From Halichondria panicea (Eukaryota > Porifera > Demospongiae > Suberitida > Halichondriidae): a DNA stretch of 64,000 nt. The notes beneath the pieces were generated by a model that was given only the letters and a program-made list of their open reading frames with translations, had not been told where the DNA came from and made no database searches. Below, piece after piece: positions 1 through 64,000 of this stretch; within the stretch, counting starts at the first letter, position 1; each line of letters begins with the position of its first letter. The stretch is from positions 17,278,518 to 17,342,517 of the forward strand of contig NC_087377.1 of the NCBI RefSeq assembly GCF_963675165.1, given 5' to 3'. Made by a program: the position numbers and the translations under genes.

Positions 1-111
1 GGAAAATAATACGAAAACGAAACGTCTTAGAAGCCGGATACCTTTAAAAAAGCGTTTTTAAGTGCTAGTTTTTATATGTTACTTGGTGTGAAGTGTGTGT
101 GTGTGTATTAC

Positions 112-792
112 CTGGGTATCATGCACAAGGCCAAAGTTAGGGCCCAAGTCACTGGCCTGTAGCTGCTCCACACTCTCCCCATCATCACTCTGACTTATCT
201 CTATCTCAAACTGTGAACTGGGTACCACCTCTTCAGTAGCGATAGTAACCGTCTCCACGTCGGTCGGCTCTGTTCCTACGTGTAGTATCTCTGTATTAAA
301 ACAGTTTTTAAGTGTTTGCTTTTATGTTACTTGGTGTGAACTCTGTGTGGGTACATACCTGGGTATCATGCACAAGACCAAAGTTAGGGTCCACATTATA
401 ACCAACTACACATTATACACAAGTACCGTACTTGTTCAATTTAAGGCCACCCTCCAAATATGCGACACCCTCGATCTTAGGTAATATTCTGACCTCTAAA
501 AGTAGCGACTGCTGTGTGTGACAATTATTTTTTTATGTTGCGTCCTAAATAGAGGTCAGACCACAGCCTCGATTCCAGGCCGCTAGAAACAATATAATTT
601 TAAGCATCCTATAATCGAGGATAGTAGAGTAACCTCCAATTAGATGCGACCCTCTAAATATGCGACACCAGGAATTTTTCTCAACCTCCAAAAGAAATGA
701 CCTCTCGCTTTGTAATTTAATATTTATGAATAACTGTACCTTGTTAATGTTCTTGATGAAGGTTCCTCAGTAGTCCCTGTCCATGGACTCAT
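112..792 (-). CDS. USF-like bHLH-zip gene, 5-prime exons only (cut by window start)
   Basis: Two exons of a minus-strand gene matching the fuller copy at 11809-15237. The putative first exon (740-792) starts with an ATG and reads MSPWTGTTEEPSSRTL before a GT donor. The second (112-290) is the acidic Ser/Gln-rich exon containing SDDGESVEQLQASD and ending in DTQ at a GT donor. The rest would lie left of the window. The junction between the two exons is not in phase as drawn, so a further small exon or another start may exist. It faces gene A head-to-head, with about 420 bp between the two ATGs. Confidence 0.5.
448..715. repeat. Dispersed AT-rich repeat with internal direct repeats
   Basis: About 270 bp containing two imperfect copies of a CCTC(C/T)AAATATGCGACAC block around a region with GCCTCGATTCCAGG. 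The same segment lies at about 6734-7002, 14898-15160 and 28498-28765. In the first three it sits in the USF/receptor intergenic promoter region. It is probably an old non-autonomous element carried along by the duplications. No coding capacity was seen. Confidence 0.5.
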
Positions 793-905
793 GTCTTCAG
801 CCTCCACCAATACAGACAAATAGTTTGACCACTTGCTCAGAGTTTCAAAATTGACAGCATAATTTCTTCTTCTCTCTAGCTAGTATAGTGCAGTGAAAGA
901 CCAGC

Positions 906-934
906 CACGTGGTTTAGCAATGTTATAGCACGTG
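906..934. promoter_or_regulatory. Paired CACGTG E-boxes between USF-like gene and gene A
   Basis: CACGTG occurs at 906-911 (as CCACGTGG) and 929-934 (as CACGTGAC). Both lie between the divergent ATGs at 792 (minus) and 1211 (plus). CACGTGAC is the classic core bound by USF/MYC-class bHLH-zip factors. Regulatory function is inferred. Confidence 0.5.
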
Positions 935-1210
935 ACAGCTATTGTTATATTCCTGCAGAGAAAGAGGGAGGGTCTCGTTGTAGCTGAGCTAGCTGTTGTC
1001 CTGTACTTCTGTATCGTGCCTGGTATCAAGCTGTGAAGATACTGTAGCTCTGGATTATTATCAGTAAGTGCAGACAGCACTGTTTTATTTTCTGCATATA
1101 GATCTATGGTACATGGTTTTGATGATATAATTTGCACACACCAAATATTTATACATAATTACATGTACCTTCATATCATTGCTTATCTTATTCCACTCTC
1201 TACAGAGAAG

Positions 1211-4101
1211 ATGTCTGACTATCTCACAATAGCAGATCTAGGAGATCTATACATAGCTACGTTTGATGCTCGAATCAAGTGGCGAAACTTCTTGCTGGTT
1301 CTTAAAATATCCTCGGATACCATCGACAGCATTGGTACAAAATGGAGAGATGATCCTGATGACTGCTATCGTGAGGGTTTGAAAGAATGGCTGAAAAGTG
1401 GTGAGAGAAGCTGGGAAGATGTTTTCAAAGCTTTGTCAAGTCCTATCGTAGGCCACGTTCACATAGCCAGGACCATCAAGAAAGATCATCTACAGTCTAC
1501 TGATGCAAGCAATCCTACTGATGTGAAGTCAGAGGGTAAGCACTAGTTTAGCACTGAGGAATCACACATGATGCTTATATAGTTTGTTAGCTACTATAAT
1601 ATTCACCCCCCCCCCAGAAAGCCCGATCCCACCCCCTATACTTCTGTATATACCATTCTCAAACACACACACAATATTCCACAGTTGACCAAAACCGCCA
1701 GAAGATCAACGATGATTTGACTGTTTTCCTAGATGAGCGTCTCGGTAAAGGTGCATTTGGAGCAGTCTTCAAAGGCAGCTACAAGGGCGAGATATGTGCA
1801 GTCAAAGTGCTGCTTCACGATGCTATGGAGATGCAGGCAAGTATTCCAATCGGCAAAAACGAAGAAGCTAGCAATGCAATTGATCGTGAAAGTGATTTTC
1901 TCAAGTCGTTCCAGCACCCAAACGTTGTTCAGTTTTTGTCGACTGCCAAGCACCCTAAATCAGGGAGTACAATCCTCGTTGTTGAGCTGATGGATTGCAA
2001 TCTGAGATCCTATTTCTCCAGCCTTGATGAAGAGTCCCTCACTAGCGAATGTGAAATTAGCCTCTCCAAAGACATGGCTTGTGGTCTGGCCTACATTCAC
2101 AGCAAGCAGATTATCCACCGTGACCTCTGTGGTGATAACGTCTTGCTGAAGCTTACACGACCAGTGCCTGTTGCAAAGATTTCCGACTTTGGCATGTCAC
2201 GGCTATATGATTCCTCCAAGCTTAGTCACACCCTCACAGCCATTGGTCACCGTATGGGGTATCTACCTCTCGAGGCTATTCGATTGGAAGAGGAGAAGTA
2301 CGATAGCAGCCTGGATGTGTTTTCCTATGGGGTGATTGTGACGCAGATTCTTTGCAAGTTGGAGACGATCAAGTCAGCCAAGGATCGATCATTCCATGTT
2401 GCCCAGATCCCTCACACACACAGGTTGAGGAAGCTTATCGACAGTTGTTTGCAAGAAGACATGAGGAGGAGACCATCTGCCAGGGACATCTGTGAGTCAA
2501 TAATAAGTACATTATGTGTTTTACATTTCAGCTAACTGTAACCCTAACGAAAAAATCATATCCGTCTATTAATGTTGGTATCGATTTTAGATACTTACCT
2601 GACAACAAGCTCGGACCCAGTGGAGGCAACAAAGAAGGAGTCAAAGGACACTGAACAAGTCAAGAAGGTGCGTACATGTAGTGTGATAATGAGATTCCCA
2701 CAGCAACAATAGTATTGTACCTTAACATGCATGGATGCTGTCTCATGTGTTAAGCCGTAACTACACATCTGTGTGAGTGTGCCTATAATTATGTACTTCC
2801 TTTAGCGGAAATTGTTGCTTGTTCTCATTCTGTTGTAGAATTTCCGCTAATGATATTTACGTCTTTGTTTGATTTCCACCAACGTTCCCCTGTACAGGCT
2901 CACAGGGAACACATTGGCCACAAAGATGCTGAGCTGGTCAGGAGAGACGCCATCATTCAACAGCAGAGACAGGTGAGACAAAATGCACCATTATATTATT
3001 GCAGAGCTATAGTAGAAGCTTTGATCTCTTATAATCGTACTGTACATTCTATTAGACTGGTGGGCGTGGCCTCTTAAGCTAATTAGAGAAAGTGATTTAG
3101 TGTGCATGCAATTATTGCTACAAGTAACAATCGCTTGTTAGTAGACACTGTCCTAATTACACTCATTCATTATTCAGGGTCCCCCTCCCAGAGAGTTGAG
3201 ACCATTCACTCTGAAATGGAGAAGAGGAAAAGACATGCCAATCAAGATGAGCGCCTCGGTACAGAGTGTTGTTATCGGTGACACGGTGTATGTTGGTGGA
3301 GGGCGTACAGACAATGATCGTGACATGTGTACAGTGATGAAGCTCGAGCAAGATCAATGGACCAAACTACCAGAGTACACTGCCTATTGGTTCGCTATGA
3401 CATCACTCGCTAATCGACTAATGCTGGTGGGAGGAAATGATCCAAGAAACAACAAACCCACGAATCAACTAGCAGTGTTTGAATCAGGGGAATGGCCTCA
3501 CCCATACCCACCAATGAACATTGCTCGCCATTCCTCAACAGCTGTCTCCTTCAGCAACCACATCATTGTAGCTGGTGGGTGTGATGATAAAGTACGTATC
3601 TCCTCTGTGGAGGTGTTGGACGTGGCATCAAGAAGATGGTACATTGCTCAGTCACTACCTAACCCACAATCAGAACTGAAATCGACTCTCGTAGGAAACA
3701 CCCTCTACCTAATGGGAGGGTGGGATCACACTCGGAGTGCAACTAAGACAGTGCACCACGTCGACCTCAATGAACTCATTGCAAAGGCCCTTTCCAACCT
3801 GGACGCACCCACTCCCTGGCAGACCTTACAGGAAGTACCATTCGTGCGATCAGCTCCTCTCAGTATTGGGAGGTCACTATTAGCCGTTGGTGGACGGGAC
3901 AACAGACACAACACAAGTTCATCGATCTTCCTCTACCAGCCTGACACCAGGAGGTGGGTGAAAGTGGGAGACCTGCCTACTGCACAATACTCTTGCACAT
4001 GCTCAGTACTTCCTAGTGGAGAGGTCATTGTAGCCGGAGGACAGACAAAACTATTTGGTAATTATGTTCAAACAGTTGATTTCTTTTGTATAAGCGATTA
4101 A
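1211..4101 (+). CDS. Gene A: death domain - TKL kinase - linker - Kelch propeller receptor
   Basis: Five exons in consistent phase: 1211-1535, 1685-2491, 2591-2667, 2898-2972 and 3178-4101, giving 735 residues. Residues 1-108 hold a death domain (core LYIATFDARIKWRNFLLVLK). The kinase has the glycine loop GKGAFG (129-134), Lys149, HRDLCGDN (253-260) and DFG (276-278), so it looks catalytically complete; the usual APE is degenerate (PLEA). Two short exons form a charged linker with AELVRRDAIIQQQ. Residues 429-735 are six Kelch motifs with GG pairs. No signal peptide or membrane segment is seen. The domain set suggests a cytosolic sensor that signals by death-fold contacts and phosphorylation. 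An acceptor just before the ATG allows a 5-prime UTR exon. A retained second intron would stop translation early. Confidence 0.88.
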
Positions 4102-4222
4102 TTAGTTATTGTAATATGTTGTGCATTGTTAACGATCTTTTTGAAAAAAGTTTTCTAATTAAGTTCGCATATTTCGTTTATTTTTATTTGAACTGTTCAT
4201 TTCTTCTCTATAAGTGCTAATT

Positions 4223-4347
4223 ACCGTATAGCGTGAAATTTTTGAGGCATTTATATTTTGTGGATAGGCCTCTTTTCGTTGCACAATGTTCGCGGAATGA
4301 CTGCTCACCAGAAGCCACGCCTTAAATATTTGCACGGTATAGCAGGT
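4223..4347. repeat. Possible CCGTATAGC-type miniature element
   Basis: CCGTATAGCGTGAAATTT at the left and, inverted, a related but diverged end (TAAATATTTGCACGGTATAG) at the right flank about 125 bp. It resembles other TA-flanked CCGTAT elements here, but the ends are too diverged to set boundaries. The same block recurs in the tandem copy at about 10509-10633. The remaining bases from 4102 to 4477 show only AT-rich 3-prime flank. Confidence 0.35.
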
Positions 4348-4477
4348 AAGAGAAAATTAAGTTGCAACAGAATTTTATCGCATATAATTATAGTTATTAT
4401 GATGACATGAAGTGGTACATACATAATTACATTGCCAGAAAATAGTACAAAAACAGACAAAATAATATTTAACAGTC

Positions 4478-4597
4478 TCATAACAAGTTCAGGTCCTTGG
4501 TTGGGGTCTTGTCCTCGGGTAGGGTGGACGCCTTCTCCCAGAATACAAAGTCTATCTCCTCTTCCGAGACAGACCAGTGAGGGGTGGGGCTCGGGAA
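4478..4597 (-). pseudogene. Acidic terminal exon of unknown minus-strand gene, damaged copy
   Basis: Copy of the exon described at 10764-10882. One extra base within the DSEEE-coding part (near 4566-4580) breaks the frame, and the Leu-Pro-Ser-Asp-Lys part is altered near 4513. It lies tail-to-tail with gene A. Downstream, 4600-4848 holds only decayed intron-like sequence. Confidence 0.55.
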
Positions 4598-5371
4598 CTG
4601 AGGGGTTAAAGAGTCACATGATCATAGTCATACTGCATGAGTGGAAGTTTGAGGGCTTAGGAAGTAAGGGGTGAGGAAATCACATGATAACAGTAGCTAT
4701 AATTTATACTGGCTAAATGCAAAATGGCTCAACTATGATAAAAGGGACACCACACACAACACATGTACTGGTATACAATATGTACGTACTTACATTATGA
4801 ATAATAGAATAATCGTAATATCTACGCACTTGGTTTTTCGAGTAACCAAAACAATGGAACCAGTAGTTGCGTCTTTCTTCTGACAAGCAGGCACTATCTG
4901 AGCCAGTACCTTGATGAGCTCGTTGATCCTGTCCCGACGCCAACGCTCAACTGGGCGTGGGAAGAACAACAACAACTGGTAATTATCGTGTTTAGGGCAT
5001 GTACAATGAAGCTGAGCCAATTGGCAAAATGAATGAACCTTGACCTTACACACACACACGTACACCTACTGTACAGTCAAGGCATACTTAATTATTAAGA
5101 CGTTACAGCATGGATGGATAGCCTCCATACAACAAATAATGTTTTAGAAGTGGCAAATTCGATGTTAAAGTTTCGTAACTGTACTTTGTGGGAAATGCTT
5201 CTATTTGATTATGACCACGTAAGTACATGTACATCTGTTGTTCACTATAACTTTCAGTATTGAATTTGCAGCACCTTCATTGTGTGTAGCCTTCCTCTGA
5301 GCTTCCCTGTTGGCAGCCATATCCCCAGACCTGCAAACCAACCACCATAAAAACAACACTCCTCACAGTTA

Positions 5372-5576
5372 CCGTATTACTAGAATGTTTTGCAAGCATA
5401 TGCACATTTTGCGAGGGTTGATCAATTTGCAACAATAAAATCGCAAAACCTAAAGTATGACTATAAATACACACGATTATTGCCAGAACGCAATAGTTAG
5501 CACAATCGCAAAGGATCAACTTTGTTGCTGATTGGTAAAGGTTTTTCACCAACAGCAAAATATTCTAGTAATACTG
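5372..5576. mobile_element. CCGTATTACTAG miniature TIR element, TA target site
   Basis: Left end CCGTATTACTAGAATG and right end CTAGTAATACTG form terminal inverted repeats flanked by TA (5370-5371 and 5577-5578). It lies in an intron of the USF-like gene. The same insertion is at 13504-13680 and 27112-27294, so it predates the duplication of the locus. TA duplication suggests a Tc1/mariner-type non-autonomous element. Confidence 0.6.
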
Positions 5577-6158
5577 TATGTAGCAAGAATGATGCTTTCC
5601 CTAACACATACTGTCATACATGTTATGCAGAGGTAGGCAATCACATGAACTGTGTACTCACAACTGCATTTGAACGATGGGGTCGGCCGTGTGATAATCC
5701 ATAGTTGATATCCCGCTCATCTTGGGTGCTATAGGTCAACCCATTGCATGCAGTATCTCAGCACTACTGGATGGTGGGATCATCACATACAGAGGACCTG
5801 AACACACACAACAACATAGTAAAAACTCAACACCACTTCCAAGAAACCTCAAACATTAGCAATAATACTCATGGTTCTACATGTAATTAGTATGTACAAG
5901 CACTTGGATAACTTATCGAGGACTATAACTTCTGGATTTGGCAAAAAAGCAATCGTCACACTGATAAATTTGGCCTTCTTTATTCACCATTAATTTTTGG
6001 CCAGACTCTGAAAGGGGGTGGTCTGTCCACCATGCTGCATTTGGATGAGGGCGTGGCATATAGCGTTGAGGGTGGAGCCATCCTCAGAGGTCATGTCAGA
6101 GGGCAAACCATCATCGCTAGTTAGCGTGTGGACCTCCTGTGTGAGTGGGCAGGAACAA

Positions 6159-6161
<3 letters not shown>

Positions 6162-6230
<69 letters not shown>
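6162..6230. repeat. (GT)n microsatellite
   Basis: About 69 bp of uninterrupted GT in the intron next to the 6.0-6.16 kb USF-like exon. Counterparts are at 14321-14396 (interrupted by GA) and 27938-27991, so length differs between locus copies. Confidence 0.95.
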
Positions 6231-6232
<2 letters not shown>

Positions 6233-7192
6233 CGTTATTTGGGAGGTAGTTACCATCATGCAAATTCTAACCATGTAATAAGAAAGGGAAAATAATACGA
6301 AAACGAAACGTCTTAGAAGCCGGATACCTTTAAAAAAGCGTTTTTAAGTGCTAGTTTTTATATGTTACTTGGTGTGAAGTGTGTGTGTGTGTATTACCTG
6401 GGTATCATGCACAAGGCCAAAGTTAGGGCCCAAGTCACTGGCCTGTAGCTGCTCCACACTCTCCCCATCATCACTCTGACTTATCTCTATCTCAAACTGT
6501 GAACTGGGTACCACCTCTTCAGTAGCGATAGTAACCGTCTCCACGTCGGTCGGCTCTGTTCCTACGTGTAGTATCTCTGTATTAAAACAGTTTTTAAGTG
6601 TTTGCTTTTATGTTACTTGGTGTGAACTCTGTGTGGGTACATACCTGGGTATCATGCACAAGACCAAAGTTAGGGTCCACATTATAACCAACTACACATT
6701 ATACACAAGTACCGTACTTGTTCAATTTAAGGCCACCCTCCAAATATGCGACACCCTCGATCTTAGGTAATATTCTGACCTCTAAAAGTAGCGACTGCTG
6801 TGTGTGACAATTATTTTTTTATGTTGCGTCCTAAATAGAGGTCAGACCACAGCCTCGATTCCAGGCCGCTAGAAACAATATAATTTTAAGCGGCCTATAA
6901 TCGAGTATAGTAGAGTAACCTCCAATTAGATGCGACCCTCTAAATATGCGACACCAGGAATTTTTCTCAACCTCCAAAAAGAAATGACCTCTCGCTTTGT
7001 AATTTAATATTTATGAATAACTGTACCTTGTTAATGTTCTTGATGAAGGTTCCTCAGTAGTCCCTGTCCATGGACTCATGTCTTCAGCCTCCACCAATAC
7101 AGACAAATAGTTTGACCACTTGCTCAGAGTTTCAAAATTGACAGCATAATTTCTTCTTCTCTCTAGCTAGTATAGTGCAGTGAAAGACCAGC

Positions 7193-7221
7193 CACGTGGT
7201 TTAGCAATGTTATCGCACGTG
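7193..7221. promoter_or_regulatory. Paired CACGTG E-boxes upstream of gene B
   Basis: CACGTG at 7193-7198 and 7216-7221, same spacing as at gene A. They lie between the USF-like first exon (ATG at 7079, minus) and gene B (ATG at 7497, plus). Confidence 0.5.
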
Positions 7222-7496
7222 ACAGCTATTGTTTATTCCTGCAGAGAAAGAGGGAGGGTCTCGTTGTAGCTGAGCTAGCTGTTGTCCTGTACTTCTGTAT
7301 CGTGCCTGGTATCAAGCTGTGAAGATACTGTAGCTCTGGATTATTATCAGTAAGTGCAGACAGCACTGTTTTATTTTCTGCATATAGATCTATGGTACAT
7401 GGTTTTGATGATATAATTTGCACACACCAAATATTTATACATAATTACATGTACCTTCATATCATTGTTTATCTTATTCCACTCTCTACAGAGAAG

Positions 7497-10387
7497 ATGT
7501 CTGACTATCTCACAATAGCAGATCTAGGAGATCTATACATAGCTACGTTTGATGCTCGAATCAAGTGGCGAAACTTCTTGCTGGTTCTTAAAATATCCTC
7601 GGATACCATCGACAGCATTGGTACAAAATGGAGAGATGATCCTGATGACTGCTATCGTGAGGGTTTGAAAGAATGGCTGAAAAGTGGTGAGAGAAGCTGG
7701 GAAGATGTTTTCAAAGCTTTGTCAAGTCCTATCGTAGGCCACGTTCACATAGCCAGGACCATCAAGAAAGATCATCTACAGTCTACTGATGCAAGCAATC
7801 CTACTGATGTGAAGTCAGAGGGTAAGCACTAGTTTAGCACTGAGGAATCACACATGATGCTTATATAGTTTGTTAGCTACTATAATATTCACCCCCCCCC
7901 CAGAAAGCCCGATCCCACCCCCTATACTTCTGTATATACCATTCTCAAACACACACACAATATTCCACAGTTGACCAAAACCGCCAGAAGATCAACGATG
8001 ATTTGACTGTTTTCCTAGATGAGCGTCTCGGTAAAGGTGCATTTGGAGCAGTCTTCAAAGGCAGCTACAAGGGCGAGATATGTGCAGTCAAAGTGCTGCT
8101 TCACGATGCTATGGAGATGCAGGCAAGTATTCCAATCGGCAAAAACGAAGAAGCTAGCAATGCAATTGATCGTGAAAGTGATTTTCTCAAGTCGTTCCAG
8201 CACCCAAACGTTGTTCAGTTTTTGTCGACTGCCAAGCACCCTAAATCAGGGAGTACAATCCTCGTTGTTGAGCTGATGGATTGCAATCTGAGATCCTATT
8301 TCTCCAGCCTTGATGAAGAGTCCCTCACTAGCGAATGTGAAATTAGCCTCTCCAAAGACATGGCTTGTGGTCTGGCCTACATTCACAGCAAGCAGATTAT
8401 CCACCGTGACCTCTGTGGTGATAACGTCTTGCTGAAGCTTACACGACCAGTGCCTGTTGCAAAGATTTCCGACTTTGGCATGTCACGGCTATATGATTCC
8501 TCCAAGCTTAGTCACACCCTCACAGCCATTGGTCACCGTATGGGGTATCTACCTCTCGAGGCTATTCGATTGGAAGAGGAGAAGTACGATAGCAGCCTGG
8601 ATGTGTTTTCCTATGGGGTGATTGTGACGCAGATTCTTTGCAAGTTGGAGACGATCAAGTCAGCCAAGGATCGATCATTCCATGTTGCCCAGATCCCTCA
8701 CACACACAGGTTGAGGAAGCTTATCGACAGTTGTTTGCAAGAAGACATGAGGAGGAGACCATCTGCCAGGGACATCTGTGAGTCAATAATAAGTACATTA
8801 TGTGTTTTACATTTCAGCTAACTGTAACCCTAACGAAAAAATCATATCCGTCTATTAATGTTGGTATCGATTTTAGATACTTACCTGACAACAAGCTCGG
8901 ACCCAGTGGAGGCAACAAAGAAGGAGTCAAAGGACACTGAACAAGTCAAGAAGGTGCGTACATGTAGTGTGATAATGAGATTCCCACAGCAACAATAGTA
9001 TTGTACCTTAACATGCATGGATGCTGTCTCATGTGTTAAGCCGTAACTACACATCTGTGTGAGTGTGCCTATAATTATGTACTTCCTTTAGCGGAAATTG
9101 TTGCTTGTTCTCATTCTGTTGTAGAATTTCCGCTAATGATATTTACGTCTTTGTTTGATTTCCACCAACGTTCCCCTGTACAGGCTCACAGGGAACACAT
9201 TGGCCACAAAGATGCTGAGCTGGTCAGGAGAGACGCCATCATTCAACAGCAGAGACAGGTGAGACAAAATGCACCATTATATTATTGCAGAGCTATAGTA
9301 GAAGCTTTGATCTCTTATAATCGTACTGTACATTCTATTAGACTGGTGGGCGTGGCCTCTTAAGCTAATTAGAGAAAGTGATTTAGTGTGCATGCAATTA
9401 TTGCTACAAGTAACAATCGCTTGTTAGTAGACACTGTCCTAATTACACTCATTCATTATTCAGGGTCCCCCTCCCAGAGAGTTGAGACCATTCACTCTGA
9501 AATGGAGAAGAGGAAAAGACATGCCAATCAAGATGAGCGCCTCGGTACAGAGTGTTGTTATCGGTGACACGGTGTATGTTGGTGGAGGGCGTACAGACAA
9601 TGATCGTGACATGTGTACAGTGATGAAGCTCGAGCAAGATCAATGGACCAAACTACCAGAGTACACTGCCTATTGGTTCGCTATGACATCACTCGCTAAT
9701 CGACTAATGCTGGTGGGAGGAAATGATCCAAGAAACAACAAACCCACGAATCAACTAGCAGTGTTTGAATCAGGGGAATGGCCTCACCCATACCCACCAA
9801 TGAACATTGCTCGCCATTCCTCAACAGCTGTCTCCTTCAGCAACCACATCATTGTAGCTGGTGGGTGTGATGATAAAGTACGTATCTCCTCTGTGGAGGT
9901 GTTGGACGTGGCATCAAGAAGATGGTACATTGCTCAGTCACTACCTAACCCACAATCAGAACTGAAATCGACTCTCGTAGGAAACACCCTCTACCTAATG
10001 GGAGGGTGGGATCACACTCGGAGTGCAACTAAGACAGTGCACCACGTCGACCTCAATGAACTCATTGCAAAGGCCCTTTCCAACCTGGACGCACCCACTC
10101 CCTGGCAGACCTTACAGGAAGTACCATTCGTGCGATCAGCTCCTCTCAGTATTGGGAGGTCACTATTAGCCGTTGGTGGACGGGACAACAGACACAACAC
10201 AAGTTCATCGATCTTCCTCTACCAGCCTGACACCAGGAGGTGGGTGAAAGTGGGAGACCTGCCTACTGCACAATACTCTTGCACATGCTCAGTACTTCCT
10301 AGTGGAGAGGTCATTGTAGCCGGAGGACAGACAAAACTATTTGGTAATTATGTTCAAACAGTTGATTTCTTTTGTATAAGCGATTAA
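7497..10387 (+). CDS. Gene B: death domain - TKL kinase - linker - Kelch, identical to gene A
   Basis: Exons 7497-7821, 7971-8777, 8877-8953, 9184-9258 and 9464-10387 give the same 735-residue protein as gene A. I found no amino-acid difference in any exon. The kinase keeps GKGAFG, the Lys of CAVK, HRDLCGDN and DFG. The Kelch exon is identical even at codons that are hypervariable between the other family members. That places this duplication after the last diversification event, or means the copy is an assembly artefact. The downstream flank differs from that of gene A beyond 10799, which argues against a simple collapsed or expanded read error over the whole unit. Confidence 0.85.
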
Positions 10388-10763
10388 TTAGTTATTGTAA
10401 TATGTTGTGCATTGTTAACGATCTTTTTGAAAAAAGTTTTCTAATTAAGTTCGCATATTTCGTTTATTTTTATTTGAACTGTTCATTTCTTCTCTATAAG
10501 TGCTAATTACCGTATAGCGTGAAATTTTTGAGGCATTTATATTTTGTGGATAGGCCTCTTTTCGTTGCACAATGTTCGCGGAATGACTGCTCACCAGAAG
10601 CCACGCCTTAAATATTTGCACGGTATAGCAGGTAAGAGAAAATTAAGTTGCAACAGAATTTTATCGCATATAATTATAGTTATTATGATGACATGAAGTG
10701 GTACATACATAATTACATTGCCAGAAAATAGTACAAAAACAGACAAAATAATATTTAACAGTC

Positions 10764-10882
10764 TCATAACAAGTTCAGGTCCTTGGTTGGGGTCTTGTCC
10801 GAGGGTAGGGTGGACGCCTTCTCCCAGAATCCAAAGTCTATCTCCTCTTTCGAGTCAGACAGTGAGGGGTGGGGCTCGGGAA
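10764..10882 (-). CDS. Acidic terminal exon of an unrecognised minus-strand gene
   Basis: On the minus strand an acceptor CAG at 10883-10885 leads into an open exon reading PEPHPSLSDSKEEIDFGFW, then EKASTLPSDKTPTKDLNLL and a TGA stop (10764-10766). It is acidic and Ser/Pro-rich, with no recognised domain. Near-identical copies follow every Kelch gene (4478, 23865, 50562, 58695, 63808) and one stands alone at 42611; most read DSEEE rather than DSKEE. Conservation of frame and stop across most copies suggests a real C-terminus. Which upstream exons belong to it is uncertain. Confidence 0.55.
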
Positions 10883-11097
10883 CTGAGGGGTTAAAGAGTC
10901 ACATGATCATAGTCATACTGAGTGGAAGTTTGAGGGCTTAGGAAGTAAGGGGTGAGAAAATCACATGATAACAGTAGCTATAATTTATACTGGCTAAAAG
11001 CAAAATGGCTCAACTATGATAAAAGGGACACCACACACATCACACGTACTTACATTATGAATACTAGAATAATCGTAAGAGTCAGTTAAAGTGATAC

Positions 11098-11181
11098 CTT
11101 TTAATTGTGGAGGGTGAGAGCTGCTGAGCTTTGGCACTCTCCAGGAACTTGTCAAAATCCTCCTCGTCCTGAGTCAGTGTT
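11098..11181 (-). CDS. Exon of an unrecognised minus-strand gene
   Basis: Between an acceptor (CTACAG, ending at 11182) and a donor (AAG/GTATCAC) the minus strand reads LTQDEEDFDKFLESAKAQQL and SPSTIK without stops. It is acidic and probably helical. It lies upstream of the exon at 10764-10882 on the same strand, but the phases do not join directly, so an intermediate exon is missing or the two are unrelated. No family recognised. Confidence 0.35.
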
Positions 11182-11808
11182 CTGTAGCCAGGATAAACAA
11201 CACATGGACACATTCAAACTGGTAGTGTGATGAAGGGTCTGGTACACTACTGTACAATGTCATGTACAAATATTGTGAGCTAGTGTTCTCAATTGACACA
11301 CGTTTCCCTGTACACACCTAAACTGCATACATTGAAGCATACCTTGTATACAAGTGCATGTACATACAGACTAGTAAGCATGCTAGGTTCCCATTCTTTG
11401 TACTGTACATTTAATAGTACACAGTGGACTCATTGCACTGCATAAGTACACATTATACACACGTACCTTGCTTTTGATGAAGGTTCTTCATCAGCACAGT
11501 TTTCATGTTCAGAAGCTAATGGTTAGCGCATGTGCAAGCAACGAGGCCAACTTTCGAGGAAGTGCGGCTTGAGATGGAGGCTAGACTGCACATAATTATA
11601 ATGGCATAGCTATATTCACAACATTTTTTTTCTATAGAGACAAACAATTTATTATGCTCGGGTTCAATAACACAAATATCATGTATAAAAACTATGTATA
11701 CATAATAATACTGACAATGTAGCTATAGTAAGTGAAGGAGAGATTACTAAAAAACACACGTTAAAACTAGAACAGTATAAACAGTCCACAATTATAATAT
11801 ACTGTACA
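11182..11808. other. Non-coding stretch between minus-strand genes
   Basis: No convincing coding exon. It holds a decayed repeat end around 11540-11570 (AGGAAGTGCGGCTTGAGATGG followed by AGGCTA), related to the TAGCCTCC element family, and a short match to the USF-like first exon near 11466-11500. The same segments recur at about 24520-25000. Confidence 0.5.
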
Positions 11809-14317
11809 CTACTGTTGAGAGGATTGGTCCACCGTTTCCATAGACATTGAATCTTGCCCGGGGCTACCAGCACTTGAGTTGCTTGTGAGCACATTCTGAG
11901 CCAGAATCAGAGTGTTGAGCAGACTAGCAGCAGCCGCGGCAGAGAGACCACCACCACCACCACCCCCGCCATTGTTGTTGGCTTGTGACAGCATGGAGGA
12001 TTTCGGTACAGGAGTGGACGGAGAAGTGGTCGTGCTCGCAATGGAGGATAGAGTTTGTACGAGTGAGCTTAAGAGTGGTGTGTTTGGATTAGAGGCTCCA
12101 GTCGGCAGCGATGATTGTAAGAGAGGAGAGAATTGTGACGAAGCTGACAAGTGCATAGGTTGTGCTTGCGAAGGTGTCAGGCTGGAGACAATGCCACCAA
12201 GTTGTTGTAGGGATGAGATAGAACTTGGTGTTTGGTTGTGTGCCAGTGAGGTCAACAGAGGGCTGTTGGTGAGGTTCTGTGCCAGGGATAGTAGTAGTTG
12301 CTGTGCTGCTACATTGTTAGTTTGTTGTGTGGATTGTTGTGGAGGGGAGACAGAAGTGGTCGGTGGTGAGTGGGTCACTACTGTGTTGAGGAGACTCTGG
12401 GCCAGAGGAGAGTTTAGAAGTTGCTGGTTAGGTTGCTTTTGACCAGAGGAAGCAGCTGCATCGATTCCAAACTGGATAATCTGTGCTCGAAGAAATGCGT
12501 TCTCTTTCTCTAGGACTTGGATCTGGTTTTGAAGCATTGCTAAAGCGTTGGTTGATTTCTCTGCGATTTTGGCACTGGCTGTGAGTTGTTCGTTTTGAAA
12601 CACGAGCTCTTTCAAGTAGTCCACTGTCTTGTCTAGTACCGTTCCCTTGCTGTACACATACTGCAGTCAGGGAAACATGATGTGAGGGTGAGACATGTAC
12701 GTGGAGATATCAAAAAAACATGCTTAGTTGCTGTTAAAAAATAGCAATTTTATTTTATGTGTAACTAACTACATGTGTTATATACGATGAACTCTGCTGG
12801 ATTCTATGATACTAGTAACTAACGTAACACTGTGCTCTGCACTAAATGCATGCTTAGCAATAATAGTAATTAAAAAAAACCAAGTTAGTGATATTTCAAT
12901 GGTTTTTCCAATAGTACTTTAGTACACACACTCACAGACACACACACTCACCCCGACAATGGAACCAGTAGTTGCGTCTTTCTTCTGACAAGCAGGCACT
13001 ATCTGAGCCAGTACCTTGATGAGCTCGTTGATCCTGTCCCGACGCCGACGCTCAACTGGGCGTGGGAAGAACAACAACAACAACTGGTAATTATCGTGTT
13101 TAGGGCATGTACAATGAAGCTGAGCCAATTGGCAAAATGAATGAACCTTGACCTCACACACACACACGTACACCTACTGTACAGTATAAAAACCAAGACA
13201 TAATTAATAATTAAAATGGACAATAATGCGTTTACAGCATTAGATAGCTTTCACACAACAAGTAAGTTATTAGTTTTGAAAGTGGCAGATTTGATGTTAA
13301 AGCTTCGTAACTGTACTTTGTGGGAAATGCTTCTATTTGATTATGACCACATACGTACATGTACATCTGTTGTACACTATAACTTTCAGTATTGAATTTG
13401 CATCACCCTCATTGTGTGTAGCCTTCCTCTGAGCTTCCCTGTTGGCGGCCATATCCCCAGACCTGCAAACCAACCACCATAATAACAACACTCCTCACAG
13501 TTACCGTATTACTAGAATGTTTTACGAGCATATGTGAATTTTTAAACAATAAAATTGCAAAACCTAATTTTGGGTAAATACACACGATCCTTGCCAGAAC
13601 GCAACAGTTAGATCGCAAAGCGTTGCCGATTTGGCTGATTCACAAAGGTTTTTTTACTGCAAAATATTCTAGTAATACGGTGTGTAGCAAGAATGATGCT
13701 TTCCCTAACATACTGTCATACATGTTATGCAGAGGTAGGCAATCACATGAACTGTGTACTCACAACTGCATTTGAACGATGGGGTCGGCCGTGTGATAAT
13801 CCATAGTTGATATCCCGCTCATCTTGGGTCCTATAGGTCGACCCATTGCATGCAGTATCTCAGCACTACTGGATGGTGGGATCATCACATACAGAGGACC
13901 TGAACACACACACAACAACATATAAAAAGTGACTATTATTATAAAACAATTTTTCAACACCACTTCCAAGAAACCTCAAACATTAGCAATAATACTCATG
14001 GTTCTGCATTTAATTAGTATGTACAAGCACTTGGATAACTTATCGAAGCCTATAACTTTTGGATTTGGCAAAAAAGCAATCGTCACACTGATAAATTTGG
14101 CCTCCATTACTCACCATTTTGTCCAGACTCTGAACCAGATGAGGTGCTCCTAGTGATGAGGAACTGAGATGAGGGGGTGGTCTGTCCACCTTGCTGCATC
14201 TGGATAAGGGCGTGGCCTATAGCGTTGAGGGTGGAGCCATCCTCAGAGGTCATGTCAGAGGGCAAACCATCATCGCTAGTTAGCGTGTGGACCTCCTGTG
14301 TGAGTGGGCAGGAACAA

Positions 14318-14361
<44 letters not shown>

Positions 14362-15237
14362 TGTGTGTGTGTGAGTGTGTGTGTGTGTGTGTGTGTTCGT
14401 TATTTGGGAGGTAGTTACCATCATGCAAATTCTAACCATGTAATACGAAAGCGAAAATAGTACAAAAACGAAAAGTCTTAGAAGCCGGATACTTTAAAAA
14501 AGCGTTTTTAAGTGCTAGTTTTTATAATTATATTACTTGGTGTGAAGTGTGTGTGTGTGTTACCTGGGTATCATGCACAAGGCCAAAGTTAGGGCCCAAG
14601 TCACTGGCCTGTAGCTGCTCCACACTCTCCCCATCATCACTCTGACTTATCTCTATCTCAAACTGTGAACTGGGTACCACCTCTTCAGTAGCGATAGTAA
14701 CCGTCTCCACGTCGGTCGGCTCTGTCCCTACGTGTAGTATCTCTGTATTAAAACAGTTTTTAAGTGTTTGTTTTTATGTTACTTGGTGTGAACTCTGTGT
14801 GGGTACATACCTGGGTATCATGCACAAGACCAAAGTTAGGGTCCACATCATAACCAACTACACATTATACACAAGTACCGTACTTGTTCAATTTAAGGTG
14901 ACCCTCCAAATATGCGACACCCTCGATCTTAGGTAATTTTCTGACCTCTAAAAGTAGCGACTGCTGCGTGTGACAATTATTTTTTTATGTTGCATCCTAA
15001 ATAGTGGTGAAACCACAGCCTCGATTCCAGGCCGCTAGAAACAATATAATTTTAAGCATCCTGTAATCGAGGATAGTAGAGTAACCTCCAATTAGATGCG
15101 ACCCTCTAAATATGCGAAACCAGGAATTTTTCTCAACCTCCAAAAGAAATGACATCTCGCTTTGTAATTATTTACGAATAAGTACATTACCTTGTTCTTG
15201 ATGAAGGTTCCTCAGTAGTCCCTGTCCATGGACTCAT
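11809..15237 (-). CDS. USF-like bHLH leucine-zipper transcription factor
   Basis: Minus-strand exons: 15191-15237 (tentative start), 14564-14742, 14115-14295, 13764-13899, 13407-13462, 12952-13055 and 11809-12660. The last five join in phase. The DNA-binding part is split over three exons: QRKATHNE, then VERRRRDRINELIKVLAQIV, then SKGTVLDKTVDYLKEL. The HNEVERRRRD basic region is the USF-type signature, with Glu and Arg residues that read CACGTG. A leucine-zipper follows (LQNQIQVLEKENAFLRAQI), then a long Ser/Gln/Thr-rich tail with poly-Gly and poly-Ala. The N-terminus is acidic and Gln-rich, as in activation domains. The first-exon junction is out of phase as drawn, so the true start is unsure. 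Its 5-prime end faces E-boxes at 15350-15377. Confidence 0.8.
13504..13680. mobile_element. CCGTATTACTAG miniature TIR element in USF-like intron
   Basis: Same insertion as 5372-5576, with ends CCGTATTACTAG and CTAGTAATACGG. The left TA is intact; the right flank reads TG. Confidence 0.55.
14321..14396. repeat. (GT)n microsatellite
   Basis: GT tract with two GA interruptions in the intron between USF-like exons 14115-14295 and 14564-14742. Confidence 0.95.
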
Positions 15238-15349
15238 GTCTTCAGCCTTCACCAATACAGACAAATAGTTTGATCACTTGCGCTTTGCTCGCGCGCTCAG
15301 AGCTTCAAAACTGACTGCATAATTTCTGTTTTTCTAGCTCTGGAAGCAC

Positions 15350-15377
15350 CACGTGGTTTAGCTTGTTATTGCACGTG
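15350..15377. promoter_or_regulatory. Paired CACGTG E-boxes, ancestral promoter of gene C
   Basis: CACGTG at 15350-15355 and 15372-15377, 113-140 bp upstream of the putative USF-like ATG at 15237. By comparison with genes A and B they belonged to the promoter shared with gene C. A transposon nest (15438-20629) now separates them from that gene by about 5.4 kb. Confidence 0.5.
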
Positions 15378-16855
15378 ACAGATTACTGCAGAGAAAGAGG
15401 GCGTGTCTTGTTAGCTGCTGTTTTTCTGTATCATGCTTAGCCTCCTTCACCTAGCCTCCTTCGCAGCCTCTACTTTTTCTGTTCTTTGTCACAGAAGAGA
15501 AAATTGGAGGAACTGTCACGAAAATTTTGGTCCGCCGATAATTTCAGTCCGGGGACTGAAATTTTCGGTCCCCCAGACCAATTTTAGCTGATAATGTTGG
15601 TCCGCCCTCGAAAAAAGTAGTCCTGGTTGCTGCGCAACTTGCACAGCTTTTGATGCAGCTGAAAAGTTTGTTCCAGTTATTCTTATGGAGCTTGAGCTAC
15701 ACACAGGGGAGGAAGAGCTGATAGAAGAGGTATTCCACTATGTAACCACCAAGGAGTACCCTGATGACTGTAAAGAGGGAAGAAAAAGGGTCATCAGAAG
15801 AAAGGCCAAGCAGTTTGTAGTGAACAATGGTGACTTCATGTACAAACACAAGAGCCTGAAAGGACAGAGTGAGTTGGTGTATCTGTAATGTAGTTGAAAT
15901 TACAATCATTACAGGAGTGGCCATCTCTAGGTATATATAACGCGTCATTTATGTTCGATTCTTCTGGTATTATAGCTCCTATATATTGCCTTCTCGATAT
16001 TTTAGGATGATGTGTTGATCCGATACATTATCAACCGAAGAGAGAGAAAGAAAATACTGTTTGCTTGCCATGTTGATGAAAAATCTGGACATATGGGGGT
16101 GACTCGCACACTTGCCCGAATTAAGGAGCGTTACATGTGGCATGGCATGGTAAAGGGTGTGAAAGAAATGGTTAGTAGATTTGCTCATCTGTCCTTGTAT
16201 TTTAGTGCACATAATAGTCAATATCTATAATTATTGGGATGTCAACTTGGTTCTGTATTATTGTTACACCTACATGTATACAAAGTTATCAAACAGTAAC
16301 ACCTTCCCTCAATATTTATGTGTCTACTTTATAGGTGTCTACTTGTGACATTTGCCAGCGAGTTAATCGAAAGCTAACTACTGGCAGGCCCGAACTTCAC
16401 CCCATTCGTGTGCAGTTTCCTTGGTACATGCTAGGAATTGATTTTGTTGGTCCTCTCTCTCCAACTGCTAACGATGGTTCCCGCTACATCTTAACCATGA
16501 GCGATTACTTTACCAAGTGGGTAGAAGCTATTCCTACACCTGACAAGAGTGCATCATCAGTAGCAACATCATTGTTCAAGGTATAAATTATGTATGAATG
16601 TGCCACACACATACACAATGCACCCACTGCATGCACGCACGGGCAATAAATAATGATCACACACTTTTCCTTCTTAGGTATTTATGAGAATGGGTCTGCC
16701 TCGGGTAATACTCTCAGATCAAGGACGTGAATTCAACAATGATTTAGACACTAGTCTCTGTTCTCTCCTGGGGATCCAGCGTCGCCTTACAACTCCTTAC
16801 CACCCTCAGGTATGCACTACAGTTTTAAAACTATAATTATATCACACTTGTACTC

Positions 16856-17810
16856 AGAGGATATGCACCCATAATTATATTCTCCGCTATACCGTGGTCA
16901 GGGGCGATCCTAGGATTCAGTGAATGGAGGTGCTCATTGCGCGCAAAGCGCGCCGCAAAATTTAAACCACGCCCACTTCCGGGAAGTCACCCCCCTTTTG
17001 TCGGCAACGCCCACTGTTTTCTAGATGGTGCACAGTACTGACAGTATTATACAACATCAGCAAGTCAAGAATGTTTATGACCAGAAGCTCAATTCGCCTG
17101 GGATGGCAAACTCTAGCCAACTCTTCTGATCTGACGACAGTCTTGATTCTTTTCTTTTCAGGCCACTAAAAGATTGATCAGCTTACCAGGAGATGATAGG
17201 CAGCGTACAAAGTATGACCACCAGTACCTTGATGTTGAGGAAAAGAGACTTTGTAGTTTACATTGCAAACATTGATTATTATTAATTTATTGTACATACA
17301 TGTAGGCTTAATTATATAATTATACTATACATTCATGTACCTCATGTACCTGGATCCAAGAACCTTGTTGTGCTGCATGTTGTGAAGCAATCAAGTGTTC
17401 TATGTGTTTGATACAGCAAACCACTTCCTGCTGCCTAGCCTTATATTGAGCCCCTCCCCACTCTTTACTAGTTCCCATGGATATCCCAGTAACGATCGAA
17501 GAAAAGTAAGTTTTTTAGGCCAGCTTAGCTAGCTAGCTAGATCTAACTGGTATAAAGTTATTGTAACTATCACTATTAAGCTGTAGATAGCTGCAGTAAG
17601 TGTAGCTTCCTTCTAGCCAGCCAGTGATGGTTGAACTATCTACTTGAGCTTCTCTGAGTCTGTATAGGGTGCTGGAGCACCAGAGTCTGGATGGGGGTGC
17701 TGGAGCACCCTAAGCACCACCCTGTGTACGCCCCTGGTGGTTATATACTCCTTGGCTATGCCTCAAAGTAATCATGGCATAGCGGAGGATACATAGGTGC
17801 ATATCCTCCT
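16856..17810. mobile_element. TIR element inside an integrase intron
   Basis: Inverted ends AGAGGATATGCACC (left) and GGTGCATATCCTCCT (right) bound an insertion in the intron between exons 16678-16809 and 17858. Near both ends lie inverted CTCCGCTAT / ATAGCGGAG blocks. It carries a second nested element (16899-17736). Boundaries are approximate; I could not fix the target duplication. Confidence 0.55.
16899..17736. mobile_element. CAGGGGCG TIR element, hAT-like ends
   Basis: Starts CAGGGGCGATCC and ends GTACGCCCCTG, nested within the previous element. CAGGGGCG ends are common in hAT transposons. The flanks share GTGGT (16894-16898 and 17737-17741), shorter than the usual 8-bp hAT duplication. 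A short open segment near 17160-17270 is not recognisable as transposase. Confidence 0.5.
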
Positions 17811-19835
17811 GATATATCCTATATTTAAGTATTTTCAACTATAATATTATTTTATAGACTAACGGCTTGGACGAGCGTTTCAATCAGACGTTGCAAAACA
17901 TGCTAGAAGACTGGAGTAGCTACCTGGACACATGTGTTTTCGCATGCCATACCTCTCGTCATAATTCAACAAAGTTTACTCCTTTTGAACTCATGTTCAA
18001 TCGTCAAGCTACTCTTCCCATTGATGTAGAAGTCTCAAGCATTTCTCCTGACCAAGCTGCTCGCGAGTATATATCAGCAGCAAATGCCCAATCTAGATGT
18101 TACACGTACTCGTGAACACAATCATGTACGACTGAGCCAAGCAAAAACCTATATTCTTGCCGCCCAAAAGAAACAGAAGGAATTGTATGATAAGAAACAT
18201 GCACAGCCTAAGAGATATATGGTTGGTCAATTAGTCCTGAAACTAAATCATACTCGCAAAAAGACAAAAGGTGGGAAGCTGAAGAAGAGGTACACTGGCC
18301 CTTACAAAATCATCTCTGTTAAACCACGAGGTGCATATGAGATAAGCGATGGATCAAAGACAGTACTAAAGCCATACAACGATCCACCTACTTGCGATTC
18401 TGGATCAATGGACTCTGCTCACTCTCCTCCTGAGGACTCTGCTCACATAACCTCTGCTCACCTGGAATCCCCTCTTGAAGACTCCGCTCACACAACCTCC
18501 GCTCACCTGGAATGCCAGAGATGGCGACTATGGAAAACTGGGTGGAATGCAGCACATGCAAGGAGTGGTATCATTACGACACCTGTGTGAACGTTCCTGC
18601 CGCTTTTCTCAAAAAATCAGCTGTTTGGCACTGTATGCAGTGCAGTGCTAAACCAGTCTAAGACGTAACTGTTAACCGTCCATAAACTATGAACCATGCA
18701 CCCGTACCGTCTGTATCTATTCCCGGACAGAACTTCGGCATTATAATTATACGTAGTAGTAGTAACATTATTTTATCAAGCTGTAAAACTGTCAATCGTT
18801 AATAGATCTTTCTTTTGAAACACTTGAGTCTTAAGAATGTGGAGGCCTCAAGGTTCACATGCTGCAGCTCTATCTAGTACACCTGGCTGACAAGCTAGGC
18901 TGCTATAGTTCCTGAATATTATGTGACTGCGTCCCCTACATACGCTCCTGGTCCAGAGACGTCTTTTTGTCTAGGCGGACTGATTATTTCAGGGGGGGAC
19001 CAATTTTTTCTGAAAATTTCAGTCCCCGGACCGAAATTTTCATTGAAAAAATTGGTCCCCGGACCAGTTTTTTCAGGACCATTTTTCCAGTGACAGAACA
19101 AAGAAAGAAAGAAGGAAGCAACTAAGAAAAAGGAGAGCCTGCCTTGCTAAGTCGCGTGATCCCCTACTGACGTAGACAAATTTTAACGAGCGTGGGAGAT
19201 AGAAAACCTCAATAACTGTCCTCCCACACAGTACTTGGAGCGCATTTACCAGGAACATAATCTGTACAGTACAGTGCAGTAGAGTCAGCCTTCATGAGAC
19301 CTTTAGTCAGTAGAGGAAGTATGAAAGACTAGAGTAGAGTAGACTATACACTGCTGTAATAATTAATCAAGTGGGTCTGTTCTGAACTCAAGAAAAAAAA
19401 CTGAGCTAAATTTAGATATTTAGTCTCTTTAGTCTTTACTAGGTAAGCCCTCGTCTACAATGTCTCCACGCTTGATTCTGGCTTACTATCTACGATGCTA
19501 ACAGCTTTTATTTAGAGTTTGCAATGCGTAGGCATGCTGTAGCTTTTTGCTCTGTCAGGCTCCGCCCAGCTAGTGATTGCCCACGTTTATTTTCACTCGT
19601 CTACCACTCGTCTACTATACCGTCACGCGACTTAGCAAGGCAGGCTCTCCTTTTTTCTTAGTCTCTTCCTTCTTTCTTTCTTTGTTCCTCCAATTCTTCC
19701 CGTATTTTATCTTATTGAACTGCAGTGACAAAGAACAGAAAAAGGAGAGGCTGCGAAGGAGGCTATCCTTCACCGGCCTTAATAGTGGGAAGTGCGGCCT
19801 GGGATCGAGGCTATATCATGCTGTGAAGATACTGT

Positions 19836-20629
19836 GGGTCCAGAGGAGGGAGGACACGATTAACCTTAGCTCTAATTAGCTAATTATCGGGACCTTTTAA
19901 TTACATTCTTTGAACGATTCATCTTTTCTTTCTTTATAACCTCTACATATTGGGACACACAGAACAGTACTGTACAGTAGTATGAGTGACAGGCAATTCT
20001 TGCAGGCACAGAGCAAACCATACAAATAAAGGGGTGCTAGAAGCTGAGACTGTTAGTGTCATTGATGTTCTTCATGTTGGAGACACTCTGAACTAAACAA
20101 TTCCATGTTGCAGCTTTATCACAGAGACAGGAGTGCCTGGGGTGCTTCTCACAGGGATCTTGGAGACAGGAGTACCTGGGGTGCTCCTCATAGGGATCCT
20201 GGAGACAGGATCAAGAGTGCTTCTCACAGAGACAAGATCAGAGTGCCTGGGATGCTTCTCACAGGGATCTTAGAGATAGGAGTACTTGAGGTGCTTCTTA
20301 TAGGTCCTATTACCTTCAGGTCCTGACAACTTGGCCATAGGGGTACCTCCAGTAGGAGAAAAGGCTCTAGCTCTTGTGTCCAATATGTAGAGGTTATAAA
20401 GAAAGAAAAGATGAATTGTTCAAAGAATGTAATTAAAAGGTCGCGATAATTAGCTAATTAGAGCTAAGGTTAATCGTGTCCTCCCTCCTCTGCTGTGGGT
20501 CAGGTGGCATATACGGCACCGGATGTAATTTTGAAGGGGGAGGGGTTGGGGTTAGCTTAGGGAAAATAACAAGAATTAGGGCGTGTCCACATCCGGTGCA
20601 CATCCGGTGCCGTATATGCCACCTCATCC
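19836..20629. mobile_element. GGGTCAGGTGGCAT TIR element, split by a nested insertion
   Basis: Left end GGGTC (19836-19840) continues at 20502 as AGGTGGCATATACGG. The right end is the inverse, CCGTATATGCCACCT (20600-20624) plus CATCC. The 25-bp inner inverted repeat (20502-20526 and 20600-20624) is perfect. Flanking 8-bp duplication GATACTGT is at 19828-19835 and 20630-20637. Without the nested insertion the element is about 140 bp. It lies in the former promoter or 5-prime region of gene C. Confidence 0.65.
19841..20492. mobile_element. CAGAGGAGGGAGG TIR element with internal minisatellite
   Basis: Long inverted ends (about 19841-19964 and 20376-20492) beginning CAGAGGAGGGAGGACACG, flanked by the 9-bp duplication CTGTGGGTC (19832-19840 and 20493-20501). 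The centre (about 20118-20307) has degenerate repeats of CTTCTCACAGGGATCTTGG and GGAGACAGGAGTACC. No coding region. Nine-base duplication suggests a MULE-like foldback element. Confidence 0.7.
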
Positions 20630-20814
20630 GATACTGTACTGTACAGAGCCTCTGGATTATTATCAGTGAGTGCAGACGTAGACAGCACTGTTTACTGCAT
20701 GTACATGATTTAGATGGCATGATATAATTTGCACACACTAATTGATAGTAATTCTGACATAATATATAATTATTATACATTCATGTTTATCTTATTCCAC
20801 TCTCTACAGAGAAG

Positions 20815-23661
20815 ATGTCTGACTATCTGACAATAGTAGATCTAGGAGATCTATACATAGCTACGTTTGATGCTCGAATCAAGTGGAGAAACTTCTTGCT
20901 AGTTCTTAAAATACCCTCGGATACCATCGACAGCATTGGGAAAGATTGGAGCAACAATCCTGATGACTGCTATCGTGAGGGTTTGAAAGAATGGCTGAAA
21001 GGTGGTGAGCGAAGCTGGGAAGATGTTGTCAAAGCTTTGTCAAGTCCCATCGTGCGTGAAGTTCACATAGCCAGGACCATCGAGAAAGATCATCCTAGTG
21101 CAAGCAATCCTAAAAGAATAAAATTACAGGGTAAGTACCAATGGCACATTAATACATAATTATACATGTTAATACGTTATCTTTCAACCTCATGCACACA
21201 ATATTCTTTAGTTGACGAAAATCACCAGTTGATCAACGATGATTTGACTGTTTTCCTAGACGAGCGTCTCGGTAAAGGTGCATTTGGAGCAGTCTTCAAA
21301 GGCAGTTACAGGGGCGAGATATGTGCAGTCAAAGTGCTGCTTCACGATGCTATGGAGATGCAAGCAAGTATTCCAGTCGGCAAAAACGAAGAAGCTAGCG
21401 ATGCAATTGATCGTGAAAGTGATTTTCTCAAGTCGTTCCAGCACCCAAATGTTGTTCAGTTTTTGGCAACTGCCAAGCACCCTAAATCAGGGAGTACAAT
21501 CCTCGTTGTTGAGCTGATGGATTGCAATCTGAGATCCTATTTCTCTGGCCTTGATGAAGAGTCCCTCACTAGCGAATGTGAAATTAGCCTCTCCAAAGAC
21601 ATGGCTTGTGGTCTGGCCTACATTCACACCAAGAATATTATCCATTGTGACCTCTGTGGCGATAACGTCTTACTGATTCAGAAGCTTACACGACCAGTGC
21701 CTGTTGCAAAGATTTCCGACTTTGGTATGTCACGGCTATATGATTCCTCCAAGCTTAGCCACACCCTCACAGCCGTTGGTCACCGTATGGGGTATCTACC
21801 TATTGAGGCTATTCGATTGGAAGAAGAGAAATACGATAGTAGCCTGGATGTGTTTTCCTATGGGGTGATTGTGACACAGATTGTTTGCAAGCTGGAGACC
21901 ATTAAATCAGCCAAGGATCGATCATTCCATGTTGCCCAGATACCTCACACACACAGGTTGAGGAAGCTTATTGACAGTTGTTTGCAAGAAGACATGAGGA
22001 GGAGACCATCTGCCAGGGACATCTGTGAGTCAATGATAATTATGTGTTTTACAATTCCGCTAACCCTAACGAAAAAAATCATATTCGTCTGTATTAATGT
22101 TGGTATCGATTTTCTAGATGCTTACTTGACGAGAGGTTCTGGTTCAGTGGAGGCAACAAAGAGGGAGTCAAAGGACACTCAACCAGTCAAGAAGGTGCGT
22201 ACATGTAGTGTGATAATGAGATTCCCACAGCAACAATAGTATTGTACCTTAACATGCATGGATGCTGTCTCATGTGTTAAGCCGTAACTACACATCCGTT
22301 TGAGTGTGCCTATAATTATGTACTTCCTTTAGCAAAAATTGTTGTTTGTTCTCGTTCTGTTGTAGAATTTCCACTAATGATATTCATGTCTGTGTTTTAA
22401 TTCAAAGATTTCCACCAACGTTCCCCTGTACAGGCACACAGGGAACAGATTAAGCACAAAGATGCTGAGCTGGTCAGGAGAGACGCCATCATTCAACAGC
22501 AGAGACAGGTGAGACAAAGTGCACCATTATATTATTGCAGAGCTATAGTAGAAGCTTTGATCTCTTATAATCGTACTGTACATTCTATTAGACTGGTGGG
22601 CGTGGCCTCTTAAGATAATTAGAGAAAGTGATTTAGTGTGCATGCAATTATTGCTACAAGTAACACTCGCTTGTTAGTAGACACTATCCTAATTACACTC
22701 ATTCATTATTCAGGGTCCCCCTCCCAGAGAGTTGAGACCTCCACTCACTCTGAAATGCAGAAGGGGAAAAGACATGCCAATCAAGATGGGTGGCTCGGTA
22801 CAGAGTGTTGTTATCGGTGACACGGTGTATGTTGGTGGAGGGTTTGCAGACAATGATCATGACAGGTGTACAGTGATGAAGCTCGAGCAAGATCAATGGA
22901 CCAAACTACTAGAGTACACTGCCATGTGGTTCGCTATGACATCACTCGCTAGTCGACTAGTGCTGGTGGGAGGAATTGATTCAAGAAACAAAAAATGCAC
23001 CAATCAGCTTGCAGTGTTTGAATCAAGGGAATGGACTCACCCGTACCCACCAATGAACATTGCTCGTTCTCACTCAACAGCTGTCTCCTTCAACGACCAC
23101 ATCATTGTAGCTGGTGGGAATGATGATAAAGGACGTACCCTCTCCTCTGTGGAGGTGTTGGACGTGGCATCAAGAAGATGGTACATTGCTCAGTCACTAC
23201 CTAACCCACGATCAGTACTGAAATCGACTCTCATAGGAAACACCCTCTACCTAATGGGAGGGTGGGATCACATTGGGGTAACCAAGACAGTGCACAACGT
23301 CGACCTCACTGAACTCGTTGCAAAGGCCCATTCGAACCTGGACACACCCACTCTCTGGCAGACCTTACAGGAAGCACCACTCGAGTTGTCAGCTCCTCTC
23401 AGTATTGGGAGGTCACTATTAGACGTTGGTGGACGGGACGACAGACACAACCCAAGTTCATCGATACACCTCTACCAGCCTGACACCAGGAGGTGGGTGA
23501 AAGTGGGAGACCTGCCTACTGCACGATACTGCTGCACATGCTCAGTACTTCCTAGTGGAGATGTCATTGTAACGGGAGGACTGACAGAACTATTAGAGGC
23601 AGAACTGTTTATTACTGATTATATTCAAACTGTTGATTTCTTCTCTATAAGTGCTAATTAG
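20815..23661 (+). CDS. Gene C: death domain - kinase (HCD) - linker - Kelch receptor
   Basis: Exons 20815-21130, 21212-22024, 22118-22194, 22434-22508 and 22714-23661, all in phase; 742 residues. The death domain matches gene A closely (LYIATFDARIKWRNFLLVLK kept). The kinase has GKGAFG, the CAVK lysine, the catalytic Asp and DFG, but the usual HRD reads HCD, losing the Arg that normally contacts the phosphorylated activation loop. Two residues (Ile-Gln) are inserted after NVLL. The intron at 22025-22117 is open in frame, so retention would extend the linker region rather than end the protein at once. Six Kelch motifs fill the last exon, with a longer, divergent C-terminal loop (TELLEAELFITDY). 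Its promoter is displaced by the transposon nest upstream. Confidence 0.85.
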
Positions 23662-23864
23662 TTATTTTGTTAATTGTTTCTCTTTAATTGTGCGATGAGT
23701 TTATAACGATATTGATATTCTTTTTATCATGTTGAGAAAATTAAGTTGCAACAAAATTTTATCGCATATAATTATAGTTATTATGATGACATGAAGTGGT
23801 ACATACATAATTACATTGCCAGAAAATAGTACAAAAACAGACAAAATAATAATATTTAACAGTC

Positions 23865-23983
23865 TCATAACAAGTTCAGGTCCTTGGTTGGGGTCTTGTC
23901 CGAGGGTAGGGTGGACGCCTTCTCCCAGAATACAAAGTCTATCTCCTCTTCCGAGTCAGACAGTGAGGGGTGGGGCTCGGGAA
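23865..23983 (-). CDS. Acidic terminal exon (copy after gene C)
   Basis: Open copy of the exon at 10764-10882 with the DSEEE form, tail-to-tail with gene C. Further minus-strand exons of the same gene were not identified nearby. Confidence 0.45.
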
Positions 23984-25119
23984 CTGACGGGTTAAAGAGT
24001 CACATGATCATAGTCACACTGAGTGGCCAGTTTACGTGAGGCCCCTCTCTTTCTTAGCAGCATAGTAGGCTTATCTTTTCCGGCCCCCAGTTATCCTAAT
24101 GGAACTGAGGGGTTAAAGAGTCACACGGTCATAGTCACACTGAGTGGCCTTCTTAGCAGCATAGTACGCCTAAAGGTGTGTGTGTGTGTGTGTGTGGGGG
24201 GGGGGGTCGTACATGATTGTACATTGCACACCTCAAATAGGACACACTATATCTGACCTTGAATGACTTTAAGGGACTCTACAAAGTATGACACAAATGC
24301 ATTTTCCAGCTAATGTACTCTGTACCTCTACCTCCATTCTCAGTGCCTCTTCTTGTCTCCTCAACACTTGGCCGGGCTGAAAAATGGCCGCATAACTGGG
24401 GGCTGGAAAAGATGAGGGGCAGAAAAATCAAACAATATACAGAAGACAAATCGATCAGTCAATCTACAATTAGAACTAGAGCACTGAAGTGCTACCCTCG
24501 GCAGTGTCCTGTAGCCAGGATAAACAACACATGGACACATTCAAACTGGTAGTGTGATGAAGGGTCTGATACACGTACTGTACAATGTCATGTACAAATA
24601 TTGTGAGCTAGTGTTCTCAATTGACACACGTTTCCCTGTACACACCTAAACTGCATACATTGAAGCATACCTTGTATACAAGTGCATGTACATACAGACT
24701 AGTAAGCATGCTAGGTTCCCATTCTTTGTACTGTACATTCAATAGTACACAGTCAACTCATTGCACTGCATAACTACACATTATACACACCTACCTTGTT
24801 CTTGATGAAGGTTCTTCTCAATGCCAGCTAATGGTTAGCTCATGCACAAGCAGTCGATTACCAGGCCAACTTTGGAGGAAGTGCGGCTTGAGATGGAGGC
24901 TAGGCTGCACATAATTATAATGGGCGTGGTTACATATAAATGGGCTTTGCTACAATATTTTTCTCAAAGAGCTCCACACAAATATCATGTATAAAAACTA
25001 TGTATACATAATAATACTGACAATGTAGCTATAGTAAGTGAAGGAGAGATTACTAAAAAACACACGTTAAAACTAGAACAGTATAAACAGTCCACAATTA
25101 TAATAATTTATACTGTACA
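23984..25119. other. Non-coding repeated flank
   Basis: Shared with other 3-prime flanks: the 24020-24480 part recurs at 28770-29100, 42780-43140 and 58860-59220, including a GT/poly-G tract (24177-24206) and a conserved CTTGGCCGGGCTGAAAAATG block (24368). Small open frames here are not conserved between copies. The 24520-24920 part matches 11180-11580, including a decayed TAGCCTCC-family end. Confidence 0.5.
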
Positions 25120-26088
25120 CTACTGTTGAGAGGATTGGTCCACCGTTTCCATAGACATTGAATCTTGCCCGGGGCTACCAGCACTTGAGTTGCTTGTGAG
25201 CACATTCTGAGCCAGAATCAGAGTGTTGAGCAGACTAGCAGCAGCCGCGGCAGAGAGACCACCACCACCACCACCGCCGCCATTGTTGTTGGCTTGTGAC
25301 AGCATGGAGGATTTCGGTACAGGAGTGGACGGAGAAGTGGTCGTGCTCGCAATGGAGGATATACTATTATTATAATATACTATACACTATTGTTGAGAGG
25401 ATTGAAATACGAGCTTTTTCAAGTAGTCCACTGTCTTGTCCAGTACCGTTCCCTTGCTGCACACATACTGCAGTCAGGGAAACATGACGTGAGGGTGAGA
25501 CATGTACGTGGAGATAACAAAAAAACATACTTAGTTGCTGTTAAAAAATAGCAATTATATTTTATGTGTATAACTAACTACATGTGTTATATACGATGGC
25601 CTCTGCTGGATTCTATGCTACTACTAACATAACACTGGGCTCTACACTAATGCATGCTTAAAAAAGCTTAGCAATAATATTAAGAAATTTAGGCTTAAAA
25701 AAAACCAAGTTAGTAGTTATTTCGATGGCTTTCAATAGTACTTTAGTATACACATGAACAGACACACACACTCACCCCGACAATGGAACCAGTATAGTTG
25801 CGTCTTTCTTCTGACAAGCAAACACTATCTGAGCCAGTATCTTGATGAGCTCGTTGATCCAGTCCCGACGCCAACAACGCTCAACTGGGCGTGGGAAGAA
25901 CAAAACAACTGGTAATTATCGTGTTTAGGGCATGTACAATGAAGCTGAGCCAATTGGCAAAATGAATGAACCTTGACCTCACACACACACACGTACACCA
26001 CTGTACAGTATAAAAACCAAGGCATAATTAATAATTAAGAATGCGTTTACAGCATTAGATAGCCTCTACAAAGCAAGTTATTAGTTAT

Positions 26089-26879
26089 GCCTCGAGGCGT
26101 AGCCGCACGAGAGATACGGTAAAGCTGACTGTGTGTGTATTCCAGCTATAACTGCTCAACGGTTGCAATGCGACGAAAACTAACAGCTTCTATAGGCTTC
26201 TAGCCACGTTCTCTTGGATTTTGATTCTTGGATTAGCAAACTAAAGCTTCTTTCTCGAGTTATGGCTAGTTTGACTCACATTGAAGGCTGTTGCAGTCTC
26301 TTCAGAATCTTTCATAGCGTTATCTGTCCTCACAAACTTTCTATTCAATATATGAGTTAGCCTTGCACTAAAGCGCTAGCTTTTTGTTAGCTACAATACT
26401 CAGAAAATATCTGTTAAAACAGCTAGCTAGCAGTAGCCATTTATCTCTTTGGACACACCCTTTAATTATTCCTGTGGATGTAATGCGCATGCGCGCTCAT
26501 TCCCCATGTGTGATATCCAAGATCCAGATTCTCCTGGCAGAATCATCTTTGTCTTGAGGGCCTGGTGTTAGCCACAAAACACTACCATTAACAATATAGA
26601 TAACAATATGCATGTACACAGGTCTTTTCTTCTTAGATATTATATACACTGAACTACAGATCCTGGAAGAATCAATTTTCTTCTTTCTTGAGGTCCTGGT
26701 AAGCTACATAATACAATAAATAACAACAATAGATGCATGTAAATAAGTCTTTTCTTCTCAGTGACTTTATATAGATAAGCTAACTTTAATATAAAATTCA
26801 TTATAGATAACACTCTAATACTTTTGAGCGAAAGCAAAAACATGGCGAGAGGCATTAGCACAGCGCCAGCTTGAACACT
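26089..26879. mobile_element. Unclassified 0.79-kb insertion
   Basis: Compared with 13270-13285, the sequence TTATTAGTTTT is split here. The insert starts ATGCCTCGAGGCG, and CGAGAGGCATTAG near its right end is a possible inverted end. A short TAGTT-like duplication flanks it. Internal near-duplicates (CTCCTGGCAGAATC / CCTGGAAGAATC; CAGGTCTTTTCTTCTTAG / AAGTCTTTTCTTCTCAG) suggest tandem structure. No coding sequence recognised. Confidence 0.45.
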
Positions 26880-27111
26880 AGTTTTAGAAGTGGCAGATTT
26901 GATGTTAAAGCTTCGTAACTGTACTTTGTGGGAAATGCTTCTATTTGATTATGACCACATACGTACATGTACATCTGTTGTACACTCTAACTTTCAGTAT
27001 TGAATTTGCAGCACCTTCATTGTGTGTAGCCTTCCTCTGAGCTTCCCTGTTGGCCGCCATATCCCCAGACCTGCAAACCAACCACCATAATAACAACACT
27101 CCTCACAGTTA

Positions 27112-27294
27112 CCGTATTACTAGAATGTTTACGAGCATAATTATGCGAATTTTTAAACAATAAAATTGCAAAACCTAATTTTGGGTAAATACACACGATC
27201 CTTGCCAGAACGCAATAGTTAGATCGCAAAGGGTTGCCGATTTGGCTGATTCGCAAAGGTTTTTCACCAACAGCAAAATATTCTAGTAATACTG
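27112..27294. mobile_element. CCGTATTACTAG miniature TIR element
   Basis: Third copy of the intronic insertion at 5372-5576, flanked by TA on both sides (27110-27111 and 27295-27296). Confidence 0.55.
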
Positions 27295-27934
27295 TATGTA
27301 GCAAGAATGATGCTTTCTCTAACATACTGTCATACATGTTATGCAGAGGTAGGCAATCACATGAACTGTGTACTCACAACTGCATTTGAACGATGGGGTC
27401 GGCCGTGTGATAATCCATAGTTGATATCCCGCTCATCTTGGGTGCTATAGGTCGACACATTGCATGCAGTATCTCAGCACTACTGGATGGTGGGATCATC
27501 ACATACAGAGGACCTCAACACACACAACAACATAGTAAAAACTGACTATTTTTCAACACCACTTCCAAGAAACCTTATTTTATAATCAAACATTAGCAAT
27601 AATACTCATGGTTCTACATGTAATTAGTACGTACAAGCACTTGGATAACTTATCGAGGCCTATAACTTTTGGATTTGGCAAAAAAGCAATCGTCACACTG
27701 ATAAATTTGGTATTCTTTATTCACCATTAATTTTTGGCCAGACTCTGAACCAGATGAAGTGCTCCTAGTGATGAGGAACTGAGATGAGGGGGTGGTCTGT
27801 CCACCTTGCTGCATCTGGATGAGGGCGTGGCCTATAGCGTTGAGGGTGGAGCCATCCTCAGAGGTCATGTCAGAGGGCAAACCATCATCGCTAGTTAGCG
27901 TGTGGACCTCCTGTGTGAGTGGGCGGGAACAACA

Positions 27935-27937
<3 letters not shown>

Positions 27938-27991
<54 letters not shown>
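27938..27991. repeat. (GT)n microsatellite
   Basis: Uninterrupted GT tract in the USF-like intron, shorter than its counterparts at 6162 and 14321. Confidence 0.95.
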
Positions 27992-27992
<1 letters not shown>

Positions 27993-28497
27993 CGTTATTT
28001 GGGAGGTAGTTACCATCATGCAAATTCTAACCATGTAATACGAAAGCGAAAATAATACGAAAACGAAAAGTCCTAGGATACCTTTAAAAAAGCGTTTTAA
28101 GTGCTAGTTTTTATATATTACTTGGTGTGAACTGTGTGTGTGTGTGTTACCTGGGTATTATGCACAAGACCAAAGTTAGGGCCCAAGTCACTGGCCTGTA
28201 GCTGCTCCACACTCTCCCCATCATCACTCTGACTTATCTCTATCTCAAACTGTGAACTGGGTACCACCTCTTCAGTAGCAATAGTAACCGTCTCCACGTC
28301 GGTCGGCTCTGTCCCTACGTGTAGTATCTCTGTATTAAAACAGTTTTTAAGTGTTTGCTTTTATGTTACTTGGTATGAACTCTGTGTGGGTACATACCTG
28401 GGTATCATGCACAAGACCAAAGTTAGGCCGCACATCATAACCAACTACAACTACAACATTACACATTATACACAAGTACCGTACTTGTTCAATTTAA

Positions 28498-29990
28498 GGC
28501 GACCCTCCAAATATGCGACACCCCTTGATCTTAGGTAATTTTCTGACCTCTAAAAGTAGCGACTGCTGCGTGTGACAATTTTTTTTTTATGTCGCGTCCT
28601 AAATAGAGGTCAAACCACAGCCTCGATTCCAGGCCGCTAGAAACAATATAATTTTAAGCATCCTATAATCGAGGATAGTAGAGTAACCTCCAATTAGATG
28701 CGACCCTCTAAATATGCGACACCAGGAATTTTTCTAAACCTCCAAAAAGAAATGACCTCTCGCTTTGGCAGCATAGTAGGCCTAAAGGTGTGTGTGTGTG
28801 GGGGGGGGGTCGTACATGATTGTACATTGCACACCTTCAAATAGGACACACTATAGCTGACCTTGAATGACTTTAAGGGACTCTACAAAGTATGACACAA
28901 ATGTATTTTCCAGCTAATGTACTCTGTACCTCTACCTCCATTCTCAGTGCCTCTTCTTGTCTCCTCAACACTTGGCCGGGCTGAAAAATGGCCGCATAAC
29001 TGGGGGCCGGAAAAGATGAGGGGTGGAAAAATCAAACAATAGTACAGAAGACAAATCGATCAGTCAATCTACAATTAGAACTAGAGCACTGAAGTGCTAC
29101 CCTCGGCTGTTGACATAAATAATAAAGATCTATAGAAACCAGAGGAGTGTTATACAATAGTATATAATTATGATCTGGCCAAGCAGCAAGTAACGGGAGC
29201 AATAAGACTATAGGCTGAAACTTTTGAGAACGAGTTTTAGTAGAATCATAACACTAATAGTATCTTATTGCACTAGATTATAATCTTACTTCAAGATATA
29301 CAGTGAAACAGTATAGCTGTACTCAGAGGTGGCATAGGTCCGCTATGGAGTCCATTTAATTAATCTGACTGTATTCTATAATAATCTCTATGGAGTGACT
29401 AGAATAAGAAAAGCTTCACTACAACTCTACACACTAACTGACGTGACACAACTCACTAGTAGAGCCACTTTGATTTCTTGCTCTTGGACTTAAACAGAGC
29501 CGAGTCAGCACTCGTCCTGTGCAACAGAGAAACATTATTATTAATCCAACTAACATTGTTAGTACAAATACACAGTGTTAGTATGTATTAGCCTTTGATT
29601 GCATGAACACTAATTATCCGCTCATGCAAGCGTGTAATCCGAGACTAATTGCTTGAGCTGCACTGCACCTGTCGAACCTCCTCTGGATACACAGTGTTAG
29701 CATGTATTAGCCTTTGATTGTATTGCGGGAACAAGTGAGTGTGTGTTCGTTATTTGGGAGGTAGTTACCATCATGCAAATTCTAACCATGTAATACGAAA
29801 GTGAAAATAATACGAAAACGCGAGCCGGATACCTTTAAAAAAGCGTTTTTAAGTGCTAGTTTTTATATATTACTTGGTGTGAACTGTGTGTGTGTGTGTT
29901 ACCTGGGTATCATGCAAGCGTGTAATCCGAGACTAATTGCTTGAGCTGCACTGCACCTGTCGAACCTAGTATGATAGTAGAGTAACCTCC
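28498..29990. other. Rearranged non-coding junction region
   Basis: A promoter-region repeat (28498-28765, as at 448-715) is joined directly to 3-prime flank sequence (28770-29100, as at 24160-24490). Then come a minus-strand exon (29456-29516) and short broken pieces of USF intron (29720-29915). The sequence ATCCGAGACTAATTGCTTGA occurs twice (29637 and 29925). The block looks built by repeated rearrangement and marks the broken 5-prime end of gene G. Confidence 0.5.
29456..29516 (-). CDS. Basic terminal exon of an unrecognised minus-strand gene
   Basis: After an acceptor (GCACAG) the minus strand reads TSADSALFKSKSKKSKWLY and stops at TAG (29456-29458). The Lys/Ser-rich end looks like a true C-terminus. 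A second copy at 51151-51219 has four extra bases and shifts frame. Gene identity unknown; it might belong with coiled-coil exons such as those at 51635-51770. Confidence 0.4.
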
Positions 29991-29991
29991 T

Positions 29992-30167
29992 ATTGTGGGC
30001 CACAGTGACATAGCCAGGACCATCGAGAAAGATCATCTACAGTCTACTGGTGCAAGCAATCCTACTGATGTGAAGTCAGAGGGTAAGCACTAGTTCAGCA
30101 CAGGAATGCATATCTCATACATGATGCTTAGTTTATTAGCTAGCTACTATAATATTCACCCGGGTCC

Positions 30168-30257
<90 letters not shown>

Positions 30258-33200
30258 GTTTTTACAGTTGACGAAAATCACCAGTTGATCAATGATGATT
30301 TAACTGTTTTCCTAGACGAGCTACTAGGTAAAGGTGCATTTGGAGCAGTCTTCAAAGGCAGCTACAGGGGCGAGATTTGTGCAGTCAAACTTCTAATTTA
30401 CGAGGCTGTAGAAATGCAGACAGGTTTCCCAACCGGCAAAAGTGAAGAAGCCAGCAAAGCATTTGATCGTGAGTGTGAGTATCTCCAGTCACTCCAGCAC
30501 CCAAACGTTGTTCTGTATTTGTCGACTGCCAAGCACCCCAAATCAGGTGGCCCAATCCTCGTTGTTGAGCTGATGGATTGCAATCTGAGATCCTATTTAT
30601 CTAGCCTTGGTGAAGAGTCTCTCACTAGCGAATGTGAAATTAGCCTCTCCAAAGACATGGCTTGTGGTCTGGCCTACATTCATAGCAAGCAGATTATCCA
30701 CCGTGACCTCTGTGGCGATAACGTCTTGCTGAAGCTTACACGACCAGTGCCTGTTGCAAAGATTTCCGACTTTGGCATGTCACGGTTATACGATCCCTCC
30801 AAGCTTAGCCACACCCTCACAGCCATTGGTCACCGTATGGGGTATCTACCTCTCGAGGCTATTCGATTGGAAAAGGAGAAATACGATAGCAGCCTGGATG
30901 TGTTTTCCTATGGGGTGATTGTGACGCAGATTATTTGCAAGCTGGAGACGATCAAATCAGCCAAGGAGCGATCATTCCATGTTGCCCAGATCCCTCACAC
31001 ACACAGGTTGAGGAAGCTTATCGACAGTTGCTTGCAAGAAGACATGAGCAGGAGACCATCTGCCAGGGACATCTGTGAGTCAAATATAAGAATGTGTTTT
31101 ACAATTCCGCTAACCCTATAACTATAACAGAAAAATCATTTCATGTTGGTATCGATTTTCTTTTACTTTTTAGATGCTGACCTCACAACAAGCTCAGACC
31201 CAGTGGAGGCAACAAAGAGGGAGTCAAAGGACACTCAACCAGTCAAGAAGGTGCGTACATGTAGTGTGATAATGAGATTCCCACAGCAACAATAGTATTG
31301 TACCTTAACATGCATGGATGCTGTCTCATGTGTTAAGCCGTAACTACACATCCGTTTGAGTGTGCCTATAATTATGTACTTCCTTTAGCAAAAATTGTTT
31401 CTTCAGTTCTCGTCCTGTTGTAGAATTTCGATATTAACGTCAGTGTTTTAATTCAAAGATTTCCACTAACGTTCCCCTGTATAGTCATACAGGGAACAGA
31501 TTGAGCACAAAGATGCTGTGCTGGTCAGGAGAGACGCCATCATTCAACATCAACATACCAGTAAGAAAGTGCCGTTTGGTCGACAGGTTATGATCATTAA
31601 TTTGTCCTGTGCCTGATCATGTTAATCCCCGTGTATAATTCAGTGCCTGTGTAGTTGATGTAATTGTAGCACCAACTCAGACTTATATTAACAGTTTATA
31701 ATATCTCCAATGGTTGGTTTTTTATGTCGCGTATAAAGAATACTTTTACTTTTTGGCCCAATATTTTTCTTGAGGTGAATTGTCCTCTGTTACAGTAGTG
31801 GAAGATGTGTGTAAGAAGACTGGAGTGACGGACCAACAACTCAATCAAGAAATCCCTGAGAGTGACATCATTCTAATCGCGGAGAAATTTCCTCACCTGA
31901 GCGTGCACAAGGTAGGCAGTACTCTAAATCTTGTATCTACTTATCCTCCTGACATTTTGGCAAGGGGAGCAAATGGTGCACTAGCCTCCTTCACAAGGCC
32001 TCAAAAAGGAGCTACTGACTGTTTGCGCATGCGCAAAATAATTGGATAATTTCCCCGTAATGTTTCCCATTAAACTGAAATATTACCCGAAAAATATCCT
32101 GAATAACATATACACACAAAGAATACTATATATACACAGAGCTATATAGCTAGCTAGCTAGAGACAGAGCTGTACACATTTGGTTACAGCAGCTATTTCT
32201 TCTGATAGAGTCTACATGTAGACTTTCACCAAGGTTAATGTCAGATGGGCGTGGCCTGTCCATATAGGCTATTGTCAGTCTTCCCTCCGTTCAGACGATT
32301 GTCATCCACACTGTTGCAGGCTGTGAGTTCTTTGTTAACATAGCACGCTAAGGGTAGCTATTAGAATGCTATCATAGGAGCTAGAAGCCTTAATTCACAA
32401 TCGCACTTCTATCCACTTTCTTCAATCCACTTCCGTTTGTTGTGACGTCATTGTTTTACTGAGGAAATACAAAGGTATCCGGAGTCCCCAGTTTCTGGGG
32501 ATTATGTGGCGCATGCGCAAACAGTCGAGGAAGAGCGGCCTGGGATCGAGGCTAATGGTGTACGTGCATGATATTAGGGTGTTGATGACATGTATATATC
32601 TAGAGGGTTCGTGATCCCAGGAATTCATTACTATATGTGACAGGCTCTGGGAAAACAGACCAATTGGAGCAGATATTGGTATTGAGCAATAGCCAGATTT
32701 ATAGACTACAGTGTATAATCTCAAAATTTTTTTCTTGGCTAATAGTTATCTACAGTCTTTCTACTACCTCTCTGCAAAATCTGATGCTCTGAATCCGACT
32801 CTTTCCATCAAAGCGCTTTGTCTAAGCAGCCACCATTACCTTACTTTTCCCAATTTAGCAATCTTTGAGTGGGCGTTTCTCAATACTGCTGTTTTACAAC
32901 TTCGAGTTTCCAATGCGCATAACTCAGGCATGGAACGAGGTATGTGCAAACTAAGCATATCAATGCGTAGGCAATTCTTTGCTCTATCATCTGGTATATA
33001 GATCGCAAAAATTATAGCTTGCGCCAATTGGTCTGTTTTCCCAGAGCCTGTCACATATCTGCCCTGTTAAGAATAATTATTATTCAACAGAACCCCTCAA
33101 TTGTATTCCCATTGAGTTTCCTGTATTTACAAGGGGCAACCCCCACCAAATAAACCCTGGTTGATTGTTGCTTTTGTACAGGCTTTGACAATTATTGATC

Positions 33201-33733
33201 TACAACATGTTTACGAGAAACTTAGAAGTGCCAGCCCTCACTGGTTCAATCTGGGATTGGCTCTAGGTCTAACTCATCCTGTTCTCACCAACATGAATAG
33301 CGAGCATCGTGGAAATAATGTGTCGTGCTTGCGTGAAATGTTGGCTAAGGTCCTGAGTACACAACATGTAACATGGAGTCTCCTGTTAGACGCTCTCAAA
33401 AAGCCCACAGTGGATCTCATCAATTTGGCTGACAGCATTACAGGTAACTGTTTGTGCATTTTTTTTATTCGCCATTTTTAGTGATTGATATAAACTACCA
33501 CGAAAATTGTAGGTAACTATTTTCAGTGTGCATTTTTTTTATTCGCCTGTGTGTCATAAGACTATCACGAAAATTGTAAATTGTCATTTTTAGTGATTTC
33601 TTTATTTTTTCATGCAGTGAATCAATCCACAACTCCTAACCTGCTGGATCGACTCAACCTCACCCCAGCCGACCTCGGTGATGTAACTGATGTTACACAT
33701 ATCAAAACATTGCAATGTGAAATGTCAAATTAA
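29992..33733 (+). CDS. Gene G: kinase - linker - C-terminal death domain; 5-prime death domain truncated
   Basis: The first piece (29992-30082) is only the end of the usual N-terminal death-domain exon, from about GHSDIARTIEKDH onward; its beginning and start codon are lost at a rearrangement. Then follow exons 30268-31074 (kinase with GKGAFG, CAVK, HRDLCGDN, DFG), 31174-31250 and 31485-31560 (linkers), 31796-31911 (reads DQQLNQEIPESDIILIAEKF), 33182-33443 and 33618-33733, all phase-compatible. The 33182 exon is a death domain (core HWFNLGLALGLTHPVL and SLLLDALKKPTVDLINLAD). No Kelch exon follows. The third linker ends differently (QHQHT and an earlier donor), which permits splicing to the new exons. 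With no visible start it may be expressed from another promoter or be a pseudogene. Confidence 0.62.
30174..30255. repeat. (CA)n microsatellite in gene G intron
   Basis: About 82 bp of CA immediately before the kinase-exon acceptor (30261-30267). It replaces part of the polypyrimidine region seen in genes A-C and may influence splicing. Confidence 0.95.
31982..32554. mobile_element. TAGCCTCC MULE-like miniature element in gene G intron
   Basis: Ends TAGCCTCCTTCAC and GGGATCGAGGCTA with inner inverted GTTTGCGCATGCGCA blocks. Flanked by ATGGTGCAC (31973-31981) and ATGGTGTAC (32555-32563), a 9-bp duplication with one mismatch. It lies in the 1.27-kb intron between 31911 and 33182. No coding sequence. 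Confidence 0.7.
32640..33060. repeat. Inverted repeat in gene G intron
   Basis: GTGACAGGCTCTGGGAAAAC (32638-32657) and GACCAATTGG recur inverted as CCAATTGGTCTGTTTTCCCA and GAGCCTGTCAC near 33028-33055. The arms bracket about 340 bp without a recognisable gene. It is probably another non-autonomous TIR element; target duplication not resolved. Confidence 0.5.
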
Positions 33734-34557
33734 AATTGTTACCGCCCACTCAATAATTGTGACGTTTCGTGTCATAACTTGTCATATTTGTCATTTCCTC
33801 TTCATAATAAATAATAAAAGTACTGCAGTGTAATTAGCAAACAAGGTAGCATAGATTCAAGTTAGCATCTGTACCTTTCTTCTGCAGACCAGATTATACC
33901 TTAATCTTGGTTTCTAACTCAAAATACAATGAAAAAGATATAAACTAAGTCTGTAATCAGTTATCAGTGTCACTGTTCGGACTTTCATCCAGTCCATCAA
34001 GTCTACCAGCTATTCTCTCCATTCATAATTACTCTACTCATCATCATATCCAATATGTGTATGTTAACTATCTCTTGATGGATCGTCAGTGTCGGTAAAT
34101 CCCACCAGGAGAGAGTTTTTCAGGGGCTTTCTTCAGTTCCTGGGCACTGTCTTTGCTTTGCCTTGCTTGTCTTGGAAACTTGACATCAGCTCTATGTTAC
34201 AGTAGTATACCTTGGCTGTTACTTGGGCTGATCTGTCATCCTCAGTAGGTATACAGTAGTCTAGCTGGCACAATAAACTTTAGCTAGCTCTACTTACATG
34301 CACTTGTCATCACTGTTATATTTCAAACCTGAAAAACACTGTATGCAGCTCATGTAGAAACTGCATGTGAGGTATCATTGGAAAGAGTAATAGCTAGATT
34401 ATACAATAGAGAGCAAACTAAAATTATTTCTAGGTAAAATTCCTTCTTTTTTAGTGTTTGAAGTACAAATTGTGTGTTTTTGTCTCACTTTTTACTGCAT
34501 TTGTATACTTGTAGATTAAATGTTTGATGACAACTTTTACATATTTTTTACATTCAT
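33734..34557. other. Intergenic, nothing recognised
   Basis: AT-rich. No open exon longer than about 60 codons and no conserved block found elsewhere in the window. Confidence 0.5.
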
Positions 34558-34749
34558 TTGACAAAATGTTTTGATATGAGTCGTTATGGCAATCAAGCTG
34601 GAGTGGCTCATGCATTGAGAATGTGGCAAAGAGTAAATCCTTCCAGAGCTACCTTCAGGGCCTTGGTGGAAATTGCCATAGGACTGAGAAGAGGAGACAC
34701 TGCTACAGACATTTGTAGATTCATTGTAGACAATACGGACCGAAACTGA
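34558..34749 (+). pseudogene. Death-domain C-terminal fragment
   Basis: Open frame reading YGNQAGVAHALRMWQRVNPS, then ATFRALVEIAIGLRRGDTAT and a Cys-containing last helix. This is the second half of a death domain of the ankyrin-associated sort, with the characteristic Trp and the Arg-Leu-Arg-Arg-Gly-Asp turn. The first helices and a clean acceptor are missing. It may be a terminal exon of an eroded gene, perhaps linked to the ankyrin remnant downstream. Confidence 0.55.
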
Positions 34750-34890
34750 AACTGATAAATAATGAACTGATCTTTACTTTGATGTTGTTTGTGTCTCTGT
34801 AATTATAATGTGTGAGCTTTTTATTGATGCTGTTTTTTTCATACATTGTTGTGGTAGTCTGTAAAAAGTTGAACTGAGCATGCGCAGTAT

Positions 34891-34942
34891 TAGCCTCCTT
34901 CACTGGCCTTCTTCGAGGAAGTGCGGCCTGGGATCGAGGCTA
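34891..34942. mobile_element. 52-bp minimal TAGCCTCC element
   Basis: Only 52 bp, from TAGCCTCCTTCACTGG to GGGATCGAGGCTA, flanked by the perfect 9-bp duplication GCGCAGTAT (34882-34890 and 34943-34951). It is almost only terminal repeats, showing how little is needed for mobilisation. Confidence 0.75.
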
Positions 34943-35070
34943 GCGCAGTATATACATGTACTTAGCAACACCCACACAATCAACTGGAGTTCAACACCCA
35001 CACAATCAACTGGAGTTCAAAGGTCAATGCTTGTTTCAATATTACTGAGACACCTTCAAATCTAAATAAT

Positions 35071-35211
35071 AGTTATAGACTGAGTCCAAGGTCTCTATGG
35101 GGTTTTGAGACCTGAAGGCCCGAGGCTGTAGCATCTCGAGCGTAGCGAGGGTGCTACTAAGGGCCTGAGGGTCTCAAAACTCCATAGTGACCGTTGACGA
35201 GGCCTATAACT
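35071..35211. mobile_element. Hairpin miniature element
   Basis: Arms of about 50 bp: GGTCTCTATGGGGTTTTGAG (35090-35109) pairs with CTCAAAACTCCATAGTGACC (35173-35192), and outer AGTTATAG/CTATAACT blocks match. The centre has a GTAGCATCTCGAGCG / CGAGGGTGCTAC palindrome. Classic foldback element; target duplication not determined. Flanks 35212-35930 show nothing coding. Confidence 0.6.
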
Positions 35212-37353
35212 GGTTTAGAATAGTGCTAAGCAAGCTAGGCTATATTAACACAAAGAAGACTCTGAAACCAAGAGTTTCTACAAGCCTCAAGCAACGTTAA
35301 AGCTTTGCTCTGGCTAGTCTACATAAAAAAACTCACATTGATGAAGGCAGTTTCTGTTTCTTGAGAATCACGCATTGCAAATAAAAAGTTGCTATTGTCA
35401 TAGTAGTTAGCTCTGCACTAGAGCACTAGCTATTGTAGCTGCAAGAGAGAGATAAAAGCTGCAAAGCGGCACTGCAGAACGCAAAACTTAAAAAAAAATT
35501 TTTTTTTAATGATGCACTGTATCATCGTTACTATGACTTCAACATAAACTGTGTGATGTTGCCATGTTCCATACAAGTTAATCTTGACATCATCTTGCCT
35601 GTACGCGCAGCATAATCAGTATAATAGACCTACTTAGAAGACCTCAGGTCCATAAGTGAAATAATGGACCTCTCAGTGACCTATCAGATTGCAGTATTAC
35701 TACAAGCATTTTCTAATAACAGGACTGAACACATGGACAGCAAGTTGTCTTTAATATGCACACCGTAATTCTGGGCTCCTGGAGAGAGTTTTGGACAAGG
35801 CCTTGAGAAAAGACAGGTGAAAGCAGCTCCTTCATTATAGCACAATCACACCTACCCTAAACATTCTATGTTGTGTGTGTGTTTGTTCAATGTCCGTATG
35901 TATAGTAATGATCATGTGATCCTCGTGTGCAGGCTTTCAGTGGTGGACATTGAGGTACCTACATACGAGCTACCATTACCAGAGGGTGTGGGTGAGGAAA
36001 AACTTCGCCCACTAATCAGTCACATCTTAATTATAAAGACAGTCGTGTTCATTTGACCTAAGTTATGAGAGTGACCTTCACAGTGACCTCTGGGAGTGGA
36101 TAGCGGACCATCTAGCAGCCGATTGGACGACTGTCACTCAACTCAGGATGGAGGAGAGTAAGAGAGATCCATCAGAGGAACCATTTCGCTCCCTCTACAC
36201 TGCCAGGGAGTTGCTGTCAGGTGATGATAGTTGTCTTAATTGTAGTAGCTCAGTTTAGGGCTCTTTATTAATGTACATGTGTGTGACATTAAACAGTGCT
36301 CCTTTTATATAGCTTTCCTAAAGTGGTTGAAATTAGATCATTGTAACAAGTTATGGGCGTCTGAAGACGCTACACTAGACAATGGTTCCATGCGTTAAAT
36401 ATCTGTTAGGGCTCTTTAATTAATGTACAAGCTCCTTCACTAATTGCTTTGCTTAGTACACAAGTATGAAGGCCTGCCTACACTGTACCAATACATGTAT
36501 TGATTAATCCACTTTAATTGAGACTCTTGTTTTCCCACTGCAGGTATGAGGGCTAAACTGGATGCCTATCCTCTCAAAGAGCTCGAGGATTTCACTATTT
36601 TCTCGTGTTTTGTTGAACTGGAAATGGTCCTACCCCCCACATAGTATCACATGTTGAACAGTCACGAGGTGGACACGTACGGTAGTAACGAGCACCACTT
36701 CAGTCTGGCCCACAAGACTGCCCTCCATGGCCGCCTGCCCATCATATAGTTCCTAGTGGAGAGTGGACTGCCCTCCTCCGCACTGCAGATACCCAGATGA
36801 CTCATTCACCACACCCGCCATGCTCGCTATACAGGTACAGGGAACACTTACTAATAGGCAGTTACTGGTTGTCCGTTTGACACTGACATTTCTGTATATC
36901 ATCGAAAATCTCGAAATGTTTAGTTTGGGCAATCTGTGAAAAATTAATGCCTTGAAAATAACCCGCTATCATAAAATTAATTGTGTTTGAAAATTGAGAA
37001 TATTATTTTGCAATTTTACGTTCAGTCTCCTAATAATTGACTACCATTGCCCCCTCCACTAGGGTGGTTCAGTGGAGTGTCTCCAATGGCTAGTGGAGGA
37101 GGCTAAGATCCCCTTCCAAGTGAGGAACACTGGGGGAGAGACTCTCATGCATCACGCTGCGTTATAGGGGTGGGCGGATGTGTGAGTGGGTGGGTGGATG
37201 TGTGCTGTTAGTGTAATAAGTGCTTGCTCAAGTCTAAAATGTGTGTATCGCATTAGCTACTGTAGCAACGATAACTGAAAATAATGCTGTCATATTGTTG
37301 GTTTTTAGATATTTAGTTTCTAAGTCTAGCTGTATCACTCCCCTACCCCACAC

Positions 37354-38100
37354 CATAGATTGAAAAGGAAGGGGATTGGAAATGACCAGGCCGCCCTGTG
37401 TAAACTGGTGAAACACTCCGCGTTATGATTTCGCGCTCGCGAATATTTACCGTACTCGGGTTGTATTTCAACTGTTTCTAGCTATCCTATCCGCTAGCAA
37501 TCACTCAGGAGCTGGGAGGTACTCTAGAGAAGTAACTTTACACCACTGACAAGCTCTATATCCCTTGTCTTTACTTTGTTTTTACTTTTTGTTGAGTTTA
37601 GCTTGAAATACTCCATGTCAACTTTTCTCTTTCCCTGCTGTGAAGCCGAAACAGCAAAGGACATTGCTTGACTTGGTTATTATGTATCTAAGTGCTATAT
37701 AGGATGGTTTCATGCCATGGATAAGCTGTACTGTTCATAAACGTTTGCAGTATAGCCCTTCAAACTGCTTTAGTATACTTTTAGACACACCACGGGCCTT
37801 GACCTCCCACGACTTCATAGTAAGAGCTATTCCTTCTTGTATAGCATTTATTTGTTTAGTGATAGTGGCTGCGTTGCTTAGTCTACCTTTTAGAGCTAGA
37901 TTCTCTTTACTTTTTAGAATAATCAACATTAAAAGTGATCAATTTCACCATTTCTATGTACAACACATTGTATGGCAGCAAGACAGGTAATGAGCATGCT
38001 GACTATAAATTTAATCCTTTGTAGTTTTAGCCACACCCTATAACGCGGAGTGTTTCACGCAAACATTTTCGTTTTCAATCCCCTTCCTTTTCAATCTATG
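37354..38100. mobile_element. CATAGAT-TIR element, 7-bp duplication
   Basis: Ends CATAGATTGAAAAGGAAGGG and the inverted CCCTTCCTTTTCAATCTATG, flanked by CCCACAC (37347-37353 and 38101-38107). The same TIR type (GGAAGGGGATTGG core) bounds 45269-46659 and 53710-54939. Inner arms share AACACTCCGCGTTAT. No transposase recognised. CA-starting ends with 7-8 bp duplications recall the P superfamily; assignment uncertain. Confidence 0.65.
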
Positions 38101-38445
38101 CCCACACACACCACACACAACCGCTCACACACACCACCCACACACACACACACCCACACACAGCTGCTCATGGACTTTGGCTACAGCATGGTCCACACGG
38201 ACAGGGAGAACCAGAAGCCGATGGATTGGGCTGATGCTATGGGTCAGAATATCTGTGTCCTCTATCTCATGATGTACGAGACTTGTTGGGCACTCTCCGG
38301 AGAACTGACACACATGGCCGAGCAGCTCGCTATGTAAGTGGAGGGCCTTTAATTAGTGATTGTGTAGTGTGTGTGTGTGATGGTGGTGTGTGTGCAAGTC
38401 TGTATGAGAGTGTGTTACTGGGAGAATTGCTACTGCTAGTGTCTA

Positions 38446-38641
38446 CCGTATAGCCGGTAATTTTCGGGGTTGAGCAATATTTAGTCACTTTGTGGATAGT
38501 ATGTTCGTAGTTGCTGCTTTCACTGCAGGTAAAGGTAGTCAAGGTTGCTTCATTCGTGGGTAAAATATTCGTGGTCTAGCTATAGTGTTCAACCACGAAA
38601 ACCACGAATATTTTGCCCCACGAAAATTACCCGCTATACGG
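38446..38641. mobile_element. CCGTATAGC miniature element, TA target site
   Basis: CCGTATAGCCGGTAATTTTCG at the left pairs with CGAAAATTACCCGCTATACGG at the right; TA flanks at 38444-38445 and 38642-38643. No coding capacity. Confidence 0.65.
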
Positions 38642-39118
38642 TATTAGATATTTAATTGTTGATAACCTAACTACACCACTCAATTGTCTGCACTGTTACT
38701 GTAATAAGCCCCTCCCCCTTGCCACACCCATCCACCCCCTCAGTGTACAGAAGGAGAATGGACAGTTACGAGATGCATTCTCCAGTCTAGAGAAAGAGCA
38801 TGAATCTGCCATTACTAAACTGCTGACTAGTCACGAGGAGAGACTGACTAAGATGAGGGAACATCACGTCGACCTCATGGCATCAACTGCACATGAACCA
38901 GGACACTCCGCCCACTGGAGGGAGAGGGGCTACTGCACCATCAGCCAATAAGAAGTAAGTGCAATCACTCTGTAATGATTATTCTACACACGTAATTATT
39001 TCCTTGTGTTCGTATATATAACCGTGGGTGTATCTCAGAAATTATTTTGTGCCCAAAGTTAGTAATTATCCGTGGTCCATTTGACCCAATTTTATCAAAC
39101 AAAAGCACTCTTGTATTA

Positions 39119-39512
39119 CCGTATATGCTCGATCAGAGGCCGCTCTGGTATAAAGGACGCACTCAAATAGTAGCCTCCCTTGCTAGCAAAATGAACATTT
39201 AGTAGCCGCTCTCAAATAGTAGCCTCAGTGAACTTTGGCTCTAGCATTTCTGCACGTGGCAGCCAAAAAAAATTATTACTATATAGCAGCTAGCTACATG
39301 TACGTAGCTACAAGTAGCAGCTTGTTAGTGCTTCACAAAGACTTTCTCATGACAGAGTTCAAGTTTATAAACAACAATTTAATGTCAAACTAAATATTTT
39401 GGAGCTAATAAACGCCGCTCTTGAACAGTACGTGTCCTCTCTTGAATTGTAGCCTCCTCTTCCAGCAAAATGAAACATTTAGTAGCCGCGGCTCCTGATC
39501 AAGCATATATGG
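39119..39512. mobile_element. CCGTATATGCTCGATCAG miniature element, copy 1
   Basis: Ends CCGTATATGCTCGATCAG and CTGATCAAGCATATATGG, flanked by TA. Close copy at 41619-42012. Contains repeated AGTAGCC(T/G)C blocks and no coding region. Confidence 0.7.
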
Positions 39513-40194
39513 TAATTGTCGTTTTCTGTAGCTCTCTTTATATCCTATCAAATGATGCGAAAAGTGAATTATCAACCCCCTCCCCCCAGCAGGGGTCAAG
39601 TGCCTGTGAGGAAGGCGCCCCCTGAACCACCCACTACCCCTCAACGATCCTCCAATCGTCCCCCTGTACCCCCGGATCCTGCCGCTAAGAAGAGGTCGCG
39701 AGGGTCAAAGGACAGAGGTCATGAGGCGGCAGATAAAGGGGAGGACCATAATACCATTGACTATCGAACAGCCACCCCCCAAGAAGTGTTAGAGTGAGTG
39801 AATAGTATAAATTAATGTGCAGGTATGTACTACATGTACATGTCCCCCGTTTAATCAATTGGTTAGTGGACTCGTTCAGTCGCCATAACTTGAATTCCGT
39901 GGATCCAATTTTATGATTCTCCCAGAAAGCTTAGAAAAAGACCTTTCAAATGGTACCAGATATTTGGGAGATGACAGATTTAGCACGATACCATGTAATA
40001 ATAGCCCATGGTTCAAAGTTGAATTATGGCCACATCTAAATATTGGATTGAAATACATCATTTCTTTCTGAAAATCATCAAATTTTTGAAATTGGGGTCA
40101 CGTTACTAAAGTTATGGCTGCTAAAAGATGTTCAACTACTGTAACATGTCCGTGCTTGAATTATAACTAGTGTACCTATACACACACTATGACT

Positions 40195-40335
40195 GCACCC
40201 CCCCCCCCCACACACACACACACACACTATGATTGCACCCCCCCCCCACACACACACACACACTATGACTGCACCCCCCCACACACACACACACACATAC
40301 TATGACTGCACCCCCCCACACACACACACACACCC
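40195..40335. repeat. C-tract/CA minisatellite
   Basis: Four units of roughly 32 bp, each CTATGA(C/T)TGCACCCCCCC followed by a CA run, just before the ankyrin-gene piece at 40350. Unit length varies in both the C and the CA run. Confidence 0.9.
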
Positions 40336-41212
40336 TCCCACGACACACAGGAAGCAGATAACGTCAGTAGCTCAGCGTATGAATGCTAATGGAGAGGCTC
40401 GTAAACGTGGTGGTGGTATGACCCGAACCTTCTCCCCCCTCTCTCCTATCATACAGCGCCTCTACAGCAAGTCAGATGTGGTGAGAGACACTGTACATGT
40501 GTGTAGCTTGTGTGCAATACAGTAGAGTTAAGTACGCACTGTATCATACCTGTTTGGTAGTGGCCATGCACCAGGCAGAGGTTTGGGGGCTCATTAACCT
40601 GGCTGTATTATAGTGGGACACATGCTATGGAGACTTTGGGGTCCATTAACCTGGCTGTATTATAGAGGCTGCATGTACTTGTAGGGTATAGACAGGTTTC
40701 AATGTAGCCAACAGTTTAGTATAGCCACCTACATTGTTTGATTTCTGTGCCCAGGCTGATAGCAAGAGTGAGAGGTCCTCCAGGAGCCAGAGACACACAG
40801 AGTGAGTTATCCCTACACTTACTGGGAGACCACTCGGCCATTGCATACACTTGCTAGTGTCACTGTGTATTACCAATCATGTGTGTACACTGTAGCAGTC
40901 ACTTTAGTTGCAGCATTATTTCTCTTCTTTATAAATTACCCCACCCACACACGCCCACGCACTGTAGAGACGCTAGGAGATCGGCTCCGAAAGTCAAGTT
41001 CTCTAAAACTATTACCGAGTTTCCAGACTACAGTCACTATGACAACCCGACAGAGATGAAATCAGTATCAAGCCCAGGTCAAAGTCCGTCCCATAGTCAC
41101 CATGGCAAGTTGGTTGGGGACTCGCTGAGGGTCAAAGGTGAAAGCTCGGAACACAATTCTAGGAAATCATCAGAAAAATAATGGCACAAACTTATTGCAT
41201 TGTTTTTATCAT

Positions 41213-42402
41213 AGATAGTAGAGGAAGGGATTGGAAACGGGATCACGTGAGCTTATACTTGCAACGTGAGGCCTCTGGGACCGTGCGCGTTGCAACCAAT
41301 AGAAACCTTGAGGTGTGATTTTACTGGTTTTGAGGTCAAGAGAAGCTTTTGAAAAGAAACAAATGAGAGGTAAGTAAATGTATGAATAGCCCTAAAATTT
41401 GTCTTGAGGCATGGCTAGGTACAAAATGAAACATTATTACTAGCTAGAAGTCATGTTCACTCTGGTAGCACACAAAATTACAACACTTAGCTTTTTCTTT
41501 TTTTTTGTGGGGTAAGAACTGACATATGAATTGCATCTATTGTAAATGAATGGTCACAGTAGTAGTATATGATGGTATTTTATTGCTTCAGCTGTATATT
41601 GGAAGTGGGGATAGCATACCGTATATGCTCGATCAGAGGCCGCTCTTGTATAAAGGCCGCACTCAAATAGTAGCCTCCCTTGCTAGCAAAATGAAACATT
41701 TAGTAGCCGCTCTCAAATAGTAGCCTCAGTGAACTTTGACTCTAGCATTTCTGCACGTGGCAGCCAAAAAAATTATTACTAGCAGCTAGCTACATGTACG
41801 TAGCTATGAGTAGCAGCTTGTTAGTGCTTCACAAAGACTTTCTCATGGCAGAGTTCAAGTTTATGCAGGTGAAAACAACTTTTGATGACAAACTAAATTA
41901 TCTGGAGCTAATAAACGCCGCTCTTGAACAGTGGCCCCTCTTGAATTGTAGCCTCCTCTTCCAGCAAAATGAAACATTTAGTAGCCGCGGCTCCTGATCA
42001 AGCATAATACGGTACTTCTTGAGTTATTGGCCGATATGTTGATTTCCACTAGCCATCTTTGCGGGGTAGTATCTCCATAACTAAGCTGAGTTTATATTAG
42101 AGACTCGGCAATATTAAAGATCAATGTCCATATTATTGCTTCCAATCCATTACATTTTGAAAATCACTATTCATGCTCTGATTTTGTCACCGCAGTGTCG
42201 ATGTGTGGCAAGAACTTGGACTGAGAAATCACTGGAAGAACATTGATAGATAATTCATGTATAATTATGTTTAGACCATGCTTATACCTTTTATTGATTG
42301 TTCATTGTTGTCTATGCATGATCATAAGCTTTTAGTTTAGCATAAACTGCCATTATAATTATTAGTGCACAAAAAGTTTATTGCAAGCTCAGCACTTTAC
42401 CA
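41213..42402. repeat. Left arm of large inverted repeat
   Basis: Starts CATAGATAGTAGAGGAAGGG and is repeated, inverted, by about 45405-46659. It is a right-truncated copy of the CATAGAT-TIR element: the right end is cut at about 42402, where sequence like a Kelch-gene 3-prime end begins. It carries the TA-flanked insertion 41619-42012, which the other arm lacks. Confidence 0.7.
41619..42012. mobile_element. CCGTATATGCTCGATCAG miniature element, copy 2
   Basis: Ends CCGTATATGCTCGATCAG and GCATAATACGG with TA flanks (41617-41618 and 42013-42014). The opposite arm at about 45760 has the empty site with a single TA, which proves the insertion and its target duplication. Confidence 0.75.
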
Positions 42403-42610
42403 ATATTCAAACTGTGGAGTGCTAATTAGTTATTTTGTTAATTGTAACTGTGCGATGAGTTTATAACGATATTGATATTTTTTATCGTGTTGAGTTGCAA
42501 CAGAATTTTATCGCATATAATTATAGTTATTATGATGACATGAAGTGGTACATACATAATTACATTGCCAGAAAATAGTACAAAAACAGACAAAATAATA
42601 TTTAACAGTC
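42403..42610 (+). pseudogene. Relic of a Kelch-gene 3-prime end
   Basis: CAATATTCAAACTGTGG and AGTGCTAATTAGTTATTTTG match the last codons and 3-prime flank of genes C-F. Everything upstream in the Kelch exon is missing, so another family member once stood here and was replaced or deleted. Confidence 0.55.
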
Positions 42611-42729
42611 TCATAACAAGTTCAAGTCCTTGGTTGGGGTCTTGTCCGAGGGTAGGGTGGACGCCTTCTCCCAGAATACAAAGTCTATCTCCTCTTCTGA
42701 GTCAGACAGTGAGGGGTGGGGCTCGGGAA
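42611..42729 (-). CDS. Acidic terminal exon (orphan copy)
   Basis: Open copy of the exon at 10764-10882, in the DSEEE form. Here it follows only a Kelch relic. Confidence 0.45.
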
Positions 42730-44352
42730 CTGAGGGGTTAAAGAGTCACATGGTCATAGTCACACTGAGTGGCCAGTTTACGTGAGGCCCCTCTCTTTCT
42801 TAGCAGCATAGTAGGCCTAAAGGTGTGTGTGTTTGGGGGCAGGGGTCGTACATGATTGTACATTGCACACATTCAAATAGGACACACTATAGCTGACCTT
42901 GAATGACTTTAAGGGACTCTACAAAGTATGACACAAATGCATTTTCCAGCTAATGTACTCTGTACCTCTACCTCCATTGTCAGTGCCTCTTTTTGTCTCC
43001 TCAACACTTGGCCGGGCTGAAAAATGGCCGCATAACTGGGGGCCGGAAAAGATGAGGGGTGGAAAAATCAAACAATAGTACAGAAGATAAATCAATCAGT
43101 CAATCTACAATTAGAACTAGAGCACTGAAGTGCTACCCTCGGCTGTTGACATAAATAATAAAGATCTATAGAAACCAGAGGAGTGTTATACAATAGTATA
43201 TATGATCTGGCTAAGCAGCAAGTAACGGGAGCAATAAAAAAACTAGACTATATAGGCTGAAAGACTAGAGGTGAAAAGGGAGTTTTAGCATAACATCATA
43301 GACACGTACTTTATTACACTAATATTATAATGAAACAGTAGGTGGTGGCACAGGTCCAAACACATACTATGAAGGTTATAGCTTAGCTGGTTATTTTCAA
43401 TTAAGTACAATTTGCAATTTGGGCCTGAAATAAATACTATTATTGATCTAAGCACACTATAATTATTGCAGCACTATTAAAGATGCTATTAAATACGATA
43501 AAATCGGAGGTTTGCAACACAAGATGACTACACAAGTCAACAAAGCTCTCAGAAAGAGACCTACAATGTGTGTAGTTGTCTGACATGCTATCACTCACTT
43601 CTCCAGCATTAGTTTCTCATTGTCCTATAATGATCTGATCCACTCCAGGTGCGTTGCTACCGCTGGTTGCTAGGTGGAACTCCGCTAGTAAGCTCTCCTC
43701 GTTGGGGTCAAAGTCCACCTCACCTGGTTGGTACAAATCCTAAGGGAGAAAACACGTGAAGAGTACTTACTACGAATTATGGTCAAACAATAATAACTGT
43801 ACACACACAAGCACGTCTTCAAACACTGCACATGTAACCAAGGCAATGGCTATAAGCAACTTCACCATAACACGACCCCTGGCTATAAGGTCAAATACTC
43901 GTGTCATTAGAGCCCTTGTCAGAGCTTGCTACATGACGGTAGTCTACTGGCGCACTCTTCAACAAACTATTTCAAAGTTTCAAACAGCTTTCTGGACCAT
44001 CCAAACAAAATCAAATGCGTCCTATAGGAACAGTGAACATGAAAATGTTGGCAGTAGGTATGTCCTATCAGGCTATTAAATAACAACACTATCACTCACT
44101 CATCATCCTGAGTTTGTCATCAGACTTGCATCTTTACGAGCAGCTTCGTCATGTAGGATCATCTGATTGGCCAGGAACTTGCCATTCCCACCTCCTCAGC
44201 AATGGTCTCTCTCCATGGTCCTGGCTATGTCACTGACAGTCTGTGGTCTACGATCCACTCTTGATAGGATCAAGGACTGCAAACTGTCCCATAATCTGTA
44301 CAGACTCTCTTCTTGATCATAACATATTCATGTACTCCTGATCATAATAATA
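42730..44352. other. Repeated 3-prime flank with minus-strand exon-like blocks
   Basis: Parallel to 58814-60330. Minus-strand blocks worth noting are 43650-43742 (reads DLYQPGEVDFDPNEESLLAE) and about 44085-44290 (reads GNGKFLANQMILHDEAARKD after a frame change). They look like exons of one acidic/helical minus-strand gene that I cannot name. The plus-strand open frame at 43756-44079 is not supported by conservation. Confidence 0.4.
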
Positions 44353-44361
44353 GTTGGCCAC

Positions 44362-44409
44362 TAGCCTCGAATCCACACCGATTAAAATATCGGCGTGGAT
44401 TCGAGGCTA
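44362..44409. mobile_element. 48-bp TAGCCTCG hairpin element
   Basis: TAGCCTCGAATCCACACCGA pairs with TCGGCGTGGATTCGAGGCTA around a short loop, one mismatch. Flanks GTTGGCCAC (44353-44361) and GTTAGCCAC (44410-44418) form a 9-bp duplication with one mismatch. Member of the TAGCCTC family. Confidence 0.7.
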
Positions 44410-44452
44410 GTTAGCCACTTGCTCACGTGGCCACGTGGTTTGCATTGCTGAA

Positions 44453-44790
44453 TGTCTTGTAGCTACTGCGGTTTTCAGAGTTCTTGCATCAATGTCTAGA
44501 GCGGAAGTCACTGGTCACGTGATATTCCCAAATATTTAAGGTTGGACAACATCACGGGAGCACAATATTGCTGAGTCAGGCAAGTTTTTTTACATGAGTT
44601 TTCATTTACAGACAAAATTATTCTTTACTAGTTATCCAGAGAAGTCTGAAATAAGAGTGTAGCTTCTCAGTATTATATAAGGAACTGGTTGAAGTGACTA
44701 CCCCGGTCTGCCTACTCATTTTGTGTTGCTGCAAGCTGATGTCAGTGATGAGTCATATAGACAGTAGAATCTCTCTCTCTTAGCTCCAGA
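44453..44790 (-). promoter_or_regulatory. Inverted copy of the gene D promoter
   Basis: Reverse complement of about 46690-46990. Shares GTCACGTGATATTC, ACTTCCGCTCTAGACAT-like and GCAAGAACTCTG blocks and TGAGTCAGGCAAGTTTTTTT. It would drive leftward transcription towards the minus-strand blocks at 44085-44290. Promoter activity is inferred. Confidence 0.45.
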
Positions 44791-44965
44791 CATCCAGTCC
44801 TGTGTTACTAATAGTAGCTCACAAAACTATTGGAAGTGCTTACAATCTCAAGGATAGCTTCAGTGGTGATGCAAAAGGCTTGCAAAGGCTAGGCTATTTC
44901 CAAGGTTGATTTTCTCCCAAATCATGTATTGGGAAAAAATCGGTTTAGAATGAAGCTAGACTTCA

Positions 44966-45122
44966 ATCTTGTTACGTAACGGTTCACGTGACAGGTACTT
45001 CCGCTCTAGACATTGGAGATGCAAGAACTCTGAAAACCGCTGTACAGACCATTGCAGTTCTTGCAACTCGATGTCTAGAGCGGAAGTGCCTGTCACGTGA
45101 ACCATTACATAACAAGATTGAA
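44966..45122. promoter_or_regulatory. Palindrome of two promoter-like modules
   Basis: Left arm CAATCTTGTTACGTAACGGTTCACGTGAC through ACTTCCGCTCTAGACATTG (broken here for length) mirrors the right arm CTAGAGCGGAAGTGCCTGTC, CACGTGAACC, ACAAGATTG. Each arm holds a TCACGTGA E-box beside an ACTTCCG (ETS-like) box. The same module occurs at 44460-44525 and upstream of gene D (46945-46995). Confidence 0.45.
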
Positions 45123-45268
45123 TTCTGGCTCATTCCTAACCAATTTTTCTCCAATAAAGCCTATTAATTTTGTTAAACTGGGAAAAATTCGACCTATATA
45201 GGAGGAAGGCTTTGAACATGAACAGCTAGCTAGCTGATGAGTATTTCCAATCGTTTTGTGAGTTACAC

Positions 45269-46659
45269 CATAGATAGTAGAGGAAGGGGATTGGAAACAC
45301 AGGCAATTAGCACTATTTCACACGGACCGTCCTTGCTACAATCTCAATTATAGCCGCGACCATGGATGCAACTTGAAGTGCTGAGCTTGCAATAAACTTT
45401 TTGTGCACTAATGGCAGTTTATGCTAAACTAAAAGCTTAAAGCAAGCTTATGATCATGCATAGACAACAATGAACAATCAATATAAGGTATAAGCATGGT
45501 CTAAACATAATTATACATGAATTATCAATGTTCTTCCAGTGATTTCTCAGTCCAAGTTCTTGCCACACATCGACACTGCGGTGACAAAATCAGAGCATGA
45601 ATAGTGATTTTCAAAATCTAATGGATTGGAAGCAATAATATGGACATTGATCTTTAATATTGCCGAGTCTCAAATATAAACTCAGCTTAGTTATGGAGAT
45701 GCTACCCCGCAAAGATGGCTAGTGGAAATCAACAAATCAGTCAATAAGTCAAGAAGTATGATATCCCCACTTCCAATATATAGCTGAAGCAATAAAATAC
45801 CATCATATACTACTACTGTGACCATTCATTTACAATAGATGCAATTCATTTGTCAGTTCTTACCCCACAAATAAAAAGAAGAAGCTAAGTGTTGTAAAAT
45901 CTTCAAATTTTGTGTGCTACCAAGAGTGAACATGACTTCAGTCTTCTAGCTAGTAATAATGTTTCATTTTGTACCTAGCCATGCCTCAAGACAAATTTTA
46001 GGGCTATTTATACATTTACCGTATTCACCCGAATTACCGGGACACTCTATTCTAAGGGACGCTTCGGACTTACGTAATTTTTTTCATTCTATATCAAGGA
46101 ACAACGGGAAATGTAAATATTTTTAGACGTCCCGATCTAATTAGAACGAAAAAGAGCATGTTAGCTCGATAGAGACTCAAAACTCTTAGAAACTCTCTGG
46201 ATTCTACTCTCTGGCACCGTAATATGTCACTGACGGTTGAAGACACCTTTGTAGACATGGAACCCGCGTACACAGCTTCTAAACTGCACGAAAGACATTT
46301 TAGCTGCAGAGCTAGCCTCGGCCTGGAATCGAGGCCTTGTACATACCTTAAATGGGGAAATATTCGTTCTAATTACTACGGGACACCCTAATACAAGGGA
46401 CACTTCGACTTTAACGTAATTTTTCTTGCTCTATTCCAAGGGACACTGCAAGCCGTAATTATTTTTTTGTGTCCCGGTAATTCAGATGAATACGGTACTT
46501 ACCTAGTATCCTCTCATTTGCTTCTTCTCTTCACCTCAAAACCAGTAAAATCACACCTCAAGGTGTCATAGGTTGCCACGCGCACGGTCCCAGAGGCCTT
46601 ACATTGCAAGCATAAGCTCACGTGATCCCGTTTCCAATCCCCTTCCTCTACTATCTATG
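45269..46659. mobile_element. CATAGATAG-TIR element, 7-bp duplication
   Basis: Ends CATAGATAGTAGAGGAAGGG and the inverse CCCTTCCTCTACTATCTATG. Flanks GTTACAC (45262-45268) and GTCACAC (46660-46666) form a 7-bp duplication with one mismatch. The interior matches 41213-42402 inverted. It contains the nested insertion 46019-46495. No transposase recognised, so it is probably non-autonomous. Confidence 0.7.
46019..46495. mobile_element. CCGTATTCACCCGAATTACCG element, TA target site
   Basis: Ends CCGTATTCACCCGAATTACC and GGTAATTCAGATGAATACGG, flanked by TA. The opposite arm near 41380 (AGGTAAGTAAATG) is the empty site with one TA. Internal repeats of GGGACAC(T/C) blocks; no coding sequence. Confidence 0.75.
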
Positions 46660-46904
46660 GTCACACAGCCTGTGTCACAGAACTAAAATTATATCCAGCT
46701 GGAGCTAAGGCTTAGCTTCAAGCTTTTACTGTCTATGACTAGACTCTCAACAGCTTGCAGCAACACAAAATGAGCGGGCAGGCTGGGGCAAGCCACTTCA
46801 TATAATACTGGGAAGCTACAATCCTATTCTGAATAACTAGTAACAAGTAATTTAGTGATGCATCTTGAGAACTCAATGTAAAAAACTTGCCTCACTCAGC
46901 AATG

Positions 46905-46995
46905 TTGGGCTCACGTGATGTTGTGTGGCTTTAATGTACATGAATATCACGTGACGGTAACTTCCGCTTTAGACGTCGAGTTGCAAGAACTCTGC
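46905..46995 (+). promoter_or_regulatory. Probable gene D promoter: E-boxes plus ETS-like box
   Basis: CTCACGTGATG (about 46911), ATCACGTGAC (46949), AACTTCCGC (about 46962) and a GCAAGAACTCTGC block lie 40-120 bp upstream of the gene D ATG. No TATA box was seen at a suitable distance. Confidence 0.45.
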
Positions 46996-47032
46996 AAAGG
47001 TCTATGTCTGTAGCTAGCTAGCTGCAAAAGCA

Positions 47033-50000
47033 ATGTTTTCTTTGCGAGATGATGCTGACTTGAGGGAGTTTGTGCTGGAGAATGTGGAGCACTTTGGAGA
47101 GGAGAGAGTTCTAGGAACTGGCTCCTATGGCTCTGTTCAAGAGGTCAGTCACTGCATGCTCTGTTTCTGTGCACTGTCTCTAGTGTATCTGCTAGCTATT
47201 CAAGTGTGACTGCCTCCATGCACAGGTGATGATCAATGGTGAGGTGTATGCAGCCAAGAAGATCCACGAGGTTCTCCTGGAGACGGACGAGCGTGGTGGA
47301 GTGGCCAACCTAGCTGGGAACTACCGCCGAGAGTGTCGACTCATGGCTCGCATCCGTCACCCCAACATCACCCAGTTCATTGGGCTGTGTTTTGTGGCTG
47401 GCTCTCGACTGCCCCTCCTGGTCATGGAGAGGTTGGACTCAAGTCTGGACGATCTCCTGGAGTCCACCCCCAACATACCCCTCTCTGTCACCCAGTACGT
47501 TCTGGTCTGTGTGGCTCGAGGGCTGCTCCACCTGCATTGTGAGTCCGTGGTCCATCGTGACCTCACTGCCAGGAACGTCCTGCTGACGGCATCTCTGAGA
47601 GCCAAGATCACAGACTTTGGTAACTCTCGTATCGTGAATCTAGAGCCTGGTCGACTGGCCAGGACTCTGACGAGGTTTCCTGGGACACTGGTGTACATGC
47701 CGCCCGAGGCCCTCTCTGACAGAGGCCACAGTGTGTATGGACCCAGTCTGGACGTCTTCTCTTTCGGAGTGCTGCATTTGTTTGCACTCACACAAGTATG
47801 TGTAGTTAATGATATTCATAGGTTAGATTCCTGGTGACCATTCATGCAGTGAATTACCTTATAAGTATTGTGGTTGTATGTGTTGGGGAGATCCCCCTTT
47901 AATATTGGTGACCTTCAGCAAATTAATGCATTTTGTATGTATGATTGTGAATATACGTGCACTCGTTTTCTCCATACATACAGACATACATAAAAACAAT
48001 CATGACAGTCAGTATTCACATGTTCTTCCACTCGTGTCATTGGACTAGGTGTTTCCAGGAGATCTCCTTGCCCCCACGTACAGCGACCCCAACAACCCAG
48101 ACCACCTCCTGGCTCGCTCAGAGTTTGAGCGTCGAGGTCCCTACACGGCTCTCCTTGAGAGGAGTCTGGCGGGTGGACGAGAGCACCCTTTGTTTGGTCT
48201 GGTGAGGGAGTGTCTGGCCAACACCCCAGAGAGAAGACCGACCACCGCTGAGCTCCTCTCGTCTCTGGAGGAGGTGGGGAGGGAGATGGACGGAGGACTG
48301 CTTCAGCTGGACATTGCACGAGTGAAGACTGCCAGGACCCTCAGGGCAAAGGAGAAGAGGATAGAGGCTCTACAGGTGAGTCCAGTCCAGTGAGCTAGTG
48401 GGTGCAAGGGTCTGACACTGCATGCTGTACTCTGTTCTCAGAGAGAGGTGGTCCAGAAAGACAGGATACTGGAGAGGAAAGATGAGCAACTTACTGAGAA
48501 AGATGCACTTCTAGTGCAAAAAGACAATCAACTTGAACAGCAAGGATACCAGTTGGAACAGAACGCTGCACTTCTGGTACAAAAAGATGAGCAAGTAGCA
48601 GACAAAGATACTCAGCTGATTAGACAGCAACAGGTCAGCAGAACCACTTTACTTGTTCATTATAAGTCAACAAGCTAGCTTGTTGATAACCTTTTTTCAC
48701 TTTATACAGATATTGAATAGTGTCCGTGCTAATGCTGCCACCAAAGATGGTGTGATTGCTGACAAGGACAGACAACTCAGTGAACAAGAGTCAACGATCA
48801 CTGATCTCATTTCCCAGAGAGAGGCTGCTCTAGTTGAGAGGGCCGCTCTCTTACAGGTATTATAGTAGTCACCAAATGCACACACTCTTATACGCTAGTA
48901 TTATACTACAATAATGATATTTGTTTGCGTACATGTAGCTAAGTGTGTCGATGAGATTCCAACAATAGTAGTATACCTCAACAATTGATGCTATTGTATA
49001 AATCATGTTAAGCTGCTAAATACACATCCGTTTGAGTGTGCCTATAATTATGTACTTCCTTTAGCAGAAATTGTTGTTTGTTCTCGTTCTGTTGTAGAAT
49101 TTCCACTACTGTTATTCACGTCTGTGTTTTAATTCAAAGATTTCCACCAACGTTCCCCTGTACAGGCACACAGGGAACAGATTGGGCACAAAGATGCTGA
49201 GCTGGTCAGGAGAGACGCCATCATTCAACAGCGGAGACAGGTGAGACAAAATGCACCATTATATTATTGCAGAGCTATAGTAGAAGCTTTGATCTCTTAT
49301 AATCGTACTGTACATTCTATTAGACTGGTGGGCGTGGCCTCTTAAGCTAATTAGAGAAAGTGATTTAGTGTGCATGCAATTATTGCTACAAGTAACACTC
49401 GCTTGTTAGTAGACACTATCCTAATTACACTCATTCATTATTCAGGGTCCCCCTCCCAGAGAGTTGAGACCTCCACTCACTCTGAAATGGAGAAGAAGAA
49501 AATACATGCCAATCAAGATGGGTACCTCGGTACAGAGTGTTGTTATCGGTGACACGGTGTATGTTGGTGGAGGTAGTGCAGACAATGATCGTGACAGGTG
49601 TACAGTGATGAAGCTCGAGCAAGATCAATGGACCAAACTACCAGAGTACACTGCCTATAGGTTCGCTATGACATCACTCGCTAATCGACTAGTGCTGGTG
49701 GGAGGAATTGATCCAAAAAACAACAAACGTACCAATCAGCTTGCAGTGTTTGAATCAGGGGAATGGACTCACCCGTACCCATCAATGAACATTGCTCGTT
49801 CTTCCTCAACAGCTGTCTCCTTCAACAACCATATCATTGTAGCTGGTGGGTATGATGATAAAGAACGTACCTCCTCCTCTGTGGAGGTGTTGGACGTGGC
49901 ATCAAGAAGATGGTACATTGCTCAGTCACTACCTAACCCACGATCAGATCTGAAATCGACTCTCATAGGAAACACCTTCTACCTAATGGGAGGGTGGGAT

Positions 50001-50369
50001 CACACTACTATGAAGACAGTGCACCACGTCGACCTCAATGAACTCATTGCAAAAGCCCTTTCCAACCTGGACACACCCACTCTCTGGCAGACCTTACAGG
50101 AAGTACCACTCGTGCGGTCAGCTCCTCTCAGTATTGGGAGGTCACTATTAGCCGTTGGTGGAGCGGACGACAGTGTCAACCCAAGTTCATCGATCCACCT
50201 CTACCAGCCTGACACCAGGAGGTGGGTGAAAGTGGGAGACCTGCCTACTGGACGATACTACTGCACATGCTCAGTACTTCCTAGTGGAGAGGTCATTGTA
50301 GCCGGAGGACAGACATATTCATTTGTTTATATTCAAACTGTTGATTTTTTCTCTATAAATGCTAATTAG
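47033..50369 (+). CDS. Gene D: kinase - coiled coil - Kelch receptor
   Basis: Exons 47033-47143, 47226-47795, 48049-48375, 48442-48633, 48710-48856, 49166-49240 and 49446-50369, all phase 0; 781 residues. The kinase begins with GTGSYGSV (28-35) and has Lys48, HRDLTARN (147-154) and DFG (167-169), so it should be active; the HRDLTARN form resembles tyrosine kinases. Residues 337-474 are a charged coiled coil with repeats such as VQKDEQVADKD, ending with the same AELVRRDAIIQQ linker as genes A-C. Residues 475-781 are the six-bladed Kelch exon. There is no death domain; the start MFSLRDDADLREFV is specific to D and E. An E-box/ETS promoter lies just upstream. Likely a cytosolic oligomeric sensor kinase. 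Confidence 0.87.
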
Positions 50370-50561
50370 TTATTTTGTTAATTGTTTCTCTTTAATTGTG
50401 CGATGAGTTTATAACAATATTTTTTATCATGTTGAGAAAATTAAGTTGCAACAGAATTTTATCGCATATAATTATAGTTATTATGATGACATGAAGTGGT
50501 ACATACATAATTACATTGCCAAAAAATAGTATAAAAACAGACAAAATAATATTTAACAGTC

Positions 50562-50680
50562 TCATAACAAGTTCAGGTCCTTGGTTGGGGTCTTGTCCGA
50601 GGGTAGGGTGGACGCCTTCTCCCAGAATACAAAGTCTATCTCCTCTTCCGAGTCAGGTAGTGAGGGATGGGGCTCGGGAA
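50562..50680 (-). CDS. Acidic terminal exon (copy after gene D)
   Basis: Open copy of the exon at 10764-10882, tail-to-tail with gene D. Confidence 0.45.
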
Positions 50681-53600
50681 CTGAGGGGTTAAAGAGTCAC
50701 ATGGTCATAGTCGTACTAAATAGAAGTTTGAGGGCTTAGGAAGTAAGGGGTGAGGAAATCACATGATAATAGTAGCTATAATTTATACTGGCTAAAAGCA
50801 AAATGGCTCAACTATGATAAAAGGGACACCACACACAACACATGAAGTGCCTACCCACACAAATAATCAAAGTGTTATACAATAGTATGTATGATCTGGC
50901 TAAGCAAGTAACGGGAGTAACTAGACTATAGGCTGAAACTTTTGAGAAAGGAGTTTTAGTAGAATCATAGACACGTACTTTATTGCACTATATAATTATA
51001 CTTCCAGTGAAACAGTGAAACAGTAAAACAGTAGCGCTGTACTCTATAATTTATAAGAGTGACAAGATTAAGTAGGCAATTGCAAGAAAACGTATGTACA
51101 GGTGTATCGTTCACTACAACTCTACACACTAACTGACGTGACACAACTCACTAGTCGAGCCACTTTGATTTCTTGCTCTTGCATGGACTTAAACAGAGCC
51201 GAGTCAGCACTCATTCTGTGCAACAGAGAACAGTTAGCTACTTAACTTCTTGGGAGACAATAAAGAGAGTGACTGTGCTTTATCTGCATTCAAGTGGTTG
51301 TATAGTGATATAAAGTGTTAGCATGTACCGTAGCCGTGAGGTGCAACATTTCACGTTTTTCGGGGCAGAGCAGCTAACGTGAACATTAAAACTGGGATAA
51401 AGCTATTGATGGGTGTGGTTTCCCAACATTGAAACGTGAATATTAGAACCCATGAGCATTTCTGATAGCCCAAGAGCCGCTATAATTACGGTATTATACA
51501 AAACTAAGGATTATGATGACTGTTTTTACAAAATACTACACGATGACCTTTACCAAGTATGCTCCTATAATACTAAGATCTTACCTAACATAACACGTTA
51601 TAATAACAGTAAGTAAATTACAGGACCTTTACCTAATAGCGAGAGGTACTTCTCTTTGTACTCATTTTCCCGCTCCTTCTCAAAGTCCTTACGTAAACTT
51701 TTACCTCCAGTTTGGTGACACAAGCAGAAACGGGATTATTTTGCTCTTGTAGGGCAGAGGCTGAGGACTCGACAGTCGCCTTGTCTCTGTGGCAGGGGTG
51801 AGTGAGGGGGCGTGTGTTTGCGTGTGTGCAGAGAAACGAGGGTAACTAGTAAAATCAATAATTCGATTATGATATGAGAGAATACAGATGACCTTAATCA
51901 AAACTTGCAGTTAAGCATTGGGCTTATAATCGAGTCAGCGCTAATAATCCAGTTTCTACGGGTACAATAACCAATACTCTAGCCTTTATAGGAGTACTAA
52001 AACAGGGCCCACACTAGTTGGTGGCAACATTCCTGTCCTATGAATTGCATTTTATGACGTGTTCAAATAGTTATTCATGGACACAGGCACGTGAACCACA
52101 AATTAGAACTAACAATTAACAAACGCATATAAATAAGCATAATCACAATTTGCAGAACGGAGCTTTGACTCCAACATGGTCTCAGATAAGGCCCAAGGCT
52201 ACGGCCCAAAGGCCCTGTCAGGCAGAAACATGACTTGTGCATAAACAAATGGCTCTGGCCAAACACAAAAAGTGTGAAAACTCCTAATGTTGATTCCAGT
52301 AGGACACTTCTAGGGGAGTTGTCCTTTTGGGTACTACAGAGCATTTATAAAGTCCACTGCTAAGCAACAATTATACAACCAACTGAAAATGCATTCTCAA
52401 TATGCAATAATAATTAGATGTCCTTTTTGCCAGCTAGTTTCGTAGTTCTGGATGGGGATCAATCCCGTACATGTACAATGCTAATACTAAGATCATCATG
52501 GCAGATTGTTCATGCATGCACGAGCTCAAAGACAGATTATTATGGCCTGGGGGTATGCACATTTTGACATTTGAAATTCGGGAAAAGCTATTTCACAATT
52601 ATAATATGATTGCATTTACCGGAGAGGTGTGGAGGAGGCAGTGACCACTGGAGAGAAGCTTGCTCTCGGAGGTTTGAACTTTTGGGCATTCAGGTTGAAC
52701 TTGACGTCTTTGCATTGGGGTTCAGCTTGAACATGGCCCTGAGGAATTGCAAACTCAGTACATGTACACATACAAATACACATACATGTACTAAACTATG
52801 CGTGTTATTTAAATATTGTCCACGCTCATTTTCAACAATTTGGGCATGAATTTCATATTGATTTAAGCACACTATGCACTATAAAGAAGAAACCGTATAT
52901 AGCAGGTATATTTCGAGGATATTAAAAAGGTAGACTGGCGCGTAGCGTGAGCGAATGGCAAACTGCTTATCAGTCACTCGTCTCAGCGGAATATATGGAT
53001 CATAATTATGACACTAGCAAACATGAATATCATTATAGATAATGTGGTTATATTTTGCTATGAGATTTAGCTACTATGGAATGTATTGAATCCCCTGAAG
53101 TGTAAGTGCGGTTACAATTACAGGGCTAATATGACGTTGAGCAATCTGATAGGCTGCAATGCTCGTTGCAGCTGAGACGAGTGACTGATAGGCAGTTTGC
53201 CAGTCCCTCGCGTGCGTAGGCTCCTCTACATACTATTTACTAGTTTACAACAGTTTTTCCGGACCATCCAAATACAATATTTGGGTACAGTGAACATGAA
53301 AATGTTGGCAGTAGGTATATCCTATCAGGCTATTAAATAACAACACTATCACTCACTCATCATCCTGAGTTTGTCATCAGACTTGCATCTTTACGAGCAG
53401 CTTCGTCATGTAGGATCATCTGATTGGTCAGGAACTTGCCATTCCCACCTCCTCAGCAATGGTCTCTCTCCATGGTCCTGGCTATGTCACTGTGGCCCAC
53501 AAATTATAGGACTGGACAAAGCCTCCACCTAACACTGACACAATAGTTAGCCACTTGCTCCATGTTCTGTGGACGTGGGGTGCCGGTGGGGTGCTGGGTG

Positions 53601-53702
53601 ACCACGTGGTTTGCTGATTCAGCTGTTATTGCATATCGCATGCGATTGGACATTGGAATGGGAAAAAGGGCGTATCTTGTACATCTTGTAGCTAGCTAGC
53701 TG
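50681..53702. other. Intergenic with scattered minus-strand exon-like pieces
   Basis: 51151-51219 is a frame-shifted copy of the exon at 29456-29516 (four extra bases, CATG). 51635-51710 (reads LRKDFEKERENEYKEKYLSL on the minus strand) and about 51711-51790 (reads ATVESSASALQEQN) look like coiled-coil exons of the same unnamed gene. 53335-53500 repeats 44085-44250 and 60140-60300. A CACGTGG box lies at 53613-53618. Other parts (51820-52600, 52860-53220) show nothing recognisable apart from a decayed CCGTATA end at about 52893 and inverted copies of GCAAACTGCTTATCAGTCAC near 52960 and 53190. Confidence 0.4.
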
Positions 53703-53709
53703 AGTCAAC

Positions 53710-54939
53710 CAGAGATAGAGTAATAGAGGGATTGGCAACGGGAGTAACTCACGTGATCATTTCACATTTATTTCATATTGACTTCCTCTCAACCATCCTT
53801 GATGCGCATTATTTCCCGGCACAACGCCCGCGAAACGAAGTAATATTACTTTTAGTTAGTTATTAGTCTCATGAGACTTTAGATTGCGTATAGTAAATCT
53901 ACACGTGTCCTGTGCTTTATTTAAAGTGAAGTCCAAGCGTGGAAGAATTGACTGTGGTGCTCTAGAGCTTGAAAACTAGTTATTATTGGTCTGTGCCCCC
54001 TTTTAAGAAGCACTGCCGTAGCCAAATGATGTTTTGCCTACAGATCCTGCTTATTTGTGTCTATGTTGACGAACTTGCCTGCATACATTTCCTTGGTTAA
54101 ATCTCTTTTGTATGTTTTTTACCAAAAATGCTAAAATGGAGGCTGTAAAAGACGAGAAAGTGTTATATTAGTTTGTGCCCCTTTTAAACGAGAATGTCGC
54201 GTTTATAAACAGTACGCGTTCGTTGCAAGCAATCGCGATCATGCAGCCTCCGCTGCGGTATAAAAGGAAAGTAGCAGGCCGGAAGTAAAATCATTGCGAA
54301 CAAAATGGCGCCTAGTTTGAAAATGATAAGAACTCAGCTCTTGTACACGCACATAAACCAACAAAACATGCTCATTCCAGGCCATGTGCAATATCCACAT
54401 GGCCATAAGTTATAATAACAATGGCTTCCAAAGAAGAGATCGAGGTAAGAATAAAATGTCATCATTTCAATCATAATTATACCATGTACAGGTAACAGTT
54501 AAATATAAAGACACTCCACCACAAGTGGTCGTTAGTAAAATAAATAAAGTAGTTAAAGAGCTACGTACACCTTTAGTATTACAGAAAAAAAGCAGGAAAC
54601 AAAATGTGAAGAATCTCTGCTTTAGTTTCCCGTTCCTGCCACGCCCAGATACAATCAATACCAGGCCGTATTTTTCAACTTCGTTCTATTAAAAAAAAAT
54701 CGGCCTGGGACCGAGGCTACTGTAAGCCTATGATGTTTTACCTACATATCTTGTTTTGTTGTGTCTCTGTTGATCAACTAGGCTGCATAAATTCTTGATT
54801 TTGATTTTCTTAAGCATGTTTTTTTACTTTTAGCTATAAATGGAGGCTACAAAAGATGAAAAAAAGTCGATGACGTAGCGCATCAAGGATAGTCACATTT
54901 TTTCGACCGTTGCCAATCCCTTTCCTTACTTTATCTCTG
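53710..54939. mobile_element. CAGAGATA-TIR element inserted just upstream of gene E
   Basis: Ends CAGAGATAGAGTAATAGAGG and the inverse CCTTACTTTATCTCTG with a shared GGGATTGGCAACGG inner block. Perfect 7-bp duplication AGTCAAC (53703-53709 and 54940-54946). The right end is 21 bp before the gene E ATG. No transposase recognised; a short minus-strand open frame at 54467-54658 is not conserved. Same family as 37354-38100 and 45269-46659. Confidence 0.75.
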
Positions 54940-54960
54940 AGTCAACGTACTTAACTACCA

Positions 54961-57900
54961 ATGTTTTCTTTGCGAGATGATGCTGACTTGAGGGAGTTTG
55001 TGCTGGAGAATGTGGAGCACTTTGGAGAGGAGAGAGTTCTAGGAACTGGCTCCTATGGCTCTGTTCAAGAGGTCAGTCACTGCATGCTCTGTTTCTGTGC
55101 ACTGTCTCTAGTGTATCTGCTAGCTATTCAAGTGTGACTGCCTCCATGCACAGGTGATGATCAATGGTGAAGTGTATGCAGCCAAGAAGATCCACGAGGT
55201 TCTCCTGGAGACGGACGAGCGTGGTGGAGTGGCCAACCTAGCTGGGAACTACCACCGAGAGTGTCGACTCATGGCTCGCATCCGTCACCCCAACATCACC
55301 CAGTTTATTGGGCTGTGTTTCGTTACTGGCTCTCGACTGCCCCTCCTGGTCATGGAGAGGCTAGACTCAAGTCTGGACGATCTCCTGGAGTCCACCCCCA
55401 ACATCCCCCTCTCTGTCACCCAGTACATTCTGGTCTGTGTGGCTCGAGGGCTGCTCCACCTGCATCGTGAATCCGTGGTCCATCGTGACCTCACTGCCAG
55501 GAACGTCCTACTGACGGCATCTCTGAGAGCCAAGATCACAGACTTTGGTAACTCTCGTATCGTGAATCTGGAGCCTGGTCGACTGGCCAGGACTCTGACG
55601 AGGTTTCCTGGGACACTGGTGTACATGCCGCCCGAGGCCCTCTCTGACAGAGGCCACAGTGTGTACGGACCCAGTCTAGACGTCTTCTCTTTCGGAGTGC
55701 TGCAGTTGTTTGCACTCACACAAGTATGTGTGTAGTTAATGATATTCATAGGTTAGATTCCTGGTGACCATTCATGCAGTGAATTACCTTATTAGTATTG
55801 TGGTTGTATGTGTTGGGGAGATCCCCCTTTAATATTGTTGACTTTCAGCAAATGCATTTTGTATGTATGATTGTGAATATACGTGCACTCATTTTCTCCA
55901 TACATACAGACATACATAAAAACAATCATGACAGTCAGTATTAACATGTTCCTCCACTTGTGTCATTGGACTAGGTGTTTCCAGGAGATCTCCTTGCCCC
56001 CACGTACAGCGACCCCAACAACCCAGACCACCTCCTGGCTCGCTCAGAGTTTGAGCGTCGAGGTCCCTACACGGCTCTCCTTGAGAGGAGTCTGGCGGGT
56101 GGACGTGAGCACCCTTTGTTTGGTCTGGTGAGGGAGTGTCTGGCCAACACCCCAGAGAGAAGACCAACCACCGCTGAGCTCCTCTCGTCTCTGGAGGAGG
56201 TGGGGAGGGAGATGGACGGAGGACTGCTTCAGCTGGACATTGCACGAGTGAAGACTGCCAGGACCCTCAGGGCAAAGGAGAAGAGGATAGAGGCTCTACA
56301 GGTGAGTCCAGTCCAGTGAGCTAGTGGGTGCAAGGGTCTGACACTGCATGCTGTACTCTGTTCTCAGAGAGAGGTGGTCCAGAAAGACAGGATACTGGAG
56401 AGGAAAGATGAGCAAATAGTACAGAAAGATGAGCAACTTACTGAGAAAGATGCACTTCTAGTGCAAAAAGACAATCAACTTGAACAGCAAGGATACCAGT
56501 TGGAACAGAACGCTGCACTTCTGGTACAAAAAGATGAGCAAGTAGCAGACAAAGATACTCAGCTGGTTAGACAGCAACAGGTCAGCAGAACCACTTTACT
56601 TGTTCATTATAAGTCAACAAGCTAGCTTGTTGATAACCTTTTTTCACTTTATACAGATATTGAATAGTGTCCGTGCTAATGCTGCCACCAAAGATGGTGT
56701 GATTGCTGACAAGGACAGACAACTCAGTGAACAAGAGTCAACGATCACTGATCTCATTTCCCAGAGAGAGGCTGCTCTAGTTGAGAGGGCCGCTCTCTTA
56801 CAGGTATTATAGTAGTCACCAAATGCACACACTCTTATACGCTAGTATTATACTACAATAATGATATTTGTTTGCGTACATGTAGCTAAGTGTGTCGATG
56901 AGATTCCAACAATAGTATTATACCTCAACAATTGATGCTATTGTATAAATCATGTTAAGCCGTAACTACACATCCGTTTGAGTGTGCCTATAATTATGTA
57001 CTTCCTTTAGCAGAAATTGTTGTTTGTTCTCGTTCTGTTGTAGAATTTCCACTACTGATATTCACGTCTGTGTTTTAATTCAAAGATTTCCACCAACGTT
57101 CCCCTGTACAGGCACACAGGGAACAAATTGGGCACAAAGATGCTGAGCTGGTCAGGAGAGACGCCATCATTCAACAGCAGAGACAGGTGAGACAAAATGC
57201 ACCATTATATTATTGCAGAGCTATAGTAGAAGCTTTGATCTCTTATAATCGTACTGTACATTCTATTAGACTGGTGGGCGTGGCCTCTTAAGCTAATTAG
57301 AGAAAGTGATTTAGTGTGCATGCAATTATTGCTACAAGTAACACTCGCTTGTTAGTAGACACTATCCTAATTACACTCATTCATTATTCAGGGTCCCCCT
57401 CCCAGAGAGTTGAGACCTCCACTCACTCTGAAATGGAGAAGAGGAAAAGATATGCCAATCAAGATGGGTACCTCGGTACAGAGTGTTGTTATCGGTGACA
57501 CGGTGTATGTTGGTGGAGGGTTTGCAGACAATGATCGTGACAGGTGTACAGTGATGAAGCTCGAGCAAGATCAATGGACCAAACTAACAGAGTACACTGC
57601 CAAGTACTTCGCTATGACATCACTCGCTAATCGACTAGTGCTGGTGGGAGGACGTGATCCAAGAAACAAGAAACCCACCAATCAGCTTGCAGTGTTTGAA
57701 TCAGGGGAATGGACTCACCCGTACCCACCAATGAACATTGCTCGTGATTCCTCAACAGCTGTCTCCTTCAACAACCACATCATTGTAGCTGGTGGGCATG
57801 ATGATAAAGTACGTATCTCCTCTGTGGCGGTGTTGGACGTGGCATCAAGAAGATGGTACATTGCTCAGTCACTACCTAACCCACGATCAGGACAGAAATC

Positions 57901-58318
57901 AACTCTCATAGGAAACACCCTCTACCTAATGGGAGGGTTCGATCACACTGGGACGGTAACCAAGACAGTGCACCACGTCGACCTCAATGAACTCATTACA
58001 AAGGACCTTTCCAACCTGGACACACCCACTCTCTGGCAGACCTTACAGGAAGTACCACTCATGTGGTCAGCTCCTCTCAGTATTTGGAGGTCACTATTAG
58101 CCGTTGGTGGAGTGGACGACAGATTCAACCCAAGTTCATTGATCCACCTCTACCAGCCTAACACCAGGAGGTGGGTGAAAGTGGGAGACCTGCCTACTGC
58201 ACGATACAACTGCACATGCTCAGTACTTCCTATTGGAGAGGTCATTGTAGCCGGAGGACAGACCAACAGTTATACTATTATTCAAACTGTGGATTTCTTC
58301 TCTATAAGTGCTAATTAG
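54961..58318 (+). CDS. Gene E: kinase - coiled coil - Kelch receptor
   Basis: Exons 54961-55071, 55154-55723, 55975-56301, 56368-56580, 56657-56803, 57112-57186 and 57392-58318; 789 residues. The kinase differs from gene D at only a handful of residues and keeps GTGSYGSV, Lys48, HRDLTARN and DFG. The coiled-coil exon is 21 bp longer than in D because one VQKDEQ-type heptad is repeated. The Kelch exon shares the D framework but differs at nearly every blade's variable sites. Introns are almost identical to those of D, so the two are recent duplicates with selectively diverged Kelch faces. A 1.23-kb transposon lies 21 bp upstream of the ATG, so the ancestral promoter is displaced and expression is uncertain. 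Confidence 0.86.
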
Positions 58319-58419
58319 TTATTTTGTTAATTGTGCAATGAGTTATAACGATATTGATTATTATGTTGAGTTGCAACAGATTTTTATCACATAATATAAT
58401 TATAAATTTTATCTCATAT

Positions 58420-58510
58420 AAAGTCATTGTAGCCGGAGGACAGGCAAATTCATTTATTTATGCTCAATTGCAAACTGTTTTCTTCTCTATAAGTGCTAAT
58501 TAGTTATTTT
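58420..58510 (+). pseudogene. Kelch blade-6 fragment after gene E
   Basis: GTCATTGTAGCCGGAGGACA followed by a different variable segment and TTCTCTATAAGTGCTAATTAG: a second copy of the last about 30 codons of a Kelch exon, 100 bp after the gene E stop. The variable part (reads ANSFIYAQ before the frame drifts) differs from every complete gene here. It could act as a conversion donor or be a relic of a lost gene. Confidence 0.6.
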
Positions 58511-58694
58511 GTTAATTGCTTCTCTTTAATTGTGCGATGAGTTTATAACGATATTGATATTATTTTTATCGTGTTGAGTTGCAACAGAATTTTATCGCAT
58601 ATAATTATAGTTATTATGATGACATGAAGTGGTACATACATAATTACATTGCCAGAAAATAGTACAAAAACAGACAAAATAATATGTAACAGTC

Positions 58695-58813
58695 TCATAA
58701 CAAGTTCAGGTCCTTGGTTGGGGTCTTGTCCGAGGGTAGGGTGGACGCCTTCTCCCAGAATCCAAAGTCTATCTCCTCTTCCGAGTCAGATAGTGAGGGG
58801 TGGGGCTCGGGAA
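58695..58813 (-). CDS. Acidic terminal exon (copy after gene E)
   Basis: Open copy of the exon at 10764-10882; reads FGFW as in the 10764 copy. Confidence 0.45.
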
Positions 58814-60666
58814 CTGACGGGTTAAAGAGTCACATGATCATAGTCACACTGAGTGGCCAGTTTACGTGAGGCCCCTCTATTTCTTAGCAGCACAGTAGGC
58901 CTAAAGGTGTGTGTGTGGGGGGGGATCGTACATGATTGTACATTGCACACCTTCAAATAGGACACACTATAGGTGACCTTGAATGACTTTAAGGGACTCT
59001 ACAAAGTATGACACAAATGCATTTTCCAGCTAATACACTTTGTACCTCTACCTCCATTCTCAGTGCCTCTTCTTGTCTCCTCAACACTTGGCCGGGCTGA
59101 AAAATGGCCGCATAACTGGGGGCCAGAAAAGATGAGGGGTAGAAAAATCAAACAATAGTACAGAAGACAAATCGATCAGTCTATCTACAATTAGAACTAG
59201 AGCACTGAAGTGCTACCCTCGGCTGTTGACATAAATAACTATAGAAACCAGAGGAGTGTTATACAATAGTATATATGATCTGGCTAAGCAGCAAGTAACG
59301 GGAGCAATAAAAAAAACTAGACTAGAGGTGAGAAGGGAGTTTTAGCATAACATCATAGACACGTACTTTATTGCACTAATATTATAATGAAACAGTAGGT
59401 GGTGGCACAGGTCCAAACACATACTATGAAGGTTATAGCTTAGCTGGTTATTTTCAAGTACAATTTGCAATTTGGGCCTGAAATAAATACTATTATTGAT
59501 CTAAGCACACTATAATTATTGCAGCACTATTAAAGATGCTATTAAATACGATAAAATCGGAGGTTTGCAACACCAGATGACTACACAAGTCAACAAAGCT
59601 CTCAGAAAGAAACCTCCAATATGTGTGTAGTTGTCTGACATGCTATCACTCACTTCTCCAGCATTAGTTTCTCATTGTCTGATCCACTCCGGGTGCTTTG
59701 CTACCGCTGGTTGCTAGGTGGAGCTCCGCTAGTAAGCTCTCCTCGTTGGGGTCAAAGTCCACCTCACCTGGTTGGTACAAATCCTCAGGTCTAGTAGGGG
59801 GAAAACACGTGAACAGTACTTACTACGAATTATGGTCAAACAATAATAACTGTACACACACAAGCACGTCTTCAAACACTGCACATGTAACCAAGGCAAT
59901 GGCTATAATAGTCTCAAGCAACTTCACCATAACATGACCCCTGACTATAACGTCAAATACTCGGGTCATTAGAGCCCTTGTCAGAGCTTGCTACATGATG
60001 GTAGTCTACTGCCGCACTCTTCAACATACTATTTAAAAGTTTCAAACAGCTTTCCGGACCATCCAAACAAAATCAAATGCGTCCTATAGGAACAGTGTAC
60101 ATGAAAATGTTGGCAGTAGGTATATCCTATCAGGCTATTAAATAACAACACTATCACTCACTCATCATCCTGAGTTTGTCATCAGACTTGCATCTTTACG
60201 AGCAGCTTCGTCATGTAGGATCATCTGATTGGTCTGGAACTTGCCATTCCCACCTCCTCAGCAATGGTCTCTCTCCATGGTCCTGGCTATGTCACTGTGG
60301 CCCACAATAGGATCTAGGACTGGACAAAGCCTCCAGGCAATAGATTTCTGCCATGCTGCTTCAAAACGTGATTTGCTGATTCAACATTGTTATTGCAGAA
60401 AAGGGGGCGTATCTCGTTAGAAATGTGGGCAGATAATACAGCACTGAGGGAGATTATCAGGGTCCTTCACCAGTTCACTTCCTATCTAATCCTAGAGCTA
60501 GCTAGGGCCTCTAAGGAGTGAGTAGCCACCAAGGTGAGTGCGTGATTCATATCTCATTCTATAGCCCATCTCAAAGTCTCAGTTTGAATAATATAATAAG
60601 CTAAAATTGATGTGCACCATATGCCATTGTATGAAATGCCCTGGTCCACTCACAGGCTAACTGTCA
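58814..60666. other. Repeated 3-prime flank and 5-prime region of gene F
   Basis: 58860-60330 parallels 42780-44260, with the same minus-strand exon-like block at 59695-59790 (DLYQPGEVDFDPNEESLLAE). 60360-60425 retains a decayed form of the receptor promoter found at 15345-15420 (ACGTGATTTG, TTATTGCAGA, GGGGGCGT), but CACGTG is lost. A possible 5-prime UTR exon of gene F ends at the donor CACCAAG/GTGAGT near 60533. Confidence 0.45.
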
Positions 60667-63609
60667 ATGGCCACTCAAGCAACCCCCGATCATTCTCCTG
60701 AGTATTTGTCCATCCAAGAGAACTTTGAAGCATTGGTGTCCACATTCAAAGCTCAACCTGCTGCATACGCTGATAGCCTCTTCTCCAATGGCTACATACC
60801 AGATGAAGTTCTCGAGTACTCTAGACTGAATGGAGTTATGGACTCGGATAAATCTCGAAAGATTCTGGATACTATCATCCATCGAATTAAGCTCAATCCC
60901 AGTGTATTCCACGGCTTTATCGCTGCCATCGCTGGCCCTTCTACTGACGATGTTGTCAAGAAACTACATGATAGTTACGAGCGTCACAAGACTGCGACCA
61001 GCCGTGTTGAACAGCCGCAACTCTCTCCACCCCCACACCAGCAACCTCCACCAGAGGCTCCGACGTCCTTCAGCTTCCCACACCTCGACACCTCTAGCCT
61101 TAATGAGGATGATAGAATTGAATTGGAGGATCGGCTCATACGTGATACAAGGAAAATGATTATTAGGTTCACTGCTTTTACTCTAATTATACAAAGATCA
61201 TTTGAAAACCAACGGATCCCTTTGGATCAGATTAAAGATTCCGTTCTCAGCCTCGAATCTTTCAACGACGGGATTGGAATTAAAGTCCTAGATGCAGAAG
61301 ATAGGCAAGAGATCAAAAATGCCAAAAATTTGGCCCAAGTCTTCATGACTCTACGTGCTTACATCTCTTTTTTCAACTATGAGATAGTGGAGTACCTCAT
61401 CGAGCTGCTGGGATCACCAGACGACCAAACACAACTGCGTGAGTATTGCTCTGCACTTGATCAGTTCTGCCAGCGAAATGTGTTTGAAGTTCCGGCCGAA
61501 GCTTTCTCTTCAAAATCTCGTATCAAAACGGCTAAAGTGTTTGTTATCAAGTGCACTGAGCGAATAGCCACACTGGAGTATGTGAAAAGGCTGACTCCGA
61601 GAATTGCTGAAGCACTTGGTCTACAAAGAGCAGCGCTACAACTCTGTTCAATCAAACAAGGCTGCTTGGAGCTCCACTTTCTCGTCACTGTAGCTGTTGC
61701 CAAGCGTATCTACCCAGTGTCCCCTACTGTACAGGCAGCTCTCAGTGCGATGGGGGTCAAAGTTCTCACCTGTGGAAGTACGGATGAGGTGGAGACATTT
61801 CTGCTGGTACAGTAAGTTCTTGAAAAGGTACTATATACCCGTACTCTGCATAATTATACCATAACTTAATTAACAAGCATGGGCCCTATAATTTAGTTAC
61901 ATGAATATAATATTCGTATTATTATAATAATTACAAGTATGTACATGTCACGTACAGGGATCTGAGCAAACTCAAACTAAAAGGTGTTGAGGAGATGTCT
62001 AAAGACACAAGGACGAGCATGACAACCTTCACTCAAATGAAGGACACTAAAGGTATGAGTGTTTGGCCAACTTGATATCCTATAATCTTTCTTTTAGATA
62101 CAAGAGGCTCGGACACAGTGGAGGCAACAAAGAGGGAGTCAAAGGACACTCAACCAGTCAAGAAGGTGCGTACATGTAGTGTGATAATGAGATTCCCACA
62201 GCAACAATAGTATTGTACCTTAACATGCATGGATGCTGTCTCATGTGTTAAGCCGTAACTACACATCTGTTTGAGTGTGCCTATAATTATGTACTTCATT
62301 TAGCGCAAATTGTTGATTGTTCTCGTTCTGTTGTAGAATTTCCACAATGATATTCACGTCTGTGTTTTAGATTTCCACCAACGTTCCCCTGTACAGGCTC
62401 ACTGTGAGCAGATTGAGCACAAAGATGCTGAGCTGGTCAGGAGAGACGCCATCATTCAACAGCAGAGACAGGTGAGACAAAATGCACCATTATATTATTG
62501 CAGAGCTATAGTAGAAGCTTTGATCTCTTATAATCGTACTGTACATTCTATTAGACTAGTGGGCGTGGCCTCTTAAGCTAATTAGAGAAAGTGATTTAGT
62601 GTGCATGCAATTATTGCTACAAGTAACACTCGCTTGTTAGTAGACACTATCCTAATTACACTCATTCATTATTCAGGGTCCCCCTCCCAGAGAGTTGAGA
62701 CCTCCACTCACTCTGAAATGGAGAAGAGGAAAAGACATGCCAATCAAGATAGGTGACTCGGTACAGAGTGTTGTTATCGGTGACACGGTGTATGTTGGTG
62801 GAGGTAATGCAGGCAATAATCGTGACATGTGTACAGTGATGAAGCTCGAGCAAGATCAATGGACCAAACTACCAGAGTACACTGCCTGGTACTTCGCTAT
62901 GACATCACTCGCTAATCGACTAGTGCTGGTGGGAGGATATGATCCAAGAAACAAAAAACGCACCAATCAACTTGCAGTGTTTGAGTCAGGGGAATGGACT
63001 CACCCGTACCCACCAATGAACATTGCTCGTGATTTCTCAACAGCTGTCTCCTTCAACAACCACATCATTGTAGCTGGTGGGCATGATGATAAAAGACGTA
63101 CCTCCTCTGTGGAGGTGTTGGACGTGGCATCAAGAAGATGGTACATTGCTCAGTCACTACCTAACCCACGATCACATCTGAAATCTACTCTCATAGGAAA
63201 CACCCTCTACCTAATGGGAGGGTGGGATCACACTCGGAGTGCAACCAAGACAGTGTACCACGTCGACCTCACTGAACTCGTTGCAAAGGCCCATTCGAAC
63301 CTGGACACACCCACTCTCTGGCAGACCTTACAGGAAGCACCACTCGAGTTGTCAGCTCCTCTCAGTATTGGGAGGTCACTATTAGCCGTTGGTGGACGAG
63401 ACGACAGAGCCAACCCAAGTTCATCGATCCACCTCTACCAGCCTGACACAAGGAGGTGGGTGAAAGTGGGAGACCTGCCTACTGCACGATACTTCTGCAC
63501 ATGCTCAGTACTTCCTAGTGGAGAGGTCATTGTAGCCGGAGGACAGACAAGTGCATATCTGCTTACTTTTAGTCCAACTGTTGGTTTCTTCACTATAAGT
63601 GCTAATTAG
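60667..63609 (+). CDS. Gene F: CARD-like domain - unnamed domain - linker - Kelch
   Basis: Exons 60667-61811, 61958-62052, 62098-62165, 62397-62471 and 62677-63609 join in phase; 771 residues. Residues about 12-90 are helical and CARD-like (SRKILDTIIHRIKLNPSVFHGFI). A Pro-rich spacer follows (PPPHQQPPPEAPTS). Residues about 190-380 form a single well-conserved-looking domain (FNYEIVEYLIELLGSPDDQ, KVFVIKCTERIATLEYVKRL, CSIKQGCLELHFLVTVAVAK) that I recall only from uncharacterised invertebrate proteins. Then come the same two linker exons as in genes A-C and the Kelch exon (462-771), with a variable C-terminal loop (SAYLLTFS). No kinase is present, so signalling would rest on the CARD-like fold. 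Confidence 0.83.
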
Positions 63610-63807
63610 TTATTTTGTTAATTGTTTCTCTTTAATTGTGCGATGAGTTTATAACGATATTGATATTCTTTTTATTATGTTGAGACAATTAAGTTGCAAC
63701 AGAATTTTATCGCATAATTATAGTTATTATGATGACATGAAGTGGTACATACATAATTACATTGCCAGAAAATAGTACAAAAACAGACAAAATAATATTT
63801 AACAGCC

Positions 63808-63926
63808 TCATAACAAGTTCAGGTCCTTGGTTGGGGTCTTGTCCGAGGGTAGGGTGGACGCCTTCTCCCAGAATACAAAGTCTATCTCCTCTTCCGAGTC
63901 AGACAGTGAGGGGTGGGGCTCGGGAA
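63808..63926 (-). CDS. Acidic terminal exon (copy after gene F)
   Basis: Open copy of the exon at 10764-10882, about 200 bp beyond the gene F stop; the remaining gene would continue beyond the window. Confidence 0.45.
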
Positions 63927-64000
63927 CTGAGGGGTTAAAGAGTCACATGATCATAGTCACACTGAGTGGCCAGTTTACGTGAGGCCCCTCTCTTTCTTAG

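Follow-up and report, generated by a model that had tools for sequence, protein, structure and literature searches.

In Podospora, HET-D and HET-E belong to NWD, a ten-gene family of fungal NLRs with WD40 propellers, and act as an allorecognition system; four codons, located in the d-a loop and the b-c turn, are reported as positively selected and the repeats as evolving in concert (PMC1805685). In zebrafish, PMC4852459 describes nearly 400 clustered NLR-B30.2 genes, in which the recognition exon is positively selected and has been converted across groups with different N-terminal parts. For sponges, we found no report of a Kelch repertoire in the open-access literature searched, and the only Kelch entries in the available portion of PMC6208332 are individual genes with differential expression.

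Here we analyzed a window of 64,000 nucleotides (C1:17278518-17342517) from the 131 Mb assembly of the sponge Halichondria panicea. It holds the genes referred to below as A to F, whose features, in window positions, are as follows.

1211-1535 (+): gene A exon 1, Death-like domain (Pfam Death E=0.042, under the curated cut-off), with ATG and GT donor
1685-2491 (+): gene A exon 2, protein kinase; open frame matching PF00069 at E=4.7e-39, with AG/GT ends
2591-2667 (+): gene A exon 3, short linker; open frame with canonical splice sites and a counterpart in gene F
2898-2972 (+): gene A exon 4, linker common to all three head types
2973-3177 (+): gene A intron adjoining the Kelch exon, 1.8% different across genes with different heads
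3178-4101 (+): gene A Kelch exon, six-bladed propeller (Pfam Kelch; AlphaFold2 model, pLDDT 86.5)
7323-10387 (+): gene B, second copy of gene A with the same set of frames
21160-22239 (+): gene C kinase frame; head of the first type, Death-like part upstream
22714-23661 (+): gene C Kelch exon
47196-47837 (+): gene D kinase frame of the second type (PF00069, E=3.8e-31)
49446-50369 (+): gene D Kelch exon
55124-55735 (+): gene E kinase frame of the second type
57392-58318 (+): gene E Kelch exon
60667-61811 (+): gene F exon 1, head, with a CARD-like fold at residues 9-105
61958-62052, 62098-62165 and 62397-62471 (+): gene F exons 2-4, joining head to Kelch in frame
62677-63609 (+): gene F Kelch exon

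Genes A (1037-4101) and B (7323-10387) are a tandem duplication 6286 bp apart, with identical Kelch exon DNA and at most one residue of difference in each of the other listed frames. The gene A kinase shows, by eye, the HRDL...N and DFG motifs; the second-type kinase of gene D is 33% identical to kinase 1 within the match. Gene F has canonical splice sites and a 771-residue open frame. A further kinase frame similar to that of gene A lies at 30153-31121, and since the interval 23661-49425 yielded no Kelch exon, this kinase is perhaps without a propeller. Elsewhere in the window, a frame at 18030-18590 has a weak Tf2-1-like SH3 match (E 9e-5, under the Pfam cut-off) and is perhaps a retroelement remnant. 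A 285-residue frame on the minus strand at 11809-12666, leucine-rich and then glutamine-/serine-rich, had no Pfam match; we take it to resemble a USF-type helix-loop-helix zipper factor.

Searching the genome with the gene A Kelch exon returned at least 129 places at 78-100% identity (127 of 129 stop-free within the match), and the gene F exon returned two more, for a total of at least 131 Kelch exons; all of these counts are lower bounds. Most of the places fall in two stretches of C1, 15.48-16.14 Mb (minus strand) and 16.71-17.39 Mb (plus strand), and the remainder on C1 near 11 Mb, C6, C28 and C12. We read 106 of the at least 131 exons and one partial copy. The resulting 107 matches were reduced to 97 distinct open copies by removal of L034b (partial), L096 (start out of frame or missing), L095 (in-frame TGA inside the Kelch exon) and seven exact duplicates, and the alignment of 350 columns was trimmed to the 307 columns of gene A. 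The partial copy (L034:4870-5508) lies directly downstream of an open one.

The initial annotation, which was made from the letters of this DNA alone, had placed the differences among the Kelch exons mainly at repeated structural positions around the GG pair of each blade, on an otherwise nearly identical framework. Its residues at ten codons in five genes were correct in 50 of 50 cases. In the order A/C/D/E/F, the before-GG codons 26, 71 and 119 read A/G/T/T/D, W/W/R/Y/Y and S/H/S/S/F, and codons 166, 224 and 272 read E/V/D/G/H, R/L/R/W/L and S/C/Y/N/F; the after-GG codons 43, 87, 135 and 240 read R/F/S/F/N, N/I/I/R/Y, C/N/Y/H/H and R/R/A/V/R. Among 92 other copies these ten codons hold entropy ranks 1, 2, 5, 6, 7, 10, 13, 17, 31 and 40 of 307, with a mean of 2.66 bits versus 0.52 overall, and none of 100,000 random ten-codon sets reached their entropy. 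Across the 97 copies the median entropy over all codons is 0.23 bit, and the framework is indeed near-frozen. In the same 97 copies the ten highest codons by entropy (2.7-3.6 bits) are 87, 43, 244, 292, 135, 26, 166, 118, 272 and 187, and the most variable gene A codons include 26, 43, 45, 50, 70, 87, 94, 118, 135, 139, 166, 182, 187, 188, 224, 240, 244, 272, 292 and 295.

The domain has the six Kelch repeats, the GG closing strand B and the fold of a six-bladed Kelch propeller. With GG as the anchor of the alignment, the blades of gene A are unlike one another at most positions, and a given blade is nearly identical across genes; comparison of these six blades revealed no tandem near-identical repeat units within the gene. 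Mean entropy in this alignment is 2.2 bits at -15 and 1.6 at -14 before GG, then 2.8 bits at +2, 0.6 at +3 and 1.1-1.9 at +4 to +9 after it, and less than 0.7 bit (mostly less than 0.4) at other offsets. The annotated position before GG is thus variable, but in some blades a neighbour exceeds the codon named (70 over 71, 118 over 119). The wording 'right after GG' captured the top position, +2, but was too narrow, as the B-C loop varies from +2 to +9 counted from the first G, least at +3; likewise, the blades named for this position do vary there, but so does blade 4, which had been omitted (codons 182 and 186-188). The B-C loop of gene A blade 6 (window 4042-4071) differs among copies in length as well as sequence and needs alignment gaps, so calls at codons 289-298 are less certain.

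We mapped the variable sites to faces of the propeller through the secondary structure of the AlphaFold2 model and set the Keap1 register by published numbering. Keap1 holds Nrf2 on a single face, built from its D-A and B-C loops (PMC4668279). The YxxGG tyrosines 375 and 473 (PMC10146909) place GG at 378 and 476, from which the Keap1 contacts S363, R380, N382 and R483 fall at offsets -15, +2, +4 and +7. The annotation had noted that such positions supply Nrf2 contacts, and the contact offsets are among the most variable ones in the sponge copies. This correspondence suggests that the Kelch domains may bind ligands on the D-A/B-C face. For two further contacts, R415 and S508, we presume offsets of -14 and -15, respectively. 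Keap1 and KLHL proteins carry BTB/BACK before Kelch; here, by contrast, Pfam returned no BTB match in the parts scanned, which were the Death-like and kinase frames of gene A, the kinase frame of gene D and the head of gene F. To our knowledge, Keap1-type genes are not hypervariable families.

Selection was assessed per codon in the 97 copies with a FUBAR-like scan written for this analysis. A scan on one tree gave 2dL 914 and 67 sites at P>0.9. These included some low-rate framework sites, and because the copies recombine, the scan was repeated with a separate tree for each blade, keeping only sites above 0.95 in both per-blade models. With free synonymous rates the per-blade scan gave 2dL 1078; 40 sites passed P>0.95 in both the free-rate and the fixed-rate model, and the fixed-rate model taken by itself called 47. 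In 20 null simulations 2dL ranged from 0.3 to 14.7, with zero sites in 19 and one site in one. The D-A loops (eight residues before strand A) and B-C loops, together 117 of the 307 residues, contain 39 of the 40 called sites, and the 40th is codon 307; none of the 40 lies in strands A and B, the A-B loops or the N-terminus. Elevated sites are therefore clustered on the face that the annotation had named and unevenly spread over the propeller. By the per-codon rates, dN is well in excess of dS at the majority of the codons it listed, as its proposed check anticipated: codons 26, 43, 87, 119, 135, 166, 224, 240 and 272 were called in both per-blade models, and codon 71 in the fixed-rate but not in the free-rate model. 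Per-site synonymous rates are poorly known, with 52-53% of the prior weight on beta>alpha.

Kinase exons of the same family were used as controls, omitting L043 (kinase 1) and L019 (kinase 2), which have a stop inside the match, as well as short matches and exact duplicates. No site was called in the kinase 2 exons of 13 genes, versus 25 (free) and 39 (fixed) in the Kelch exons belonging to them. For kinase 1, with exons from 19 genes, the count was one site under free rates and 42 under fixed rates; the free-rate 2dL of 28.5 is higher than in any of the null simulations, which were made for Kelch. In 16 of these kinase 1 genes, the Kelch exons yielded 41 (free) and 40 (fixed) sites. The mean synonymous rate of kinase 1 is 1.6, so the fixed-rate assumption fails there, and for this reason the fixed-rate model was never used alone.

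As a tree-free yardstick we compared base differences in 38 genes, reduced from 46 by omitting gene B and the exact Kelch duplicates L022, L033 and L040, together with L016, L036, L039 and L041, in which some or all of the intron has been replaced. Framework codons differ by 3.9% at fourfold sites and 3.5% at positions 1+2, and the intron adjoining Kelch by 1.8%, whereas positions 1+2 of 32 variable codons, chosen by entropy, differ by 46%. If the loops, which as parts of propellers tolerate change in general, were simply drifting under relaxed constraint, differences at the fourfold and intron level of 2-5% would be expected. The 46%, together with dN above dS at the variable codons, contradicts this reading, to which we assign next to no probability. 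The intron (2973-3177) itself differs less than silent exon sites do (1.8% against 3.9%); it may serve as an exchange anchor or be functional in itself.

At many variable codons the third base is almost constant: codon 26 reads NNC in 96 of 97 copies, codon 45 is NNC in 95 of 95 and codon 139 is NNA in 91 of 93. This pattern prompted us to consider targeted hypermutation of chosen codons, by a process like that of diversity-generating retroelements or deaminases, as the main cause. Third-base differences that alter the residue are about ninefold more frequent at the 32 variable codons than in the framework (16% versus 1.8%), whereas silent ones, taken at fourfold codons, are raised only 1.5-fold (8% versus 5%). 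The silent fraction is itself uneven. Dividing the codons by eye, once their third bases were known, gives 2% for the 17 in which that base is most constant and 26% for the remaining 15, and the latter value would fit hypermutation. Diversity-generating retroelements follow an adenine rule, which does not apply here because the kept third bases are A, C, G or T depending on the codon. The nonsynonymous excess is present at all codon positions, which argues for selection rather than targeted mutation, and we regard hypermutation as the maker of the variation as very improbable. On the whole, selection appears to be the main driver of the variable codons.

The Kelch exon belongs to a cassette of linker exon, intron and Kelch exon that stands behind three unrelated head types: Death-like plus kinase, a second kinase, and a CARD fold. 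By blastn on gene subsets (48, 40 and 30 pairs), genes with unlike heads start to match about 500-575 bp upstream of the Kelch exon, and the match spans all three parts of the cassette. In 37 genes, differences within and between head types are 2.2% and 2.0% for the linker, 1.87% and 1.82% for the intron, 3.65% and 4.16% for framework fourfold sites, and 46% and 48% for positions 1+2 of the variable codons; in the same comparison, kinase fourfold sites differ by 12.7% (kinase 1) and 4.4% (kinase 2). The 68 framework variants compared show low linkage whatever the distance between them, a pattern that a star-like family with repeated mutation could also produce, and variable sites are weakly associated (mean z 2.1 within and 1.1 between blades). 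In 40 genes, head labels require 12 changes on the framework Kelch tree versus 16.3 when shuffled (19 of 2000 shuffles as low) and 10 versus 16.3 on the variable-site tree (1 of 2000). Head type and Kelch sequence are thus partly associated and exchange is incomplete; with differences within head types close to those between them, the cassettes look homogenized and exchanged, within limits. Exchange between copies is the mechanism that these patterns suggest for the homogenization.

Residues 9-105 of the gene F head, which joins Kelch in frame, fold like the APAF-1 CARD, although Pfam gave no match for this head at E up to 10 and a PDB sequence search was empty at E up to 1. It thereby supplies a death-fold effector of the kind found in NLR proteins; the corresponding Death match of gene A is the one under the cut-off. 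No NACHT or NB-ARC match was returned by Pfam in the scanned parts of genes A, D and F, heads included. Gene A lacks a strongly hydrophobic stretch and, with the Death-like, CARD-fold and kinase heads, this agrees with the earlier description of the family as cytosolic signalling proteins. Around L009, the DNA read contained none of the three kinds of head. In the protein P0021, a Death-like part is joined directly to Kelch without a kinase, a possible fourth architecture.

From the variation computed here, its place on the propeller, the nonsynonymous excess, the shared cassette and the head types, we consider it probable that the family is a germline, cytosolic, immune-type recognition repertoire in which the Kelch exon is the variable module, exchanged among heads. 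In this large receptor family, which would work like fungal HET-D/E or zebrafish NLR-B30.2 proteins, each of the six blades would contribute its D-A and B-C loops to a single ligand-binding face, and diversifying selection would keep altering the residues of that face. Gene conversion or unequal crossing over would meanwhile keep the framework, linker exon and adjoining intron near-identical, and the same exchange would spread the cassette among the Death-like plus kinase, second-kinase and CARD genes. Binding of a ligand would turn on the head, and a target that is non-self or altered self would thereby meet a kinase or death-fold response. Ligand binding, this activation step and an immune role are inferred. 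More tentatively, and with somewhat more doubt than belief, the locus could be read as a combinatorial germline system, in which one pool of Kelch cassettes is continually reshuffled among CARD, Death-like-kinase and other kinase heads and each individual inherits its own repertoire. The arrangement would be similar to that of antibody variable regions on different constant parts, but wholly germline-encoded.

The homologous proteins also bear on repertoires. Among 120 listed of 555 found, 60 agree with a genome copy at no fewer than 95% of the variable sites, one at 80-95% and 59 at below 80%. Of the 36 listed proteins that come from contigs shorter than 10 kb, 32 have at most 60% variable-site identity to any of the 97 copies. 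None of the framework sites tested in these 36 has a different majority residue, and their residue spectra per variable site agree with those of the genome copies (mean r 0.91, lowest 0.59). These results suggest repertoires that differ among individuals or populations, in a comparison drawing on 106 of the at least 131 copies in this genome.

The same molecular system could instead serve allorecognition or fusion compatibility, with markers of self or kin rather than pathogens as ligands. The 32 of 36 short-contig proteins that lack a close variable-site match on the same framework would fit this, and so would the closest functional analogue, HET-D/E, which does exactly this with selected sites in the same propeller loops (PMC1805685). 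More than 100 loci, however, are not the one or few polymorphic loci of such a system, and the heads are those of innate immune signalling. We also know of no sponge cell fusion that would expose cytosolic markers, and we judge an allorecognition role unlikely. Less probable still, by a clear step, is a family of substrate adaptors whose propellers bring many host proteins to kinases, the diversity being one of partners. The Keap1 Kelch domain is such an adaptor (PMC4668279), but near-identical copies with dN far above dS on the binding face are generally typical of arms races, not of stable partners.

If the reading as an immune-type recognition repertoire holds, an animal without adaptive immunity has evolved a propeller-based recognition repertoire by the logic of fungi and fish, using the corresponding propeller loops on another fold and apparently dispensing with the customary NACHT engine. 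This touches the long-standing question of how sponges discriminate symbionts, pathogens and other sponges. Because the candidate binding residues are now listed per codon, ligands, structures and variation between individuals are directly testable.

Compared with the large innate receptor families already described in sponges, the NLR and SRCR expansions, this family would be alike in kind and differs in its recognition domain. With HET-D/E it shares a propeller recognition domain, selected codons on one face (positive selection confined to the d-a and b-c loops, at 39 of 40 sites) and near-identical units. Cassette similarity across heads and low linkage fit concerted evolution of the HET-D/E kind, the defining sign of which is that copies group by species instead of by orthologue. 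HET-D/E units are short repeats within a single gene in which NACHT is central, whereas here the unit is a whole six-blade Kelch exon, in an animal with more than 100 genes, with kinase, Death-like and CARD heads and with no NACHT match in the parts scanned. Zebrafish NLR-B30.2 genes are alike in having a separate recognition exon that is positively selected and converted across groups with different N-terminal parts, but they use a B30.2 fold on a NACHT core, in place of a Kelch domain whose selected codons are restricted to loops on a single face. Relative to HET-D/E and NLR-B30.2, what is new here is another fold, in another phylum, behind other heads.
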